A stretch of DNA of 59,099 nucleotides from an uncultured Bacteroidales bacterium (GTDB lineage: Bacteria > Bacteroidota > Bacteroidia > Bacteroidales > P3). The DNA lies in assembly GCA_900318275.1 (NCBI GenBank), contig ONJY01000012.1, positions 1 through 59,099 on the forward strand. The letters are read 5' to 3'. Position 1 is the stretch's first letter; every line of letters begins with the position of its first letter. The notes beneath the pieces were generated by a model. The model saw only the letters and a list, made by a program, of their open reading frames with translations, was not told where the DNA came from and did not search any database. A program made the translations under genes and the position numbers. Of this stretch, positions 1-59,099 are shown one piece after another.

Positions 1-392
1 TCCATGCACCCACTCCACGGTATCTATGAATGTGAACACACCAGTAGGCCTATGGGCCAATGTCGCCTGAAAATGTTTTTCTCTAAGTATTGCGGAGTCC
101 ACTTCTGTCATTGTTATTGCTACTCCATAGATTTTAATGGTATCTTTGGTGAAATAGCTATATAATTCAGCACCATCTTCGTGCAATGACCACGTCTGGC
201 AATTAAGCATTCTCCAGTAATTCTGTGGGTTAAGGATATATCCTACCGCCTGAGTGTTAGGTACTGTTTGATATATCCTCCGGTTGAACATATACCGTGG
301 GTCAAGATACTCCATGGTGTCTTGGGCGAAGGCATTCGTTTGCCACAACGATGCAATAGCGACAAGAATGAAATGAAGACTAACTTTTTCAT
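1..392 (-). pseudogene. Exported hypothetical protein, 5' part, frame broken after the start codon
   Basis: I do not recognise the family. The minus strand has ATG at 392-390 followed by a run of five A residues. In that frame the protein stops after about 50 codons. One more A would give a start MKKVSLHFILVAIASLW, a good signal peptide with an AFA-QD-like cleavage site, and open the frame that stays free of stops to the window edge (about 120 further residues, including EYLDPRYMFNR and KDTIKIYGVA). The coding frame has an in-frame TGA just before the ATG and no other early ATG. So this is either a sequencing error in a short homopolymer or a real one-base deletion. The gene continues past base 1. 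A TATCTTTG promoter lies just upstream at 420-427. It probably encodes a secreted or outer-envelope protein. Confidence 0.6.
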
Positions 393-419
393 GGTGTCAA
401 GCTTTTGGTTTCTCGGATG

Positions 420-427
420 CAAAGATA
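420..427 (-). promoter_or_regulatory. Bacteroidota -7 element for the exported protein at 1-392
   Basis: Read on the minus strand the bases are TATCTTTG, a perfect TAnnTTTG, followed by CATCC. It lies 28 bases upstream of the ATG at 392. No TTTG is found at the expected -33 distance. Confidence 0.6.
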
Positions 428-580
428 CGAATAAAAACTGATATGAAAAAAATTATTTTTTATCAATGTCCAGGCGGCGGTAGTGGCAGGTGATGAGGTC
501 GCCGTTGTCGTAGAGGTGGATGCTGCTACCTCGGCCCCCAGGTCCCAGCAACGTCAAAATACGTCGTTGCACCGTCGTTT

Positions 581-687
581 CTACGGAGCCAGTACGGCAG
601 TTCTTCAGTACTTCAACGATACTTCTTCAGTAGTTCTTCAGTGAAATACTGAAATACTACTGAAGAACTGCTGTACCGGATCCGTAG
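581..687. repeat. Divergent-gap palindrome, copy A
   Basis: The outer arms are CTACGGA (581-587) and TCCGTAG (681-687). The inner arms are 591-610 and 658-677, which pair over 20 bases with one clear mismatch plus the last base, and contain TTCTTCAGTA / TACTGAAGAA. The centre holds further copies of TTCTTCAGT and ACTGAA. Related copies are at about 13955-14074, 26321-26430, 40582-40675 and 53471-53575. Confidence 0.75.
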
Positions 688-691
688 GGGA

Positions 692-732
692 GGAGTTGGA
701 GTTAGGAGTTGGGAGTTTGGAGTTAAGGGTTG
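692..732. repeat. Heptamer tandem repeat, GGAGTTN type
   Basis: About six imperfect 7-base units of the form GGAGTTA, GGAGTTG, GGAGTTT lie next to one another directly after palindrome A and 13 bases before the 11-base array. Confidence 0.8.
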
Positions 733-745
733 TTTTTTTGATAGG

Positions 746-954
746 GTGTTGTAGCCGTTTAGATGGGGTCTTGATGGGGTGTTGTAGCCGTTTAGATGGG
801 GTTTAGATAGGGTGTTGTAGCCGTTTAGATGGGGTTTAGATGGGGTGTTGTAGCCGTTTAGATGGGGTCTTGATGGGGTGTTGGTGGGGTTTAGATGGGG
901 TCTTGATGGGGTTTAGGTGGGGGTTAGGACGGGTTTAGGTGGGGTTCGGGGCGG
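746..954. repeat. Array of nineteen 11-base repeats
   Basis: Nineteen consecutive 11-base units can be laid out without a gap. Typical units are GTGTTGTAGCC, GTTTAGATGGG, GTCTTGATGGG and GTTTAGGTGGG. The unit order GTGTTGTAGCC / GTTTAGATGGG / third unit gives a higher-order 33-base period (GTGTTG at 746, 779, 812, 845, 878). Related 11-mers appear at 28471-28503, 28765-28786, 28901-28941 and 33571-33603. Confidence 0.9.
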
Positions 955-1081
955 CGGAGGGGGCGGGTGGAGGTGTGGGACGAAGGCTTGACGGTGGGGT
1001 GTGGGCGGAAATTTTTTGTCGGGCCAAACGATTGTTAGATAGTGAGTAGGATGGTGCCGACGGAGGACGGCGTCAATATTT

Positions 1082-1114
1082 TTTGTTATACATTAAAAAA
1101 AAGTCGTATTTTTG
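1082..1114 (+). promoter_or_regulatory. guaB promoter
   Basis: TTTG at 1082-1085, then 21 bases, then TATTTTTG at 1107-1114. This matches the Bacteroidota sigma-ABfr consensus TTTG-N19/21-TAnnTTTG. It leaves a leader of about 40 bases before the guaB ATG at 1162. Confidence 0.75.
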
Positions 1115-1161
1115 CAAATTAATTGTCATCGCAAAGTTTGACGAAAATAAAAATATAAACT

Positions 1162-2634
1162 ATGTATACTGACACTTCAAAATTCATCGGTGAAGGACTG
1201 ACTTACGACGACGTCCTTTTGGTCCCTGCCTACTCTGCTGTGCTGCCGCGCGAGGTTAGCGTAGCGTCGCGTTTCTCGAAGCGCATCACGTTGAACACCC
1301 CGTTGGTGAGTGCCGCTATGGACACTGTGACCGAGGCCGCTATGGCCATCGGTATGGCCCAGGAGGGCGGCATCGGCGTTCTGCACAAGAACATGAGCAT
1401 TGAGCGCCAGGCCAACGAGGTGCGCAAGGTGAAGCGTGCCGAGAACGGCATGATAATAGACCCCGTGACGCTGAACAAGGAAGCCAAGGTGAAGGACGCC
1501 CTGCACCTGATGGAGGAGTATGGCATCGGCGGCATCCCCATCGTCGACGAGAACAAGATGCTCATAGGCATGGTGACCAACCGCGACCTGCGCTTCGAGC
1601 GCGACATGGAGCGCCCGCTGAGCGAGATCATGATCACCAAGCTTATCACAACCCATGTGGGCACCACATTCGCCGAAGCTACCGACATACTGCAGCAGCA
1701 CAAGATAGAGAAGCTGCCGGTGGTGAACGAGAAGGGCCAGTTCATGGGGCTGATCACTTACCGCGACATCATGAAGACCAAGGAGCGCCCCAACGCTTGC
1801 AAGGACGCCAACGGCCGCTTGCGTGTGGCTGCCGGCGTGGGCATTACGCCCGACATGATGGACCGTGTCGACGCCCTGGTGAAGGCCGGCGCCGATGCCA
1901 TCGTCATCGATACCGCCCACGGCCACAGCATCCGTGTGGTCGAGGCCCTCAAGAAGGTCAAGGAGACCTACAAGGACATCGACGTCGTGGTTGGCAACAT
2001 AGCCACCGGCGAGGCTGCCCTGATGCTTGCCGAAGCCGGCGCCGACGCCATCAAAGTGGGCATAGGACCGGGCAGCATCTGCTCCACGCGCATAGTGGCC
2101 GGCATCGGTGTGCCGCAGCTGACGGCTGTGTGCGAGGTGTGCGGTGCCCTGAAACAGAAAGGCTACGATGTGCCCGTCATCGCCGACGGCGGCATCCGCT
2201 ACAGCGGCGACATCGTCAAGGCCCTTGCCGCTGGCGCCAGCAGCATCATGGTGGGCAGCCTGGTGGCCGGTGTCGACGAGGCTCCGGGCGAGACCATCAT
2301 CTTCGAGGGCCGCAAGTTCAAGAGCTACCGCGGCATGGGCTCGCTGGAGGCCATGCAGAGCGGCTCCAAGGACCGCTACTTCCAGGACAAGGAGACCGAC
2401 GCCAAGAAGTTGGTGCCGGAGGGCGTCGTGGGCCGCGTGCCCTACAAGGGAACCCTCAGCGAGGTGCTATACCAGATGGTCGGCGGCCTGAAGGCCGGCA
2501 TGGGCTATACGGGCAGCGCCACCATCACCGACCTGCAGAAGGCCAAGTTTATACGCATCACCGCGGCCGGCCGCACCGAGAGCCATCCGCACGACATAGC
2601 CATCACCCGCGAGGCACCCAACTATTCGAGATAA
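1162..2634 (+). CDS. guaB: Inosine-5'-monophosphate dehydrogenase
   Basis: GuaB oxidises IMP to XMP with NAD+, the first committed step of GMP synthesis, in the cytoplasm. The 490-residue product has the usual length and order: the first part of the catalytic TIM barrel ([11 protein letters not shown] near residue 15), a pair of CBS domains at about 95-210, then the rest of the barrel. The catalytic loop GPGSICSTR carries the nucleophile Cys307, and the flap region with RGMGSLEAM follows near residue 395. It has its own consensus promoter. The stop codon TAA is the first three bases of a four-unit heptamer array that fills the space to the next gene, so guaB may be cotranscribed with the prolyl-isomerase cluster. 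Identification is secure. Confidence 0.98.
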
Positions 2635-2659
2635 GAGTTAAGAGTTAAGAATTAAGAGA
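2632..2659. repeat. Heptamer array spanning guaB stop to next start
   Basis: Four units, TAAGAGT, TAAGAGT, TAAGAAT and TAAGAGA, run from the guaB stop codon to the A of the next ATG. Because the period is 7, successive TAA triplets fall in different frames, so the array closes all three forward frames. Confidence 0.85.
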
Positions 2660-4749
2660 TGAAGAAAGTATTGATGACGATAGCCGCCATGCTGCTGCTT
2701 GCCGGTGCCGGCGCGCAGACGTGGCCCCACAACCCTGTTGTGATGGAGGTGGGCGGACAGAAGATTGCCAAGGACGAGTTCATGAAGGACTTTATGAGCA
2801 CCGTCGGCGAGCGTCTTGCCGCCAAGCCCGGTGTCACCGAGGCCGAGAAACGCCAGGCGCTGGACGAATATGTGGACCTGTACGCCACCTTCCGGGCCAA
2901 GCTCAAGGACGCCTACTCGCTGGGATTCGACACTATGCCCAACCTGCTCGAGGAGCTGAAGACCTACCGCGACGAGCTGGCGGCACCTTATCTGATTGAC
3001 AGCGCCACCCTGGAGCGAATACTCCACGAGGCCTACGAGCGCAACCACTACTCGCTGCGCGCCGCCCATATACTCGTCATGCTGTCGCCCGATGCTACGC
3101 CCGAAGACAGCTTGAAAGCCTATAAACACATCATGGGCCTGCGCGACAGGATTATGGCCGGAGAGGACTTCTTTGCCGTGTCGTCGGAGGAGGTGCACCG
3201 CCTGCAGCCCGACGCCCCCCAGCGCCCCAACGAAGGCGACCTTGGCTACTTCACGGCCTTTGACATGGTATATCCCTTCGAGAACGCCGCCTATGCGCTG
3301 AAGGTTGGCGAGGTGAGCATGCCTGTGCGCACCCGCTTCGGATACCACATCATCAAGCTGCTCGACAAGGTGGAGATGTTCGGCAAGTGCGACCTGGCAC
3401 ACATCTGGATGATAAGTCAGGACAGCACGATGCGCAAGTATGAGATTGACGACTGCTACCGCCGCCTGATGGAAGGTCAGGACTTCGCCATCGTGGCCCA
3501 CCAGAGCGACGACCGCACCACCCGCGACAACGGCGGCTTGATGCCCAACGCCACCCTGAGTAACCTCCCCCCGGAGTATGTCGACGTGGCCCAGTACCTG
3601 AAGGACGGTGAAATATCGAAGCCGTTCTTTACCCAGTATGGCTGGCACATCATCAAGATGGTGCGCCGTGACACGTTGCCCCCCTACGAGAGCATGGTGC
3701 CCTACTACAAGCAGAAGATGACCCGCGACCAGCGCGGTGAGGAGAGTCGCAAGGCTTTCACCCGCAGCTGCATGAAGCGCTACGGTATACAGGACCTCAC
3801 CCAGACGCCGGTGCCGCAGCCCAAAGGCAAGAAACGCAAGAAGAAGGAGCCCGTGAAGATGCAGGCATCGCTGCAGCAGCTCTACGACATAGTGCCCGTT
3901 GAGGCCACACGTAACCAGTGGAAGTACAACGACAGCATGGTGACCGACATACACACCATCCTCACCTTGCCCGGAAAGAACTACACGACGCTCGACCTGG
4001 CGCGCTACATCGCCACCCACCAGCGTGGCGGCCGTCCGCTGAAGTCTGAGTATTTCGTCAACATGAAATATAGCGACTTCATCGACAGCGTGGTGATGAT
4101 TTTTGTCGATAGCAGGCTTGAGAAGGACAACCCCGAGCTGGCCGCTGTGGTTGACGAATACCGTCGCGGATTGATGATATTCAACTACAACAACGCCATG
4201 GTGTGGAGCAAAGCTTTGCACGACACCGTGGGGTTCGCCGACTTCTACGCCCGCGAGAGCAGCACCAAGCGCCTGGACAACCCCGAAGACTCCGTATACT
4301 TCTGGAAGACACGCGCCAGAGTGGTGACCGTCAATGTGGTCGACAGCGCCTGTATCGCTCCCGCCAAGGCCGCCAGAATTCTCAAGAAAGCCCTCAAGAA
4401 AAGCAAGGGGAGCCTTGAGATGAAGGACATGCTCACCGATGCCTTGAGCAATAAATGCACAGCCACACGCCCCGTGAGCGTCGCCCCCGACCTTGTGGAG
4501 ATGGGCCGCCAGAATCTGCTCTCGGCCGGCCAGTGGCAGAAAGGCGTCTATATGTCGCCCAAGACCAAAGGCTACAGAGCCGTTGTCGTCGAAGAGGTGC
4601 TGCCGCCGATGCTCAAAGGCCAGATGGAAGCTCGCGGATACTACATGAACGGCTTCCAGAACGAGGTGGAACGTAAGCACAACGACATGCTGCACAAGAA
4701 ATACAACGTGAAGATAAACTACGATGTTGTCAAACAGATCAACTATTAG
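2659..4749 (+). CDS. Periplasmic peptidyl-prolyl isomerase with two parvulin domains
   Basis: This is an exported folding factor of the PpiD/SurA type. Residues 1-19 form a signal peptide (MKKVLMTIAAMLLLAGAGA). Parvulin domain 1 is at about 132-237 (AAHILVM, GDLGYF, FGYHIIKLLD) and domain 2 at about 243-337 (LAHIWMI, GGLMPN, YGWHIIKMVRRD). A lysine-rich stretch (KGKKRKKKEP) is near 390, followed by some 290 residues I cannot assign. The 696-residue length is typical of the long Bacteroidales versions. It is the first of three consecutive isomerase/SurA-type genes, 24 bases after guaB, and its end overlaps the next gene by 26 bases, so cotranscription is likely. It probably assists outer-membrane protein assembly; the client proteins are unknown. 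Confidence 0.92.
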   Translation: MKKVLMTIAAMLLLAGAGAQTWPHNPVVMEVGGQKIAKDEFMKDFMSTVGERLAAKPGVTEAEKRQALDEYVDLYATFRAKLKDAYSLGFDTMPNLLEELKTYRDELAAPYLIDSATLERILHEAYERNHYSLRAAHILVMLSPDATPEDSLKAYKHIMGLRDRIMAGEDFFAVSSEEVHRLQPDAPQRPNEGDLGYFTAFDMVYPFENAAYALKVGEVSMPVRTRFGYHIIKLLDKVEMFGKCDLAHIWMISQDSTMRKYEIDDCYRRLMEGQDFAIVAHQSDDRTTRDNGGLMPNATLSNLPPEYVDVAQYLKDGEISKPFFTQYGWHIIKMVRRDTLPPYESMVPYYKQKMTRDQRGEESRKAFTRSCMKRYGIQDLTQTPVPQPKGKKRKKKEPVKMQASLQQLYDIVPVEATRNQWKYNDSMVTDIHTILTLPGKNYTTLDLARYIATHQRGGRPLKSEYFVNMKYSDFIDSVVMIFVDSRLEKDNPELAAVVDEYRRGLMIFNYNNAMVWSKALHDTVGFADFYARESSTKRLDNPEDSVYFWKTRARVVTVNVVDSACIAPAKAARILKKALKKSKGSLEMKDMLTDALSNKCTATRPVSVAPDLVEMGRQNLLSAGQWQKGVYMSPKTKGYRAVVVEEVLPPMLKGQMEARGYYMNGFQNEVERKHNDMLHKKYNVKINYDVVKQINY

Positions 4750-5581
4750 CCTGCTGCTTGTCCTGCTGCTCTCCCTTACGGCATGCAAGAACGCCGAAGA
4801 AGAGTCGCCGCTGGTGGCAAGGGTCTATGAGCATGAACTGCACATGGACGACCTGGTCGGCCTTGTGGGAGAAGGAGTGAGCGGAGAGGACAGCGCGGCT
4901 ATCGTTGACAACTATGTCGACCAATGGGTGCGGCAGACGGTCATGCTGTCGAAGGCTGAGAAGAACGTCAAGGACGACTTCAGCCGCCAGATGAACGAAT
5001 ACCGCAACAGCCTTCTCATCTACGCCTACGAGCGCCAGATAGTGGAGCAACTGCTGGATACCGTCGTCACCGACGCCCAGATGGAAGAATACTACGAGAG
5101 TCATGGAAGCCAGTTCCTGCTGAAGAGCAGCATTGTGAAGGCCGTCTACGTGTCGGCCCCCAAGAACAACAAAGCCGACGGCAAACTGAAAGCCCTTGTA
5201 TGCAAGCAGTCGTTTCGCGACGAGGACATCGTTGAGATGCAGTCGCTGGCCACGAAAGTGGATGGGCAGGGCAACTACGACGGCGACACATGGATGCCCT
5301 TCTATAGCCTCCAGAGTGTCGTGCCTCTGACCACCTACAACGAAGGCCTCTACCTCAAGCAGAACCGCTCCATAGTGCTCGCCGACGACTCCCTGCGCTG
5401 GTACGTGAGAATACTCGACTACAAGGTTACCGACGAAGTGTCGCCATTTGAGCTGCAGCGCGACAACATACGTGCCATCATTCTCAACCACCGCAAGCTG
5501 GAGATACTCGACAAGCTGCAGGCCGACCTCGTGGGTGAAGCCGAGAAGGGTGGCCATGTGGAACGCATAAAGAACAGTTAA
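4724..5581 (+). CDS. SurA-like lipoprotein without a recognisable isomerase domain
   Basis: The 285-residue product begins with a lipoprotein signal (LLLSLTAC, lipidated Cys21). The rest is charged and mostly helical. The stretch from ARVYEHELHMDDL to about residue 140 resembles the N-terminal chaperone region of SurA-type proteins (QWVRQTVMLSKAE, EYYESHGSQF). No parvulin motif is visible. The start is fixed inside the end of the upstream gene (26-base overlap); the frame opens at ATG 4724 and the lipobox supports it. It sits between two parvulin genes, so it most likely works with them in the periplasm as a chaperone subunit. That role is inferred from position and N-terminal similarity. Confidence 0.85.
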   Translation: MLSNRSTISLLLVLLLSLTACKNAEEESPLVARVYEHELHMDDLVGLVGEGVSGEDSAAIVDNYVDQWVRQTVMLSKAEKNVKDDFSRQMNEYRNSLLIYAYERQIVEQLLDTVVTDAQMEEYYESHGSQFLLKSSIVKAVYVSAPKNNKADGKLKALVCKQSFRDEDIVEMQSLATKVDGQGNYDGDTWMPFYSLQSVVPLTTYNEGLYLKQNRSIVLADDSLRWYVRILDYKVTDEVSPFELQRDNIRAIILNHRKLEILDKLQADLVGEAEKGGHVERIKNS

Positions 5582-5606
5582 TACCTCATACCGAATAACA
5601 GACATC

Positions 5607-6953
5607 ATGAAAAAAACACTAATCATAGCTGCCATCTCGCTATTTGCCGCCTACCATCTGCCCACCGCCGCCGTCGCCCAGGACGACATCGTCGACGGGG
5701 TCGCCGCCGTCGTGGGACGCAACATCATCAAGTACTCCGACATCGAGCGCTCCTATGCTCAGATACGCCTCAAACAAGGTGCCGCCGACGCCTTCAACAA
5801 CCGTTGCGCTGTTCTCGAGAACCTCATCCTTAGCCAGCTCCTGGTGCACAAGGGCGAGGTGGATAGCGTCGAGGTCACCGACGACGAGATAAACCAGTAT
5901 GTAGAATACTACCTCAAGAACGACATGCGCAACTACGGCACCCGCGAAGCCCTGCATGAAGCTACAGGCTTCACCTATGAAGAACTCAAGGAGCAGTACC
6001 AGCGCATGATACACAACAACCTCCTCGCCCGTCGTGTCGAGTATCAGCTCACCGAAGACGTCACCGTCACTCCCCGTCAGGTGGCCGACTTCTTCAGTAC
6101 CCTCCCTGCCGACAGCCTCCCTATGATGCCTGAACGTTATGAACTCTCCGAGATAGTCATTGAGCCGAAGATATCAGAGGCCGAGCGTGACCGTGTGCGC
6201 ACCCAGCTCGCCGAGCTTCGCGAACGTATCATCAAAGGCGAGAAATTCTCCATGCTTGCCACCCTCTACTCGCAAGACCCCGGATCTGCCAAGAAAGGCG
6301 GCGAACTTGGCTTCTTCTCGCGTGGTGACATGGTTAGCGACTTCGAGTCTGCCGCCTTTGCCCTCAAGCCCGGCGAGGTGTCGCCCATCGTCGAGACCCA
6401 GTATGGCTTCCACATCATACAGCTCATTGAGCGGCGTGGCAACACCGTCAACGCACGCCATATCCTCCTCGTGCCACAGGTGTCGCCCGAAGACCTTCTC
6501 GCCGCACGTATGAGGCTCGACAGCATTGCCACCGAGATACGTGCCGGCCACATCTCCTTTGAGGAAGCCGCCCGCACCTATAGTACCGCCACCAACGCGC
6601 CTGCCGGCGGTGTCGCTGTCAACCACGCCGACGGCACCTCACGCTTCGACAAAGCAGCCATCGACCAGAGTTACTACAACGTCGGTGTACAGGGCATGGA
6701 CGAAGGCTCCGTCAGCAACGCCACAGCTTTCAAGACTGACAAGAGCCGCGATGCCTACCGCATCGTCCGCCTCAACAAGAAATACCCTGCCCATACAGCC
6801 AACCTCACCGACGACTACGACAACATACAGAACGCCGCCCTCGCCGACGCCAAGCAGAAGAAGCTGCAGCGGTGGGCTAAACGCTACATGCAGACCATCT
6901 ATATCCGCCTCTCCGACCAGTACAAAGACTGTGTCTTCCACAACCTTCAATAA
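5607..6953 (+). CDS. surA: Periplasmic chaperone/peptidyl-prolyl isomerase SurA
   Basis: SurA helps unfolded outer-membrane proteins cross the periplasm to the BAM machinery. The 448-residue product has a signal peptide ending near AVA-QD (residue 24), the SurA N-terminal chaperone region at about 28-150 (DGVAAVVGRNIIKYSDIE), parvulin domain 1 at about 176-274 (DPGSAKKGGELGFFSRGDMV, YGFHIIQLIERR) and a second, more divergent parvulin-like domain at about 280-385 (NARHILLVPQ) in which the usual GGDLG/GFH motifs are worn down. The first domain therefore looks active and the second may be structural. It follows the SurA-like lipoprotein by 25 bases and precedes the MoxR gene by 13 bases. Confidence 0.95.
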   Translation: MKKTLIIAAISLFAAYHLPTAAVAQDDIVDGVAAVVGRNIIKYSDIERSYAQIRLKQGAADAFNNRCAVLENLILSQLLVHKGEVDSVEVTDDEINQYVEYYLKNDMRNYGTREALHEATGFTYEELKEQYQRMIHNNLLARRVEYQLTEDVTVTPRQVADFFSTLPADSLPMMPERYELSEIVIEPKISEAERDRVRTQLAELRERIIKGEKFSMLATLYSQDPGSAKKGGELGFFSRGDMVSDFESAAFALKPGEVSPIVETQYGFHIIQLIERRGNTVNARHILLVPQVSPEDLLAARMRLDSIATEIRAGHISFEEAARTYSTATNAPAGGVAVNHADGTSRFDKAAIDQSYYNVGVQGMDEGSVSNATAFKTDKSRDAYRIVRLNKKYPAHTANLTDDYDNIQNAALADAKQKKLQRWAKRYMQTIYIRLSDQYKDCVFHNLQ

Positions 6954-6966
6954 AAATAACTGTCTC

Positions 6967-7929
6967 ATGTCTGATAAAGAACAACTAGACCTCCTCGTCA
7001 AGCGCTATGCCGACCTGCGCGCCGAGATAGCCAAAGTCATTGTAGGCCAGACCGACGCCGTTGACAGTCTACTCCTCACACTCTTCTCTGGCGGTCACTG
7101 CCTCCTCCTCGGTGTGCCGGGCCTGGCCAAAACACTTATGGTCAGTACCCTCGCCCGCACCCTTGGCCTTTCCTTCAATCGCATACAGTTCACTCCCGAC
7201 CTTATGCCGTCCGACATCACCGGCAGCGAGATCCTCGACCAGAACCGCCAGCTGCAGTTCCTCCGCGGACCTCTCTTTGCAGGCATTGTTCTCGCCGACG
7301 AAATCAATCGCACTCCGCCCAAGACACAGGCTGCACTCCTCGAAGCCATGCAGGAGCACTCCGTTACAGTCTCCGGCACCACCTACCAACTCCCGGCGCC
7401 CTTCTTCGTCCTCGCCACACAAAACCCCATCGAGCAGGAAGGCACCTATCCACTCCCTGAGGCACAGCTCGACCGCTTCATGTTCAACGTCCGCCTCGAC
7501 TACCCCTCCTTCGATGAGGAGGTGCAGATAGTCAAGCAGACCACCGCTCATCAGGTTCCACAGGTACAGCAAGTGCTTGACGCCCTGCAGATACTCGACA
7601 TGCAGCAGGCCATCCGCCGCATGCCAGTCGCCGACAACGTCGTCCGCCATGCCGTCAGCCTTGTCGCAGCCACGCGTCCCACTCATGATTCAGAAACCAA
7701 CACTCAAAAATATATATCCTACGGCGCAGGTCCGCGTGCCTCCCAGTACCTTATCCTCGGAGCCAAGAGCCACGCCGCCATCCATGGCAAATACTCGCCC
7801 GACAACGAAGACGTTGACGCCGTGGCCCTCGCCACCCTCCGTCACCGCATCGTCCTCAGCTATTATGCTCAGGCCGAAAATATTACCGCAGACGACATCA
7901 TAAAAAACATTATAAACGCCCAAAATTGA
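6967..7929 (+). CDS. MoxR-family AAA+ ATPase
   Basis: MoxR ATPases act as chaperones that activate or assemble partner proteins, often together with von Willebrand-domain proteins. The 320-residue product carries Walker A GVPGLAKT (about 48-55), Walker B IVLADEINR (about 105), the MoxR signature ALLEAMQEHSVTV and the sensor region ATQNPIEQEGTYPLPEAQ. The frame is open upstream to 6526, but that part lies inside surA in another frame and is not MoxR-like; the ATG at 6967 gives the canonical N terminus. The usual partners (DUF58, BatA-type proteins) are absent. The next gene, 7 bases away, encodes an exported caspase-fold protein, and the preceding genes are periplasmic chaperones. Confidence 0.95.
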   Translation: MSDKEQLDLLVKRYADLRAEIAKVIVGQTDAVDSLLLTLFSGGHCLLLGVPGLAKTLMVSTLARTLGLSFNRIQFTPDLMPSDITGSEILDQNRQLQFLRGPLFAGIVLADEINRTPPKTQAALLEAMQEHSVTVSGTTYQLPAPFFVLATQNPIEQEGTYPLPEAQLDRFMFNVRLDYPSFDEEVQIVKQTTAHQVPQVQQVLDALQILDMQQAIRRMPVADNVVRHAVSLVAATRPTHDSETNTQKYISYGAGPRASQYLILGAKSHAAIHGKYSPDNEDVDAVALATLRHRIVLSYYAQAENITADDIIKNIINAQN

Positions 7930-7936
7930 CAGCCTC

Positions 7937-9715
7937 ATGAAAAAGACATTATTACTTGCAGCGCTAATCACAATTATCTTTCAGTTCTCAACCACTATTG
8001 CCCAGACCGGCGAACAGCAACTCAACAACCAGTACCGCGACGCAATCCGCGAATACCTCCAGCAGGACATCGCCAACCGTCAGCGCACCATGCAACGCCG
8101 CGCAGAGCAGATGCTCATAGCTCTTCCCAACCAGCAGAAACTCTACGACGAGACATACATCTCCATACGCACGGCCCTTGTCGACGGCACCTCTCAGGAC
8201 GGCACCCCCGAGCTCAACTATGTCTTTGACATATCCTATAACTGCCGTCACCTCGAAGGCTATACCGACGACTACCCCCTCGGAGTCTTCAACTACGACT
8301 CCTCCAACTCTGCACGTGCCATCTGTAACCTCACCAAGACCTTCGTCGAAGACATCCTCGACGACATCTTCCGACCCTCCAAGCGCGTCTCGGTCAAGAT
8401 ATTCTCTACCACTGACGGCGTCGAGCTCTCTCGCACGATACCCTACGACGGCTCCTATGGCAACTTCCGCTACATGCCCGTAACCTTCAACAACGAGCAA
8501 CTCCGCATCTCCGTCGACACCACAGGTATCACCAACAACTGCCAGCTTGCCTACATCCGCGCACAGTCCGTACGCCACTTCCTCCAGAACAACGTCCGCA
8601 ACCTCTCGCGCACCGTCAACGACTACTCGTACGTTACCCGCTCCTATGCCGACACCGGAGCCTTCTACCGCCGCTCATCAATCGAACTCACCGTCCACGA
8701 CGCTTTCCGCGAGACCATCGACCTCATGATCGCCGACAAAATACAGGACGATTACGTAGACTTCAACATACCGCAGAGCTCCACCACCTACGACAACGCC
8801 TACGTCCTCATCGTTGCCAACGAAGACTACGACCACCCATTCCTCCCCTCCGTTCCCTACGCCTCCAACGACGGCGAGATACTGCGTCAGTATTTCGTCC
8901 GCGCACTTGGCGTGCCTGAACGCCAGGTCAAGGTCCTCAACAACGCCTCCCGTGCCGAAATCCTCCAGGACGGCATCCACTGGCTCACCGACCTCTCGCA
9001 GGCCGTAGCAAAACACCAAGGTGAAGAGACCCAGCCGCAGGCCGACATCTTTGTCTATTTCGCCGGTCACGGCTATACCGACCTCTCCGGCAACACATAC
9101 CTCATACCCAACCACCTCAACCTCGACGGCATCAAAGCCCTCGGCGGAAAACGCTCATGCTGCAAGAAAAAGAAGGACCTCGGCCACCCCAATAACTACG
9201 ACATAACACTTTCGCGCAAAGACGACTCCCGCTTCGCCGCACAGTGTCTCTCGCTCGACTCGCTGTGTGCCATGCTCAAAGGCAGCGGCAAACGCGAGGT
9301 ATATCCCGTCAGCCGACTCACAGTCATCGTCGACGCCTCCTTCGACGGTCATCAGCGCAACGGCGCCAACATGCTACGCGCCGACCGCCCCGTCGTCAAA
9401 GATGCCAAAGCCAAGAAGGCCAAACGCAAAGCCAACAAGAACTCCGACGCCATAGTTCTCCTCGCCGCTGCTCCCGACAAGACAGCTTTTGCCTTCGACG
9501 CACAGCACCACGGCTTCCTCACCTACTTCCTCCTCAAGGAAATCAAGAGCCTCGCCTCGACATCCAACTTCGACACCTACACCTACCAGGACATCTACGA
9601 AGCTGTCGAGCGCAAGCTCAACAAAGAATCAGCCCTCCAGAACCGCTGGCAGGAAATCACCGGCTATGTCGATGGCAAGTACGCCGAATCATGGCGACTC
9701 CTCCACATCAGGTAG
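7937..9715 (+). CDS. Exported caspase-fold (C14) protein lacking the catalytic cysteine
   Basis: The 592-residue product starts with a signal peptide (residues 1-22, ending IAQ) and a ~250-residue region I cannot assign. A caspase/metacaspase-like domain begins near residue 287 (NAYVLIVANEDYDH). The catalytic histidine is present in YFAGHG (His378). The second catalytic motif, normally DACxSG, reads VDASFDG here: Ser468 replaces cysteine (codon TCC at 9338-9340). A basic insert (KAKKAKRKANKN) follows near 490. The protein is therefore predicted to be a pseudo-protease with a scaffold or binding role, unless serine serves as nucleophile. It is the last gene of the + block and is followed by a hairpin terminator. 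Confidence 0.85.
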   Translation: MKKTLLLAALITIIFQFSTTIAQTGEQQLNNQYRDAIREYLQQDIANRQRTMQRRAEQMLIALPNQQKLYDETYISIRTALVDGTSQDGTPELNYVFDISYNCRHLEGYTDDYPLGVFNYDSSNSARAICNLTKTFVEDILDDIFRPSKRVSVKIFSTTDGVELSRTIPYDGSYGNFRYMPVTFNNEQLRISVDTTGITNNCQLAYIRAQSVRHFLQNNVRNLSRTVNDYSYVTRSYADTGAFYRRSSIELTVHDAFRETIDLMIADKIQDDYVDFNIPQSSTTYDNAYVLIVANEDYDHPFLPSVPYASNDGEILRQYFVRALGVPERQVKVLNNASRAEILQDGIHWLTDLSQAVAKHQGEETQPQADIFVYFAGHGYTDLSGNTYLIPNHLNLDGIKALGGKRSCCKKKKDLGHPNNYDITLSRKDDSRFAAQCLSLDSLCAMLKGSGKREVYPVSRLTVIVDASFDGHQRNGANMLRADRPVVKDAKAKKAKRKANKNSDAIVLLAAAPDKTAFAFDAQHHGFLTYFLLKEIKSLASTSNFDTYTYQDIYEAVERKLNKESALQNRWQEITGYVDGKYAESWRLLHIR

Positions 9716-9748
9716 CACCAACTTACACCAGATAAGTGAATAAAACAA

Positions 9749-9774
9749 CAGGGCCTGCTCAAAAGCAGGCCCTG
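9749..9774. terminator. Bidirectional hairpin terminator between convergent genes
   Basis: An 11-bp perfect stem (9749-9759 with 9764-9774, core GGGCCTGCT) has a 4-base loop, CAAA. On the minus strand it is followed by a T-rich stretch (TGTTTTATT). It can end both the caspase-like gene and the convergent lipoprotein gene. Confidence 0.75.
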
Positions 9775-9798
9775 CTGTCGTATTATTAACCAGTTCTA

Positions 9799-10347
9799 TT
9801 AGTTGCGGGCAAAGTTGAGGGTGAGGGTGACGGGGGTGCCGTCCTCGGGACGGAACATCGGGAGGTTGAAGGTGATGACGTCGGTGGCATCGTCGTAGGT
9901 GAACTGCAGCTCGGCAGCGGTCTCTTCGCCTTCCTCGTCCTCGGCCACGCCATCAAGATAGCCGGTGTGGCTGGCGCCGTCGTAGGTATAGGTGTAGGAG
10001 ACACCGTAGATCTGAGTCATCTCGCCTTCACCAGCGAAAGCCATGACGTTGTCGGGGAAGGTGAAGTGGGCATATTGGCCATCGAAGTTCAGGTCGAAGC
10101 TCATGGTGTCGTTCTCTATGCCGCTCATGCAGGTGGTGTTGATGCCAAGGTTGCTGAGGAACTCGGTGTAGGTCACGGTGCAGGTCCAGTCGGTATTGTC
10201 TAGGTCAGAGGTGGTCTGCACCTTGGCGGCATTGTTGCCACTGTTGACGGGCGTTACGTTGGCGCCATTGTTGACGATGTCTTCCTTCTGGCAGGCGGTC
10301 AGGCTGAGCATAGCGGCAGCAGCGATGATGATGATGTTTTTTTTCAT
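9799..10347 (-). CDS. Hypothetical lipoprotein
   Basis: No family is recognised. The 182-residue product has a clear lipoprotein signal (LSLTAC, Cys19), a low-complexity Asn/Gly/Val stretch, then a beta-rich, acidic domain (DNTDWTCTVTYTEFL, MSFDLNFDGQYAHF, ITFNLPMF) that resembles small Bacteroidales lipoproteins with a lipocalin- or beta-sandwich-like body. It ends in NFARN. It lies 121 bases downstream of the sigma-factor lipoproteins on the same strand. I saw no consensus promoter in that gap, so it may be read with them. Confidence 0.75.
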   Translation of the reverse strand: MKKNIIIIAAAAMLSLTACQKEDIVNNGANVTPVNSGNNAAKVQTTSDLDNTDWTCTVTYTEFLSNLGINTTCMSGIENDTMSFDLNFDGQYAHFTFPDNVMAFAGEGEMTQIYGVSYTYTYDGASHTGYLDGVAEDEEGEETAAELQFTYDDATDVITFNLPMFRPEDGTPVTLTLNFARN

Positions 10348-10468
10348 TGTTGTTTGTGTGTTTTTGTTTTTGATATTGTTTGTTTGTCGTTTTTCTGAAG
10401 TTGTCTTCGCCTATAAGAACGTGACTGGAAAGCCAAAAACTACAGAAGGGTGTGTTTTTTCCAATAAG

Positions 10469-11416
10469 TCATATACGCTCGAGCACCAACTGGCTGTTTC
10501 CATTGGAGATAACCAGTGTTGAGACACTGAGCCAGTGTATCAGCCAGCAGCCGCTGTCGGCAGGGAGCAGCGGGCAGCACAGCGTTCCGTCGGCGCCGAG
10601 GCTCCATGTGTCGCTCGCCGTCGGCGTGGAGCCGTCGGCTGCCGTCAGCGTCGCCGTGCCGTCGTCGGCCAAGGTGTATACCTCGCCGGTGGTGGCCGTG
10701 CGCCAGCTGCCCGCGACAAACTCGGCGCGGTTCTCGCTGATGTCGAGCACCAGGTATTCGTCACCGTCGAGGTCGTGGCACACGTCGAGGGTACCGCAGA
10801 GCGTCATCTCCATGCCGTCGTCGTCGGCCATGCCGCCGCACACCAGTATGTAGCCGTCCTTCTTGAGTATCAATGCCGTGCTGTCGGCAGTCACCAGCGC
10901 CGGCACCTGTGTGCCGTCGGTCATGGGGTCGCCTGTCGCGCGCATCGTCACGCAGACGATGTGGCCCGAATAGCAGTCCACGAGGTCATGCCGGTTGGCC
11001 GAGGTCTCGCGGGCCTCGCCGTGCCAGCGGCCTGTGTTGTTGTCGTAGGTGACGGTCACCGTGAGCCCCTCTTTCTCCATCTGCTTCATCCATGCCTTTA
11101 TCTCATCACGGTCCTCGGTGGTAATCTGGCGGTTCTCCTTGGCGGTGCCTGTGGCCTTCGCGTGTGCGCCCATATTATAGAAGGTGACGGTGTTGCCCTC
11201 GGCGGCCATCGAGCACAGGCGGTCGAGCATCGCATCCCATTCGCCTTCGGTCTTCAGTGTGGCCATACCCTCGCTGTGGCCGGCGGCATACACAATGGTG
11301 CGCCCCGTCTGCACCTCGGCAGCGGCGGGCGCCAGGGTTGTCTCTTCGTGTTTGGTGCATGCCGTCAGGGCAAGCATGGCGGCCAGCAGTATTGTCAGTG
11401 ATGTCTTAGTTTTCAT
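10469..11416 (-). CDS. Hypothetical lipoprotein in ECF sigma operon
   Basis: The 315-residue product has a lipobox (LALTAC, Cys20) and an otherwise unrecognised sequence. A charged middle part (KENRQITTEDRDEIKAWMKQMEKEG) precedes a predicted beta-rich C-terminal half (GYILVCGGMADDDGMEMTL, DEYLVLDISENRAEFVAG, TLTAADGS, TLCCPLL) reminiscent of small Bacteroidales lipocalin-like or DUF-type lipoproteins. Its start overlaps the end of the upstream lipoprotein gene by 11 bases, so the two are translationally linked. The context (ECF sigma factor, small membrane protein, two lipoproteins) suggests an envelope function; no more specific role is supported. Confidence 0.75.
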   Translation of the reverse strand: MKTKTSLTILLAAMLALTACTKHEETTLAPAAAEVQTGRTIVYAAGHSEGMATLKTEGEWDAMLDRLCSMAAEGNTVTFYNMGAHAKATGTAKENRQITTEDRDEIKAWMKQMEKEGLTVTVTYDNNTGRWHGEARETSANRHDLVDCYSGHIVCVTMRATGDPMTDGTQVPALVTADSTALILKKDGYILVCGGMADDDGMEMTLCGTLDVCHDLDGDEYLVLDISENRAEFVAGSWRTATTGEVYTLADDGTATLTAADGSTPTASDTWSLGADGTLCCPLLPADSGCWLIHWLSVSTLVISNGNSQLVLERI

Positions 11417-11852
11417 GGCTTTGTTGTTCGTTAATCATTTTGTTGAGCTGGTAGTCTACCAATGCGTCGTATTGCTGATCGTCGTCAAGGCTGTAGATGC
11501 CTATGGCCTGGCGGTCGTGCGAGGCTATGACGCGCAGCAGCGGCTGCCCGTCCCATTTCACGCGTGTGGCGGGCTCTTCTGGCGATGCCAGCCAGCTGGT
11601 GACACCGGCGCTGTCGTCTATGGCGAACGCCGCCTTCATGCTCTGCCACGCCGCCTCGCTCTCGGCCTGCAGCAGCACCACGTCGACCCTCACCGAGTCG
11701 CTCAGCTGGAAGCCGCACACCTGTGCCACGCTGGTCTCGGGCAGCGCGGCATAGCGCTGATAGAGGGCGCTCTCGGCCGGGGCCTCGCCGCAGTGCGAGC
11801 AGCCGACGGCCAAGGCCAGCGGCAGCAGCATCAATAATATCAGTCGTTTCAT
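11406..11852 (-). CDS. Small hypothetical lipoprotein in ECF sigma operon
   Basis: The 148-residue product has a lipoprotein signal (LALAVGC, Cys18) followed by a cysteine-containing SHCGEAPAES. The body includes RVDVVLLQAESEAAWQSM and WDGQPLLRVIASHDRQAIGIY. This looks like a small DUF4252-like Bacteroidales lipoprotein typically paired with ECF sigma factors, but I cannot confirm the family. It starts 13 bases after the small membrane protein gene and overlaps the next lipoprotein gene by 11 bases. Confidence 0.75.
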   Translation of the reverse strand: MKRLILLMLLPLALAVGCSHCGEAPAESALYQRYAALPETSVAQVCGFQLSDSVRVDVVLLQAESEAAWQSMKAAFAIDDSAGVTSWLASPEEPATRVKWDGQPLLRVIASHDRQAIGIYSLDDDQQYDALVDYQLNKMINEQQSHEN

Positions 11853-11865
11853 GTTCGTAATCGCT

Positions 11866-12135
11866 TTAGTTCATCAGCAGTTCGTCGGCCAGATCCACCC
11901 ATTGCTGGTCCTGTATGTCGGCTCGGTTGCTGTACACCTTGTTGAAGTTGCCTGTCGTCGAGGGTGCCAGTGCTATCGGTGCGGCTACCGCCAGCACCAC
12001 GGCCACGCCGGCCACCATACTTATGGTGCGGCGCGTCTTGCGCCGCCAGGCGGGGTACTCCGCCGCCAGCCTCGCTGCGTGGCTTCCGGCTTCTGCCTTC
12101 TCCCACAGTGTTTCAAAGTCTCTGTCGTTCATCAT
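11866..12135 (-). CDS. Small single-pass membrane protein, probable anti-sigma factor
   Basis: About 89 residues: a charged N-terminal cytoplasmic segment (RDFETLWEKAEAGSHAARL), a basic stop-transfer sequence (WRRKTRRT), one membrane helix near 40-58 (MVAGVAVVLAVAAPIALA) and a ~30-residue outer tail. The gene directly follows the ECF sigma factor, and ATG 12135 overlaps its TGA as ATGA; an in-frame ATG at 12141 would add two residues. Size, topology and coupling to sigma fit a minimal anti-sigma factor, but no zinc-binding anti-sigma motif is visible, so the function is inferred from position. Confidence 0.75.
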   Translation of the reverse strand: MMNDRDFETLWEKAEAGSHAARLAAEYPAWRRKTRRTISMVAGVAVVLAVAAPIALAPSTTGNFNKVYSNRADIQDQQWVDLADELLMN

Positions 12136-12596
12136 ATCCATTCCTTTCTTATCTTTTCTTTTATCCTTACCAGTCTCACACTCACGTTCTTCTCCGTCAT
12201 CCCCAGCTGTTGCCCTATCTCCTCGTAGCTGTAGCCTTCGAGCTGCAGGCGCACTATCGAGCGGTCGGGCTCTGGCAGCAGCGCTATGCGCTCGTGCAGC
12301 TGGTCCACCAGCGTGCGGTCCTCGGCGGGGCTGTCGTGCCCTTCGGGCAGCGCCTCAGTCTCCTCGGTGCGCCGCAGGGCGTCGATGACGGCGTTGCGGG
12401 CTATCTTCCACGTCAGCGCCGCCTGCTGCACGCCGCCCAGTGCCAGCAGCCGCTCGCGGTTGCGCCAGAGGGCTATGACGGCCTCCTGCACAAGGTCATC
12501 CCTCTCCAAACCCCTGTGCCTGAAATGGCTGCAGAGGCTGAAAAGCAGTCCGCGGTATTGGTGGAGCAGCGCGTCGAATGGGTCCCCTGGTCTCAC
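12132..12596 (-). CDS. ECF-type RNA polymerase sigma factor
   Basis: This extracytoplasmic-function sigma-70 protein would direct RNA polymerase to a small envelope or stress regulon. Region 2 is recognisable at about residues 10-75 (FDALLHQYRGLLFSLC, DDLVQEAVIALWRNR) and region 4 near the C terminus (DRSIVRLQLEGYSYEEIGQQLGMTEKNVSVR, the latter a helix-turn-helix). I place the start at GTG 12596, giving 154 residues beginning VRPGDPFDALL. An in-frame TTG at 12641 would add an atypical hydrophobic extension. The GTG overlaps the stop of a 33-codon micro-ORF as GTGA. Genes downstream encode a small membrane protein and lipoproteins. Confidence 0.93.
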   Translation of the reverse strand: MRPGDPFDALLHQYRGLLFSLCSHFRHRGLERDDLVQEAVIALWRNRERLLALGGVQQAALTWKIARNAVIDALRRTEETEALPEGHDSPAEDRTLVDQLHERIALLPEPDRSIVRLQLEGYSYEEIGQQLGMTEKNVSVRLVRIKEKIRKEWI

Positions 12597-12694
12597 ATTA
12601 CTATAAACGAAAAAAATACCCCAAAAACTACACCCGCGCAAAAAAAAGGATTTATATACCTGGTGACAGCAAAAAGCCGCATTCCTGCAGCCAT
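12593..12694 (-). CDS. Possible hydrophobic leader micro-ORF coupled to the sigma factor
   Basis: An ATG at 12694 (a second at 12682) opens 33 codons starting MAAGMRLFAVTRY and ending in a hydrophobic, Phe-rich segment (GVVFGVFFSFIVM). Its TGA overlaps the sigma-factor GTG by the classic GTGA arrangement. This could be a coupled leader peptide or small membrane protein. It could also be chance: it is short, no ribosome site or promoter is evident, and I know no homologue. Confidence 0.3.
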   Translation of the reverse strand: MAAGMRLFAVTRYINPFFCAGVVFGVFFSFIVM

Positions 12695-12748
12695 CATGGG
12701 GAAAAGGTGCAAAACCACCTCCCGTGCCCGCAGGATAAGGAGCAGTGC

Positions 12749-13807
12749 TTATGGGAGCAGCTTGGCCAGCATGGCCTCTATTTCGACAAGTCCGTCACGG
12801 ACTATAATCTCCCCGCTTTCACAATCTATCAGGAGCGTCTTCGGGATACCGGAAAGGGCATAGTCATGCCAAGCTTTGCTTTTTTTCCTACCGCCGCTGC
12901 CATCGCACACGTTGACCCAGGTGAGATTGTTTTTCGCAACATAGTCCTTCCATCTATTGAATTGGGCGTCCACGGAGATTCCGTATACTTCCAAGCCCTT
13001 ATCGTGATAGGTGGCGTAAATCTCCTTCAGACGGGGCATGGCCTCCAGGCAGCCCGAGCACCATGTGGCCCAGAAATCGACGATGACATAGCGGTTGGCA
13101 GCATTCTTGACCACAGCCCCCAGACTTATACTGTCGCCGTTCACGTCGGGATAATTCATGTCAATGTACAAGGGGACGATATCGCTGCCTTCCGTCCGAG
13201 GTTCGGTCTTCATGCGCTGCGCCAATTCTGCCCTTAGTCCTGCCACATACTCCAATCCGGCCAGTTCGGGCGAGAGGCGGTCCAGAATATCAAGTGCCTG
13301 AACCGACGACTTGCACCAGGAGTTGATTGTGGCCAATGCCAACGCACCGGTTTGTTCTGCACCCATCACCTCGGCCCTTAGGGCATCGGCCGAATCTTTG
13401 TCGCCCCGCAAATCATATTCCATGACTCTCCGTCTGATATTGTTCGAGACCGTACCCGTCGCCCCCGTCTCCATATCCGCTATGTTGTCGGCATCCACCT
13501 CCACCAAGATTATTCCCGGCTCAAGGATAAAGTCCTTCAGCTGCAGCCAATCTTTTTGGGTATAAAGATACACATGGGTGGGGGCTGACACAGTTGGGTG
13601 AATCTCGAAGGTGCCGTCTTTGACTACGCCTTTGCCGACAACAACAAAATCGTCAAACCCGTCTAGCAATTCGAGTTTTGTACCGTTGGGAAGGCCTTTT
13701 ATAGTCCCCTTTACTGTGCAATAATCCGATTGATTCTGATTTGACTTACATCCGCCGAGACCCAGCATCAGCAGTACCATCATGGAAATTAATGATTTCG
13801 TTTTCAT
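12749..13807 (-). CDS. TlpA-like thiol-disulfide oxidoreductase lipoprotein
   Basis: This is a membrane-anchored periplasmic thioredoxin-fold protein. Its 352 residues comprise a lipobox (LGLGGC, Cys20), an N-terminal DUF4369-like beta domain (about 30-130; VKGTIKGLPNGTKLELL), a helical middle, and a TlpA/AhpC-type thioredoxin domain from about 225 to the end with the active site FWATWCSGCLEAMP (cysteines near 250 and 253). The likely role is disulfide reduction or isomerisation of envelope proteins, or redox sensing. It has its own consensus promoter at 13840-13871, reads toward the ECF sigma gene and ends 55 bases before the possible micro-ORF start. Confidence 0.92.
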   Translation of the reverse strand: MKTKSLISMMVLLMLGLGGCKSNQNQSDYCTVKGTIKGLPNGTKLELLDGFDDFVVVGKGVVKDGTFEIHPTVSAPTHVYLYTQKDWLQLKDFILEPGIILVEVDADNIADMETGATGTVSNNIRRRVMEYDLRGDKDSADALRAEVMGAEQTGALALATINSWCKSSVQALDILDRLSPELAGLEYVAGLRAELAQRMKTEPRTEGSDIVPLYIDMNYPDVNGDSISLGAVVKNAANRYVIVDFWATWCSGCLEAMPRLKEIYATYHDKGLEVYGISVDAQFNRWKDYVAKNNLTWVNVCDGSGGRKKSKAWHDYALSGIPKTLLIDCESGEIIVRDGLVEIEAMLAKLLP

Positions 13808-13839
13808 TTAAACTTTGTCTGTTTGTATTGTTGATTATG

Positions 13840-13871
13840 CAAAAATACACAATGTTTTTAAAGTGACCAAA
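13840..13871 (-). promoter_or_regulatory. Promoter of the TlpA-like lipoprotein gene
   Basis: On the minus strand TTTG (13871-13868), 20 bases, TATTTTTG (13847-13840). This is a good Bacteroidota promoter, 33 bases upstream of the ATG at 13807. Confidence 0.75.
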
Positions 13872-13904
13872 TGGATGAAGGAGATTGTTTTAAAAATGGA
13901 ACTG

Positions 13905-13935
13905 TATACCTGTTGACAGACTGACAACAGGTATA
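13905..13935. promoter_or_regulatory. Operator-like inverted repeat
   Basis: TATACCTGTTG at 13905-13915 and CAACAGGTATA at 13925-13935 form a perfect 11-bp inverted repeat with a 9-base spacer. It lies 34 bases upstream of the -33 element of the tlpA-like promoter. The size suits a dimeric regulator, but no regulator is known. Confidence 0.5.
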
Positions 13936-13954
13936 TGGTTCCCTAAAAAAATGT

Positions 13955-14074
13955 ATGGTCCCGGTATGGAACCGGTACAGACCCGGTACAGCATTTCTTC
14001 AGTAGTTCTTCAGTGATACACTGAAGAACTACTGAAGAAATACTGAAGAACGGCCGAAGGAACTCCGTAGGGGA
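13955..14074. repeat. Divergent-gap palindrome, copy B
   Basis: The best copy: 22-bp arms match perfectly (13994-14015 with 14019-14040, loop ATA), extended to 23 by one more pair. The arms contain TTCTTCAGTAGTTCTTCAGTG. A third ACTGAAGAA follows at 14042, and the right end reads TCCGTAGGGG (14064-14073). The left flank has two CCGGTA-type motifs. Confidence 0.85.
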
Positions 14075-14077
14075 TGC

Positions 14078-14108
14078 ATTGCGGTTTGGATTTTTTTTTG
14101 TATCTTTG
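14078..14108 (+). promoter_or_regulatory. Promoter of the nif3-family gene
   Basis: TATCTTTG at 14101-14108 is a perfect -7 element; a -33-like ATTG lies at 14078-14081 (19-base spacing). The ATG at 14113 is only 4 bases after the element, so transcription should begin at or next to the start codon. Confidence 0.65.
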
Positions 14109-14112
14109 CAGC

Positions 14113-14925
14113 ATGAAAACACGAGAAGTAATAGGGTGGCTTGATGCTACTTTCAAGCCTGAGTATCAAGAGGATTACGACAACAGCGGGTTCCTGCTGG
14201 GCGACTCGCGGAGCGACTATCGCAGCGCTTTGGTAGCGTTGGACCTCACGCCGGCGGTGGTCGACGAGGCCGTGCGGACGGGTGCGAGCCTCATCGTGAC
14301 GCACCATCCGTTCATATTCACGGGTGTGAAGCGGATGACCGACGGCAGCGCCACGGGGCGCATGGTGATGACGCTGGCGAAGAACGACATAGCGGTCTAT
14401 GCGGCGCATACCAACCTCGACAACCTGCCGTGGGGCGTCAGCGGAGTGCTGGCCGCGAAGCTGGGGTTGAAGGGATGCAAGGTGCTGAGTGCCAAGAGCG
14501 ACGCTGAGGGCGGTGTCGACGGTGCCGTGGGTGCCGGCATGGTGGGCATGCTTGAGGAACCGATGCCCCTGGAGGCCTTCCTCAAGAGGGTCAAGGATGT
14601 GACGGGCATTCCCTTCGTCCGTGTAGCCCCACTGGCCACTGACCACTGGCCGCAGGCCACTGTGCAGCGTGTGGCGTTGTGCGGCGGTAGCGGGGCCGAG
14701 TTCATAGGCGACGCCATGAGGGCCGGGGCCGACATCTACTTGACGGCTGACCTGAAATACCACGACTTCCAGCGTACCGACGGACGCATGGTGTTGGCCG
14801 ACATAGGACACTACGAGAGCGAGCAGTTTGCAAAAGAAATAATTTTCCGTGCAATATCGGAAAAATTTAGTACCTTTGCATGTCGAATTTCTGACGTGCA
14901 GCAGGGCATTGTCAGCTATATTTGA
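14113..14925 (+). CDS. Nif3-like dinuclear metal-centre protein
   Basis: This is a member of the Nif3/YbgI (GTP cyclohydrolase I type 2 / NIF3) family, which forms hexamers with a two-metal site; the reaction is not established. The 270-residue product shows the family metal ligands: THHP in LIVTHHPFIF (about 75), AAHTNLD (about 98) and the C-terminal DIGHYESEQF, and the signature VALCGGSGAEF. I chose ATG 14113 over the upstream 14074, which precedes the promoter. Five heptamers (14629-14663) lie inside the gene and encode PLATDHWPQATV just before the CGGSG motif, which looks like a loop insertion. The gene's end contains the promoter element of the next gene. Confidence 0.92.
   Translation: MKTREVIGWLDATFKPEYQEDYDNSGFLLGDSRSDYRSALVALDLTPAVVDEAVRTGASLIVTHHPFIFTGVKRMTDGSATGRMVMTLAKNDIAVYAAHTNLDNLPWGVSGVLAAKLGLKGCKVLSAKSDAEGGVDGAVGAGMVGMLEEPMPLEAFLKRVKDVTGIPFVRVAPLATDHWPQATVQRVALCGGSGAEFIGDAMRAGADIYLTADLKYHDFQRTDGRMVLADIGHYESEQFAKEIIFRAISEKFSTFACRISDVQQGIVSYI
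14629..14663 (+). repeat. Heptamer block inside the nif3-like gene
   Basis: Units CCACTGG, CCACTGA, CCACTGG, CCGCAGG and CCACTGT lie end to end in the coding sequence. The encoded segment (PLATDHWPQATV) sits between two conserved strands. Confidence 0.7.
14871..14878 (+). promoter_or_regulatory. Internal -7 element for the zinc-ribbon gene
   Basis: TACCTTTG followed by CATG lies inside the 3' end of the nif3-like gene, 76 bases before the next ATG at 14954. No TTTG is found at the usual -33 spacing, so it may be weak. Confidence 0.5.
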
Positions 14926-14953
14926 GTGTAAAACAATAATATATATAATAAAG

Positions 14954-15778
14954 ATGGCAAAGAAAGTCAGCACCAAAAAAGCCGAAACAGAAGTCCAGGA
15001 AGCCCCCGTCATACTGCGTCCGGACGCCGACTTGGCAGTGGAGAAGCGCCTTGTGGCACTCCATACACTCCAGATTGTAGACAGTGAGATTGACAAGATC
15101 CAGATTATCCGTGGCGAGCTGCCGCAGGCTGTGCAGGACCTCGAGGACGAGATTGCTGGTCTGAACACCCGCGTCGAGAATTTCACCGCTGAGATCAAGG
15201 AGACCGAGGCCGCCAACAAAGCCCGTTTGGCTGAGATCGAGGAGCACAACGAGCAGATCAAGAAGTACCAGAAGCAGCAGGACAATGTGCGCAACAACCG
15301 CGAGTTCGAGTCGCTGAACAAGGAGATTGAGTTCCAGAACCTGGAGATACAGCTCTGCGAGCGCAAGAACAAGGAGGGCAAGGCCCACATCAGCGAGCTC
15401 AAGCAGCATATCGAGGCCGCCAAGGTGCTCCTGGACAACCGTCAGAAAGACCTTGAGGCCAAGCGTGAGGAGCTGACGTCGATCATCGCCGAGACCGAGA
15501 AGGACGAGGAGCGTCTGCGCGCCAAGAGCAAGGAGCAGGAGCAGTTCATCGACGAGCGCTATCTGGCTGCCTACAAGCGCATCCGTGGTGCCGCCCGCAA
15601 CGGTCTGGCCGTGGTGCAGATCGACCGCGACTCGTGCGGCGGCTGCTTCAGCAACATACCTCCCCAGCGCCAGATGGAGATCAAGATGCACAAGAAGGTT
15701 ATCGTGTGCGAGAACTGCGGCCGCATCCTCGTCGACGACGACATCGCCGCCAAGGCCAAAGCACAGCTGGAAAAATGA
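14954..15778 (+). CDS. Coiled-coil protein with C-terminal zinc ribbon
   Basis: The 274-residue product belongs to the C4-type zinc-ribbon (CT398/DUF164-like) family, which often follows Nif3 in Bacteroidota. After a short Ala/Lys-rich N terminus (MAKKVSTKKAETEVQ) there is a long helical coiled coil, about residues 30-215, rich in Glu, Lys and Gln. The C terminus has SCGGCFSNIPP and CENCGRILV, four cysteines that form a zinc ribbon (about 222-258). It is cytoplasmic and probably a nucleic-acid or protein-complex adaptor; its exact role is unknown. The frame is open further upstream, but the ATG at 14954 after AAAG gives the family N terminus. Confidence 0.9.
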   Translation: MAKKVSTKKAETEVQEAPVILRPDADLAVEKRLVALHTLQIVDSEIDKIQIIRGELPQAVQDLEDEIAGLNTRVENFTAEIKETEAANKARLAEIEEHNEQIKKYQKQQDNVRNNREFESLNKEIEFQNLEIQLCERKNKEGKAHISELKQHIEAAKVLLDNRQKDLEAKREELTSIIAETEKDEERLRAKSKEQEQFIDERYLAAYKRIRGAARNGLAVVQIDRDSCGGCFSNIPPQRQMEIKMHKKVIVCENCGRILVDDDIAAKAKAQLEK

Positions 15779-15799
15779 ATAACAATTGGAGTGAAAAGA

Positions 15800-15862
15800 A
15801 GTGAAAGGGAGTGAAAGGACAAAGCGTCAGCAGTAACATTTGTCGTCTCACTCCCTTTCACT
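15800..15862. repeat. Long-arm inverted repeat after the zinc-ribbon gene
   Basis: The 15-base arm at 15800-15814 (AGTGAAAGGGAGTGA) is perfectly complementary to 15848-15862 with a 33-base loop. GTGAAA and TCACTCC motifs are repeated around it. It could fold as a hairpin in the mRNA ahead of hutH and act as a weak terminator or stabiliser. Confidence 0.6.
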
Positions 15863-15899
15863 CCCATAGACATCCTCTCACTCCACAAACCATAAAGCA

Positions 15900-17396
15900 A
15901 TGACATATCATTTCAATCCCGAAGAGAGACTTACCCTGGACAAGATTCAGGAGATTATCGATAAGAAGATGACCCTCGCGCTGAGCGAGGAGGCCAAGCG
16001 CCGCATCGAGAAGTGCCGCAACTACCTCAACCAGAAGATGGAGAACCAGAAGGTGCCCATCTACGGTGTGACCACGGGCTTTGGCAGCCTCTGCAATATC
16101 TCTATCAGCAAGGAGCAACTGAGCCAGCTGCAGAAGAACCTGGTGATGAGCCACGCCTGCGGCGTGGGCGACGAGGTGCCCGCCGAGGTGGTGCGCCTGA
16201 TGCTGCTGCTCAAGGCCCAGAACTTCTGCTTCGGCTACAGCGGTGCCCAGCTGCAGACTGTGCAGCGCCTGATAGACTGCTACAACGAGGACGTGCTGCC
16301 GGTGGTCTACCAGCAGGGTTCCCTCGGCGCCAGCGGCGACCTCTGCCCCCTAGCCAACCTGATGCTCCCCGCTATCCTCGGTATGGGCGACGTGTACTGG
16401 AAAGGCCGTCGCTGCGATGTGCAGGAGGTCTATTCTGCCAAAGGCTGGCAGCCCATTGAGCTGCAGAGCAAGGAAGGTCTGGCCCTGCTGAACGGCACTC
16501 AGTTCATGAGCAGTTACGCTGTGTGGAGCCTCCTCAAGGCCCGCCGCCTCAGCCGTCAGGCCGACATGGTGCTGAGTCTCTCGCTCGACGCCTTCGACGG
16601 CCGCATAGAGCCCTTCTACGAGAGCCTCCACATGGTGCGCCCCCACAAGGGGCAACTGGAGACTGCCGCCGCCGTGCGCGAGATGACCGAAGGCAGCGAG
16701 ATAATAAAGCGTCACAAAGAACATGTGCAGGATCCCTACAGCTTCCGTTGCGCCCCGCAGGTGCACGGCGCCGCCAAGGACACCATAGGCTATGTCACCA
16801 GCGTCGTGGAGACTGAGATCAACTCCACCACCGACAACCCCATAGTGCTGCCCGACGAGGACATGGTCATCAGTGGCGGTCACTTCCACGGCGAGCCCCT
16901 CGCCATGGTACTCGACTTCCTGGCAATCGCCGTCGCCGAACTCGGTGCCATCAGCGAACGCCGCACCTACCAGCTCATCGATGCCAAGCGCGGTCTGCCC
17001 AGCTTCCTCGTGGCCAAGCCCGGCCTCAACAGCGGCTTCATGATTCCGCAGTATGCCGCCGCCAGCATCGTCAGCCAGAGCAAGCAGCTCTGCACGCCCT
17101 GCAGCGTCGACAGCATCACCAGTAGCCAGAACCAGGAAGACCTTGTGAGCATGGGTGGCAACGCCGCCACCAAGTGCTACCGCGTGTGCGAGAACACTGA
17201 GCGTGTGTTGGCCATCGAGCTCTTCAACGCCGCCCAGGCCCTCGACTTCCGTCATCAGGAAGGCCTCAAGAGCAGCCCGATGATTGAGAAGATGGTTGCC
17301 GACTACCGCAAGTGCGTCAACTTTGTCGACATCGACGAGATCATGTACAAGCACATCCACAGCAGCGTCCGCTTCCTGCAGGAGATGGCGCTGTAA
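15900..17396 (+). CDS. hutH: Histidine ammonia-lyase
   Basis: HutH deaminates L-histidine to urocanate in the cytoplasm. The 498-residue product has the self-forming MIO prosthetic group motif Ala144-Ser145-Gly146 in GSLGASGDLCPLANL, the substrate loop YGVTTGFGSLCN (about 55-66), MSHACGVG and the C-terminal region NPGL-like KPGLNSGFMIPQYAAAS. Length and sequence match Bacteroidales HutH. One difference is QEDLVSM where the family usually has QEDHVSM. Other MIO enzymes such as tyrosine ammonia-lyase are less likely from the SHA motif. No hutU, hutI or formiminotransferase gene is in the window, so the rest of the pathway, if present, is elsewhere. Confidence 0.93.
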   Translation: MTYHFNPEERLTLDKIQEIIDKKMTLALSEEAKRRIEKCRNYLNQKMENQKVPIYGVTTGFGSLCNISISKEQLSQLQKNLVMSHACGVGDEVPAEVVRLMLLLKAQNFCFGYSGAQLQTVQRLIDCYNEDVLPVVYQQGSLGASGDLCPLANLMLPAILGMGDVYWKGRRCDVQEVYSAKGWQPIELQSKEGLALLNGTQFMSSYAVWSLLKARRLSRQADMVLSLSLDAFDGRIEPFYESLHMVRPHKGQLETAAAVREMTEGSEIIKRHKEHVQDPYSFRCAPQVHGAAKDTIGYVTSVVETEINSTTDNPIVLPDEDMVISGGHFHGEPLAMVLDFLAIAVAELGAISERRTYQLIDAKRGLPSFLVAKPGLNSGFMIPQYAAASIVSQSKQLCTPCSVDSITSSQNQEDLVSMGGNAATKCYRVCENTERVLAIELFNAAQALDFRHQEGLKSSPMIEKMVADYRKCVNFVDIDEIMYKHIHSSVRFLQEMAL

Positions 17397-17411
17397 TTAA
17401 AAGACAGGTAT

Positions 17412-17453
17412 AAACAGAAAGAGCGTCCTCGGCCGAGGACGCTCTTTCTGTTT
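17412..17453. terminator. Perfect 42-base palindrome, bidirectional terminator
   Basis: Arms 17412-17430 and 17435-17453 match over 19 bp; the 4-base centre GGCC is itself palindromic. It has AAACAGAAAGAG on one side and CTCTTTCTGTTT on the other. It separates convergent hutH and valS and should terminate both. Confidence 0.85.
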
Positions 17454-17463
17454 GTGAAGGGTT

Positions 17464-20118
17464 TTATGCCAGGCTGGCAATCTGTGCTTTGAGGGCTGCG
17501 ATTTTGGTCTCAGCGTCGCGCTGCTTGTTGCGCTCCTTCTCGATGACGGCGGCCGGGGCACCGCCAACGAATTTCTCGTTGCTGAGCTTCTTGAGCACGC
17601 TGGCGAGGAAGCCTTCGGCGTACTTGAGCTCTTCCTGGAGCTTCTTGAGTTCCTCGTCTTTGTTGACGTTCTCAGGCATGGGCACGAAGCACTCCATTGT
17701 GCCCACCATGAACGACAGGGCGCCGGCGGGCTTCTCCTTGATTTCGCTGATGGCGCTGACGTTGGCCAGCTTCTTCACGATACCGTCGAAACGTGCGAAG
17801 CGGTAGCGGTCGTCAGCGGCAATGAACGATACTTCCAGCGCTTCCTTGGGCGAGAGGTTGCGGGTGTTGCGTATGTTGCGCACACCGGCGATGACCTCGC
17901 GGGCGGTGTCGAACTCGTCGAGCATGCGCTGGTCGAAGAAGACGCTGGTGGGCATGTGCTGGTTCATGATGCTGAAGTTGGCATTGATGAAGGCGGCCTT
18001 CTCGTCGTCCTTGCCGATGGTCTGCAGGGCGTGCCATATCTCTTCGGTGACGAAGGGCATGAAGGGATGCAGTAGGAGCATGAGGCGCGAGAAGATGTTG
18101 ACGGTGGCGTCGTAGGTCTCGCGGTCGATAGGGGTGCCGTAGGCGGGTTTGATCATCTCGAGGTACCACGAGCAGAAGTCGTCCCAGACGAGCTTGTAGG
18201 TGGCCATGAGAGCCTCGCTGAGGCGGTATTGCTCGAAGTCACGCTCTATCTCTTCGATGACCTGCGCCATGCGCTGCTCCATCCACTGGATGGCGACTTC
18301 GTTCTCCTTGCTCTGCTGGAGGTCGCCGACTTGCCAGCCGGTGATGAGGCGCAGGGCGTTCCACATCTTGTTGCTGAAGTTGCGACCCTGTTCGCAGAGG
18401 CTCTCGTCGAAGGGCAGGTCGTTGCCGGCAGGGGCGGTGAGCAGCATGCCCATGCGGACGCCGTCGGCGCCGTATTTCTCCATGAGCATGATGGGGTCGG
18501 GACTGTTGCCGAGCGATTTGCTCATCTTGCGGCCCAGCTTGTCGCGCACGATGCCGGTGAAGTAGACGTTGTGGAAGGGCACGTCGTGCATATACTCCTC
18601 TCCGGCCATGATCATGCGTGCCACCCAGAAGAAGATGATGTCGGGGGCAGTGATGAGGTCGGCGGTGGGGTAGTAGTAGTTGATTTCGGGGTTGCCGGGG
18701 TTGCGGATGCCGTCGAAGAGGGAGATAGGCCAGAGCCATGAGCTGAACCAAGTGTCCAGCACGTCCTCGTCCTGACGCAGGGCGCCGGTGTAGCCGTATT
18801 TCTCGGCGGCTATCTTGCGGGCTTCCTCCTCGTTGAGGGCCACGACGGTCTCCACGCGGCCGTTCTGCTCCAGGTACCAGGCTGGGATGCGCTGGCCCCA
18901 CCACAGCTGGCGGCTGATGCACCAGTCCTTGATGTTCTCCAGCCAGTGACGGTAGGTGTTCTTGAACTTGGAGGGGTGGAAGCGGATGGTGTCGTTCTCG
19001 ACCACGGCGAGGGCCTTCTTGGCCACGTCGTCCATCTTCATGAACCACTGGGCCGAGAGCTTGGGCTCTATGACGGCGTCGGTGCGCTCGGAATGGCCTA
19101 CCTTGTTGGTATAGTCTTCGGTCTTCTCCACGAGGCCGGCCTCTTCGAGGTCTTTCATGATGGCCTTGCGGCAGGCGAAGCGGTCCATGCCGGCATACTT
19201 GCCGCCGTGCTCGTTGAGGGTGCCGTTGTCGTTGAAGATATCGATGCTCTCCAGACCGTATTTCATGCCGAGGTTGTAGTCGTTGATGTCGTGCGCCGGG
19301 GTGATCTTCAGTGCGCCGGTACCGAACTCGCGGTCTACATACTCGTCCATGATGATAGGCACAACGCGACCTACGCCGGGCACGATGACGCGCTTGCCCT
19401 TGAGCCACTGGTAGCGCTCATCCTCGGGGTGTACGCACACAGCGGTGTCGCCCATGATGGTCTCGGGACGTGTGGTGGCTACGACGATGTATTTATCCTC
19501 GCCCTCGACATAATATTTAAGGTAGAAGAGTTTACCGTGACTCTCCTTGTATATGACCTCCTCGTCGCTGACGGCGGTAAGGGCCTTGGGGTCCCAGTTG
19601 ACCATGCGCACACCGCGGTAGATGAGCCCCTTGTTGTATAGGTCTACAAAGACACGGATGACACTCTCGTAGCGCACATCATCCATTGTGAAGGCAGTGC
19701 GGTCCCAGTCGCATGAGGCGCCGAGCTTGCGGAGCTGCTTGAGAATGATGCCGCCGTGTTCTTCCTTCCACTCCCACGCGTACTTCATGAATTCGTCGCG
19801 TGTGAGGCTGCGTTTGTCGATGCCGCGGTCGGCGAGCATCTTCACCACCTTGGCCTCTGTGGCTATGCTGGCGTGGTCGGTGCCAGGTACCCAGCAGGCG
19901 TTCTTGCCCTGCATGCGGGCGCGGCGCACCAGCACGTCCTGGATGGTGTTGTTGAGCATGTGGCCCATGTGCAGCACGCCGGTGACGTTTGGCGGTGGAA
20001 TGACTATGGTGTATGGCACCCGGGTGTCGGGTTCCGAGTGGAAGAGCTTTTTGTCAAGCCAGAACTGGTACCATTTCTCCTCGATGGCGCGAGGGTCGTA
20101 CTTAGATGCTAATTCCAT
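17464..20118 (-). CDS. valS: Valyl-tRNA synthetase
   Basis: ValRS charges tRNA-Val in the cytoplasm. The 884-residue product is full length for the family. The HIGH motif is HMGH in [15 protein letters not shown] (about 42-56) and the KMSKS motif is [11 protein letters not shown] (about 527). The editing (CP1) domain lies between them, followed by the anticodon-binding domain and a C-terminal coiled-coil tRNA-binding arm (about 815-884; [15 protein letters not shown]). It is the last gene of a minus-strand run and starts 26 bases after the DUF3575 gene, so it may share their transcript. A palindromic terminator follows. Confidence 0.98.
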
Positions 20119-20144
20119 TGTATGTTGTTGTTTATTTGTTGCTA

Positions 20145-20723
20145 TTAAAATGCCCAGCCGATGCGGGTGGTGAAGAGGGTGTTCAGCGGATCAATCCGAC
20201 CTAACGGGCTGTTGTAGTCGATGCTGTAGTTGATACGTGCCCCGAAGGCACTCTCTATCGTCAGGCCAAAGGGTATATTCACCTTCAGTCCGATGGTGAA
20301 GAAGGGTCGCAGCACTTCATCACGCTTGGTGTAGCGTTCGGTGATAATGTTCCATCCGTCGTTGCGCACAAACATGTTGTAGTGCTCCCAAGCGTTGGTG
20401 TAGTGTACACCCACGCCCAGAAAAGGCATCAGGCTGCGGCGGCCCTGCTTGACGATGTAGAAGCGGTAATGCGCGTCGGCAAAATAATAGTGCGGGGTCA
20501 TGTCTTTGTTGAATGACTTGAATATCGTGCCGCCGCAATCCACCTGCAAGGCCGAGTGGCTCGCTATGCGGAACTCGTAGCTCAGAGACGGGCACCCAGC
20601 GAGTGGCGACAGTATGTTGACCTTCACGGCATGACGAGCCACACCGTTCTCCGGCTGTTGCGCCCGCAGCAGGGTTGGGCAGAGCAGCAATATACTTACG
20701 ATGATAAGTGCAGTCTTTTTCAT
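20145..20723 (-). CDS. DUF3575-type outer-membrane beta-barrel protein
   Basis: The 192-residue product has a signal peptide (residues 1-21, ending LLRAQ) and a sequence of alternating hydrophobic strands typical of a small outer-membrane barrel. Family features of DUF3575 are [18 protein letters not shown] at the start of the barrel, [13 protein letters not shown], and a C-terminal RIGWAF with the terminal aromatic residue used in outer-membrane insertion. Function is unknown. The start overlaps the stop of the upstream lipoprotein gene as ATGA, so the two are translationally coupled. Confidence 0.85.
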
Positions 20724-21136
20724 TTGTTCACTCCGTTTCTTGTTGGTGTGTCTGATGTATTGTCGTTCCAGCAGCCGGGATAAAGCGTCAGGTTGTTTTT
20801 GTCTGGTCTGCCGGTATACATGGTGTCGCCGCCATGCATGATGAGCACGTAGGGGTAATAGGTACTTGTGCCTGTCTCATTCTGATGGGGGTTCTCGACG
20901 TTCTCTATGTACAGGAAAGCCCAGCGTCCCTGAGCGTCAGTCACCGACTGGCCCAGATAACGGCCATAGTCATTGCTTCTGCCAGCCCTGAAGGTCAGCG
21001 TGTCACCCGCTGCTGCTATTGTCTTTGCACTGTCGGCATAGAGCGTACCTTTCAGCACATGCTCCTCTGGACGGAAGCACGACGTACACAGCAATGCTGT
21101 GCTGGCTATCAATGGTATGAGTCTACTTGTTTTCAT
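20720..21136 (-). CDS. Small hypothetical lipoprotein
   Basis: The 138-residue product has a lipoprotein signal (LLCTSC, Cys20) and a beta-sandwich-like body with VLKGTLYADSAKT, LTFRAG and a region resembling radical-SAM-associated putative lipoproteins (SVTDAQGRWAFLYI, NPHQNETGTSTYYPYVLIM). I cannot name the family with certainty. It is coupled by ATGA to the DUF3575 barrel gene and follows the rhomboid gene by 6 bases, so it may form an envelope pair with the barrel. Confidence 0.75.
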   Translation of the reverse strand: MKTSRLIPLIASTALLCTSCFRPEEHVLKGTLYADSAKTIAAAGDTLTFRAGRSNDYGRYLGQSVTDAQGRWAFLYIENVENPHQNETGTSTYYPYVLIMHGGDTMYTGRPDKNNLTLYPGCWNDNTSDTPTRNGVNK

Positions 21137-21142
21137 AATCTG

Positions 21143-21757
21143 TCACAGGTATTTGGAAAACGGATGTTTACGCCAGTAGAGTATGAGCAGGAAGCCTATG
21201 AGCATGCCTCCGAGGTGGGCGAAGTGTGCCACCCCGTCGTAGCTGCGGAAGACGCCGAGGAATATCTCAAGCACCACCATGCCGATGATGAACCACTTGG
21301 TCTTTATCGGCACAAGGAAGTAAAGGTAAATGTATTCGTTGGGGAACATCATGCCGAAGGCCAGCAGCAGTGCATACACGGCTCCCGATGCGCCCACGCT
21401 CAGATGCACGCCGGGCACCAGCAGGTTGAGTAGGCCGGCTCCGATGCCGCACACGAGGTAGTAGAACACAAAACGCCGCGTGCCCCAGTATCGTTCAAGC
21501 ACAGCCCCGAACATCCATAGCGAAAACATGTTGAAGAACAGGTGGTCGAAGCTCCCGTGCATGAACATGTAGGTCAGCGGCTGCCAGATGCGGAACATGC
21601 CGCTTGATGGTGTCCATATTCCGAGCCAGTAGTTGAGGTCTATGATGTGCTGTCGCGACAGGGCATAGTAGAGCAGGTAGCACAGCACGTTGATTATTAG
21701 CAGGTGCTTTACCGCCGGTGGAAGCAGTCTGTATCCTTGTGGTTGGTATTGTGTCAT
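21143..21757 (-). CDS. Rhomboid-family intramembrane serine protease
   Basis: The 204-residue polytopic inner-membrane protein cleaves transmembrane helices of other proteins. The catalytic serine is in GASGAVYALL (GxSG, TM4) and the catalytic histidine in VAHFAHLGGMLIG (TM6). The HxxxN motif of TM2 is present in HGSFDHLFFNMFSLW. About six membrane segments can be traced. The start at ATG 21757 overlaps the mutL TGA as ATGA; longer upstream versions of the frame lie within mutL and are not rhomboid-like. Physiological substrates are unknown. It ends 6 bases before the lipoprotein gene. Confidence 0.93.
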   Translation of the reverse strand: MTQYQPQGYRLLPPAVKHLLIINVLCYLLYYALSRQHIIDLNYWLGIWTPSSGMFRIWQPLTYMFMHGSFDHLFFNMFSLWMFGAVLERYWGTRRFVFYYLVCGIGAGLLNLLVPGVHLSVGASGAVYALLLAFGMMFPNEYIYLYFLVPIKTKWFIIGMVVLEIFLGVFRSYDGVAHFAHLGGMLIGFLLILYWRKHPFSKYL

Positions 21758-23538
21758 TTGAGTAGTTCTTCGGGTTTTACTATTGTTATTGTCCTTTTGC
21801 CGCTGGGCGACATCTCGGCCATGGGGCAGGCGAAGAGGTCGGCCACCAGCTGCTGCATCTCCTCCTGCGTCAGCTGTTGTCCGGGCTTTATGGCCATCTG
21901 GCGCGCCAGACTTGCACAGAGGCACTGGCTGCGCTGAACATGTTTCTGCATCGACGCCCCTTTGTGGTCGGTGAGCATCTGGTCGAAGAGCTCCTGTATG
22001 GTGCTCTCGTTGACACCCGCCGGCGTGGCGCTGACAACAAAGGTGCAGCCTCCCATGGCGTCAATCACAAAGCCGTATCCTTTCAGGTCGGGCATCAGCT
22101 CGCCGAAGAGCTCGGCGTCGGCGGCCGAGAAGCGGCACTGCACAGGGAAGAGCAGCGTCTGACTGCTTATCGCCGACTGCTGGCTGCTGATGAGTCTGTC
22201 GTAGAGTATGCGCTCGTGGGCACGCTGCTGGTCTATCAGGGCCAGACCTGACGACAGCGGTGTGGCGATATAACGTCCCTGCAACTGCATGCATGCTGCC
22301 GTCTGCGCCGCCTGCATCGTCGGTGTGTCGACAATTTCCTCGGCTTCGTCCGTCAGCCTTGGCTGTTCTATCCGTTCCTCCCGTTTGGCTCTCTCCAAGC
22401 CTTCCATACGCAGGTGCGTCTGACTGCTGGTGGCCTTGAAAGGGTTATATCCGGTGTTGTAGCTTATCTTGGGTTCCGGCGGCACATATCCTGCGGGCGC
22501 AGGGCCAATGTTGAACTCCTCGGGGGTGTCGAAACTCAGCTCCGTAGCCAGCGAGAACTGCCCTATGGCGCGTTTCACCGCCGACCGCAGTATGGCGAAC
22601 AGCGCGTGGTCGTCCACGAACTTCACCTCCGTCTTCGTGGGGTGTATGTTGACGTCTATGCGCGCCGGATCCACCTGCAGCCCTATGAAGTAGCTCGGAT
22701 AGCTGTGGTCGGGCAGCAGATCGGTGTAGGCTTTCTCCACCGCCGCACTCAGCGCCGGGTGTTTTATGAAGCGGCCGTTGACGAAGAGGTACTGCTCGCC
22801 GCGTGTCTTGCGGCTGTATTCCGGACGGCTGGCGAAGCCGCGTATCTTCACAAGGTCTGTCTCCTCTTCCACGGCATACAGCCGTTCCTTCATGGGCTGG
22901 CCGAAGAGGCCGCAAATGCGCTGCAGCATACTGCCTGCCGACAGGTCGTAGAGCTTCTTGCCGTTGTGTGTCAGGCTGAAGCCTATGTCGTGGTGTATCA
23001 ATGTTATCCTGCGGAAGGTCTCCTCTATGTGGCTAAGCTCCACAGCGTCTTTCTTTAGGAAGTTGCGCCGTGCCGGCACGTTGAAGAAGAGGTTCTTCAC
23101 CGTCATCGTTGTGCCCATGGGACATGCCGTGGGTTCCTGGCTCACTATCTGTGCTCCTTCTATCACCACCCTCGTGCCTATGTCGGCCCCGGTCTGGCGT
23201 GTGCGCAGCTCCACCTGTGCTATTGCCGCTATTGAGGCCAGCGCCTCGCCGCGGAAGCCCATGGTGTGGATGGCAAAGAGGTCGTCGGCACGTTGTATTT
23301 TGCTCGTGGCGTGACGCTCGAAGCACAGGCGCGCGTCGCTGTCGCTCATGCCGCAACCGTTGTCGGTCACCTGTATCAGCGTGCGCCCCGCGTCCTTCAG
23401 CACCAGGTCTATCTGTGTGGCGCCGGCGTCCATGGCGTTCTCCAGCAGCTCCTTGACGGCACCGGCTGGGCGGTCCACCACCTCGCCGGCTGCTATCTGG
23501 TTGGCAACACTGTCGGGCAATATGTTGATTATGTCCAT
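21754..23538 (-). CDS. mutL: DNA mismatch repair protein MutL
   Basis: MutL couples mismatch recognition by MutS to strand removal. The 594-residue product has the GHKL ATPase N terminus (ANQIAAGEVVDRPAGAVKEL, NAMDAGATQI, DNGCGM, HATSKI, GFRGEALASIAAI). A linker follows at about 345-420, then the C-terminal dimerisation domain from about 420. In that domain the motif reads DQQRAHERILYDR, so the canonical endonuclease motif DQHAxxExxxxE is not fully kept. A heptamer-like block (22157-22190) encodes SSQQSAISSQT in a loop here. It is followed by the rhomboid gene (ATGA overlap) and preceded by a thioredoxin-like gene 4 bases away. Confidence 0.97.
   Translation of the reverse strand: MDIINILPDSVANQIAAGEVVDRPAGAVKELLENAMDAGATQIDLVLKDAGRTLIQVTDNGCGMSDSDARLCFERHATSKIQRADDLFAIHTMGFRGEALASIAAIAQVELRTRQTGADIGTRVVIEGAQIVSQEPTACPMGTTMTVKNLFFNVPARRNFLKKDAVELSHIEETFRRITLIHHDIGFSLTHNGKKLYDLSAGSMLQRICGLFGQPMKERLYAVEEETDLVKIRGFASRPEYSRKTRGEQYLFVNGRFIKHPALSAAVEKAYTDLLPDHSYPSYFIGLQVDPARIDVNIHPTKTEVKFVDDHALFAILRSAVKRAIGQFSLATELSFDTPEEFNIGPAPAGYVPPEPKISYNTGYNPFKATSSQTHLRMEGLERAKREERIEQPRLTDEAEEIVDTPTMQAAQTAACMQLQGRYIATPLSSGLALIDQQRAHERILYDRLISSQQSAISSQTLLFPVQCRFSAADAELFGELMPDLKGYGFVIDAMGGCTFVVSATPAGVNESTIQELFDQMLTDHKGASMQKHVQRSQCLCASLARQMAIKPGQQLTQEEMQQLVADLFACPMAEMSPSGKRTITIVKPEELLK
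22157..22190 (-). repeat. Heptamer-like block inside mutL
   Basis: On the minus strand the units read AGCAGCC, AGCAGTC, GGCGATA, AGCAGTC, a 7-base period with one divergent unit. They encode a Ser/Gln-rich loop in the MutL C-terminal domain. Confidence 0.55.
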
Positions 23539-23542
23539 CTCG

Positions 23543-24967
23543 TCAGTTCTGTTGCTGCTTCTTTTCGTATTCGTCCAGGAACGTCATCAGGTTCTTGGCA
23601 GGCAGTACTTTGTTCATTATGATGTCGCGCCGCCAGTTGAGTATTATCATTGTCGGGGCACCGTGCACGTTGTAGGCTTCCTGGTAGTCTATGTTGACGT
23701 TGGTGCCGCCAACGTTCACCCAGTTGAACTGGTGCTCCTTCACGTAGTTCTTCCACTTCTCCACGTCGCTTTCGTAGCCCACGGCGTATATCTCGAAGCG
23801 TTTCTCGCCGCGCGACACCATGTCGTCGTACAGTTTCTTCAGTTCCTCACTCTGCTCCTGGCAGTGGTGGCAGTCGGGGTCCCAGAACCACAGTATCACG
23901 TAAGGTGTCGGGAAGCGGTGGCTGCTTATCCAGTCCTTCGGGTCGCTGCTCTGGTTGGTGTCGGCCATCCACAGCTCCTGCCCGTGGGCGCCGATGATGC
24001 TCTGCCGTATACGGTTGTAGTTGTAGCGCATGTTGTGCAGCGTGCCCTCGGTGGCCCAGGGACAGCGGTTCTTCAGGAAGTATTCGCTGGCTATGTGGCA
24101 CCACACGGCATCCCAGCCCACGTTCTTCGTGGCGCGGAAGTATTTGGGCTCTATATGTCCCAGCACATAGCGCGCCAGCGCCGTGTCGCCGCCTATGCGC
24201 GCCATCATGCGGTCCACCTCCTTGCTGATGGTGTCGCTCTCGGCGTAGTAGAGCATCGGACCGTAGAAGAAGTAGTTGAGTTTGCTGAAGAGCTGCGGGC
24301 TGTAGAGCAGCGTGCTCTTCAAGGCATTGTTGCCTTTCAGCGTGGCGAACAGTTTGTCCCAGTAGTGCATCCGGTAGTAGGTGTTCTTTTCCTCCACACT
24401 GTCGGGCACCTCGGGCGCCTCGCAGGCGTTCTGCAACTCAAAGAAGATGTTGGCGTTCTTTGGATGGGTGGCGGTCTTCTCGTAGGCCGTCATACGGTCT
24501 ATCAGACGCTCTTCGGCCGCCTCGGCCTCGGCCCGCCGCGTGGCGTCTTTCTTCAGTTCGCGCAGGCTGTCGAGCTCGCGCTTGGCGGCCTTCTCGGTGG
24601 CTATGTATTCGAACATCTGCTTGTTGACCTTGCAGCCTTTCACCTTCACGCTCCCGGCCGTCAGGTTGGCGTCGCCGCTCAACGTGAACTTGTTGCTGCC
24701 GTCGATGCAGATGTCCGACACCACCTTCTTGCCGTCCTGCGCCACCAGCGCGTAGACGCCGCGCGCCCACTGCCGGCTGCCCTTGAAGGTGTAGCTGCCG
24801 CCTTTGGCACGTGCTGTGTCCACGAGCGTCACCGCGTCGCGGTAGTAGCGCCCTATGTACAGCACCGTGTCTGTGCGTCCTTTGGGCACGAAGGTGAAAC
24901 TGTATCTTTGTCCTACGGCACCTACGGCAATGGCCGCCAGCACCAAGGTTATTATCATCCGTTTCAT
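23543..24967 (-). CDS. Exported thioredoxin-like protein with DUF4369/DUF5106-type regions
   Basis: The 474-residue product has a signal peptide (MKRMIITLVLAAIAVGAVGQ), an N-terminal beta domain of the DUF4369 type (about 22-125), a charged helical region (AKRELDSLRELKKDATRR) and a DUF5106-like middle. The thioredoxin fold is at about 345-474 with the active site FWDPDCHHCQEQSEEL and VHGAPTMIILNW (cis-Pro). It is a periplasmic thiol oxidoreductase. The frame is open to 25360, but only the ATG at 24967 gives a signal peptide. It is 4 bases from mutL; a 92-base gap separates it from the barrel gene upstream. The substrate is unknown. Confidence 0.9.
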   Translation of the reverse strand: MKRMIITLVLAAIAVGAVGQRYSFTFVPKGRTDTVLYIGRYYRDAVTLVDTARAKGGSYTFKGSRQWARGVYALVAQDGKKVVSDICIDGSNKFTLSGDANLTAGSVKVKGCKVNKQMFEYIATEKAAKRELDSLRELKKDATRRAEAEAAEERLIDRMTAYEKTATHPKNANIFFELQNACEAPEVPDSVEEKNTYYRMHYWDKLFATLKGNNALKSTLLYSPQLFSKLNYFFYGPMLYYAESDTISKEVDRMMARIGGDTALARYVLGHIEPKYFRATKNVGWDAVWCHIASEYFLKNRCPWATEGTLHNMRYNYNRIRQSIIGAHGQELWMADTNQSSDPKDWISSHRFPTPYVILWFWDPDCHHCQEQSEELKKLYDDMVSRGEKRFEIYAVGYESDVEKWKNYVKEHQFNWVNVGGTNVNIDYQEAYNVHGAPTMIILNWRRDIIMNKVLPAKNLMTFLDEYEKKQQQN

Positions 24968-25059
24968 CGGTCTTTTTACTATTGATTTAATATAACGCGC
25001 CAAGTTTTCCTTTATTGTATGCCGGTGTGATTTTTTTTGCCTGTCGGCGACATCGCGTC

Positions 25060-26247
25060 TTACAGTGTCAGCTTTGCCGTCACCAGTATGGCGAGGTTCT
25101 CTTTCGACCCCTCGCGGTGGTATATGGCCCCCTTTGGGGTCAGGCGCCACGCCGCCGCCACACCCCAGTCCACCAGTCCCCAGCGCAGCAGTCCGTCGAC
25201 GCCGACCATGGGTTCCACGATGCCCTGATGCGGCGCCTGCAGCGTCAAGCCCTCGCGGAGCATGGTTCCCTCGCTGTCCATGCCGCGCAGTATGCCCCAG
25301 GCCATGTTGACACCCACGAAGGGTACGGGGTTGCTGCCCACGGCGAACATGCCGTTCCAATGGCTGTAGAGCGGATTGGCGAGCTCTAAGCGCAGGGAGG
25401 CGAAGCCGAAGAAGTCGGCCGTGAACTCCACGGGCCGCGCCGTCAGCAGGCCACGCTCAAAGTACAGCGGCGCCCCCCAGGTGCCGCCAAGGTCGAACAG
25501 GTAGGTGTATGGCGCTTCGCGCGTAACGATGCCGCCCTGTGCGTAGACTTCGCCGCCCAGCACCTTGCCGCGCCACGCATGCTCCCACTCCGCCATCAGG
25601 CGCACGAAAGCGTTGCGTGCGGGCCACACGTCGCCGCCTTGCAGCTGCAGCGACAGGCCGCTGGCGTTCTTGAGCTGCAGGCGCACCTCCCAGCCGTCTT
25701 CGCGCGGCAGCACGTCGCCGTCGCGGCGGTAGAGCAGTCCCGCGCCGTCGTAGAGCCGGCGTCCGGCGTAGACCATGGCCTCGCCGCCCACCGTCAGGCC
25801 CGAGACCTTGTGGCGATAGCCTGCCAGCGCATAGCTGCGTTCGTTCATGCGCTTGGCCATGAACGACGACAGCGACGACAGGTTGTTGAAGCTCGCGGCT
25901 TTGGTGTGGCGCACGGCGGCAGCCCAGAGGTTGTGGCCGGCGGCGCCATAGAGTGTGGATGGACCGAGGCTCCACTCGGCGGCACCGCCGCCGGTAATCA
26001 GCTGTGCGTAACTGCTGTAGCCGCCCCAGAGGTCGTACTGGCGCAAGCCCGCTTCCGACCCCTCGCCGCACTTCAGACGCAGTCCGGCGCCCCACCGCGA
26101 ATGCTCGTAGAGGTTGTAGCTCCACACGCGGTCAAGGTCGAGGTACAGCGCACTCCGGGCTGAGTTGCCCGTCAGGCGTATCAGCTGTCCGTTGACCGGC
26201 GCGCATGCCAGCGACACGGCCAACACTATGAGCCATTTGCACTTCAT
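25060..26247 (-). CDS. Putative outer-membrane beta-barrel protein
   Basis: The product of about 395 residues has a signal peptide (MKCKWLIVLAVSLACAPVNGQ) and a body made almost wholly of alternating amphipathic strands with many Gly, Tyr and Trp (LWGGYSSYAQLITGG, GAGLLYRRDGDV, LAILVTAKLTL at the C terminus), as expected for an outer-membrane barrel. I see no carboxypeptidase-like or plug domain, and cannot name the family. ATG 26247 starts directly at the signal peptide; ATG 26265 (MNEAIR extension) is possible. A TATCTTTG element lies at 26276-26283. It is the first gene of the minus-strand run that ends with valS. Confidence 0.8.
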   Translation of the reverse strand: MKCKWLIVLAVSLACAPVNGQLIRLTGNSARSALYLDLDRVWSYNLYEHSRWGAGLRLKCGEGSEAGLRQYDLWGGYSSYAQLITGGGAAEWSLGPSTLYGAAGHNLWAAAVRHTKAASFNNLSSLSSFMAKRMNERSYALAGYRHKVSGLTVGGEAMVYAGRRLYDGAGLLYRRDGDVLPREDGWEVRLQLKNASGLSLQLQGGDVWPARNAFVRLMAEWEHAWRGKVLGGEVYAQGGIVTREAPYTYLFDLGGTWGAPLYFERGLLTARPVEFTADFFGFASLRLELANPLYSHWNGMFAVGSNPVPFVGVNMAWGILRGMDSEGTMLREGLTLQAPHQGIVEPMVGVDGLLRWGLVDWGVAAAWRLTPKGAIYHREGSKENLAILVTAKLTL

Positions 26248-26275
26248 TCTTATTGCCTCGTTCATTTTCGGATTG

Positions 26276-26283
26276 CAAAGATA
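26276..26283 (-). promoter_or_regulatory. -7 element of the outer-membrane barrel gene
   Basis: TATCTTTG on the minus strand followed by CAATCCG. A TTTG lies upstream at a 23-base spacing, longer than the consensus. Transcription would start near 26270, leaving a leader of about 25 bases to ATG 26247. Confidence 0.6.
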
Positions 26284-26320
26284 CACAAAATTTCACAACT
26301 GCGCGACAAAAATCCCACCG

Positions 26321-26430
26321 AGTCCCTTCGGCCCCCTACGGAGTTTCTACGGCCGTTCGACCATCGTTTTTCAGTGTTTTACTGAAGAACTACCGAAGAA
26401 ATGCGGTAAAGGCTCCGTATCGGCTCCCTT
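26321..26430. repeat. Divergent-gap palindrome, copy C
   Basis: Contains CTACGGA (26336-26342), a second CTACGG, TTTTTCAGTG and ACTGAAGAAC(TACC)GAAGAA in the centre, and CTCCGTATCGG at the right. It shares GTTCGACCATCGTT with copy E. Arms are less perfect than in copy B. Confidence 0.7.
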
Positions 26431-26455
26431 GCGGCGGGGTGGCGAAAAAAAATAT

Positions 26456-26486
26456 TTTGCCATGTCGCAGTAGTTTCGTATCTTTG
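26456..26486 (+). promoter_or_regulatory. glyA promoter
   Basis: TTTG at 26456-26459, 19 bases, TATCTTTG at 26479-26486: an exact match to the Bacteroidota consensus. The leader to the ATG at 26527 is about 35 bases. Confidence 0.85.
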
Positions 26487-26526
26487 CAGCAGGAATTTTA
26501 TATTAATTGCAATTTAATAAACAGAT

Positions 26527-27807
26527 ATGCAGAGAGATAACGAAATTTTTGACCTCATCCGCAAAGAGCGTGAGCGTCAGACCAAAGGCATCGAACTGAT
26601 TGCCTCCGAAAACTTCGTCAGCGACCAGGTGATGGAAGCCATGGGCTCCGTCATGACCAACAAGTACGCCGAAGGCTACCCCGGCAAGCGCTACTACGGC
26701 GGCTGCCAGGTGGTGGACCAGAGCGAGACCATCGCCATCGAGCGCGCCAAGAAGCTCTACGGCGCCTGCTGGGCCAATGTGCAGCCCCACAGCGGTGCAC
26801 AGGCCAACATGGCCGTGTTCCTGGCCTGCCTCAACAGCGGCGACACCTTCATGGGCATGGACCTCAACCACGGCGGTCACCTCTCGCACGGCAGCCCCGT
26901 GAACTTCAGCGGTATCAACTACAAGGTTGTTGGCTACCAGGTGAAGGAAGAGACCGGCATGGTCGACTATGAGGACATGGAGAAGAAGGCCCTCGAGCAC
27001 CACCCGAAGCTCATCATCGGCGGTGGCAGCGCCTACAGCCGTGACTGGGATTGGGCCAAGATGCGTGAGATCGCCGACAAGATCGGTGCCATCCTCATGG
27101 GCGACATCAGCCACCCCAGCGGCCTCATCGCCAAGGGCTACCTGAACAATGCCGTCAAGTATTGCCACATCGTCACCACCACCACCCACAAGACCCTGCG
27201 CGGACCTCGCGGCGGTATGATCCTCATGGGTGAGGACTTCGACAATCCTTGGGGCAAGACCACCCCGAAGGGTGAGATCAAGAAGATGAGCGCCCTGCTC
27301 GACAGCGCCGTGTTCCCGGGCACCCAGGGCGGTCCTCTGGAGCACGTCATCGCCGCCAAGGCCGTCGCCTTCGGCGAGGCTCTGACCGACAGCTACGACC
27401 AGTACATCCAGCAGGTGATGAAGAACGCCAAGGTGATGTGCGAAGCCTTCGTCAACAAGGGCTACAAGGTCATCAGCGGCGGTACCGACAACCACCTGAT
27501 GCTCATCGACCTGCGCACCAAGTTCCCCGAGCTCACCGGTAAGGAAGCCGAGAACGCCCTCGTGGCCGCCGACATCACGGTGAACAAGAACATGGTGCCC
27601 TTCGACAGCCGCAGCGCCTTCAAGACCAGCGGTCTGCGCGTCGGAACGCCCGCCATCACCACCCGTGGTCTGAAGGAGGCCGACATGCCCGTCATCGTGG
27701 ACATGATCGACACCGTCCTCTGCAACCCGACCGACGAGGCCGTCCGCGCCAAGATCACCGGCCAGGTCAACGAGATGATGCAGAACCGTCCTCTCTTCGC
27801 CTGGTAA
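26527..27807 (+). CDS. glyA: Serine hydroxymethyltransferase
   Basis: GlyA converts serine and tetrahydrofolate to glycine and 5,10-methylene-tetrahydrofolate, feeding one-carbon metabolism. The 426-residue product shows the family signature throughout: [39 protein letters not shown], and the PLP lysine Lys222 in [14 protein letters not shown]. It is full length and has a consensus promoter. An intrinsic terminator follows directly, between this gene and the gamma-carbonic-anhydrase-like gene, so the latter is probably expressed by readthrough. Confidence 0.98.
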
Positions 27808-27824
27808 GAAAAACCGAGTAAATA

Positions 27825-27868
27825 GTCCGGCTTGTCAGACTTGTCCGACAAGTCGGACTTCTTTTTAT
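27825..27868 (+). terminator. Intrinsic terminator after glyA
   Basis: A 12-bp stem (27825-27836 with 27847-27858, one G-T pair) is followed by TTCTTTTTAT. It lies 15 bases before the next start codon, so it may act as an attenuator. Confidence 0.8.
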
Positions 27869-27872
27869 CCTC

Positions 27873-28379
27873 ATGGCACTAATCAAATCATACAAAGGCA
27901 AGTCGCCCCGTTGGGGCAAGGACTGCTACTTCAGCGAGAATGCCACGCTGGTGGGCGACGTGACGCTGGGCGACGAGTGCTCGGTGTGGTTCAACGCTGT
28001 GGTGCGCGGCGACGTGGCGCCTATCACCATCGGCGACCGTACCAACGTGCAGGACGGCTCTTGCATACATGTGACCCACGACATCGGCCCCACGCGTATA
28101 GGCAGCGACGTCACCATCGGCCACAATGTCACCCTCCATGCCTGCACCATCCGCGACGGCGCCCTCATAGGCATGGGTGCCACACTGCTCGACGACTGCG
28201 AGGTGGGGGAGGGCTCCATTGTCGCCGCCAGCGCCCTGGTGCTGCAAGGCACCAAGATACCGCCTCACGAGATCTGGGGTGGCGTCCCCGCCAAGTACAT
28301 CAAGCCCACCCGGCCCGGCCAGACGGACAATGCCGCCCACTACGTTGAGTACGCCAAAGAGTATATGAAAGAGCCGTAA
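27873..28379 (+). CDS. Gamma-carbonic-anhydrase-like hexapeptide-repeat protein
   Basis: The 168-residue product is a left-handed beta-helix protein of the YrdA/PaaY/gamma-CA family. Hexapeptide repeats run from about 20 to 130 (ATLVGDVTLGDECSVWFNAVVR, GDRTNVQDGSCIHV, GSDVTIGHNVTLHACTI). The zinc-ligand histidines fit IHVTHD, IGHN and LHAC, and the Arg/Asp pair VVRGD and Gln in NVQD are kept, so metal binding is likely. The reaction could be CO2 hydration, but many family members have other or unknown roles. It follows glyA after a terminator hairpin. Cytoplasmic. Confidence 0.93.
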   Translation: MALIKSYKGKSPRWGKDCYFSENATLVGDVTLGDECSVWFNAVVRGDVAPITIGDRTNVQDGSCIHVTHDIGPTRIGSDVTIGHNVTLHACTIRDGALIGMGATLLDDCEVGEGSIVAASALVLQGTKIPPHEIWGGVPAKYIKPTRPGQTDNAAHYVEYAKEYMKEP

Positions 28380-28442
28380 TCTTCAACGACAAGAAGAGCT
28401 GCTGCCACAGCCACAACGGCGAGTCGGCGGGAGAGAAGTGGG

Positions 28443-28503
28443 AGTGGCCAGTGACTAGTGGATAGTGGTCGTCTTGTAACCGTTTAGTAGCCGTTTAGAG
28501 GGT
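28443..28503. repeat. Heptamer block followed by 11-base repeats
   Basis: Heptamers AGTGGCC, AGTGACT, AGTGGAT, AGTGGTC (28443-28470) are directly followed by 11-mers GTCTTGTAACC, GTTTAGTAGCC, GTTTAGAGGGT (28471-28503). Confidence 0.8.
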
Positions 28504-28724
28504 GTTAGTGGTTGGGGGATAGTTGATTGGCGTTAATTGGGCTCATATTTGAATGGGGACTCAGTATGTCAAAGGACTAGTTTATAGAGTTTTGGAGAGG
28601 TCGGCGCTGGCCAAGACGCTTCCCAATCCGGATGCAAAAGTACGACGGCGGGATTGCGGTCTACGAATGGTTGCGAAATTTTTTTTTCTTTACGCTATAG
28701 TGGTGGCTGTGTAAATTGAAAATT

Positions 28725-28941
28725 GAAAATTGAGAATTGAAAATTGGTGAGGGGGTCTTGTGCTGTTGTGTGGCCGTCTTGTAGCCGTTACGAAAATTGA
28801 GAATTGAAAATTGAGAATTGAAAAGTGGAAGAGAACGGCGAACTTAGAAAATTGAGAATTGAAAATTGAGAATTGAAAATTGGTGAGGGGGTCTTGTGCT
28901 GTTGTGTAGCCGTCTTGTAGCCGTCTAGTAGCCGTTAAGGT
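28725..28941. repeat. Duplicated heptamer plus 11-mer module
   Basis: Copies at 28725-28789 and 28861-28925 differ at about one to two positions over 65 bases. Each has GAAAATT/GAGAATT heptamers, then GGTGAGGGGGTCTTGTGCT, then 11-mers ending in TAGCC or GGCC. The second copy has further 11-mers to 28941; additional heptamers fill 28793-28825 and 28848-28860. Confidence 0.85.
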
Positions 28942-29023
28942 GGGTGGATGGGAATATGTGGAAGTATGACGGAAGTGAGAGGTCAACGAATAGTTTTGCA
29001 AATGACGAGATTATGTTCACGAG

Positions 29024-29164
29024 AGTGACAGTTGTGACAGTTAAAAATTAGACCATACAAACGGAAAAAAAATTCTATATCTATATATATCTATAGATAT
29101 ATATAGATATAGATGATATTTTTGGTTGTGAAAGCCCCTCAAAACAACTGTCACAACTGTCACT
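29024..29164. repeat. Nested inverted repeat with 40-base AT palindrome
   Basis: Outer arms 29024-29042 and 29146-29164 are perfectly complementary over 19 bases and consist of TGACAGT-type repeats. Between them, 29074-29113 is a perfect 40-base palindrome made only of A, T, C and G in a CTATAT/GATATA pattern. Both structures share nearly the same centre. Confidence 0.85.
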
Positions 29165-29598
29165 GTCACTCTTACCCCGATGTAGGGTGGTGGCGAGAAC
29201 GCTACCGAAGTGTACGGAGTGTTTGGATGTGATAGATATTCAATAACATAAAGCCGACGGGCGAAGTCGGGAGGAAGGGGCGCAACGGTATGGATTCAGG
29301 ATGGGGACACCTTATTTTCGGCGGGGGGGTGGTCGTTTTGTCACAAAAAAGGCTCTGGAATGAGGTATTGATGGCGTGATTCGGGAGCACGAATGTGAGC
29401 GCTGGGGAGGGTGAAGGGTGCTGGACGGAGGGGTGCGGAGGGTGTTTTGGTCGGCAGCGCAATCCACCACGTGCTATCAGTATATACACTATTGTTAGAG
29501 TAGCATTACACTATAGTTACCATAACGTTAGACAAAAGGGGAACGGTAGGTGAGCAAAAGGGGAGCAAAACCAATAGACTTGTTGTTGGTAAAAATCT

Positions 29599-29630
29599 TT
29601 TGGCTATGTCACGGAAATTTCGTATCTTTG
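29599..29630 (+). promoter_or_regulatory. Promoter of the thioredoxin-fold gene
   Basis: TTTG at 29599-29602, 20 bases, TATCTTTG at 29623-29630. It precedes a ~200-base purine-rich leader to ATG 29834, unusually long for this window. Confidence 0.75.
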
Positions 29631-29833
29631 CAAATTATTTGAGATACGGAAGTGGCCGAGGAACCGGCAGAAATAAGTACACAGAAAACCACTGGAGGTT
29701 CACAGAAAAGTAAACAGAAAAACGGATAGGGGGTCGGAGAAAATGTCTTTGGTTCGGAGAAAGGGCAGAAAAGTTCGGAGAAAAAAGTGGGCATTTGTAT
29801 GTGGTTGCAAAGTAAGATATAAAGAATGATATA

Positions 29834-30316
29834 ATGAAAAAACTCTTTTTGTTTTTGTCCCTGACGATTGGCTTGACTTATGGAATTCAGGCACAGGCGC
29901 CGAAGGTTTACGACGAGGGCATCGACGCTATGGAGCAGATGCAGAATGCTGTCGAGGAGGCACGTGAGAGCGGACGCTATGTGATGTGCCAGGTGGGCGG
30001 CAACTGGTGCCCGTGGTGTCTGCGGTTTGCCGAGTTTGCCACCAAGGACAGCGTCATAGCGCCGTTGATGGAGGAGAACTACGTATATATCCACGTGAAC
30101 TACTCCAAGGGCAACAAAAACCTCGAGGCGATGAAGTACCTCGGCAACCCCGGCCGCTTCGGCTATCCCGTCTTCGTGGTGCTCAACGAAGAGGGCACCC
30201 CAATACACATCCAGGAGAGCGAGAGCCTCGAGGAGAACAAGGGCTACAGCCGCAAGCGGGTGGAGAAATTCCTCCGCCTCTGGAACAAGAAAGCTGTCGA
30301 GTCGGATGTCAAATAA
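29834..30316 (+). CDS. Periplasmic thioredoxin-fold protein
   Basis: The 160-residue product has a signal peptide (ending IQAQ, about residue 21) and a thioredoxin-like fold of the DUF255/thioredoxin_7 type, with the active site GNWCPWCLRF (cysteines near 59 and 62) and FGYPVFVVLNEEGTPI (cis-Pro region). It is probably a secreted thiol-disulfide exchange protein; its partner is not known. A clear promoter lies ~200 bases upstream. Downstream, 113 bases separate it from the next lipoprotein gene, with no obvious promoter between. Confidence 0.9.
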   Translation: MKKLFLFLSLTIGLTYGIQAQAPKVYDEGIDAMEQMQNAVEEARESGRYVMCQVGGNWCPWCLRFAEFATKDSVIAPLMEENYVYIHVNYSKGNKNLEAMKYLGNPGRFGYPVFVVLNEEGTPIHIQESESLEENKGYSRKRVEKFLRLWNKKAVESDVK

Positions 30317-30429
30317 GGAATACATAAATTCAAAGCCAGTAGACTCCATATACTTTACAACCATTACAAAAACGGTAAATCTGTGCTTGGCAAGTGATAA
30401 TGGCCCTATTAATTAATAACGATACTGAA

Positions 30430-31752
30430 ATGAAGAAGATTTTTTTTCCTGTAGCAATAGTTTTGCTGTTGTTGGTGGGTTGTAAGGCTCCTGTTGAGAA
30501 GGTGGAGTATTGGATGTCGTACGACGACATCGCCCTCTTGGCCTCGCCGACCGATACTGCGTCAGTGGTCAAGCAACTGAATGGACGTGTGTCGCCGTTC
30601 AATATAGAACAGCGCGACAGCAGCGGTGAGTGGGGGCTTTATGTTGTCTCCCGAGGGGCGTTCTCGAAGATTGTGTCAGGCTGGCTGCCGCTGAAGGAGA
30701 TGATCTATGCCGGCAGCGACGACCCCGAGGAACGCATGGAGGCCTTTGTGGTCAAGTCGAAGGAGTTGCCGGCATACAAACATCCCAAGGTGAATAAAAA
30801 GGACTGCTATGTCACCCTTCATCAGGGTGATACGATACTGGCTACAGCCAAGTCGGGCAGTTGGGTACACATGTATTACACCAAGTTTGGCCAGACCGGG
30901 CGTCAACGGGAGGACTACGGCTGGGTGCAGGCATCGCAGCTACAGAAGATAGACTCGCTGACCCGAACAGGGGTGGCCGAACAGATGCTGGCTAGTTCGG
31001 TAGTGGCCAAAGCCAACGACAAGGAGGATGTGGGTTACCTCGAATTCAGGCAGAAGAGCCACAATGTTTACCGGAATATCGGCATTGTCATTGGCTATAT
31101 TGCCATAGCGATGGCACTGGGTTTCCTTGTCTTTGCCATTCGTCGTAAGAAGGTGTGGGACGTGGTGATACTGCTCGTTATGGGAGTGCTTATCTTGGGT
31201 TTCTCGCAGGCGATACTGGTCAGCACCTGGTGGTATGCCTTCCTGATACCGTTGATGGCATATATACTATGTTATCCGTTGCTGTACTTTGACAAGACAT
31301 CAGGGAGGTTCTGCACTCTCTTCCCGGTGCTAGCGCTGCTGGCGGCGGCCTATTATCTCTTTATGTGCACCAACCTGCTGCATCCCACCTTCTGGCGTGT
31401 AGTCGGCTTTGTTGTGCTGGCGGCGGCATGTGTTGTAGAGACGTTGTTTGTGCGCGACAGGAAAGAGCGTGACATCTGCCCCTTCTGCGGCTATTATGCA
31501 CGGCACAGCAGAGGATCCCGTCATGATTTAAGCACCAGTACTAGCCACGGTACCGAGACAAAGGACGAATTTGTCAAGCGTACGGAGACCCAGTCGGGCA
31601 ACACCAAATACATTACCGACCACTACAACCGTGTGACCTACGACACCGAGACCACCACCACCATATATGAAGTCGACCGCACCTGTATGCGCTGTGGAAA
31701 GGTGTTCCAGAACCGCGGCGAATCGAAGGTGAAAGTCACTAGAAGAAGATGA
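30430..31752 (+). CDS. Lipoprotein with SH3-like domains, five membrane helices and a zinc ribbon
   Basis: The 440-residue product is not a family I can name. In order: lipobox (LLLLVGC, Cys18), two SH3b-like segments at about 25-100 and 115-175 (GWLPLKEMI; DYGWVQASQLQK), then four to five hydrophobic helices at about 215-340 (GIVIGYIAIAMALGFLVF, VVILLVMGVLILGF, FLIPLMAYILCYPLLYF), and a C-terminal tail with CPFCGYYA and CMRCGKVF, a likely zinc ribbon. The Thr/Ser-rich stretch between the two CxxC pairs is low complexity. ATG 30430 starts at the signal; the longer frame from 30394 lacks one. The topology would place the SH3b part outside and, with an even or odd helix count, the ribbon inside or outside. 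Confidence 0.8.
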   Translation: MKKIFFPVAIVLLLLVGCKAPVEKVEYWMSYDDIALLASPTDTASVVKQLNGRVSPFNIEQRDSSGEWGLYVVSRGAFSKIVSGWLPLKEMIYAGSDDPEERMEAFVVKSKELPAYKHPKVNKKDCYVTLHQGDTILATAKSGSWVHMYYTKFGQTGRQREDYGWVQASQLQKIDSLTRTGVAEQMLASSVVAKANDKEDVGYLEFRQKSHNVYRNIGIVIGYIAIAMALGFLVFAIRRKKVWDVVILLVMGVLILGFSQAILVSTWWYAFLIPLMAYILCYPLLYFDKTSGRFCTLFPVLALLAAAYYLFMCTNLLHPTFWRVVGFVVLAAACVVETLFVRDRKERDICPFCGYYARHSRGSRHDLSTSTSHGTETKDEFVKRTETQSGNTKYITDHYNRVTYDTETTTTIYEVDRTCMRCGKVFQNRGESKVKVTRRR

Positions 31753-31798
31753 CGTGGCGGTCGAAATACAGAAAGCATATAGCCCCACCCCTCTCCGT

Positions 31799-31829
31799 CC
31801 CCTCCCCAGGTAGGGGATGAGGGGAGGGG
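31799..31829 (+). promoter_or_regulatory. G/C-block hairpin upstream of galE
   Basis: CCCCTCCCC (31799-31807) pairs with GGGGAGGGG (31821-31829), with a 13-base loop that contains a further GGGG. It lies 14 bases before the galE ATG and overlaps the only purine-rich stretch that could serve as a ribosome site. Confidence 0.5.
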
Positions 31830-31843
31830 AAAAAGATAAAAAA

Positions 31844-32875
31844 ATGAATATATTAGTTACCGGCGGAGCCGGATTCATAGGCTCCCACACATTGATTGAA
31901 CTCTACAAGGCCGGCCACACCGCTGTGGTGGTCGACAACCTGAGCAACAGCAACCCTGAGTCGTTGCGGCGGGTGGCGGAAATCATCGGTGTGCCCGAGA
32001 TTCCTTTCTGTAAGGTGGATATCCGCGACCGCGAAGGGCTCGAACGTGTATTTTTGGCGAACAAGTTCGACGCCTGCATCCATTTTGCCGGTCTCAAGGC
32101 TGTGGGCGAGAGTGTGGAGAAGCCGTGGGAATACTACGAGAACAATATCGGCGGCACGCTGACGCTGGTCGACGTCATGCGCAAGCATGGCTGCAAGAAC
32201 ATCATCTTCAGCTCCTCGGCCACCGTCTATGGCGACCCCGTGGAGATACCTATCACGGAGAACTGTCCCAAAGGCCAGTGTACCAACCCCTACGGTTGGA
32301 CCAAAAGCATGCTCGAGCAGGTACTGATGGACATCCAGAAAGCCGATGCGGAGTGGAACGTCGTGCTGCTGCGCTACTTCAACCCCGTTGGGGCGCACCA
32401 GAGCGGCAGGATAGGGGAGAACCCCAACGGCATTCCCAACAACCTGATGCCCTACATCACCCAGGTGGCTGTGGGTAAACGCAAAGAGCTCGGCGTCTTC
32501 GGCAACGACTATCCCACGCCCGACGGTACCGGTGTGCGTGACTATATACATGTGTGCGACCTCGCCGCCGCCCATGTATGCGCCCTGCAGGCCATCAGCC
32601 GTCGTTGTGGCATAGGTATATATAATATCGGTACTGGCAACGGCTACAGCGTACTCGACATGGTGAAGGCCTTCGTGCGCGTCAACGGTGTAGAAGTGCC
32701 TTACAGCATCAAGCCGCGCCGCGCCGGCGATATCGCCACCTGCTACTGCAATCCCGCCAAAGCCGAGGCTGAGCTCGGTTGGAAAGCCAAGTACGGCATT
32801 GAGGATATGGTGCGCGACAGTTGGAACTGGCAAAGACAGAACCCCGAGGGGTATCCCGATGGGAACTGCCTTTAA
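31844..32875 (+). CDS. galE: UDP-glucose 4-epimerase
   Basis: GalE interconverts UDP-glucose and UDP-galactose for envelope polysaccharides and galactose use. The 343-residue product is a short-chain dehydrogenase with NAD-binding TGGAGFIGSHT (7-17), the catalytic Ser in FSSSATVYG (about 124), and Tyr150xxxLys154 in YGWTKSMLE. The GalE-type RYFNPVGAH motif and the C-terminal GTGNGYSVLDMV and ARRAGDI-like PRRAGDIATCY are present. The frame is open to 31817, but the ATG at 31844 begins MNILVTGGAG as in the family. The start lies just after a G/C-block hairpin. The HAD gene follows 18 bases downstream. Confidence 0.97.
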   Translation: MNILVTGGAGFIGSHTLIELYKAGHTAVVVDNLSNSNPESLRRVAEIIGVPEIPFCKVDIRDREGLERVFLANKFDACIHFAGLKAVGESVEKPWEYYENNIGGTLTLVDVMRKHGCKNIIFSSSATVYGDPVEIPITENCPKGQCTNPYGWTKSMLEQVLMDIQKADAEWNVVLLRYFNPVGAHQSGRIGENPNGIPNNLMPYITQVAVGKRKELGVFGNDYPTPDGTGVRDYIHVCDLAAAHVCALQAISRRCGIGIYNIGTGNGYSVLDMVKAFVRVNGVEVPYSIKPRRAGDIATCYCNPAKAEAELGWKAKYGIEDMVRDSWNWQRQNPEGYPDGNCL

Positions 32876-32893
32876 GAACCCGGAGGGGTATTG

Positions 32894-33547
32894 ATGCCGG
32901 TGGCCACACGGTTGATAATACTTGATTTCGACGGCACGATTGCCGACACGCAGCCGCTGATTGTCGACTCGATGCAGAGCACTATACGTGAGTTGCACCT
33001 GCCTGCGCGCAGCGATGCTGAATGCAGGGCCATGATTGGGTTGCCGCTGAAAGAGTGTTTCATGCGTCTGCTGCCCATTGACGACAGCATGGGAGACCGT
33101 TGTGCGGAAGTCTACCGCCGCATCTTCGACGAGAAGAACCATGACGGCGTGGTCACGCTTTTCCCACATGTGATGGAAACCTTGCGCGAGTTGCATGAGC
33201 GGGGGTTGCTGTTGGCCATCTGCAGCAGTCGCGGACGGCCGACCCTTGAAGGCTTCGTGAAGAGTTTCCGGCTGGAGCCATACGTCAGCATGGTCGTCAG
33301 CGCCAACGATGTGCAGAGAGGGAAGCCTGATCCCGAGCCTGTGCGGCTCATCCTGCAGAGGATTGCTGTCGATGCAAGCGAGGCCTTGGTGGTGGGTGAC
33401 GCCTCGTTCGACATCATGATGGGGCGTGCTGCCGGATGCCGCACCTGCGGTGTAACCTACGGCAACCAGTCGGCCGCGGACCTCAAGAAGGCCGGTGCAG
33501 AGAGAATTATAGATGATTTCGCCGAACTTGTGGGAGTTGTGGGTTGA
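32894..33547 (+). CDS. HAD-superfamily phosphatase
   Basis: The 217-residue product is a Gph/YjjG-like hydrolase of the haloacid dehalogenase superfamily. Motif I is LDFDGTIADTQ (nucleophile Asp near 13), motif II LLLAICSSRGRPT (about 105), motif III Lys in RGKPDPEP (about 147), and motif IV VGDASFDIMMGRAAG (about 170). The cap is helical (C1). It probably acts on a small phosphorylated metabolite such as phosphoglycolate or a sugar phosphate; which one is not clear. It begins 18 bases after galE; a TTG just upstream of the ATG is a less likely start. Three 11-base repeats lie right after its stop. Confidence 0.92.
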   Translation: MPVATRLIILDFDGTIADTQPLIVDSMQSTIRELHLPARSDAECRAMIGLPLKECFMRLLPIDDSMGDRCAEVYRRIFDEKNHDGVVTLFPHVMETLRELHERGLLLAICSSRGRPTLEGFVKSFRLEPYVSMVVSANDVQRGKPDPEPVRLILQRIAVDASEALVVGDASFDIMMGRAAGCRTCGVTYGNQSAADLKKAGAERIIDDFAELVGVVG

Positions 33548-33570
33548 GTGTTTTTGTGGTTTTTGTGGAT

Positions 33571-33603
33571 GGTTAGGACGGGTTCATGACGGGTTTAGGA
33601 CGG
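33571..33603. repeat. Three 11-base repeats
   Basis: GGTTAGGACGG, GTTCATGACGG and GTTTAGGACGG are contiguous and of the same type as the units at 746-954 (compare GGTTAGGACGG at 922-932, an identical unit). Confidence 0.8.
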
Positions 33604-33627
33604 GTGAAGAGGATATATTGACACGAG

Positions 33628-33650
33628 GACTGCCATTTTGGCAGTCTTTC
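33628..33650 (+). terminator. Intrinsic terminator after the HAD gene
   Basis: Stem GACTGCC (33628-33634) with GGCAGTC (33640-33646), loop ATTTT, then TTTCTTG. It separates the galE-HAD transcript from clpB. Confidence 0.75.
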
Positions 33651-33704
33651 TTGTTTGGTATTCATTTTGCATAGACGAGGTCAGAAAATAAAAACCAAAT
33701 AACT

Positions 33705-36305
33705 ATGACCTTAGACAAGTTTACAATCAAAGCGCAGGAAGCCGTGCAGAAGGCCCAGGAGGTTGCCGTAGGAGGGCAGCATCCGGCCATCGAGACGGCT
33801 CACCTGCTGAAGGGGCTCATCTCGGAAGACGAGAATGTGACGCCCTACCTCCTCAAGAAGATGGAGGTCAACATCCCCCGCCTCACACAGCAGGTGGATG
33901 ACATCCTTAACAGTATGCCGCACGTCAGCGGCGGTCAGGTGTACCTGAGCAGCGACGCCAACCAGGCGCTGGTGGCCGCTCAGCAGCGCGCCACCAAGAT
34001 GAACGACGAGTTCGTCAGCGTGGAGCACCTGCTGCTGGGCATCCTCAGCGGCCGCGACCGTGTGTCGCAGCTCCTCAAGGACGCCGGCGTCAACGAGAAA
34101 GCCCTCCTCGCCGCCATCGCCGACCTCCGCAAAGGCAGCAAAGTCACCAGCCAGAACCAGGAGCAGACGATGAACGCCCTGAACAAGTACGCCAAGAACC
34201 TCAACCAACTGGCTCAGGCTGGCAAGCTCGACCCCGTCATCGGACGTGACGAGGAGATTCGCCGTGTGCTGCAGATCCTCTCGCGCCGTACCAAGAACAA
34301 CCCCATCCTCATTGGCGAGCCCGGTGTGGGTAAGACCGCTATCGCCGAAGGCCTCGCGCAGCGTATCGTCAGCGGCGACGTGGCCGAGAACCTGAAGTCG
34401 AAGACAATCTACTCGCTCGACATGGGTGCCCTGATCGCAGGCGCCAAGTACAAGGGCGAGTTCGAGGAGCGTCTGAAATCCGTCATCCGCGAGATCAACG
34501 AGGCCGACGGCGAGATCATCCTCTTCATCGACGAGATCCACACCCTCGTGGGTGCCGGTGGCGGAGAAGGGGCTATGGATGCCGCCAACATACTGAAGCC
34601 GGCATTGGCACGTGGCGAGCTGCGCGCCATCGGTGCCACCACGTTGGCCGAGTACCAGAAGTACTTCGAGAAAGACAAGGCATTGGAGCGTAGGTTCCAG
34701 AGTGTGCTCATCGACGAGCCCTCGGTGCCCGATACCATCAGCATCCTGCGTGGCCTGAAGGAGCGCTACGAGGTGCACCACCGTGTGCGTATCAAGGACG
34801 AGGCCATCATCGCCGCCGCCGAGCTCTCGCACCGCTACATCAGCGACCGCTTCCTGCCCGACAAGGCCATCGACCTCATCGACGAGGCCGCCGCCAAACT
34901 GAGGCTGGAGATAGACTCGGTGCCCGAGGAGCTCGATGAGATTGAGCGCCGTATCCGTCAGCTGGAAATTGAGCGCGAAGCCATCAAGCGCGAGAACGAC
35001 CAAGACAAGATTGCACAGATAGACAAGGAGCTGGGCTCCCTGCGCGAGCAGCGCGACCAGATGAAGGCCCGCTGGCAGAACGAGAAGAGCATCGTGGAGG
35101 AGATACAGGCCGAGGTGAAGAACATCGAGAGCTACAAGTTCGACGCCGAGCAGGCCGAGCGTGCCGGCGACTACGCCAAGGTGGCAGAGCTGCGCTACGG
35201 CCGCATCCGCGAGGCCGAGAAGAAGGTCGAGGAGCTCAAGGCCCGCCTCAAGGAGATGCAGGCCGACAACGCCATGATCAACGAGGAGGTGGACAGCGAG
35301 CAGATAGCCGAGGTGGTGAGCAAGTGGACGGGCATACCCGTGACGCGTATGCTGCAGAGCGAGCGTGAGCGTCTGCTGCACCTCGAGGACGAGCTGCACA
35401 AGCGTGTGGTGGGTCAGGACGAGGCCATCAACGTGATAGCCAACGCTGTGCGCCGCTCGCGTGCAGGCCTCTCCGACGGCAAGCGCCCCATAGGCAGCTT
35501 CATCTTCCTCGGCACCACGGGCGTCGGCAAGACGGAGTTGGCGAAGGCGTTGGCCGAGGTGCTCTTCGACGACGAGAACATGATGGTGCGTATCGACATG
35601 AGTGAGTATCAGGAGCGTCACAGCGTCAGTAGGCTCATCGGTGCACCTCCAGGTTATGTGGGTTACGACGAGAGCGGTCAGCTGACGGAGGCCGTGCGTC
35701 GTAAACCCTACTCGATAGTGCTGTTCGATGAGATAGAGAAGGCTCATCCAGACGTGTTCAACATACTGCTGCAGGTGCTCGAGGACGGGCGTCTTACCGA
35801 CAACAAAGGCCGCACGTGCGACTTCAAGAACACTATCATCATCATGACCTCCAACATGGGCTCCGACATCATCCGCGAGAAGCTGGAGAACGGCGTACCC
35901 TCGCAGTACGACCTCGACGAGACCAAGAATGCCGTCATGGAGATGCTCAAGCAGAGGATACGTCCCGAGTTCCTGAACCGTATTGACGAGATCATCATGT
36001 TCCAGCCGCTGACGCAGAACCAGATCAAGGACATCGTCCGCATACAGCTGCGCTCGGTGGCCAAGATGCTCGAGCAGAATGAGATCACCATCAGCGCCAC
36101 CGACGAGGCCGTCAACCGTCTGGCCGAGGTGGGCTACGACCCCGCCATGGGTGCCCGACCGGTGAAGCGCGTCATCCAGCGCGAGATCCTCAACGAGATG
36201 AGCCGTCAGCTGCTCGAGGGCAAGATCCACAGCAACGAGACCATCATCATCGATGTCATCGACGGCCAGTTCGTATTCTACAATCCCAAGGATAAGAACG
36301 GCTAA
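33705..36305 (+). CDS. clpB: ATP-dependent disaggregase ClpB
   Basis: ClpB is a hexameric AAA+ chaperone that, with DnaK, rescues aggregated proteins. The 866-residue product has the full layout: N domain with two Clp repeats (1-145), NBD1 with Walker [10 protein letters not shown] (about 203) and Walker [10 protein letters not shown], the middle coiled-coil domain (about 405-525; rich in E, R and [14 protein letters not shown]), and NBD2 with [13 protein letters not shown] (about 603) and [14 protein letters not shown]. The presence of the middle domain distinguishes it from ClpA and ClpC. No consensus TAnnTTTG promoter was seen in the 55 bases before the start, so it may use a stress-type promoter. 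A strong terminator follows. Confidence 0.98.
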
Positions 36306-36333
36306 TTACTCTAATTAAACGAATTGTTTTGTG

Positions 36334-36374
36334 GCGGCCGCAGGCGAAAACCCTGCGGCCGCTAACTTTTTTTT
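36334..36374 (+). terminator. Strong terminator after clpB
   Basis: An 11-bp GC-rich stem (36334-36344 with 36352-36362, GCGGCCGCAGG) with a 7-base loop, followed by TAAC and an 8-base T run (36367-36374). Its T run overlaps the -33 TTTG of the next promoter. Confidence 0.9.
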
Positions 36375-36402
36375 GCCGTATGCGGAAAAAGTCGTATCTT
36401 TG
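36372..36402 (+). promoter_or_regulatory. Promoter of the FISUMP-type lipoprotein gene
   Basis: TTTG at 36372-36375, 19 bases, TATCTTTG at 36395-36402. The -33 element is formed by the end of the clpB terminator T run. Confidence 0.85.
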
Positions 36403-36428
36403 CAGCGAGAAATAAAAACTACAACAAT

Positions 36429-37193
36429 ATGAAAAAGACCTTCAGAACAATGCTTGTGGCCTTTATGGCCGTAACGATGGTGGCCTTTGTCGGCTGCGAC
36501 AAGGAAGACGACGGCAACGGCGGTAACGGCACCGAACAGCCGACGCCTAACCCTAACCCCAATCCGGGACCTGGCCCCAATCCGGGACCTACTATTAATT
36601 TGGTCGACCTCGGTTTGCCAAGCGGCCTGCTGTGGGCCGAATGCAACGTGGGTGCCACGACGCCCGAAGGCTATGGCGACTACTACGCCTGGGGCGAGAC
36701 ACAAACCAAGACTGTCTACAATTGGGGCAATTATCGCTACGGACATGACTCACACGAGTTGACAAAGTATTGTGACGATCCCAACTACGGACTCAATGGC
36801 TACACCGACGACTTGACCACTCTTGAGCCTGGCGACGATGCCGCCACCGCCAATCTCGGCAACGGTTTCCGCATTCCCACCAAAACGGAATGGGAGGAAA
36901 TGGTGAACAACACCACCCACGAATGGACAACCCAGAACGGCGTCTATGGCTGGAAGTTTACATCCACTAATAACGGCAAAAGCATCTTCCTGCCTGCCGC
37001 TGGAGAGACTGTCAGTGCTCTGCACGATGTGGGCGAAGGTGGTCATTATTGGACTTCGACACTCGGTGCTGACGGCCCCAATTACGCTTGGCAGTTGGCT
37101 TTCACGTCGACTCAGCTCGGTGGCGACCTTCAGCCCGTTACTCGCAGTGGTCGCTATGGTGGAATTACCATCCGTGCCGTGCGTCCTAGATAG
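36429..37193 (+). CDS. FISUMP-domain surface lipoprotein
   Basis: The 254-residue product has a lipobox (VAFVGC, Cys23), an acidic/Gly-rich spacer, a Pro-Asn-Gly linker (PNPNPNPGPGPNPGP, about 40-55), and a domain that matches the Fibrobacter succinogenes major paralogous/DUF1566-type fold: VDLGLPSGLLWAECNVGA, YYAWGETQTK, FRIPTKTEWEEM, GWKFTSTNNG, IFLPAAGE, HYWTST and ITIRAVRP at the end. Such proteins are abundant secreted or surface lipoproteins in gut and rumen Bacteroidales; their function is not established, though the fold is related to C-type-lectin-like/formylglycine-generating folds. It has its own strong promoter and stands 12 bases before the threonine aldolase gene. Confidence 0.9.
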   Translation: MKKTFRTMLVAFMAVTMVAFVGCDKEDDGNGGNGTEQPTPNPNPNPGPGPNPGPTINLVDLGLPSGLLWAECNVGATTPEGYGDYYAWGETQTKTVYNWGNYRYGHDSHELTKYCDDPNYGLNGYTDDLTTLEPGDDAATANLGNGFRIPTKTEWEEMVNNTTHEWTTQNGVYGWKFTSTNNGKSIFLPAAGETVSALHDVGEGGHYWTSTLGADGPNYAWQLAFTSTQLGGDLQPVTRSGRYGGITIRAVRPR

Positions 37194-37205
37194 AAAAACA
37201 TTCAG

Positions 37206-38234
37206 ATGAAAAGAGGATTCGGTAGCGACAACCACTCGGGCGTGAGCCCCGAGGTGATAGAGGCCATCGCGATGGCAAACAGCGAGCATGCGCTGGCGTA
37301 TGGCGACGACGAATATACCAAACGGCTGGAGGAGCTCTTCAAGGAGACCTTCGGGCAGCAGGCGAGGGTGTACCTGGTGTTCAACGGCACAGGTGCCAAC
37401 GTGCTGAGCATCGACGCCATGTGCCGCTCGCACGAGGCGGTGGTGTGCGCCGAGACGGCGCATATCAACGTCGACGAATGCGGTGCACCGCAACGGGTGG
37501 TGGGATGCCGCCTCCTCACGGTGGATACCCCCGACGGCAAGCTGACACCCGCGCTGGTGAAGACTCGTCTGCACGGCTTCGGCTTCGAGCACCACTCGCA
37601 ACCCAAAGCCATCAGCATCAGTCAGCCGACGGAACTCGGCACCCTCTATACGCTCGACGAAATCAAGGTGCTGGCCGACTTGGCGCATGAATATAATATG
37701 TATCTGCATGTCGACGGTGCACGCCTGGCCAATGCCGCCGTCGCCCTCGGCTGCTCGTTCAAAGAGATGACCACCGACCTCGGCGTCGACGCCCTCAGCT
37801 TCGGCGGCACCAAGAACGGTCTGCTGATGGGGGAGAGCTGCGTGCTTTTGAATCCCGCGCTCGACGTCGACATGAAATACCGCCGCAAGCAGATGACACA
37901 GTTGGCCAGCAAGATGCGCTTCATGGCCGCGCAGATGATCTGCTACCTCGAGAGCGGCATCTGGCGCCGCAACGCCGAACACAGCAACGCGATGGCGCAG
38001 CTGCTGCGTCGGGAGGTGGAGAAGGTCGAAGGAGTGAAAATAATGTATCCCGTGCAGGTCAACAGCGTCTTCGTGCAGCTGTCTACCGCCGTGTGGCACC
38101 GTCTGCAGGAGCGCTACTTCTTCTACGACTGGGACGAAGCCGCCGACGTGGTGCGCTGGATGTGCTCGTTCGACACAACAGAAGAGGACATCCACGCCTT
38201 CGTGGCCGCCTTGAAAGAGGAACTCAATAAATAA
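37206..38234 (+). CDS. ltaE: Low-specificity L-threonine aldolase
   Basis: This PLP enzyme cleaves threonine (or allo-threonine) to glycine and acetaldehyde. The 342-residue product has the family N terminus (FGSDNHSGVSPEVIEAI), the active-site His in TAHINVDE (about 88), the aspartate in LHVDGARLANA (about 170), and the PLP lysine Lys203 in SFGGTKNG. Bacterial beta-eliminating lyase/threonine aldolase members have this same arrangement; tyrosine phenol-lyase is excluded by size. It is transcribed after the FISUMP lipoprotein with a 12-base gap and before a macro-like gene with an 11-base gap. Together with glyA it is a second route to glycine in this window. Confidence 0.94.
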   Translation: MKRGFGSDNHSGVSPEVIEAIAMANSEHALAYGDDEYTKRLEELFKETFGQQARVYLVFNGTGANVLSIDAMCRSHEAVVCAETAHINVDECGAPQRVVGCRLLTVDTPDGKLTPALVKTRLHGFGFEHHSQPKAISISQPTELGTLYTLDEIKVLADLAHEYNMYLHVDGARLANAAVALGCSFKEMTTDLGVDALSFGGTKNGLLMGESCVLLNPALDVDMKYRRKQMTQLASKMRFMAAQMICYLESGIWRRNAEHSNAMAQLLRREVEKVEGVKIMYPVQVNSVFVQLSTAVWHRLQERYFFYDWDEAADVVRWMCSFDTTEEDIHAFVAALKEELNK

Positions 38235-38245
38235 CCAGGAACGTT

Positions 38246-38647
38246 ATGAAAAACACCAGTATAGTCAACGGACGCCGTGTGGCGGCGGACCGCATTGCCG
38301 AGCTTGGCGAAGGCGAGGTCTTTGTCTTTGGCAGCAACATTCAAGGTGCCCATGGCGGCGGTGCCGCGTGGTTTGCACACAAGCACTTCGGTGCCGAATG
38401 GGGGGTGGGGGACGGTCTCACCGGCCGCACCTATGCGCTGCCCACCATGGAAGGGAAAGACGCGATGAAGGGTGCCGTGAACCGTTTCATCGCTTGTGCA
38501 CGGCAGCATCCCGAACTCACGTTCCTCGTCACCGCCGTGGGCTGCGGTATAGCGGGCTATACGCCAGAAGAGGTGGCCCCTCTGTTCAAAGAAGCCACCT
38601 CGCTGGAGAATGTATACCTGCCCCAGGTGTTCTGGGACATCCTATAG
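38246..38647 (+). CDS. Macro-domain-like protein of the A1S_2505 type
   Basis: The 133-residue product has VFVFGSNIQGAHGGGAAWFA near the N terminus, then FGAEWGVGDGLTGRTYALPT and FLVTAVGCGIAGYTPEEVAPLF near the C terminus. This pattern is that of small phage- and genome-borne proteins often annotated as A1S_2505-like, which resemble the ADP-ribose-binding macro fold. The biochemical role is not established. It ends one base before the end of the convergent typA gene (stop codons at 38645-38647 and 38651-38649), so the transcripts must overlap at their 3' ends; no hairpin lies between. Confidence 0.85.
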   Translation: MKNTSIVNGRRVAADRIAELGEGEVFVFGSNIQGAHGGGAAWFAHKHFGAEWGVGDGLTGRTYALPTMEGKDAMKGAVNRFIACARQHPELTFLVTAVGCGIAGYTPEEVAPLFKEATSLENVYLPQVFWDIL

Positions 38648-38648
38648 T

Positions 38649-40484
38649 TTATTCGTCCTTGTAACCTGCAGCGATGCGGGCACGCTTGCGCTCAATCTCG
38701 TCGAGGATAATCTTGCGGATGCGGAGGTTGCTGGGGGTGATCTCGAGGTATTCGTCCTCGCGGATATACTCCATGGCCTCCTCGAGGCTCATCTTTATTG
38801 CCGGACTGCAGGTCGACTTGTCGTCGGCGCTCTTGGAGCGCATGTTGGTGAGGTTTTTGGCCGTCACCACGTTGATGACTATGTCGTTGCCCGGCCGCAG
38901 GCTCTCGCCGATGACCTCGCCGGCATAGACGTGGTCGCCAGGCTCGATGAAGAAGGGGCCGCGGTCCTGCAGCTTGCTGATGCTGTAGGCCGTTGCCTCG
39001 CCGGTCTCCTTTGCGATGAGGGCGCCGTATTTGTGGTCGTCCATGTCGCCCTTCCACGGCTGGAACTCCAGGAAGCGGTGGGCTATGATGGCCTCGCCGT
39101 TGGTGGCGGTGAGCAGAGTGTTGCGCAGACCTATGATGCCGCGTGAGGGGATGGTGAAGTCGAGCTGCACGCGGTCGCCCTTGGTGTCGATGGTGCCCAC
39201 CTCGCCCTTGCGGCGTGTTACGACGTCGATGACCTTCGACGAGAACTCCTCTGGCACCAGCACGGTGAGCTGCTCGATAGGTTCGCACTTCTGACCATCT
39301 ATCTCCCTGATAATCACCTTGGGCTGGCCGACCTGCAGCTCATAGCCCTCGCGGCGCATGGTCTCGATGAGGACGCTGAGGTGCATGATTCCGCGGCCGT
39401 AGACGAGTAGGGCGTCGGGTGAGCCGGTCTCCTCGATGCGCATGGCCAGGTTCTTCTCCAGCTCGGCGAAGAGGCGGTCGCGCAGATGGCGGCTGGTGAC
39501 ATACTTGCCCTCCTTGCCGAAGAAGGGTGAGTTGTTGATAGTGAAGAGCATAGACATCGTGGGCTCGTCAACCTTGATGGGAGGCAGGGCCTCGGGGTTC
39601 TCGGCGTCGCAGATGGTGTCGCCGATCTCGAAAGCCACGTTCTTGTCGAGGTCCATCAGTACGGCGCAAATCTCGCCGGCTTCGACGGGCGTCTTGATAC
39701 GTTCCTTGCCAAGTCCCTCGAAAACATAGAGTTCCTTGATTTTTGTCTTTATCATCGTGCCGTCGCGTTTGGCGAGGGTGATGCTCTGTCCGGCCTGCAG
39801 GGTGCCTCGGTGCAGACGGCCCACGGCGATACGTCCGAGGTAGGAGCTGTAGTCGAGCGACGAGATCATCATCTGGGTGGTGCCATCGTCGGTCTTCGGA
39901 GCCGGTATATGCTCGATAATCAGGTCCATGAGGTAGCTGATGTCCTCGGTCGGAGTGTTCCAGTCCTCGCCCATCCATCCCTGCTTGGCTGAGCCGTAGG
40001 CTGTGGGGAACTCCAGCTGGTCGTTGTTGGCGCCGAGGTTGAACATCAGGTCGAACACCGCCTCCTGCGTCAGCTCGGGGTCGCAGTTGGGCTTATCTAC
40101 TTTGTTGACCACCACTATAGGCTTGAGGCCCAGCTCGATGGCTTTCTGCAGCACGAAGCGTGTCTGCGGCATGGGACCTTCGAATGCGTCGACCACAAGG
40201 AGGACGCCGTCGGCCATGTTGAGCACGCGCTCCACCTCGCCTCCGAAGTCGCTGTGGCCAGGGGTGTCGATGATGTTGATTTTGTAGCCTTTGTAGCGGA
40301 CGCTGACATTCTTGCTGAGGATGGTGATGCCGCGCTCGCGCTCAAGGTCATTGTTGTCGAGGATGAGTTCGCCAGTCTCCTGGTTGTCGCGGAACAGTTT
40401 GGCCTGATGAAGCATGCGGTCGACCAAGGTGGTCTTGCCATGGTCGACGTGGGCTATAATTGCAATATTACGAACGTTTTGCAT
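38649..40484 (-). CDS. typA: Ribosome-associated GTPase TypA/BipA
   Basis: TypA is a translational GTPase related to EF-G and LepA that helps 50S subunit assembly and growth under stress. The 611-residue product has G1 AHVDHGKTT (11-19), switch [14 protein letters not shown] (about 73), G4 VVNKVDKPN (about 127), domains II, III and V, and the TypA-specific C-terminal domain (about 475-611; [19 protein letters not shown]). It has a TATTTTTG element upstream. It ends one base from the convergent macro-like gene. Confidence 0.98.
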
Positions 40485-40510
40485 AGATGTATGTTGTTAA
40501 ATACAAACTG

Positions 40511-40518
40511 CAAAAATA
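40511..40518 (-). promoter_or_regulatory. -7 element of typA
   Basis: TATTTTTG on the minus strand followed by CAGTTTG, 27 bases upstream of the typA ATG. No TTTG at the -33 spacing. Confidence 0.6.
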
Positions 40519-40581
40519 CGAAAAATATCCGATAGTATTTATATTTTTTATTATTTAGGTGTGTTGACGGCATGTAAGCGG

Positions 40582-40675
40582 CAGGGAGCCCCTATGGAAC
40601 CCCTACGGATCTCCTACGGCCTTCGGACGGCTTCCCACTGAAGAAATGCCGAAGAGGGGCTCCGTATCGGAGTGG
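40582..40675. repeat. Divergent-gap palindrome, copy D
   Basis: Has CTACGGA and CTACGGCC on the left, a single ACTGAAGAA in the centre and GGCTCCGTATCGGAG on the right. It is the most degenerate copy; the left inner arm TTCTTCAGT is not preserved. Confidence 0.55.
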
Positions 40676-41114
40676 CAGGGTGGGGGAGACGAATTTCGCT
40701 CCTAAGCGACTTTCTCGCCAATCTGTGAAGCGGACGTAGTATCGGGGTGAGATAGGCCGTTAGAAGCGATTTTCAGTTGTTGTCATTTGTAAACATTATA
40801 GCACGAAAACCAAGCGTGACAAGTGTAAGTGGAGGTACAAAATCTGCCGTATACAAATGTAATCAAACAACAATTGTATTTTCGGTTAAAAAAAATAACG
40901 GATAGAATATAATATAATATTAAGTAGTTTAAATCAGTATGTTAGATTATGTGTTTTAATGTAGAACTTTTATAATTTAGTCCGAATAAAGTAATTCTTT
41001 ATTAAATGCATGCATGGTTTGGTTAAGTGTTGAAATATTGGTAGTTATGTTTGTTATTTAAAGTGTTTGTTTTATGTTTGTGTTTATGTACAGATGTAAC
41101 GTTGTGAAATTTGT

Positions 41115-41145
41115 TTTGTCATGTCGAAAATAGTGTGTAATTTTG
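41115..41145 (+). promoter_or_regulatory. Promoter of the XRE regulator gene
   Basis: TTTG at 41115-41118, 19 bases, TAATTTTG at 41138-41145. It supports the ATG at 41182 rather than the in-frame ATG at 41149, which would lie at the transcription start. Confidence 0.65.
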
Positions 41146-41181
41146 TAAATGCAATTGTTGTTGAAATACAAATGTAAGATT

Positions 41182-41694
41182 ATGATAAACAGGATAAATC
41201 TAATTTTGCGGGCCAAAAATATCACCGCCCGACAGTTCGCAGAGGAGATTGGCATACAGCCGTCGGGAATGTCGCATATACTGGGAGGCCGCAACAACCC
41301 GAGTCTCGACTTCGCCGTGAAAGTTCTGAAGCGTTATCCCGAGATTGATGCCAACTGGCTGCTCCTCGGCAAGGGAGCCATGTATGGGAATGGTGCGTCG
41401 GTGGCCGTGACTGAGGAGCGGAATACCGAGACTGCCGTACCGCAGCAGACGGAGGCCGATTTCTCCGGTGGCGAAGCTGCGGAACTCCCCAAGGCCGAAG
41501 ACTATCAGGCCACGTATATGGCTGTGCCGCCCGAAGAATACGAAGAAAAAGGGCTTGAATCTGAGGCTTTTGGTATCAAAAACCGTCATGTCGCCCCTCA
41601 AGTAAAGCATGCGAATGATGGTGACCGCACCGTTGTGCGTATGATGCTAATCTACAGCGACAGCACCTTTGATGTGCTGACGCCCAGAAGTTAG
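41182..41694 (+). CDS. XRE-family transcriptional regulator
   Basis: The 170-residue product has an N-terminal helix-turn-helix of the Cro/C1 type at about 4-60: RINLILRAKNITARQFAEEIG, then QPSGMSHILGGRNNPSLDFAVKVLKRYP and WLLLGKGAMYG, the usual Bacteroidales XRE ending. The rest is a low-complexity, acidic linker and a short C-terminal stretch (RTVVRMMLIYSDSTFDVLTPR) that may take part in dimerisation. It lies alone at the edge of an AT-rich gap and 176 bases before leuS. Targets unknown. The nearest candidate operators are the inverted repeats in the gap, but I cannot assign one. Confidence 0.9.
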   Translation: MINRINLILRAKNITARQFAEEIGIQPSGMSHILGGRNNPSLDFAVKVLKRYPEIDANWLLLGKGAMYGNGASVAVTEERNTETAVPQQTEADFSGGEAAELPKAEDYQATYMAVPPEEYEEKGLESEAFGIKNRHVAPQVKHANDGDRTVVRMMLIYSDSTFDVLTPRS

Positions 41695-41816
41695 TTCCGA
41701 CGCCAACTGACGCAAATCGGCTGTGGATTTCGTGGAGACAGACACGATAATCTGCGGCCGTTGCCAATAAATGGCGTAAAAAATATATTGATTATATATA
41801 TATAGAAAAATTTTCG

Positions 41817-41824
41817 TATCTTTG
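41817..41824 (+). promoter_or_regulatory. -7 element of leuS
   Basis: TATCTTTG followed by CATCTGCC, 46 bases upstream of the leuS ATG. No TTTG at the -33 spacing; the upstream sequence is a TATATA run. Confidence 0.65.
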
Positions 41825-41870
41825 CATCTGCCAGCCCGAATGTGTGGCTGCGATAAAAGATTGAAAGAAA

Positions 41871-44759
41871 ATGGACTACAACTTCAGTGAACTAGAACCG
41901 CGGTGGCAGAACTGGTGGCGCGGGCATGGTGTGTACCATGTGGACAATGCCTCATCCAAGCCGCATTACTATGTTTTGGACATGTTCCCCTATCCGTCGG
42001 GTGCCGGTCTCCACGTAGGCCACCCGCTGGGTTACATAGCCAGCGACATCTACGCCCGCTATAAGCGTCTGCGCGGCTATAACGTGCTGCATCCCATGGG
42101 TTACGACGCCTACGGTCTGCCCGCCGAGCAGTATGCCATCCAGACAGGTCAGCATCCTGCCGTCACCACGGAGAAGAACATAGCGCGTTACCGTGAGCAG
42201 CTCGACAAGATAGGCTTCTCCTTTGACTGGGACCGTGAGGTGCGTACCTGCGAGCCTAAATACTACAAGTGGACGCAGTGGACCTTCCTGCAGCTCTTCA
42301 AGCATTATTATGACAACAATGAGGGCAAGGCACTGCCTATCAGTACTCTTGAAGCCCGTTTCGCCAAGCAGGGCAGCGAGGGTCTGGATGCCGCCTGCAC
42401 CGAGGTGCTGGACTTCAGTGCCGAGGAGTGGAACGCCTGGAACGAAGCCAAGCGTCAGCAGGTGCTGATGAACTACCGTCTGGCCTATCTTGCCGACACG
42501 TACGTCAACTGGTGTGCCGAGCTGGGCACCGTGCTGGCCAACGACGAGGTCGTCGGCGGACTGAGTGTGCGTGGCGGCTACCCCGTGGAGCGCAAGCTCA
42601 TGCGCCAGTGGAGTCTCCGCATCTCGGCCTATGCACAGCGGCTTGTCGACGGTCTGGAGCAGGTGGACTGGACCGACTCGTTGAAAGAGATACAGCGCAA
42701 CTGGATAGGTCGTTCGGAGGGTGCCGCCGTGTGGTTCCCCCTCGACGTGAAGAGCAACGCCAACGTGCTGCCTGGTGCGCAGGCCTATATGCCGCAGTTT
42801 GACCCGCAGCCGGTGCCGAGTTTTGAGATCTTCACCACGCGCCCCGACACCATCTTCGGTGTCACCTTCATGGTGCTGTGTCCTGAGCATGAGCTCATCG
42901 ACAGCATCGCCACCGATGAGCAGCGCCAGCAGGTGCAGGACTATGTCACATGGGCCAAGAACCGCTCGGAGCGCGAACGCCAGGCCGAGGTGAAGAAGGT
43001 CAGCGGTGTCTTCACCGGCGCTTATGCCGTCAACCCCCTCACCGAGGAGCGCATACCCATCTGGGTGAGCGACTATGTGCTGGCGGGTTATGGCACCGGT
43101 GCCATCATGGCTGTGCCGGCGCACGATAGTCGCGACTTTGCCTTCGCACGCCACTTCAACCTGCCTATACGTCAGGTCGTTGCTGTGGAGAAAGATGCCG
43201 TCAGCGACCCCGCCACATGGAGCGAGAGCATGGATGCCAAGACCGGCTACTCGGTCAACAGCGGCTTCGTCAGCGGTATGAAAGTCAAGGAGGCCATGGC
43301 CGCCGTCATCGACAAGATAGAGGAGATGGGTATCGGCCACCGTACCGTCAATTTCCGCCTGCGCGACGCCATCTTCAGCCGTCAGCGCTACTGGGGCGAG
43401 CCCTTCCCGATATACTACAAGACCGTCGACGGTCAGCAGTTGGCTGTCAGCATTCCAGAGGAGTGTCTGCCGCTGGAGTTGCCAGAGGTGAGTGAGTTCA
43501 AGCCCACCGCCACGGGCGAGCCGCCGCTGGGTCACGCCACACGCTGGGCATGGGACTTGAATAACCGCTGTGTGGTGGAGAACAGCAAGATAGACAACGT
43601 CAGTGTCTTCCCGCTGGAGCTGAGCACCATGCCGGGCTTTGCTGGCAGCAGCGGATATTACTTCCGCTATATGGACCCGCACAACGACGAGGCATACTTC
43701 TCGAAAGAGGCTGTGGGCTACTGGCAGAACGTAGACCTCTATGTGGGTGGCGCCGAGCACGGCACGGGTCACCTGATCTACGCCCGCTTTTGGAACAAGT
43801 TCCTCTATGATATCGGTCTCGCCGTCAAGGAAGAGCCCTTCCAGAAACTCATAAACCAAGGCATGATACAGGGACGCTCCAACTTCGTGTACAGAAGCAA
43901 GTCGGACAACAGTCTCTTCATCTCGAAGGGATTGGTGAAGGACATGAACGACGTGACGCCGATACATGTGGACATAAACATCGTCGACAACGACGTGCTC
44001 GATTTAGAGCGTTTCCGCCAGTGGCGCCCCGAGTTCGCCGATGCAAGGTTTGAGCTCGAAGACGGCAAGTATGTGTGCGGCTGGGAGGTTGAGAAGATGA
44101 GCAAAAGCATGTACAACGTGCAGAACCCCGACGACCTGGTGGCGCGCTACGGTGCCGACACGCTGCGTCTGTACGAGATGTTCCTCGGACCTGTGGAGCA
44201 GGCCAAGCCGTGGGACACCAACGGCATAGAGGGTGTGCACCGCTTCCTCAAGAAGTTCTGGCGCCTCTTCGACAACCTGAGCGACGAGCCGGCCGCAAAG
44301 GAGGAACTCAAGGTGCTGCACCAGACCGTCAAGAAGATCACCGACGACGTGGAGCGCTTCTCGTTCAACACTTGTGTGTCGACATTCATGATATGCGCCA
44401 ACACGTTGACCGACATCAAATGCAGCAAACGCGAGGTGTTGGAGCCGCTGGTGGTACTGATAGCCCCCTTTGCTCCGCATATCGCCGAAGAGCTATGGCA
44501 CCAACTCGGACACGAGGCGTCTGTATGCGACGCACAGTGGCCAGTGTGCGACGAGCGCTATCTGGTGGAGGACACGGTGAAGTATCCCGTGCAGTTCAAC
44601 GGCAAAATGCGCTTCACGGTCGACTTGCCGGCCGCATGCACACAGGATGAGGCTATCGCCGCCATCAAGTCAATGCCCGAGGGGCAGAAGTGGATGGACG
44701 GCAAGGAGCCGCGCAAAGTGATATTCGTTCCCAAGAAGATTATCAATATCGTACTATAA
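41871..44759 (+). CDS. leuS: Leucyl-tRNA synthetase
   Basis: LeuRS charges tRNA-Leu. The 962-residue product has the HIGH motif in [15 protein letters not shown] (about 43-58), a large CP1 editing domain with [16 protein letters not shown] (about 410), and the KMSKS motif in [16 protein letters not shown] (about 740), followed by the anticodon-binding domain and a short C terminus typical of Bacteroidota. It has its own promoter. Its stop at 44759 abuts the nusB ATG at 44760 with no gap, so it heads a long cluster (nusB, DUF1573, yajC, ybbR, coaE and onward). Confidence 0.98.
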
Positions 44760-45737
44760 ATGCTAAGCAGACATTTCTTAAGAAGCAAGGTGCTTCAGGA
44801 GATATATGCCAGCCAGATGGAGGGCAAGGATGCCATACAGGCATGCAAAGACTTTGAGTACCATATAGGCAGACTCAACGAACTGGGGGTGTTGCAGGTG
44901 TCGCTGATGACCAAGGTGTTTGAGATAGCCGAGGTGGTCATCGAGGAAGGTCGACGTAAGTTCCGCCCCACAGACGCAGAGAAGACTCCCAACCGTAAGT
45001 TCCTCAGCAACGAGTTTCTGCGCCGTATGGCAGACAACTATGAGTTGAAGCAGCTCACCGAGAAGTGGGGCGGCTGCTGGGAGACGCACAGTGACCTGGT
45101 GCGCGAGGCTTTCCTGGAGTTCCGTAAGACAGACGTATACTGCCAGTACCTTTCGCATCCCGATACAGACTTCAGTCAAGACAAGGAATTGGCTATCATG
45201 TTGTTCCGCTTTCTCATGAACCGTGAAGCCGTGGTCACTGCCATGGGTGAGCGCAGCCTGCTGTGGGAGGATGACTTCGAGCAGATAGCGCAGTATAACT
45301 TCATGATGCTCAAGACTCTCGACGAGCAGACCTTCGACGAGGCGATGCAGTGGCCGGTGATGTACGACAAGCGCGTGGAGAAGGACGAGGCGGACATGGA
45401 GTTTGCGAGACTGCTGCTGCGCGAGACAATGCTTCACCGCAGCGAGGGCGACGAGATGATAAAAGCCCGTCTGCAGGGTTGGGAGTTCGAGCGTGTGGCG
45501 TTGATGGACGTGCTGCTTATCAATATGGCTATCGCTGAACTTACCGCTTGTCCGTCAATACCCGAGAAGGTCACAGTGGATGAGTACATTGAGCTCAGCA
45601 AGGAGTTCAGCTCTGAGCGCAGCAAGCTCTTCATCAACGGTATCCTCGACAAACTTGTGCTTGAGTTGCGCTCGCAGGGGAGGATCAAAAAGTCGGGCCG
45701 CGGTCTGCTTAACGAGTCAAGCGAGGAGGTGCTATAA
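44760..45737 (+). CDS. nusB: Transcription antitermination factor NusB (long form)
   Basis: NusB binds boxA RNA with NusE and supports rRNA antitermination. The 325-residue product is the long Bacteroidota form: an N-terminal extension of about 170 residues beginning MLSRHFLRSKVLQEIYA and a C-terminal NusB domain at about 200-310 (LLLRETMLHRSEGDEMIKA, RVALMDVLLINMAIAELTAC, TVDEYIELSKEFSSERSKLFINGILDKLV). It starts right at the leuS stop and overlaps the DUF1573 gene start by one base (TAATG). The order nusB-DUF1573-yajC-ybbR-coaE is conserved across Bacteroidales. Confidence 0.96.
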   Translation: MLSRHFLRSKVLQEIYASQMEGKDAIQACKDFEYHIGRLNELGVLQVSLMTKVFEIAEVVIEEGRRKFRPTDAEKTPNRKFLSNEFLRRMADNYELKQLTEKWGGCWETHSDLVREAFLEFRKTDVYCQYLSHPDTDFSQDKELAIMLFRFLMNREAVVTAMGERSLLWEDDFEQIAQYNFMMLKTLDEQTFDEAMQWPVMYDKRVEKDEADMEFARLLLRETMLHRSEGDEMIKARLQGWEFERVALMDVLLINMAIAELTACPSIPEKVTVDEYIELSKEFSSERSKLFINGILDKLVLELRSQGRIKKSGRGLLNESSEEVL

Positions 45738-46186
45738 TGAAGAGAGTATTTGTATTATGTGCTGTCGCTGTTATGCTGACGCTTGGTGGCTGCAAAAGTA
45801 AGGCCACGCAGGATGCAGATGTTGACTTGATACGCAATCCGAGGAGTGCCCAGGGCTACAATGACAGTGAGAAAATGCCTGTGCTTACTTTCGACAGCGA
45901 CATGCATGACTTTGGACGCCTTTCCGCTGGCGAGAATATAAGCTATAGCTTCCATTTCCGCAACACTGGTGATGCAGACTTGATAATCAGCAGCACCTCT
46001 GCGACGTGTGGCTGCACGGTGGCCGACTACCCGAAGGGTCGTATTGCGCCGGGTGGCGAGGGTTATGTGACCGTGACCTTCAAGAGCGCCGGCAAGTCGG
46101 GACAACAGTATCAGGAGGTCACCATCGTCAGCAATGCCCAGCCTGCTACCAGCAGGCTCAAGATTGTTGCCCAAGTGGGAAGATAA
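45737..46186 (+). CDS. DUF1573 lipoprotein
   Basis: The 149-residue product has a lipoprotein signal (LTLGGC, Cys19), then a DUF1573 immunoglobulin-like beta-sandwich: FDSDMHDFGRLSAGENISYSF, the signature STSATCGCTVADYPKG (about 88-103) and GEGYVTVTFKSAGKSG. It is periplasmic or surface-attached; the biochemical role is unknown, but the family has a fixed place between nusB and yajC, suggesting a link to export or envelope assembly. The ATG overlaps the nusB stop by one base. Confidence 0.93.
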   Translation: MKRVFVLCAVAVMLTLGGCKSKATQDADVDLIRNPRSAQGYNDSEKMPVLTFDSDMHDFGRLSAGENISYSFHFRNTGDADLIISSTSATCGCTVADYPKGRIAPGGEGYVTVTFKSAGKSGQQYQEVTIVSNAQPATSRLKIVAQVGR

Positions 46187-46220
46187 ACAATTGTGTTGAA
46201 CAAATAAACAAAGAAAAGAT

Positions 46221-46538
46221 ATGACAGATATGATTTTATTGCAGACTCAGGGTGCCCAGGGTGGTGGCTCGATGTGGATATGGATGATTGCCATCCTTGT
46301 GATCATGTGGATACTGATGCTTCGTCCGCAGCGCAAGAGAGAGAAGGAAGAGCGCAAGTTCCGTGAAGGACTGAAGAAAGGCGACCGTGTCGTCTTCTCA
46401 GGCGGCATTTATGGCAAGGTGCATGAAGTTGGTGAGCACACCGTAGAAGTGGAGGTCAGCAACGGCACCGTCCTCACCGTGGAGAAAAGCATGATACAGC
46501 CCGCTCCTGAATCCAAGAGCGAGGAGACAAAGAAGTAA
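46221..46538 (+). CDS. yajC: Sec translocon accessory protein YajC
   Basis: The 105-residue product has one membrane helix (about 17-37; GSMWIWMIAILVIMWILML), the conserved RPQRKREKEERKF, and the YajC core GLKKGDRVVFSGGIYGKV and VEVEVSNGTVLTVEKSMI. It associates with SecDF and the SecYEG translocon. Its stop is directly followed by the GTG start of the YbbR-like gene with no gap. Confidence 0.97.
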   Translation: MTDMILLQTQGAQGGGSMWIWMIAILVIMWILMLRPQRKREKEERKFREGLKKGDRVVFSGGIYGKVHEVGEHTVEVEVSNGTVLTVEKSMIQPAPESKSEETKK

Positions 46539-47444
46539 GTGAAGCGTTTTCTTGTCATATTGGGGCTCACTGCTGTAGTGTGGCTCGGCGTGTCAATGTC
46601 TGAGTCCATGGACTACACCGTCCCCATCAAGATACGTTATGTCGGTTATGACACAGTGCGTTATGCGCTGGCCGATGCCGACACCGTGTTGCCTATGCGC
46701 ATCACCTCCAGCGGATATGTGGCTTTCCTTATGGGCCAGAGAGAGGCTTCTCCAGAAGTGCTGGTTAGCATAAAGGGGAGCAGCTTGCAGTCCGCTGTCG
46801 GTACCGACAGCCTCTATGCTGCCGTACGTCAGAGTGTCACCGGCATCAAAGATGTCAGCTGCAGTATAGACTCGCTGCGTGTTACCCTTGTCGAGCGTGG
46901 CAGCAAGACTTTCCGTCCTACGCTCGACGCCGTGAGTTTCGAGTTTGCTGAGCGCTACGGGCTTTATGGTGAGCCAGTAGTTACCCCTGCTGAGGTGGTG
47001 CTGTATGGGCCTGAAGAGGTGCTGTCTGCGATTGGCAGTCTGCCGGTAGCCACTACTACGGTGTCTGGCATCAGCAAGTCACAGAGCTATACACTGCCGC
47101 TGGAACCGGTATGGGAGCAGTATGGCGACGTGAGGCCGTCGTGCACCGAGGTGCAGGTCTTTGTCCCCGTAGAGTCTTTTGTTGAGCGCACCTACAAGGT
47201 GCCCATAAGGGTGGATGGTGCCGACAGTTCGGTGGCGGTGCATGTATACCCGCCGGAGGCAACGCTCCACATGTGGGTGGCGCAGCGCGACCTGCACCGG
47301 GAGCCAGAGCTGACTGTCACGGTCAACTATTCCGACATCCTCGCCAACGGGCAGCACATCGTGCCGCAACTCACCGAGTTCCCGGGTTATATGCGTCCAC
47401 GTGGCCTTGAGCCCGCCGAGGTGCAGTGTATAATCATAAAATAA
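46539..47444 (+). CDS. YbbR-domain protein
   Basis: The 301-residue product begins at GTG 46539, directly after the yajC stop. A membrane anchor (FLVILGLTAVVWLGVSM) is followed by YbbR-like beta repeats (about 25-300; IKIRYVGYD, LPMRITSSGYVAFL, GEPVVTPAEVVLYGPEEVL, RTYKVPIRVDG). YbbR-like proteins elsewhere bind and regulate the diadenylate cyclase CdaA; that gene is not in this window. In Bacteroidales the protein follows yajC and precedes coaE as here. Confidence 0.9.
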   Translation: MKRFLVILGLTAVVWLGVSMSESMDYTVPIKIRYVGYDTVRYALADADTVLPMRITSSGYVAFLMGQREASPEVLVSIKGSSLQSAVGTDSLYAAVRQSVTGIKDVSCSIDSLRVTLVERGSKTFRPTLDAVSFEFAERYGLYGEPVVTPAEVVLYGPEEVLSAIGSLPVATTTVSGISKSQSYTLPLEPVWEQYGDVRPSCTEVQVFVPVESFVERTYKVPIRVDGADSSVAVHVYPPEATLHMWVAQRDLHREPELTVTVNYSDILANGQHIVPQLTEFPGYMRPRGLEPAEVQCIIIK

Positions 47445-47463
47445 CCGTCTGTAGGATGTCGCT

Positions 47464-48045
47464 ATGAAGAAGGTGGGAATAACCGGAGGTATAGGCTGCG
47501 GCAAAAGCACAGTCGTCGCCGAGTTTGTGCGCCGCGGTGTCTATGCCTTTGTGGCCGACGATGTTGCAGCCGCCTACTATGCTGACACTGCGTTTCTTGC
47601 CGAGGTGCGCCAGCTGTTCGGCAACGAGGTCTTCCGGCAGGACGGCAGCGCCGACAAGAGTCGCATTGCCAACGTGGTCTTTGCCGACAGCCATAAACTG
47701 GCAGCTCTCAATGCCTTGGTGCATCCACGGGTGATGGCCGACTTCGACGCCTTCTGTCGGCAACATTCGGCTGAACCATACGTCCTCTTCGAGAGCGCCA
47801 TCCTATACGACTACGGCTTCGATGCCCTCATGGACAAAGTGGTGTGCGTCTATCTTGACCTCCCTGAGCGTATAGCACGTCTGCAGAAACGCGACGGGGT
47901 AGACGAGCGGCAGCTCATGGCACGTGTCGCCAACCAGATGCCCGCCGAAGAGATGATGCGCCGGGCCGATTATGTGATACTCAACTATGAGGGCAACCCT
48001 CGTCAGCGGCAGGTGGCGCTCATAGATAAAATGATAAGACAATGA
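47464..48045 (+). CDS. coaE: Dephospho-CoA kinase
   Basis: CoaE phosphorylates dephospho-CoA in the last step of coenzyme A synthesis. The 193-residue product has the P-loop GITGGIGCGKST (5-16), the CoaE motif VFADSHKLAALNALVHPRV (about 78-96), the lid region (RIARLQKRDGVDERQLMARV) and a C-terminal DYVILNYEGN. It starts 19 bases after the YbbR gene; its stop overlaps the GH3 start by 4 bases. Confidence 0.97.
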   Translation: MKKVGITGGIGCGKSTVVAEFVRRGVYAFVADDVAAAYYADTAFLAEVRQLFGNEVFRQDGSADKSRIANVVFADSHKLAALNALVHPRVMADFDAFCRQHSAEPYVLFESAILYDYGFDALMDKVVCVYLDLPERIARLQKRDGVDERQLMARVANQMPAEEMMRRADYVILNYEGNPRQRQVALIDKMIRQ

Positions 48046-50312
48046 GAAAGAGACTTGCTGCCTTTATGGCTCTGATGCTTTTGGCCGCCGTCGGCGGTCG
48101 GCTCGCGGCCCAGCGTTTCGACGCTCGCGGATTCACCTACCGTGACCCAGAGACCAACTGGGTCGACTCCGTCATGCAGACACTCTCGCTCGACCAGCGC
48201 ATCGCGCAGCTCATGGTCGTGCGTGTGCCCCTCGACATGGACGACAGGCAGGCCAAAGCCTTCTCAGAGGTGATGAACACCTACGGCGTCGGTGGCGTCT
48301 GCTTCTTCGCCGGCACCGCCGAACGCCAAGCCTCAATGACACGCCGTTTTCAGCGCGACGCCCGTGTGCCGCTGATGGTGTGCATCGACGGCGAGTGGGG
48401 GCTCGGCATGCGTCTCAAAGACATGTATTCCTTCCCACGCAACGCACGCTTCGGCGAACTCTCCTCAGATGCCGACAGTATAGTCTACCGTATGGGTGCC
48501 GAGATAGGCCGTCAGTGCCGCGAGATGGGCATCCATGTCAACTTCGCCCCAGTGGCCGACATCAACTCCAACCCCAACAATCCGGTCATCGGCACCCGCT
48601 CCTTCGGCACCGACCCTGAGCGCGTGGCTCAGCTCGCTGTCATGTTCGCCCTCGGTCAGCAAAGCCAAGGGGTGATGGCTGTAGCCAAGCATTTCCCCGG
48701 CCACGGCGACACCGACAAGGACAGTCACCTCGAGCTGCCGGTCATCAAGCACACTCTCGCCTATATCGACACCGTCGACCTGCACCCATTCCGCCGCCTC
48801 TTCGACGCCGGTGTCGGGGGCGTCATGGTGGCCCACCTGCAGGTCAACGCCTACGACAGCCTGCGTCCCTCCACCCTCAGCCCCACCATCGTCGACGGCC
48901 TCCTCAAGGGTACCATGGGCTTCGGCGGCCTCGTCATCACCGACGGCATGGACATGAAGGGCATCACCAACGGCTATGGTGCTGGCCGTGCCGAGCTCAT
49001 GGCCATGCTCGCAGGCAACGACATACTCCTCTTGCCGCCCGACGTCCGTGAGGCCATCGAGACCATCAAAACAGCCGCCGTGCAGAGCGACTCCGTCCGC
49101 CGTCTCGTCGACTACCACTGCCGCCGCGTCCTCAAAGCCAAATACCATTATGTCAGGCCCTATGTCAACGACGCCGTCCGTGTGCCGGACGAGAGTCACA
49201 CGGCCGTCTGCAACGACATCGTCTCCGATCTCAACCTCAATATAGACCGTCGCATCGACAGCATCGTCGACAACGCCATCCGGCAGAACGCTATGCCAGG
49301 CTGCCAGATAGCTGTCATGCACCGTGGACGCCTCGTCGTCAACCGCAGCTATGGCCACCTCACCTACGACAGCACCGCCGCTCCCGTCACCACAGGCACC
49401 ATCTACGACCTCGCCTCCCTCACCAAGGTCTGTGCCACCACCCTGGCCGTCATGCGTCTCATAGACAAGGGGCAGGTCAAGCTCGACGACAAGCTCAGCC
49501 GCCATCTCCCTTACCTCAAAGGTACCGACAAGACCAACATCACCGTCCGTCAGGCGCTCAGCCACTGCGCAGGTCTCAAAGCCTACGACGCCCTCTGGCA
49601 GCTTACCTCCGAGCGCGACAGCATACCGCTCCTCATAGCCGCCTCGCAGCTCAATGCCGACAACAGCTACTGCTACAGCGACTTCGGCTTCATACTCTTG
49701 GCCGACATGGTGGAGCGGGTCACCGGTCAGACCCTTGACGAATATGTGGAAGAGCACTTCTACGACCCCATGGGTCTCAACTCCACATTCTTCACTCCCC
49801 TCGACGAAGGCATCGACACCCTCCGCATAGCACCCACCGAGGTCGACAGCATCCGCGGTCTCATCCGCGGCACAGTACACGACCCCAACGCCTTCGCCAT
49901 GGACGGCGTCGCCGGCCATGCCGGACTCTTCTCCACGGCCGACGAGGTGGCCCTCATCATGCAGATGCTCCTCAACGGCGGCGTGCTCGACGGCCGTCGC
50001 TACCTCAAGCAGAAGACCGTCGAGACCTTTACTCGGCGACACTTCGAGCGGCAGGGCAACCGTCGCGCACTCGGCTTCGACAAGCAGCTCTTCTCCCCCT
50101 CGTCCAACGCACAGGTATGCCCCGAAGCCTCGCAGGCCTCCTACGGCCACACAGGTTTCACCGGCACCATGGTGTGGGTGGACCCCGAATACAACCTCGT
50201 CTACGTCTTCCTCTCCAACCGCGTCCACCCCTCCGCCTCCCCCAACCGTCTCGCACAGCTCAACGTACGCACCGACATACAGTCGCTACTATATAATGAT
50301 ATAAGAAAATAA
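48042..50312 (+). CDS. GH3 glycosidase fused to a serine beta-lactamase-type hydrolase
   Basis: The 756-residue exported product joins two enzymes. After a signal peptide (ending LAAQ), a GH3 beta-N-acetylhexosaminidase-like TIM barrel runs to about 370, with KHFPGHGDTDKDSH and the nucleophile Asp301 in VITDGMDMKGI, as in NagZ. Residues about 400-756 form a class C beta-lactamase/esterase fold with Ser459xxLys462 (ASLTK), Tyr545-Ser-Asp in place of the usual YxN, and GHTGFTGT as the third motif. Bacteroidales homologues of this fusion that I know are often longer (about 1,000 residues) because a GH3 C-terminal domain is between them; here it is missing. The role is probably in peptidoglycan recycling or remodelling. 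Coupled to coaE by ATGA. Confidence 0.93.
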   Translation: MRKRLAAFMALMLLAAVGGRLAAQRFDARGFTYRDPETNWVDSVMQTLSLDQRIAQLMVVRVPLDMDDRQAKAFSEVMNTYGVGGVCFFAGTAERQASMTRRFQRDARVPLMVCIDGEWGLGMRLKDMYSFPRNARFGELSSDADSIVYRMGAEIGRQCREMGIHVNFAPVADINSNPNNPVIGTRSFGTDPERVAQLAVMFALGQQSQGVMAVAKHFPGHGDTDKDSHLELPVIKHTLAYIDTVDLHPFRRLFDAGVGGVMVAHLQVNAYDSLRPSTLSPTIVDGLLKGTMGFGGLVITDGMDMKGITNGYGAGRAELMAMLAGNDILLLPPDVREAIETIKTAAVQSDSVRRLVDYHCRRVLKAKYHYVRPYVNDAVRVPDESHTAVCNDIVSDLNLNIDRRIDSIVDNAIRQNAMPGCQIAVMHRGRLVVNRSYGHLTYDSTAAPVTTGTIYDLASLTKVCATTLAVMRLIDKGQVKLDDKLSRHLPYLKGTDKTNITVRQALSHCAGLKAYDALWQLTSERDSIPLLIAASQLNADNSYCYSDFGFILLADMVERVTGQTLDEYVEEHFYDPMGLNSTFFTPLDEGIDTLRIAPTEVDSIRGLIRGTVHDPNAFAMDGVAGHAGLFSTADEVALIMQMLLNGGVLDGRRYLKQKTVETFTRRHFERQGNRRALGFDKQLFSPSSNAQVCPEASQASYGHTGFTGTMVWVDPEYNLVYVFLSNRVHPSASPNRLAQLNVRTDIQSLLYNDIRK

Positions 50313-50330
50313 CCCTCCACAATCGACAAT

Positions 50331-51146
50331 ATGGCAGGTTTCACAAAATGGATATTCGCAGGCCTCGGCTGGGCCATCGGCGGCCCCATCGGCGCCCTCC
50401 TCGGCTACTTCCTCGGCAAGGCCATTTCGCCCGACAAACAGCTTGGCAGCAGCTCCTTCGGCACTGACGACGCACCCCACCGCGGCCCCTACCGCAACAC
50501 GGGCACGCAGGCCGACATCAACGCCGCCCTCATGGTCCTCATCGCCGCCGTCATGAAGGTCGACGGCGCTGTCAAGCGCAGCGAACTCGACTATGTCAAG
50601 CGCTTCCTCCTCGCCAACTACGGCGAAGAGCGCGGCAAGGAGATGCTCAAGGTGCTGCAGCAGATGGTCGAGCGCGACATCCCCATCGACCAGATTTGCT
50701 TGCAGATCAAGGTCAACACCGACTACAACACGCGCTACCACATGGTCGACTTCCTCTTCGGCATCGGCGGCGCCGACGGCGAGTTCCACCAGAGCGAGCT
50801 CAACATGCTGCGCCTCATTGCCCAGTATCTCGGCATCTCGCAGTCCGACTACACCTCCATCTTCGAGCGTCATGTAGGCTCCTCCTACAGCAGCGGCTAC
50901 GACGGCGGCTCATCTTCGCGCAGCAGCAGGGCCTCCTACGGCAAAGACCCCTACAAGGTGCTCGGCATCGACAGCTCCGCCACCGACGACGAAGTCAAAA
51001 AAGCCTACCGCAAGATGGCCATGAAATACCATCCCGACCGCGTCGCCGGCATGAGCGAAGAGCTCCAGCGCAACGCCGCCGAGCAGATGAAGGAGATCAA
51101 CGAAGCCTACGAAGTCATCAAGCAGCGACGACCCTCCATGAAGTAG
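50331..51146 (+). CDS. DnaJ-domain protein with TerB-like region
   Basis: The 271-residue product has a short hydrophobic, Gly-rich N terminus ([27 protein letters not shown]) that may be membrane-associated, a TerB/DjlA-like helical domain (about 58-185; [27 protein letters not shown]), a Ser-rich linker and a C-terminal J domain (about 207-265) with the HPD motif in [11 protein letters not shown]. This is the layout of DjlA-type co-chaperones that stimulate DnaK at the membrane. It follows the GH3 gene by 18 bases and is the last of the leuS-to-dnaJ run. Confidence 0.93.
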
Positions 51147-51204
51147 GCTGTCCGCAAGAAGAAGAGGTTGGCACCGTCATAGCGCCAGCCTCTACTTCTA
51201 TATT

Positions 51205-51260
51205 CTATAACCTATAACCTATAACCTATAACCTATAACCTATAACCTATAACCTATAAC
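51205..51260. repeat. Eight perfect CTATAAC heptamers
   Basis: The unit is repeated eight times without a mismatch in the space between the DnaJ-like gene and the convergent uridine phosphorylase gene. Confidence 0.95.
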
Positions 51261-51265
51261 CAGTA

Positions 51266-52189
51266 TCACGCCAGCCGTTCCACCACGGTGCCAACCAGCT
51301 GGCGCATCGGCTCGTGGTAGTCGTTGAGGAAGGTCCCTTTGGGGCGGTTGGCAATGATGAGACACACCGTCAGCGCATCGTGGCCCAGCATGTGGCTGAA
51401 GCCGTATATCGCCGAGGTCTCCATCTCAAGGTTCGTCACCCGCAGACTCCTTATCTCTTTGAGGTTGCGTATCTCGCGCTGTTTGCGGCAAGTCCTGAAC
51501 AGACGGTAGTAGTCGCTCCATTCGAATGACGCCAGCTTCTCGTTGAGGTTGTCCATGGCAGGGTGTAGCCTCACGGTGCGGCCCTGCGGACCGTAGAAGC
51601 CCGGCGCAGTTGCCGTGATGCCCTGGTGCATGTCGTAGGCTACGAGCTCCAGCAGCGTGGCGCTGCCCTGCACATAGTAGGGGCGCGCCGTACCGGCCGG
51701 CAGCTCCATATGTTCGGCGAAGGCTCCCTCCATTTCGGGCAGAGGTGAGCGCCACTCCTTGTAGTAGTTCATCAGTCCGTCCAACCCCACGGCGCATACC
51801 GAAGCCACACGACTGCCGCAGTCTATCTCTTCCTGCAACGAGCCGCTGGTGCCAATGCGCACTATGCGCAGGGTTCGGCCGATTTTTGTTTTCCATGCAC
51901 CGTTGTCAAGGTGCAGGGCGGCGTCAAGTTCCGTCATTACAATGTCAATGTTGTCGCAGCCCATACCTGTCGATATGGCTGTGAACCGTGAGCCGTGGTA
52001 GGTGCCGGTAAGGGCGTGGATCTCGCGATTGTGGCTTTCGTGCTCTACATTGTCGAAGATGCTCTTGAACATCTCTACGCGTTCAGGGTCGCCGACGAGC
52101 AGTACATTGTCGGCCAGGGTGTCTGCGGTGAGGTGGATGTGGTAGAGGCTGCCGTCGGCAGCCAATGGTAGTTCGCTTGGTTTCAGCAT
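51266..52189 (-). CDS. Uridine phosphorylase-type nucleoside phosphorylase
   Basis: The 307-residue product cleaves a nucleoside with phosphate to base and ribose-1-phosphate, most likely uridine. Features of the PNP/UDP family are LLVGDPERVEMF (about 30), TYHGSRFTAISTGMGCDNIDIVMTEL (about 62-87), IRIGTSGSLQ (about 111), and LEMETSAIYGFSHMLGH (about 253). The phosphate-binding Gly and Arg and the Met-Glu-Thr-Glu/Ser catalytic patch are present. Uridine specificity is inferred from overall similarity; a related specificity is possible. It follows the PTR-repeat protein gene on the same strand by 26 bases. Cytoplasmic. Confidence 0.9.
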   Translation of the reverse strand: MLKPSELPLAADGSLYHIHLTADTLADNVLLVGDPERVEMFKSIFDNVEHESHNREIHALTGTYHGSRFTAISTGMGCDNIDIVMTELDAALHLDNGAWKTKIGRTLRIVRIGTSGSLQEEIDCGSRVASVCAVGLDGLMNYYKEWRSPLPEMEGAFAEHMELPAGTARPYYVQGSATLLELVAYDMHQGITATAPGFYGPQGRTVRLHPAMDNLNEKLASFEWSDYYRLFRTCRKQREIRNLKEIRSLRVTNLEMETSAIYGFSHMLGHDALTVCLIIANRPKGTFLNDYHEPMRQLVGTVVERLA

Positions 52190-52215
52190 AGGATGTATTG
52201 TTTGTTAGTTGTATG

Positions 52216-53364
52216 TTATCTGCGGATTGGTGCGGCACCACGGGTGGGAGCGGCTTTCTTGTCATCGTTGCCCTGTGTTGAGGTGCTGCGTGTAGGGGCT
52301 GCCGAGTTGCTGTTGCGTGTCGGCGTCGAGGTCTTGCTGTCGTTCTTCTGCGACGAGCTGCTGCGCGTCGGTGCCGGACTTGCTGTTGCGCCGCTGCGTG
52401 TGGGGGCCGCCGAGCTGTTGCTGCTGCGTGTGGGAACAGCGCTCTTGTTCTCGCTCTTCTGTGTCGACGAGCTGCGCGTCGGTGCCGTGCTCGGTGCCGA
52501 GCTGCTGCGTGTGGGTGCCGCCGAGCTGTTGCTGCTGCGTGTCGGAGCTGTGGTCTTGCCGCTGTTGTTGTTTTGCGACGATGTGCTGCGCGTGGGTGCT
52601 GCCGACGTGCCGCTGCCCGAGCGTGTGGGTGCCGACGTGGCTGTGCCGCTCTGCTGTGTGGCAGGGGTTCCCGCCGAGTGGTGCTGGCCGTTGGCGCTGT
52701 TGCTGCCCGTCGGTGTGGGGCGTGCGCCCGACGACGAGCCTGCCGGTACGGGGTGCTCTATCATCGGATGGTCCACTCCGGGCGTCCATGTGCTGGCAGG
52801 CCGCGGTGCGGGAGTGTGCGGGGCACGCAAGTAGTAGGGGTGGTAGGGGTGCGTGGCAGGGCCGTGGTGGCCGTGTGACGGCGGTGCCGGAGGCATCCAG
52901 CCGTAGCGGTGCACCTCATAGTGGTAGGTGCGTGTGTAGCCCGGACGGTGCACTATGCGCGTGTAGTGGTTGTAGGCAGGCACGGTCCATGTAATCGTCG
53001 GCATCCTCAGGCGTCCGTCGGTGCGGAAACGCAGGTATTGTGCCGCGTTGTACATGCGCCCGGCGCTGTAGAGCCAGATGCATTGCAAGTCTATGGGCAT
53101 GTATATCTCCTCGCCCGTGTAGGCGTCGTAGCCGAAGATCCACAGCTCGTAGAATGCCGAGTTGACGCGCTCGGCCCACACCTCATTGAGGAGCACGTAG
53201 GTCTCAATCTCGTAGTCGTAGCCGCAGTATATCATCAATTCGTTCTGGCGATTGAGGTAGCTCACCGCGCGTTCGGCCTGGCTGCGCGTGAAGTAGAGCA
53301 CCGACGTGGCGCTGGCCGTCATCATTGAAGCGAGCATAACTGCTATAATTGCAATGCGTTTCAT
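52216..53364 (-). CDS. Secreted protein with C-terminal PTR-repeat tail
   Basis: I do not recognise the family. The 382-residue product has a signal peptide (ending ASA, about residue 19), a ~150-residue compact part rich in Tyr and Trp (VLYFTRSQAERAVSYL, EIYMPIDLQCIWLYSAGRMYNAAQYLRF), a Pro/His/Tyr-rich section (SHGHHGPATHPYHPYYL), and a tail of about 150 residues in which (A/V/T)PTR(S/N/G) occurs 11 times, separated by Ser, Asn, Gln and Lys. The tail is disordered, basic and low in complexity, as in wall-binding or extracellular matrix-type proteins. Codons for the tail repeat closely, so the tail probably changes length by recombination. It has its own promoter. Confidence 0.75.
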   Translation of the reverse strand: MKRIAIIAVMLASMMTASATSVLYFTRSQAERAVSYLNRQNELMIYCGYDYEIETYVLLNEVWAERVNSAFYELWIFGYDAYTGEEIYMPIDLQCIWLYSAGRMYNAAQYLRFRTDGRLRMPTITWTVPAYNHYTRIVHRPGYTRTYHYEVHRYGWMPPAPPSHGHHGPATHPYHPYYLRAPHTPAPRPASTWTPGVDHPMIEHPVPAGSSSGARPTPTGSNSANGQHHSAGTPATQQSGTATSAPTRSGSGTSAAPTRSTSSQNNNSGKTTAPTRSSNSSAAPTRSSSAPSTAPTRSSSTQKSENKSAVPTRSSNSSAAPTRSGATASPAPTRSSSSQKNDSKTSTPTRNSNSAAPTRSTSTQGNDDKKAAPTRGAAPIRR

Positions 53365-53402
53365 AGGGCGTTGGCTTTTATTTGTTCACTATATTAGTGC
53401 TG

Positions 53403-53433
53403 CAAAGATACAAAAACTTTTTGTTTGCACAAA
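53403..53433 (-). promoter_or_regulatory. Promoter of the PTR-repeat gene
   Basis: On the minus strand TTTG (53433-53430), 19 bases, TATCTTTG (53410-53403): exact consensus. Confidence 0.8.
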
Positions 53434-53470
53434 AAATACTTCTTTTCTGCCGCCTCCCATACCCGCCGAT

Positions 53471-53575
53471 CCTACACCTCCGGTACGGAGTTGTTACGGC
53501 ATTTAGACCGTAGTTCGACCATCGTTCTTCAGTGGAACATAGAAATACTACTGAAGAAATTCCGTAGGGGAGGCG
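53471..53575. repeat. Divergent-gap palindrome, copy E
   Basis: Has GGTACGGA on the left, GTTCGACCATCGTT shared with copy C, GTTCTTCAGTGG and ACTACTGAAGAA in the centre, and TTCCGTAGGGG at the right. Confidence 0.7.
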
Positions 53576-53646
53576 TGGATTTTTGTCTCGCGGCAGTGGG
53601 ATGTGTGGCGTTTCGGAGATGCGGAAATGCTAATTTTTCAAAAAAA

Positions 53647-53677
53647 GTTGCGGAATGTATTTTTTTTCGTATATTTG
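53647..53677 (+). promoter_or_regulatory. Promoter of the OmpA-like gene
   Basis: TATATTTG at 53670-53677 with GTTG (one mismatch to TTTG) at 53647-53650, a 19-base spacing. It excludes the ATG at 53655, which lies between the two elements. Confidence 0.65.
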
Positions 53678-53705
53678 CACTTTGAAATATTGTGTAAAAA
53701 TGTAC

Positions 53706-55136
53706 ATGATGAAACGTATATTTGTTGCATTAATGGCTGTGGTACTGCTTATTGGCGCCGCTGGCGACGTGCAGGCCCAGAACAAGAAAAAGAAATCGGG
53801 CAAGGCAAAGACCACGCAGACCACTAAAAAGAAAAAGGATGCAGCCCCTCCCGCGCCTGTTGTCACCGACATCGAGCTGCCCTACAACAGCAACGACTGT
53901 CTCTTCGCCATACCGCTCCAGATGGACCAGACCTACGGTCCGACGACGGCCCCCGACGGTGCCGGCCGTGTGCAGGAGGTGGTGGCCGACAAGGCTCACC
54001 CCAACCTCTTCGAGCGTGAGCACAACTCCGTGTGGTACAAAATCACAATCCCCTACAACGGTCAGTTGGAGATCAACATAGCCCAGCGTAACATCTGGGA
54101 TGACTATGACTTCCTCGTCTACCGCTACACGGGCGTATACTTCTCCAACCAGGTGCTGCTCAACAAGGTGGCCCCTGTGGCCGTGAACCTTGGCGCCGTC
54201 GACAGCAATGCACTGGCCGCCGCAGCCCTCAAGGCCTCCGAGCGTCAGCCGAAAGCCAAGGCCGAAGCCGGCACCAAGAAGAAGAAAGTGACTGAGGAGC
54301 CTGAATTCGTGATGCCCACCGAACCCAAGCCCACCATCGGCATGAGCGTCGACGCCAAAGACGTCATGCTCACCAAGAAGCAGTTCGGAGGCTTCATCAA
54401 GTCCATCCCCGTGCGTATGGGCGAAACCTACTATATAGTGCTCGACAACCGCTCCGAGGGTGGCCAGGGCCACAGCATCACCTGCAGCGTGCATGCCGAC
54501 GCCTATGAGCCGCTGGTGCTCTTCTACGACCGTAAAGGCAAGCGCTATATCGATGTCGACCTGATGATACTCGAGAAAGGCGGCCAGGGTGGTGAGCGCG
54601 CCATAGTGAAGGACGCCCACTACCGTGGCGGCAAGGTGAAGTTCATCCCGGGCTTCAGCTATACCCTTTACGCCAAGCGCGACGGCTTCTTCTCCATCTA
54701 CCGCGAGTTCAATGCCAGTGACCTGATGATGCGCGACACGCTAATGCTCAGCTATATGGAGCGCACGGAACGCGGCTCTACCTTCCCCATCAAGAACATA
54801 TACTTCGAGGACGGCGATGCCGCCCTCATCCCCGGCACCGACACGGCGCTGATGCAGTATGTGGCCATGTTCCTCAACCACCCCGACGTCACCTTCCTGG
54901 TGAAGGGCTATGTGCAGAGCTATGGCGTTAACGCCGAGGCCGACATGTTGCTGTCGCTCGACAGGGCCAAGACCGTGAAGCAGTATTTTGTGGACCATGG
55001 CATCGCCGCCGACCGTATCACCACGGCGGGCATGACGAAGAACGAGATTAAGCGCGCCGCCGCCGCGGCCCTCGACAAGGGTGCCGGCTTCAGCGGCATC
55101 AAGGCTGAACTCATCATCACGGGCAAGACAGAATAA
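53706..55136 (+). CDS. OmpA-like C-terminal domain protein
   Basis: The product of about 476 residues has a signal peptide (MMKRIFVALMAVVLLIGAAGDVQAQ), a Lys-rich stretch (NKKKKSGKAKTTQTTKKKKD), an N-terminal beta domain (LPYNSNDCLFAIPLQM, HNSVWYKITIPYNGQLEINI) and a C-terminal OmpA-like peptidoglycan-binding domain from about 360 (IKNIYFEDGDAALIPGTD, ADMLLSLDRAKTVKQYFVDHGIAADRITTAGM). The middle third, including another Lys-rich linker and FGGFIKSIPVRMGETYYIVLDN, is unassigned. It is probably attached to peptidoglycan in the periplasm. The ATG 53706 or 53709 is the likely start, as the frame before it overlaps the promoter. The alpha-2-macroglobulin gene follows by 10 bases. Confidence 0.85.
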   Translation: MMKRIFVALMAVVLLIGAAGDVQAQNKKKKSGKAKTTQTTKKKKDAAPPAPVVTDIELPYNSNDCLFAIPLQMDQTYGPTTAPDGAGRVQEVVADKAHPNLFEREHNSVWYKITIPYNGQLEINIAQRNIWDDYDFLVYRYTGVYFSNQVLLNKVAPVAVNLGAVDSNALAAAALKASERQPKAKAEAGTKKKKVTEEPEFVMPTEPKPTIGMSVDAKDVMLTKKQFGGFIKSIPVRMGETYYIVLDNRSEGGQGHSITCSVHADAYEPLVLFYDRKGKRYIDVDLMILEKGGQGGERAIVKDAHYRGGKVKFIPGFSYTLYAKRDGFFSIYREFNASDLMMRDTLMLSYMERTERGSTFPIKNIYFEDGDAALIPGTDTALMQYVAMFLNHPDVTFLVKGYVQSYGVNAEADMLLSLDRAKTVKQYFVDHGIAADRITTAGMTKNEIKRAAAAALDKGAGFSGIKAELIITGKTE

Positions 55137-55146
55137 AGCGTAACCA

Positions 55147-58100
55147 TGAAACGACAGATACTAACGCTGCTGGCGCTCTGCGCGGCAGCGTTTTCTTTAT
55201 CGGCCCAGACCGACTGGGCGCAGGTGGAGCGCCTCATTGGCGACGGCTCCTACAAGACGGCCTACGGCAAGGCCGAGGCTGTGTACAACAACAAGGCTGC
55301 TGCTAGCCGCCAGCGCCTGACGGCGGCCTACTATATGGCGCATGCGGCGGCCAGCTACCAGGAGGATGCCCGCGACAGCGCTGTGGCGCACTACCGCGCC
55401 CTGCTGCCCGCCCTCGACGGTGTCGACAAGGCTCTCTGCTACACTTTCCTTGCAGAGTACGACTCGGCTCTGGCCTATGCTGACGTGTTGAAGGTCACGC
55501 CCGTGGAGCAGATAAAGATGTTCTGCAACGCCGAGAAGAGCGTGGGAATGACCCCCACGGCCTACGACGTGGTGGTGTTGTGTATATTGGGCGACTATGA
55601 CAAGACCACCGTCCAACAGCGCGTCGAGCTGCAGCGCATGCAGGCCGAGTTCCACGCCAAGGACGGCGACGACATACGCATCTTTTACGAGAACCGCCTG
55701 CTCGACTATCTCTCCAATGTGCCCAACCACCCCCTGACGCTCGAACGCATCGCCGAGTCGATAGCGAAGTTCCGCGGCACCAAGAGCCCCTATTATACAT
55801 TGCTCTACCAGCGTGCCGCCCGATTGTGCAACGGCAAGGGCGACTATGTGGCGGCGTTGCGCTATTGCGACACTGCCGTCGCGCTGGCGCCGAAGAGCGA
55901 GGGCGGCATCGAGTGCGCCAACCTCGCCAACGAGATTAAGCAGAAGCGCATGGACATGGAGACGAGCAGCCTCATGGTCGTCCCCGGACAGCCCAGCCTG
56001 CAGCGGGTGCGCCACCGCAATGTCGACAAGCTGTACTACCGCATCGTCAAATACACCGAAGGAAAGGACGGCACCGAGGACTACTCTTGGAGCGACAAGG
56101 CCAAGGGCAAGCTGCTGGCGGCAAAACCAGTGGTCAGTGGTCAGTGGTCAGTGGTTAGTGGAAAAGAATACCAATATGCCGAGAGCTATGTGTCGCTGCC
56201 GGCGCTGCCTGCTGGCCGCTGGCTGCTGATGGTGTCGCCGAGCGAGGACTTCAAGACCGACGGCTTCATGGTCTATGCCGTGAACAGCACGGAGATGCTG
56301 CTGGTGCAGAATGGATGCGAGGGAATGCTGCTCGACCGCCGCACCGGCCAGCCTATTGCGGGACAGGAGATGCGCGTGGAGCGCAAAGAACATAACAATA
56401 AGATCACAGTGAAGGCTACGACCGTCACCGACCGCTACGGCCGCTACCGGTTGGCTTACGAGAAGTCGCGGTGGGGCGACCAGATTGTCGTAGAGCGCAA
56501 CGGCTACCGCCTTACGGCACGCTATAACAACGACGACAGCAAACCCGACACGGCGATGCGCCTGCATGCCGAGGTGCGCACCGACCGCCCCATCTACAAG
56601 CCTGGCGACACGGTGCAGGTGGCTGTGGTGGTTTACCGCACCGACGGCTTGGAGGCCGAGGTGGCCAATGGCGAACGGCTGAAGCTGACATTCTCCGACC
56701 CTAACGGCCAAGAGGTCGACACGGTCGACCTGACGACCGACGATTTCGGCGTTGCGCACACCAGCTTCGTGGTTCCCACCGACCGCATAGCAGGCACTTT
56801 CTTTATCAAGTGCGACGGCAGAGTGCAGCTTTGGGAGCATGTCCGCGTGGAGGAATACAAGCAGCCGAAGTTTATGGTCACCCTCGACGCTGCCACAGGC
56901 TCGGCGCCCCGTTTCGGACAGCCCTGCACCATGCAAGGCCTTGCGGCGAGTTACAGTGCGGTGCCGGTGAGCGGTGCCCGTGTGCAGTACCGTGTGGTGC
57001 GGCGCCAGCTCCACCGCTGCTGGTGGTTCTATGACGATTTCTACAACGAGAGCGAGGTGGCCGGCGGCGAGACAGCCACCGCCGCCGACGGCAGTTTCAG
57101 CATTACCTTCACCCCTGAACCCGACAGCAACGTCGAGCTCTCCACGAAACCTTCGTTCGAATACGTGGTGCATGTGGATGTCACCGACCTCAACGGCGAG
57201 AGCCACAATGCTGTCAGCAGCCTGCGTGTGGGCTACACCAACGCTTTCGTGTACCTCGAGAGCGGCAGCACGCCTGGCAACCTCAAGGTGAAGCATGTCG
57301 ACATCAACGGCAACCTGCTCCCCGGCGAGGTGAAGACAAGTGTTGAACTGTTGAGGCAGCCCGCCGAGCCGCGGCTCGACCATCCGCTGCTCTTCAAGGG
57401 TGTGCACCACACTATGTCCGAGGCTGAGTGGCACAAGGCTTTCCCGTTGCTGGCCTATGGAATAGAGTATAACGACCCTGCCAGCTGGCCTGTGGCCTCG
57501 AAGGGGTGGAATGGAGAGAGCGGTGTCTACAGGGTTACCGTTAGCGCCGAAGGGGCCGACACGCTTACGGAACACCTCACCTATATAGCCCCCGACGCCC
57601 GCAAAGTGCTGTCGCAGCGGCTGCTGTGGGCCGAGGTGGAGAAGATCAAGGTCGAGGTTGGCGAGACGGCGCGTCTGCGGCTCGGCACGCGCTTCAAGGA
57701 TGTGGAGGTGTACTATATGCTGCGCATCGGCAACGAGGTGCGCGACTTCAGCATCGTTCGCCTATCCGACGAGATACGCAGCATCGAGATACCTGTCGAC
57801 AGCTCTATGCTCGGCGGCTTCCAGATCGACCTCTTCAGCGTGCGCGAAGGCGTCGAGTGCCAGTGGCAGCAGCGCGTCGATGTGCCGTTCAGCCACAAGC
57901 AGCTGAAGGTCGACATTGCCACCTTCCGCGACAAGCTGTTGCCCGGCGAACAGGAAGAATGGACCATTTCAGTTAAGAGTTATGAGTCAGGAGTTAAGAG
58001 TGCGTTGATGATGACAATGTACGACGATGCGCTGAACTCGTATGGCAGCGCGCAGCAGTGGGGTTTCTCGCCGTGGAGGACGAACTTCTCCTCCGGCATC

Positions 58101-59099
58101 AGTCCGCTGCATGTCACTGGCGGCGCAGGCCGTTGGCTGAACGAATACCGGCGCCTCTACTATCAGGGCGGCTATACCTCGATGTGGACCCTCAAGGAGG
58201 CTCTGCCTCACTATAGCCGTTGGCGCGGCATGCGCATGTACAAGTCGGCACGTGTTGCCAACCAGGCGGCGGTTGAACTTTCGGTTAGTGCAGACGAAGT
58301 CGAAGAGGAAAGTCTCGATATGGCAGTTGCCCCTATGGCAAATAAAGCCAGCAAGCTTGAAGCTGTTGAGATACTCGAGGAGACCGCTGCCAGCATTACC
58401 ACTGCGGGCGAGGAGCCCCAGGTGCGCACCAACCTCAACACGCTGGCTTTCTTCGCTCCCAAGCTGCGCACCGGCGCCGACGGCACGGTGACTTATCGCT
58501 TCACGGTGCCCGAACTGCTCACGCGCTGGAATGTGAAGGGTCTTGCCGTCACCCGCGACGTCAAGATAGGAACCCTCGACCGTACCCTCGTCACCGCCAA
58601 GCCCCTCATGGTGCAGCCCAACATGCCGCGCTTCCTGCGTAGCGGCGACTCGCTGGCGCTGATGGCCAAGGTGGTGCTGAACGAGGATGGAGTTGTGAGG
58701 AATGAGGCGTTGCCGGTCGATGTCACCTTCCTCCTCACCGATGCCGCTACGGGCGACACCATCTGCCACCATACCGAGGAGGTGAAGGTGAAGGATGCCG
58801 CACAGGTGACCTTCCCCGTCGAGGTGCCGCAGGGTGTATACGTCGCCACCTACCGCATTGTTGCTGTCTGCCACACCGATGACGGTACCCTAAGCGACGG
58901 CGAGCAGGGGCAGGTGCCCGTGGTCACCAACCGCCAAGCCGTGACCATCAGTCAGGCTATGTATATCAACGGGGTAGGGGAGAAGCACTATTCGATGCCC
59001 GAGTGGCTTGCCGGCACCGTCAGCCGTCAGCCGCAGCTGGTGATGGCCGAGGCTGTGAGCAACCCCGTGTGGCTCGCCGTCAAGAGCATGCCGTACCTG
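55147..59099 (+). CDS. Alpha-2-macroglobulin family protein, 3' end outside window
   Basis: The first ~1,317 residues are present; the frame is open to base 59099. A signal peptide (MKRQILTLLALCAAAFSLSAQ) is followed by a helical region to about 270 (unassigned), then macroglobulin domains: MG2-like TDRPIYKPGDTVQV (about 480), further MG-type beta domains, and near 1,095 the A2M signature region TLAFFAPKLRTGADGTVTYRF with FTVPELLTRWNVKG. No thioester (CxEQ) motif occurs in the part seen; it would lie beyond the end. Family members trap proteases in the periplasm or on the surface. Two heptamer blocks (56127-56159 and 57972-58001) lie in frame and encode VVSGQWSVVSG and VKSYESGVKS. It probably forms a unit with the OmpA-like gene. 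Confidence 0.9.
56129..56157 (+). repeat. Heptamer block inside the alpha-2-macroglobulin gene (first)
   Basis: Units CAGTGGT, CAGTGGT, CAGTGGT, TAGTGGA run in frame and encode part of VVSGQWSVVSG, a segment without an obvious place in the domain plan. Confidence 0.8.
57972..58001 (+). repeat. Heptamer block inside the alpha-2-macroglobulin gene (second)
   Basis: Units AGTTAAG, AGTTATG, AGTCAGG, AGTTAAG, then AG. They encode VKSYESGVKS in a predicted loop. The units are close to the TAAGAGT array at 2632-2659. Confidence 0.75.

Follow-up and report, generated by a model that had tools for sequence, protein, structure and literature searches.

The 59,099-nucleotide stretch of DNA analysed here (the window), from an uncultured gut Bacteroidales bacterium, contains five copies of a palindromic element, which the original prediction placed in every gap between divergently transcribed genes and in no other gap. 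This raises the question of what the element does between back-to-back genes, and whether the rule extends beyond the window. A profile built from copies of its own genome (G000) and of the relative G022 (=RUG061) gave five merged matches in the window, copies A–E, of which D was the weakest (Table 1), and no sixth copy up to an E-value limit of 10. Since all five are among the profile seeds, their match is expected; copy D was missed by the BLAST search of the own genome. The five copies are real, have the sequence features originally described, and are the sole profile matches in the window. Independent gene calling placed the divergent gaps at 13784-14112, 26266-26526, 40485-41160 and 53365-53699, and left the left gene of gap A uncalled as it runs off the contig end. 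The orthologous gap of G022, upstream of guaB, is divergent and contains the element. The G022 gap orthologous to that of copy C, which includes a variant GTTCGACCATC unit, retains a longer version of the element with conserved flanks, and the copy D gap carries arrays in several genus members, some in other letters.

Table 1. Element copies and outward-facing promoter-like motifs in the window
Feature	Position	Strand	Context	Evidence
Copy A, inverted array of 11-bp units	561..711		upstream of guaB (IMP dehydrogenase, 1162-2634)	nhmmer E 2e-34; best lag 11
Copy B, inverted array	13951..14091		flanks: thioredoxin-like gene (-), NIF3-like gene (+)	nhmmer E 1e-36
Copy C, inverted array	26301..26450		upstream of glyA (26527-27807)	nhmmer E 5e-32
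Copy D, degenerate array	40571..40680		upstream of typA/bipA (38649-40484, -)	nhmmer E 8e-12
Copy E, inverted array	53460..53578		flanks: 52216-53364 (-), 53700-55136 (+)	nhmmer E 1e-25
-7-like motif (TAnnTTTG), outward	420..427	-	left of copy A	pattern match
-7-like motif, outward	1107..1114	+	right of copy A (guaB side)	pattern match
-7-like motif, outward	13840..13847	-	left of copy B	pattern match
-7-like motif, outward	14101..14108	+	right of copy B	pattern match
-7-like motif, outward	26276..26283	-	left of copy C	pattern match
-7-like motif, outward	26479..26486	+	right of copy C (glyA side)	pattern match; conserved in G022
-7-like motif, outward	40511..40518	-	left of copy D (typA side)	pattern match
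-7-like motif, one of three right-facing (others 41046, 41073)	41138..41145	+	right of copy D	pattern match
-7-like motif, outward	53403..53410	-	left of copy E	pattern match
-7-like motif, outward	53670..53677	+	right of copy E	pattern match

Copies A–E are inverted arrays of 11-bp units. Among lags of 7–16, lag 11 gave the best self-match in all five, at 26–31 of 44 positions, with lag 8 close in copy A (24). The same lag was found in 24 of 47 divergent gaps of 200–1300 bp in G000, each of the remaining lags between 7 and 16 in at most one of the 47, and none of 980 letter-shuffled gaps contained an 11-bp array. In other families of the order, lag 11 was found in 0 of 23 gaps, only six of which were divergent. 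The element is about 110–150 bp long, its ends decay gradually, and its units are often mirrored about a short loop; the arms are mirrored in the window family and in the genus members G011, G041 and G044. Among the arrays of other genus members, 13 of 23 were direct-only by the test used here, so the period is kept without mirror symmetry. The 11-bp period, which the original prediction did not name, is the more constant feature, and the palindrome does not hold as an essential one. Mirror pairing as a conserved feature was likewise rejected: the identity of mirrored units in G000 equalled that of random arm pairs (18 pairs), and in the relative RGIG6226 (31 pairs) it exceeded random only at positions 22-33, a level reached by 9 of 500 shuffles. 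In G022, the arms start one base further in and only two pairs passed the filter of this test.

Folding of the single-stranded DNA gave z scores of −9.0 for A, −9.8 for B (−34.9 kcal/mol; z −9.75), −3.9 for E, −1.9 for C, and −1.3 for D; C and D are thus weak hairpins, which fold hardly better than shuffles. Strong hairpins were also found in one G044 copy and one G011 copy, and a stem closed by a short loop, in many cases of 3–5 bases, forms the end of several letter families. Together with the divergent placement, these features would suit a cruciform that absorbs the negative supercoils of two departing polymerases, so that DNA shape, not a protein, would insulate. We consider this unlikely, since it does not require an 11-bp beat and accords poorly with the direct-only arrays and with C and D. 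The hairpin potential of some copies could instead indicate a two-way RNA terminator or an RNase III site acting on stray antisense RNA. This is very improbable: a hairpin is impossible for direct-only arrays, both promoter motifs lie downstream of the element, reading showed no T-tract after the stems, and a search of the window against Rfam at gathering scores gave no match. The last result also led us to discard a known RNA.

Each window copy is flanked on both sides by outward promoter-like motifs, identified by pattern match to TAnnTTTG, which we take to be the Bacteroidetes −7 motif. Outward TAnnTTTG was present on both sides of the element in 58 of 115 rows, in which some places are counted twice, and the median distance from motif to element edge in the same rows was 64–71 bp. 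The centre of the element lay at a median of 0.52 of the gap length. Of six tandem gaps inspected by eye, four had the array upstream of a promoter-like motif, one showed no such motif (L053) and one was unsettled (L074). The similar distance of the array from the two promoters that it precedes, and its place upstream of the motif in these four tandem gaps, would be compatible with a shared operator, on which a global activator or repressor controls both promoters together. CarH-type operators consist of 11-bp repeats: as described in PMC9304148, a CarH oligomer binds one DNA face of tandem 11-bp direct repeats, and the CarH/CarA operators belong to carotenoid and carH promoters, overlap the −35 and contain the motif TnnACA. 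Tandem 11-bp repeats are shared with the present arrays, as detected by the lag-11 tests, whereas here dozens of sites lie upstream of promoters, often mirrored, and the window-family unit has by reading no ACA on either strand, which the CarH motif nnnnTnnACAn would require to be present. The G016 unit TTGTTTTACAC happens to include TnnACA. A shared operator is expected to be equally frequent upstream of the single promoters of tandem gaps, which was not observed, and the large divergent gaps bearing arrays include those of the housekeeping genes guaB, glyA, and typA. We therefore regard this possibility as quite unlikely.

The own genome contained at least 40 BLAST places. The main count covered fetched G000 gaps of 250–1300 bp whose two genes each scored 60 or more, and accepted any 11-bp array. 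Such an array was present in 42 of the 45 divergent gaps, in 9 of the 33 tandem gaps and in none of the 3 convergent gaps. Of the divergent gaps, 29 came from copy-centred stretches, four from the window and 12 from elsewhere; occupancy away from BLAST places was 9/12, 6/21, and 0/3, respectively. Gaps with a gene score below 60, a length below 250 or above 1300 bp, or a position at a contig edge were dropped beforehand, which excluded an array-bearing gap with a weak gene (L245) and a convergent copy in a 125-bp gap (L060). Without these filters, the window family occupied 8/28 divergent, 3/75 tandem, and 0/13 convergent gaps of 150 bp or more in the window and the off-copy sample combined, and small divergent gaps (80–250 bp) had an array in 1 of 12. 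When profile matches to 1e-6 were counted as distinct places, the 50 typed places of G000 comprised 38 divergent, 7 tandem, 1 convergent, and 4 at contig edges; one more match falls within a called gene (L248, 1256-1392), where it is in frame and has no stop. Genome-wide, the divergent-gap rule is strong, not absolute. On ~42% of the genome, the prediction survived a check for its two refuting outcomes, namely tandem or convergent gaps occupied as often as divergent ones, and the absence of further copies. Its claim on every divergent gap is borne out for all five in the window; elsewhere in the genome, window-family letters are absent from some large divergent gaps, though several of those have 11-bp arrays in other letters. 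The exclusion from all other gaps fails genome-wide, given the tandem copies and the copy inside a gene.

The typed places of relatives were distributed as 33 divergent, 12 tandem, 1 convergent, and 2 contig edge in G022 (48), 26, 6, 0, and 8 in RGIG6226 (40), and 12, 6, 1, and 2 for the own family of G011 (21). G022 has a copy in a 295-bp convergent gap (L095). Under thin sampling, 11-bp arrays were found in 12 of 27 further genus members, and occupancy in other genus members was 15/53 divergent, 7/73 tandem, and 1/13 convergent, a smaller excess than in G000. Each of the three genus members searched (G011, G041, and G044) has a near-identical family of its own, with at least 22 places at 93–100% identity in G011 and at least 28 scored places, alike within the genome, in each of G041 and G044. 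When both flanks of a relative's copy were adjacent in fetched G000 DNA, the G000 gap had an array for 19 of 20 G022 copies (three in other letters), 7 of 8 RGIG6226 copies (two in other letters), and 3 of 3 G011 copies, the G011 letters being its own. Within one genome the central core is similar at many loci, and between species it differs while the gap carrying it is often the same, so the cores have been copied among sites. A notion that letters are unrelated between species was softened, because five hand-picked loop-anchored units share a mean of 6.8 of 11 letters vs 3.0 when shuffled; that of a hypervariable loop was dropped, because a small number of subfamilies in two orientations accounts for the RGIG6226 and G022 loops. 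Among the matches listed for named genomes, one fell in a Burkholderiales MAG, on a contig that opens within a direct array of window-type units (L146), and another, isolated and not part of an array, in a Flavobacteriaceae MAG (L157).

Placement and copying are observed, and function is what we infer. A selfish element, a MITE-like palindromic minisatellite that copies itself with a strong bias into the DNA upstream of promoters in divergent gaps, or persists mainly there, is nearly as likely as an array that separates promoters. Similar copies are dispersed in the single genomes of G011, G041, and G044, the two loop orientations are about equally common in RGIG6226 (CAAAC 18 and GTTTG 14 of 37 copies), one G000 copy lies inside a gene, and two orthologous gaps are empty in G000 and filled in a relative. 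When these two pairs were aligned, however, the edges were not clean and no target duplication was seen, and mobile DNA gave no match, either to copy B in plasmids and phages or by exact pattern in viral contigs. Tandem occupancy of large gaps is also under a third of divergent occupancy, and all 38 divergent gaps having any window-family cluster had a single one, whereas a Poisson estimate at 42/45 occupancy, for all array kinds, gives ~34 gaps with two or more.

REP palindromes usually lie at gene 3′ ends and carry their GTAG or CGTC tag at the 5′ foot. The present element resembles REPs and BIMEs in that many dispersed intergenic palindromes with species-specific letters occur per genome, and differs in its ~110–150 bp, 11-bp unit, and divergent gaps. 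In the window family, GTAG closes the outer units at their 3′ side; by reading, the G011 copies do not have it at that position. By reading, the element is not a tagged palindrome of 20–40 bp, as REPs are described in PMC3733652. The original prediction had proposed looking for a RAYT-type transposase; the own genome (88.6% complete) gave no match to the Y1 transposase (PF01797), which was matched in 22 of 31 genus genomes searched, and a RAYT/REP origin was rejected. A parallel in favour of a selfish element is BrickBuilt of Porphyromonas gingivalis, which the sections of PMC4596501 covered describe as an intergenic MITE/minisatellite of 19 copies with a 23-nt tandem unit, a leader and a tail, and with bidirectional promoter activity reported. 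Both are dispersed in Bacteroidales, always intergenic in the case of BrickBuilt, with short tandem units, a limited host range, and several sites common to strains. Unlike BrickBuilt with its 23-nt unit and leader/tail, the present element has an 11-bp unit and arms that are often mirrored arrays, and those sections give no divergent-gap rule. Searches of open-licence papers gave no description of such arrays.

Our tentative preference is that the element is a promoter-separating array, putatively protein-bound, that insulates two promoters. In large divergent gaps, the arrays lie near the middle and are flanked by outward promoter-like motifs, and those divergent gaps that contain the window family have a single copy of it. 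A protein would bind the array cooperatively, probably on one DNA face since 11 bp is about one helical turn, for which CarH on its tandem 11-bp repeats is a precedent. The bound array would block stray transcription or keep negative supercoils from spreading; the core is recopied around each genome, and the specificity of the protein and the letters of the array would change together in evolution. An insulator or a nucleoid-protein site, both offered by the original prediction, fits this as a candidate. The in-gene copy shows that copies can land elsewhere, which makes the promoter-separating reading slightly less likely and the selfish one slightly more so, and also weighs a little against a cruciform and against insulators across the genus. 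We also counted against a promoter-separating array the occupied large tandem gaps, the tandem places in all four genomes, the G022 copy in a convergent gap, the mostly empty small divergent gaps, the origin of 29 of the 45 divergent gaps from copy-centred stretches, the smaller divergent excess in other genus members, and the within-genome likeness in G011, G041, and G044, which is explicable by selfish copying without function. It is doubtful that the arrays are genus-wide promoter insulators, with one phased 11-bp array in almost every large divergent gap, a candidate fast-evolving array-reading protein, and letters rewritten site by site across the genome while position and 11-bp beat stay fixed.

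The 11-bp array hints at an undescribed element that may hold back-to-back promoters apart. To our knowledge, the need for physical insulators between such promoters in bacteria is largely untested. Candidate sites for such insulators are marked by this genome itself: most large divergent gaps have a single array, and in relatives some of these gaps keep the 11-bp beat in other letters. If the element is merely selfish, its spread throughout the genome with mostly one copy per divergent gap would reflect an unusual rule of targeting or tolerance. Direct tests thereby become possible of promoter coupling, of how dispersed DNA changes in concert, and of whether a binding protein co-evolves with it.

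Re-reading of the window bore out the positions of the five elements in the original prediction, and a profile search of its 59,099 bases found these five and no further one. Gene calls are our own, from a caller whose training used hexamers taken from long open frames; they agreed on the divergent gaps except for the contig-edge gene to the left of copy A. The copies have ordinary genes among their neighbours (guaB, a thioredoxin-like gene, a NIF3-like gene, glyA and typA). In each of the five gaps, pattern matching detected an outward TAnnTTTG motif, which we take to be the Bacteroidetes -7 motif, on either side of the element. The best lag was 11 in all five copies, and copies C and D folded poorly.

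From the centre outward, a typical arm contains ACTGAAGAAC, 11-bp units of the TACTGAAGAAC type and outer units such as TCCGTAGGGGC, with variant units GATGGTCGAAC and TATCGTTGAAA interspersed. Arms beginning with ACTG were compared by 11-bp block (66 from the relative RGIG6226 and 36 from the window's own genome, G000; G022, which is RUG061, had too few). Likeness was highest near the centre and drifted outward, being 0.98, 1.0, 0.91, 0.79, 0.72 and 0.60 in RGIG6226 and 0.94, 0.80, 0.61, 0.57, 0.58 and 0.48 in G000. Purine-rich outer flanks were seen with tandem and divergent copies alike and so do not set divergent gaps apart. In certain copies (table) there is an additional asymmetric insert, by reading ~44 bp or four 11-bp steps long; it includes a GGCGACGGAACTACGCCCC-like stretch, doubled in L156.

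Coordinates of arrays, neighbouring repeats and typed gaps
Feature	DNA	Position	Description
Copy A	window	561-711	divergent gap
Copy B	window	13951-14091	divergent gap
Copy C	window	26301-26450	divergent gap
Copy D	window	40571-40680	divergent gap
Copy E	window	53460-53578	divergent gap
Mirrored array	window	15785-15885	AGTGAAAGG-type repeats, tandem gap
Perfect palindrome	window	17412-17453	42 bp, convergent gap
Nested palindrome	window	29021-29167	GTGACAGTT direct repeats outside, TATA-rich palindrome inside; 1.45-kb tandem gap
Akin to nested palindrome	L244, L245 (G000)		GCGTAACA repeats, divergent gaps
Other-letter arrays	L090, L233, L236, L250 (G000)		GATGGTCGAAC type, off-copy divergent gaps
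Other-letter array	L232 (G000)		TATCGTTGAAA type, off-copy divergent gap
In-gene array	L248 (G000:C50)	1256-1392	degenerate, window family
Copies with insert	L132, L156 (RGIG6226)
Copy with insert	L070	3007-3197
Passage of arrays	L354 (G011)	5127-5736	GTTCTTCGGTT array into TAGTATTACG unit

Placement was counted in ~42% of G000, comprising copy-centred stretches, the window and 26 stretches lacking a BLAST place, taken from elsewhere on the same contigs (off-copy). The main count was restricted to 250-1300-bp gaps whose two flanking genes each scored 60 or more. A gap was taken to have an array if it gave a profile match below 1e-3 or if 30 or more of 44 positions matched at lag 11; none of 980 letter-shuffled gaps attained the latter threshold. 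Contig-edge copies in these draft genomes were left untyped. Arrays were found in 9/12 divergent, 6/21 tandem and 0/3 convergent off-copy gaps, a sample from which strong copies are absent by design because it was chosen without BLAST places. The window gave 4/4 divergent and 0/1 tandem, and the centred stretches 29/29 and 3/11. Pooling off-copy and window gaps, 13/16 divergent gaps had an array versus 6/22 tandem gaps (Fisher p 0.003). Small divergent gaps (80-250 bp) had arrays in 0/10 off-copy and window cases and 1/2 centred ones.

Five counted off-copy divergent gaps held arrays without window letters, and three (L242, L244 and L249) had none by the profile or lag-11 test. Thus, the prediction of one ~100-base imperfect palindrome in every divergent gap comes close to holding if 11-bp arrays in large divergent gaps are counted, but for the window letters it holds only in part. 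All 38 divergent gaps with any window-family cluster had a single one. Beyond the window, the further claim that no other gap carries the element is not supported: one G022 copy lies in a 295-bp convergent gap, and a degenerate array lies within a called gene with the frame kept open (L248). The stretches flanking this in-gene array resemble membrane segments of a transporter.

In G000 (2.28 Mb, 56 contigs, 88.6% complete), 84 BLAST rows were hand-merged into at least 40 places, four window copies included; this is a lower bound because BLAST scored 40 of 66 candidates, and copy D was detected by profile alone. At E 1e-5, matches occurred in G000, G022 and G015, and 38 of the 41 searched genomes had none. 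For the core, the matches listed from named genomes were mostly Bacteroidales MAGs, e.g. RUG061 (RUG names denote rumen genomes), RGIG6226 from sheep rectum and RGIG5009 from the rumen of roe deer; one Burkholderiales and one Flavobacteriaceae MAG were exceptions. Three other genomes, each searched with its own array, gave families of their own: G011 at least 22 places (93-100% identity; a single weak match in G018 and another in G022), G041 at least 28, all in G041 among 31 genomes searched, and G044 at least 28, with weaker kin in G018 (70-76%) and several low-scoring matches spread over G001, G004 and G011. A selfish element with site preference, which we regard as nearly as likely a source of the arrays as the protein-bound reading favoured below, is no worse than that reading in accounting for the copying and for the array inside a gene. 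It is the weaker explanation of single occupancy and of the lower rate in tandem gaps.

The lag-11 test was positive in 24/47 G000 divergent gaps of 200-1300 bp, against no more than 1/47 for each of the remaining lags between 7 and 16. By the same test, other genus members gave 9/32 divergent, 6/48 tandem and 0/8 convergent gaps. When loci chosen by us around typA and glyA were added and the gene score was loosened, the counts were 15/53, 7/73 and 1/13 (divergent versus tandem, Fisher p 0.009), a smaller divergent excess than in G000. Arrays occurred in 12/27 genomes of this set; the other 15 had none in the few gaps sampled from each.

Sites were compared where both genes flanking a copy adjoin in fetched G000 DNA. 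The G000 gap had an array for 19/20 G022 copies (16 of the same family, 3 with GATGGTCGAAC letters), 7/8 RGIG6226 copies (5 and 2) and 3/3 G011 copies, whose letters are their own. Since occupancy is high in any case, these counts indicate shared sites rather than prove descent at each. In some aligned pairs the core had changed within conserved promoters and flanks. By eye, the typA gap has arrays with similar letters in G000, G022 and G015 and with other letters in G003, G004, G009, G011, G019 and G041; none was seen there in others, e.g. G013, G024 and G044.

Other repeats were noted nearby (table). The mirrored array at window 15785 adds another type of short inverted array, the 42-bp palindrome is probably a two-way terminator, and the L354 passage looks like a junction between two array kinds.

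By our test, 13/23 arrays of other genus members were direct-only; the 11-bp beat is thus kept without mirror symmetry, and a hairpin is not the whole story. Because the letters vary between species at a constant beat, recognition must either change with them or depend on shape. CarH demonstrates that tandem 11-bp repeats are readable by proteins along one face (PMC9304148), but its motif differs from that of the window family. Together with the single cluster per gap, the beat without mirror symmetry and the changing letters lead us to favour, tentatively, an array that would be bound by a protein and may keep two promoters apart.
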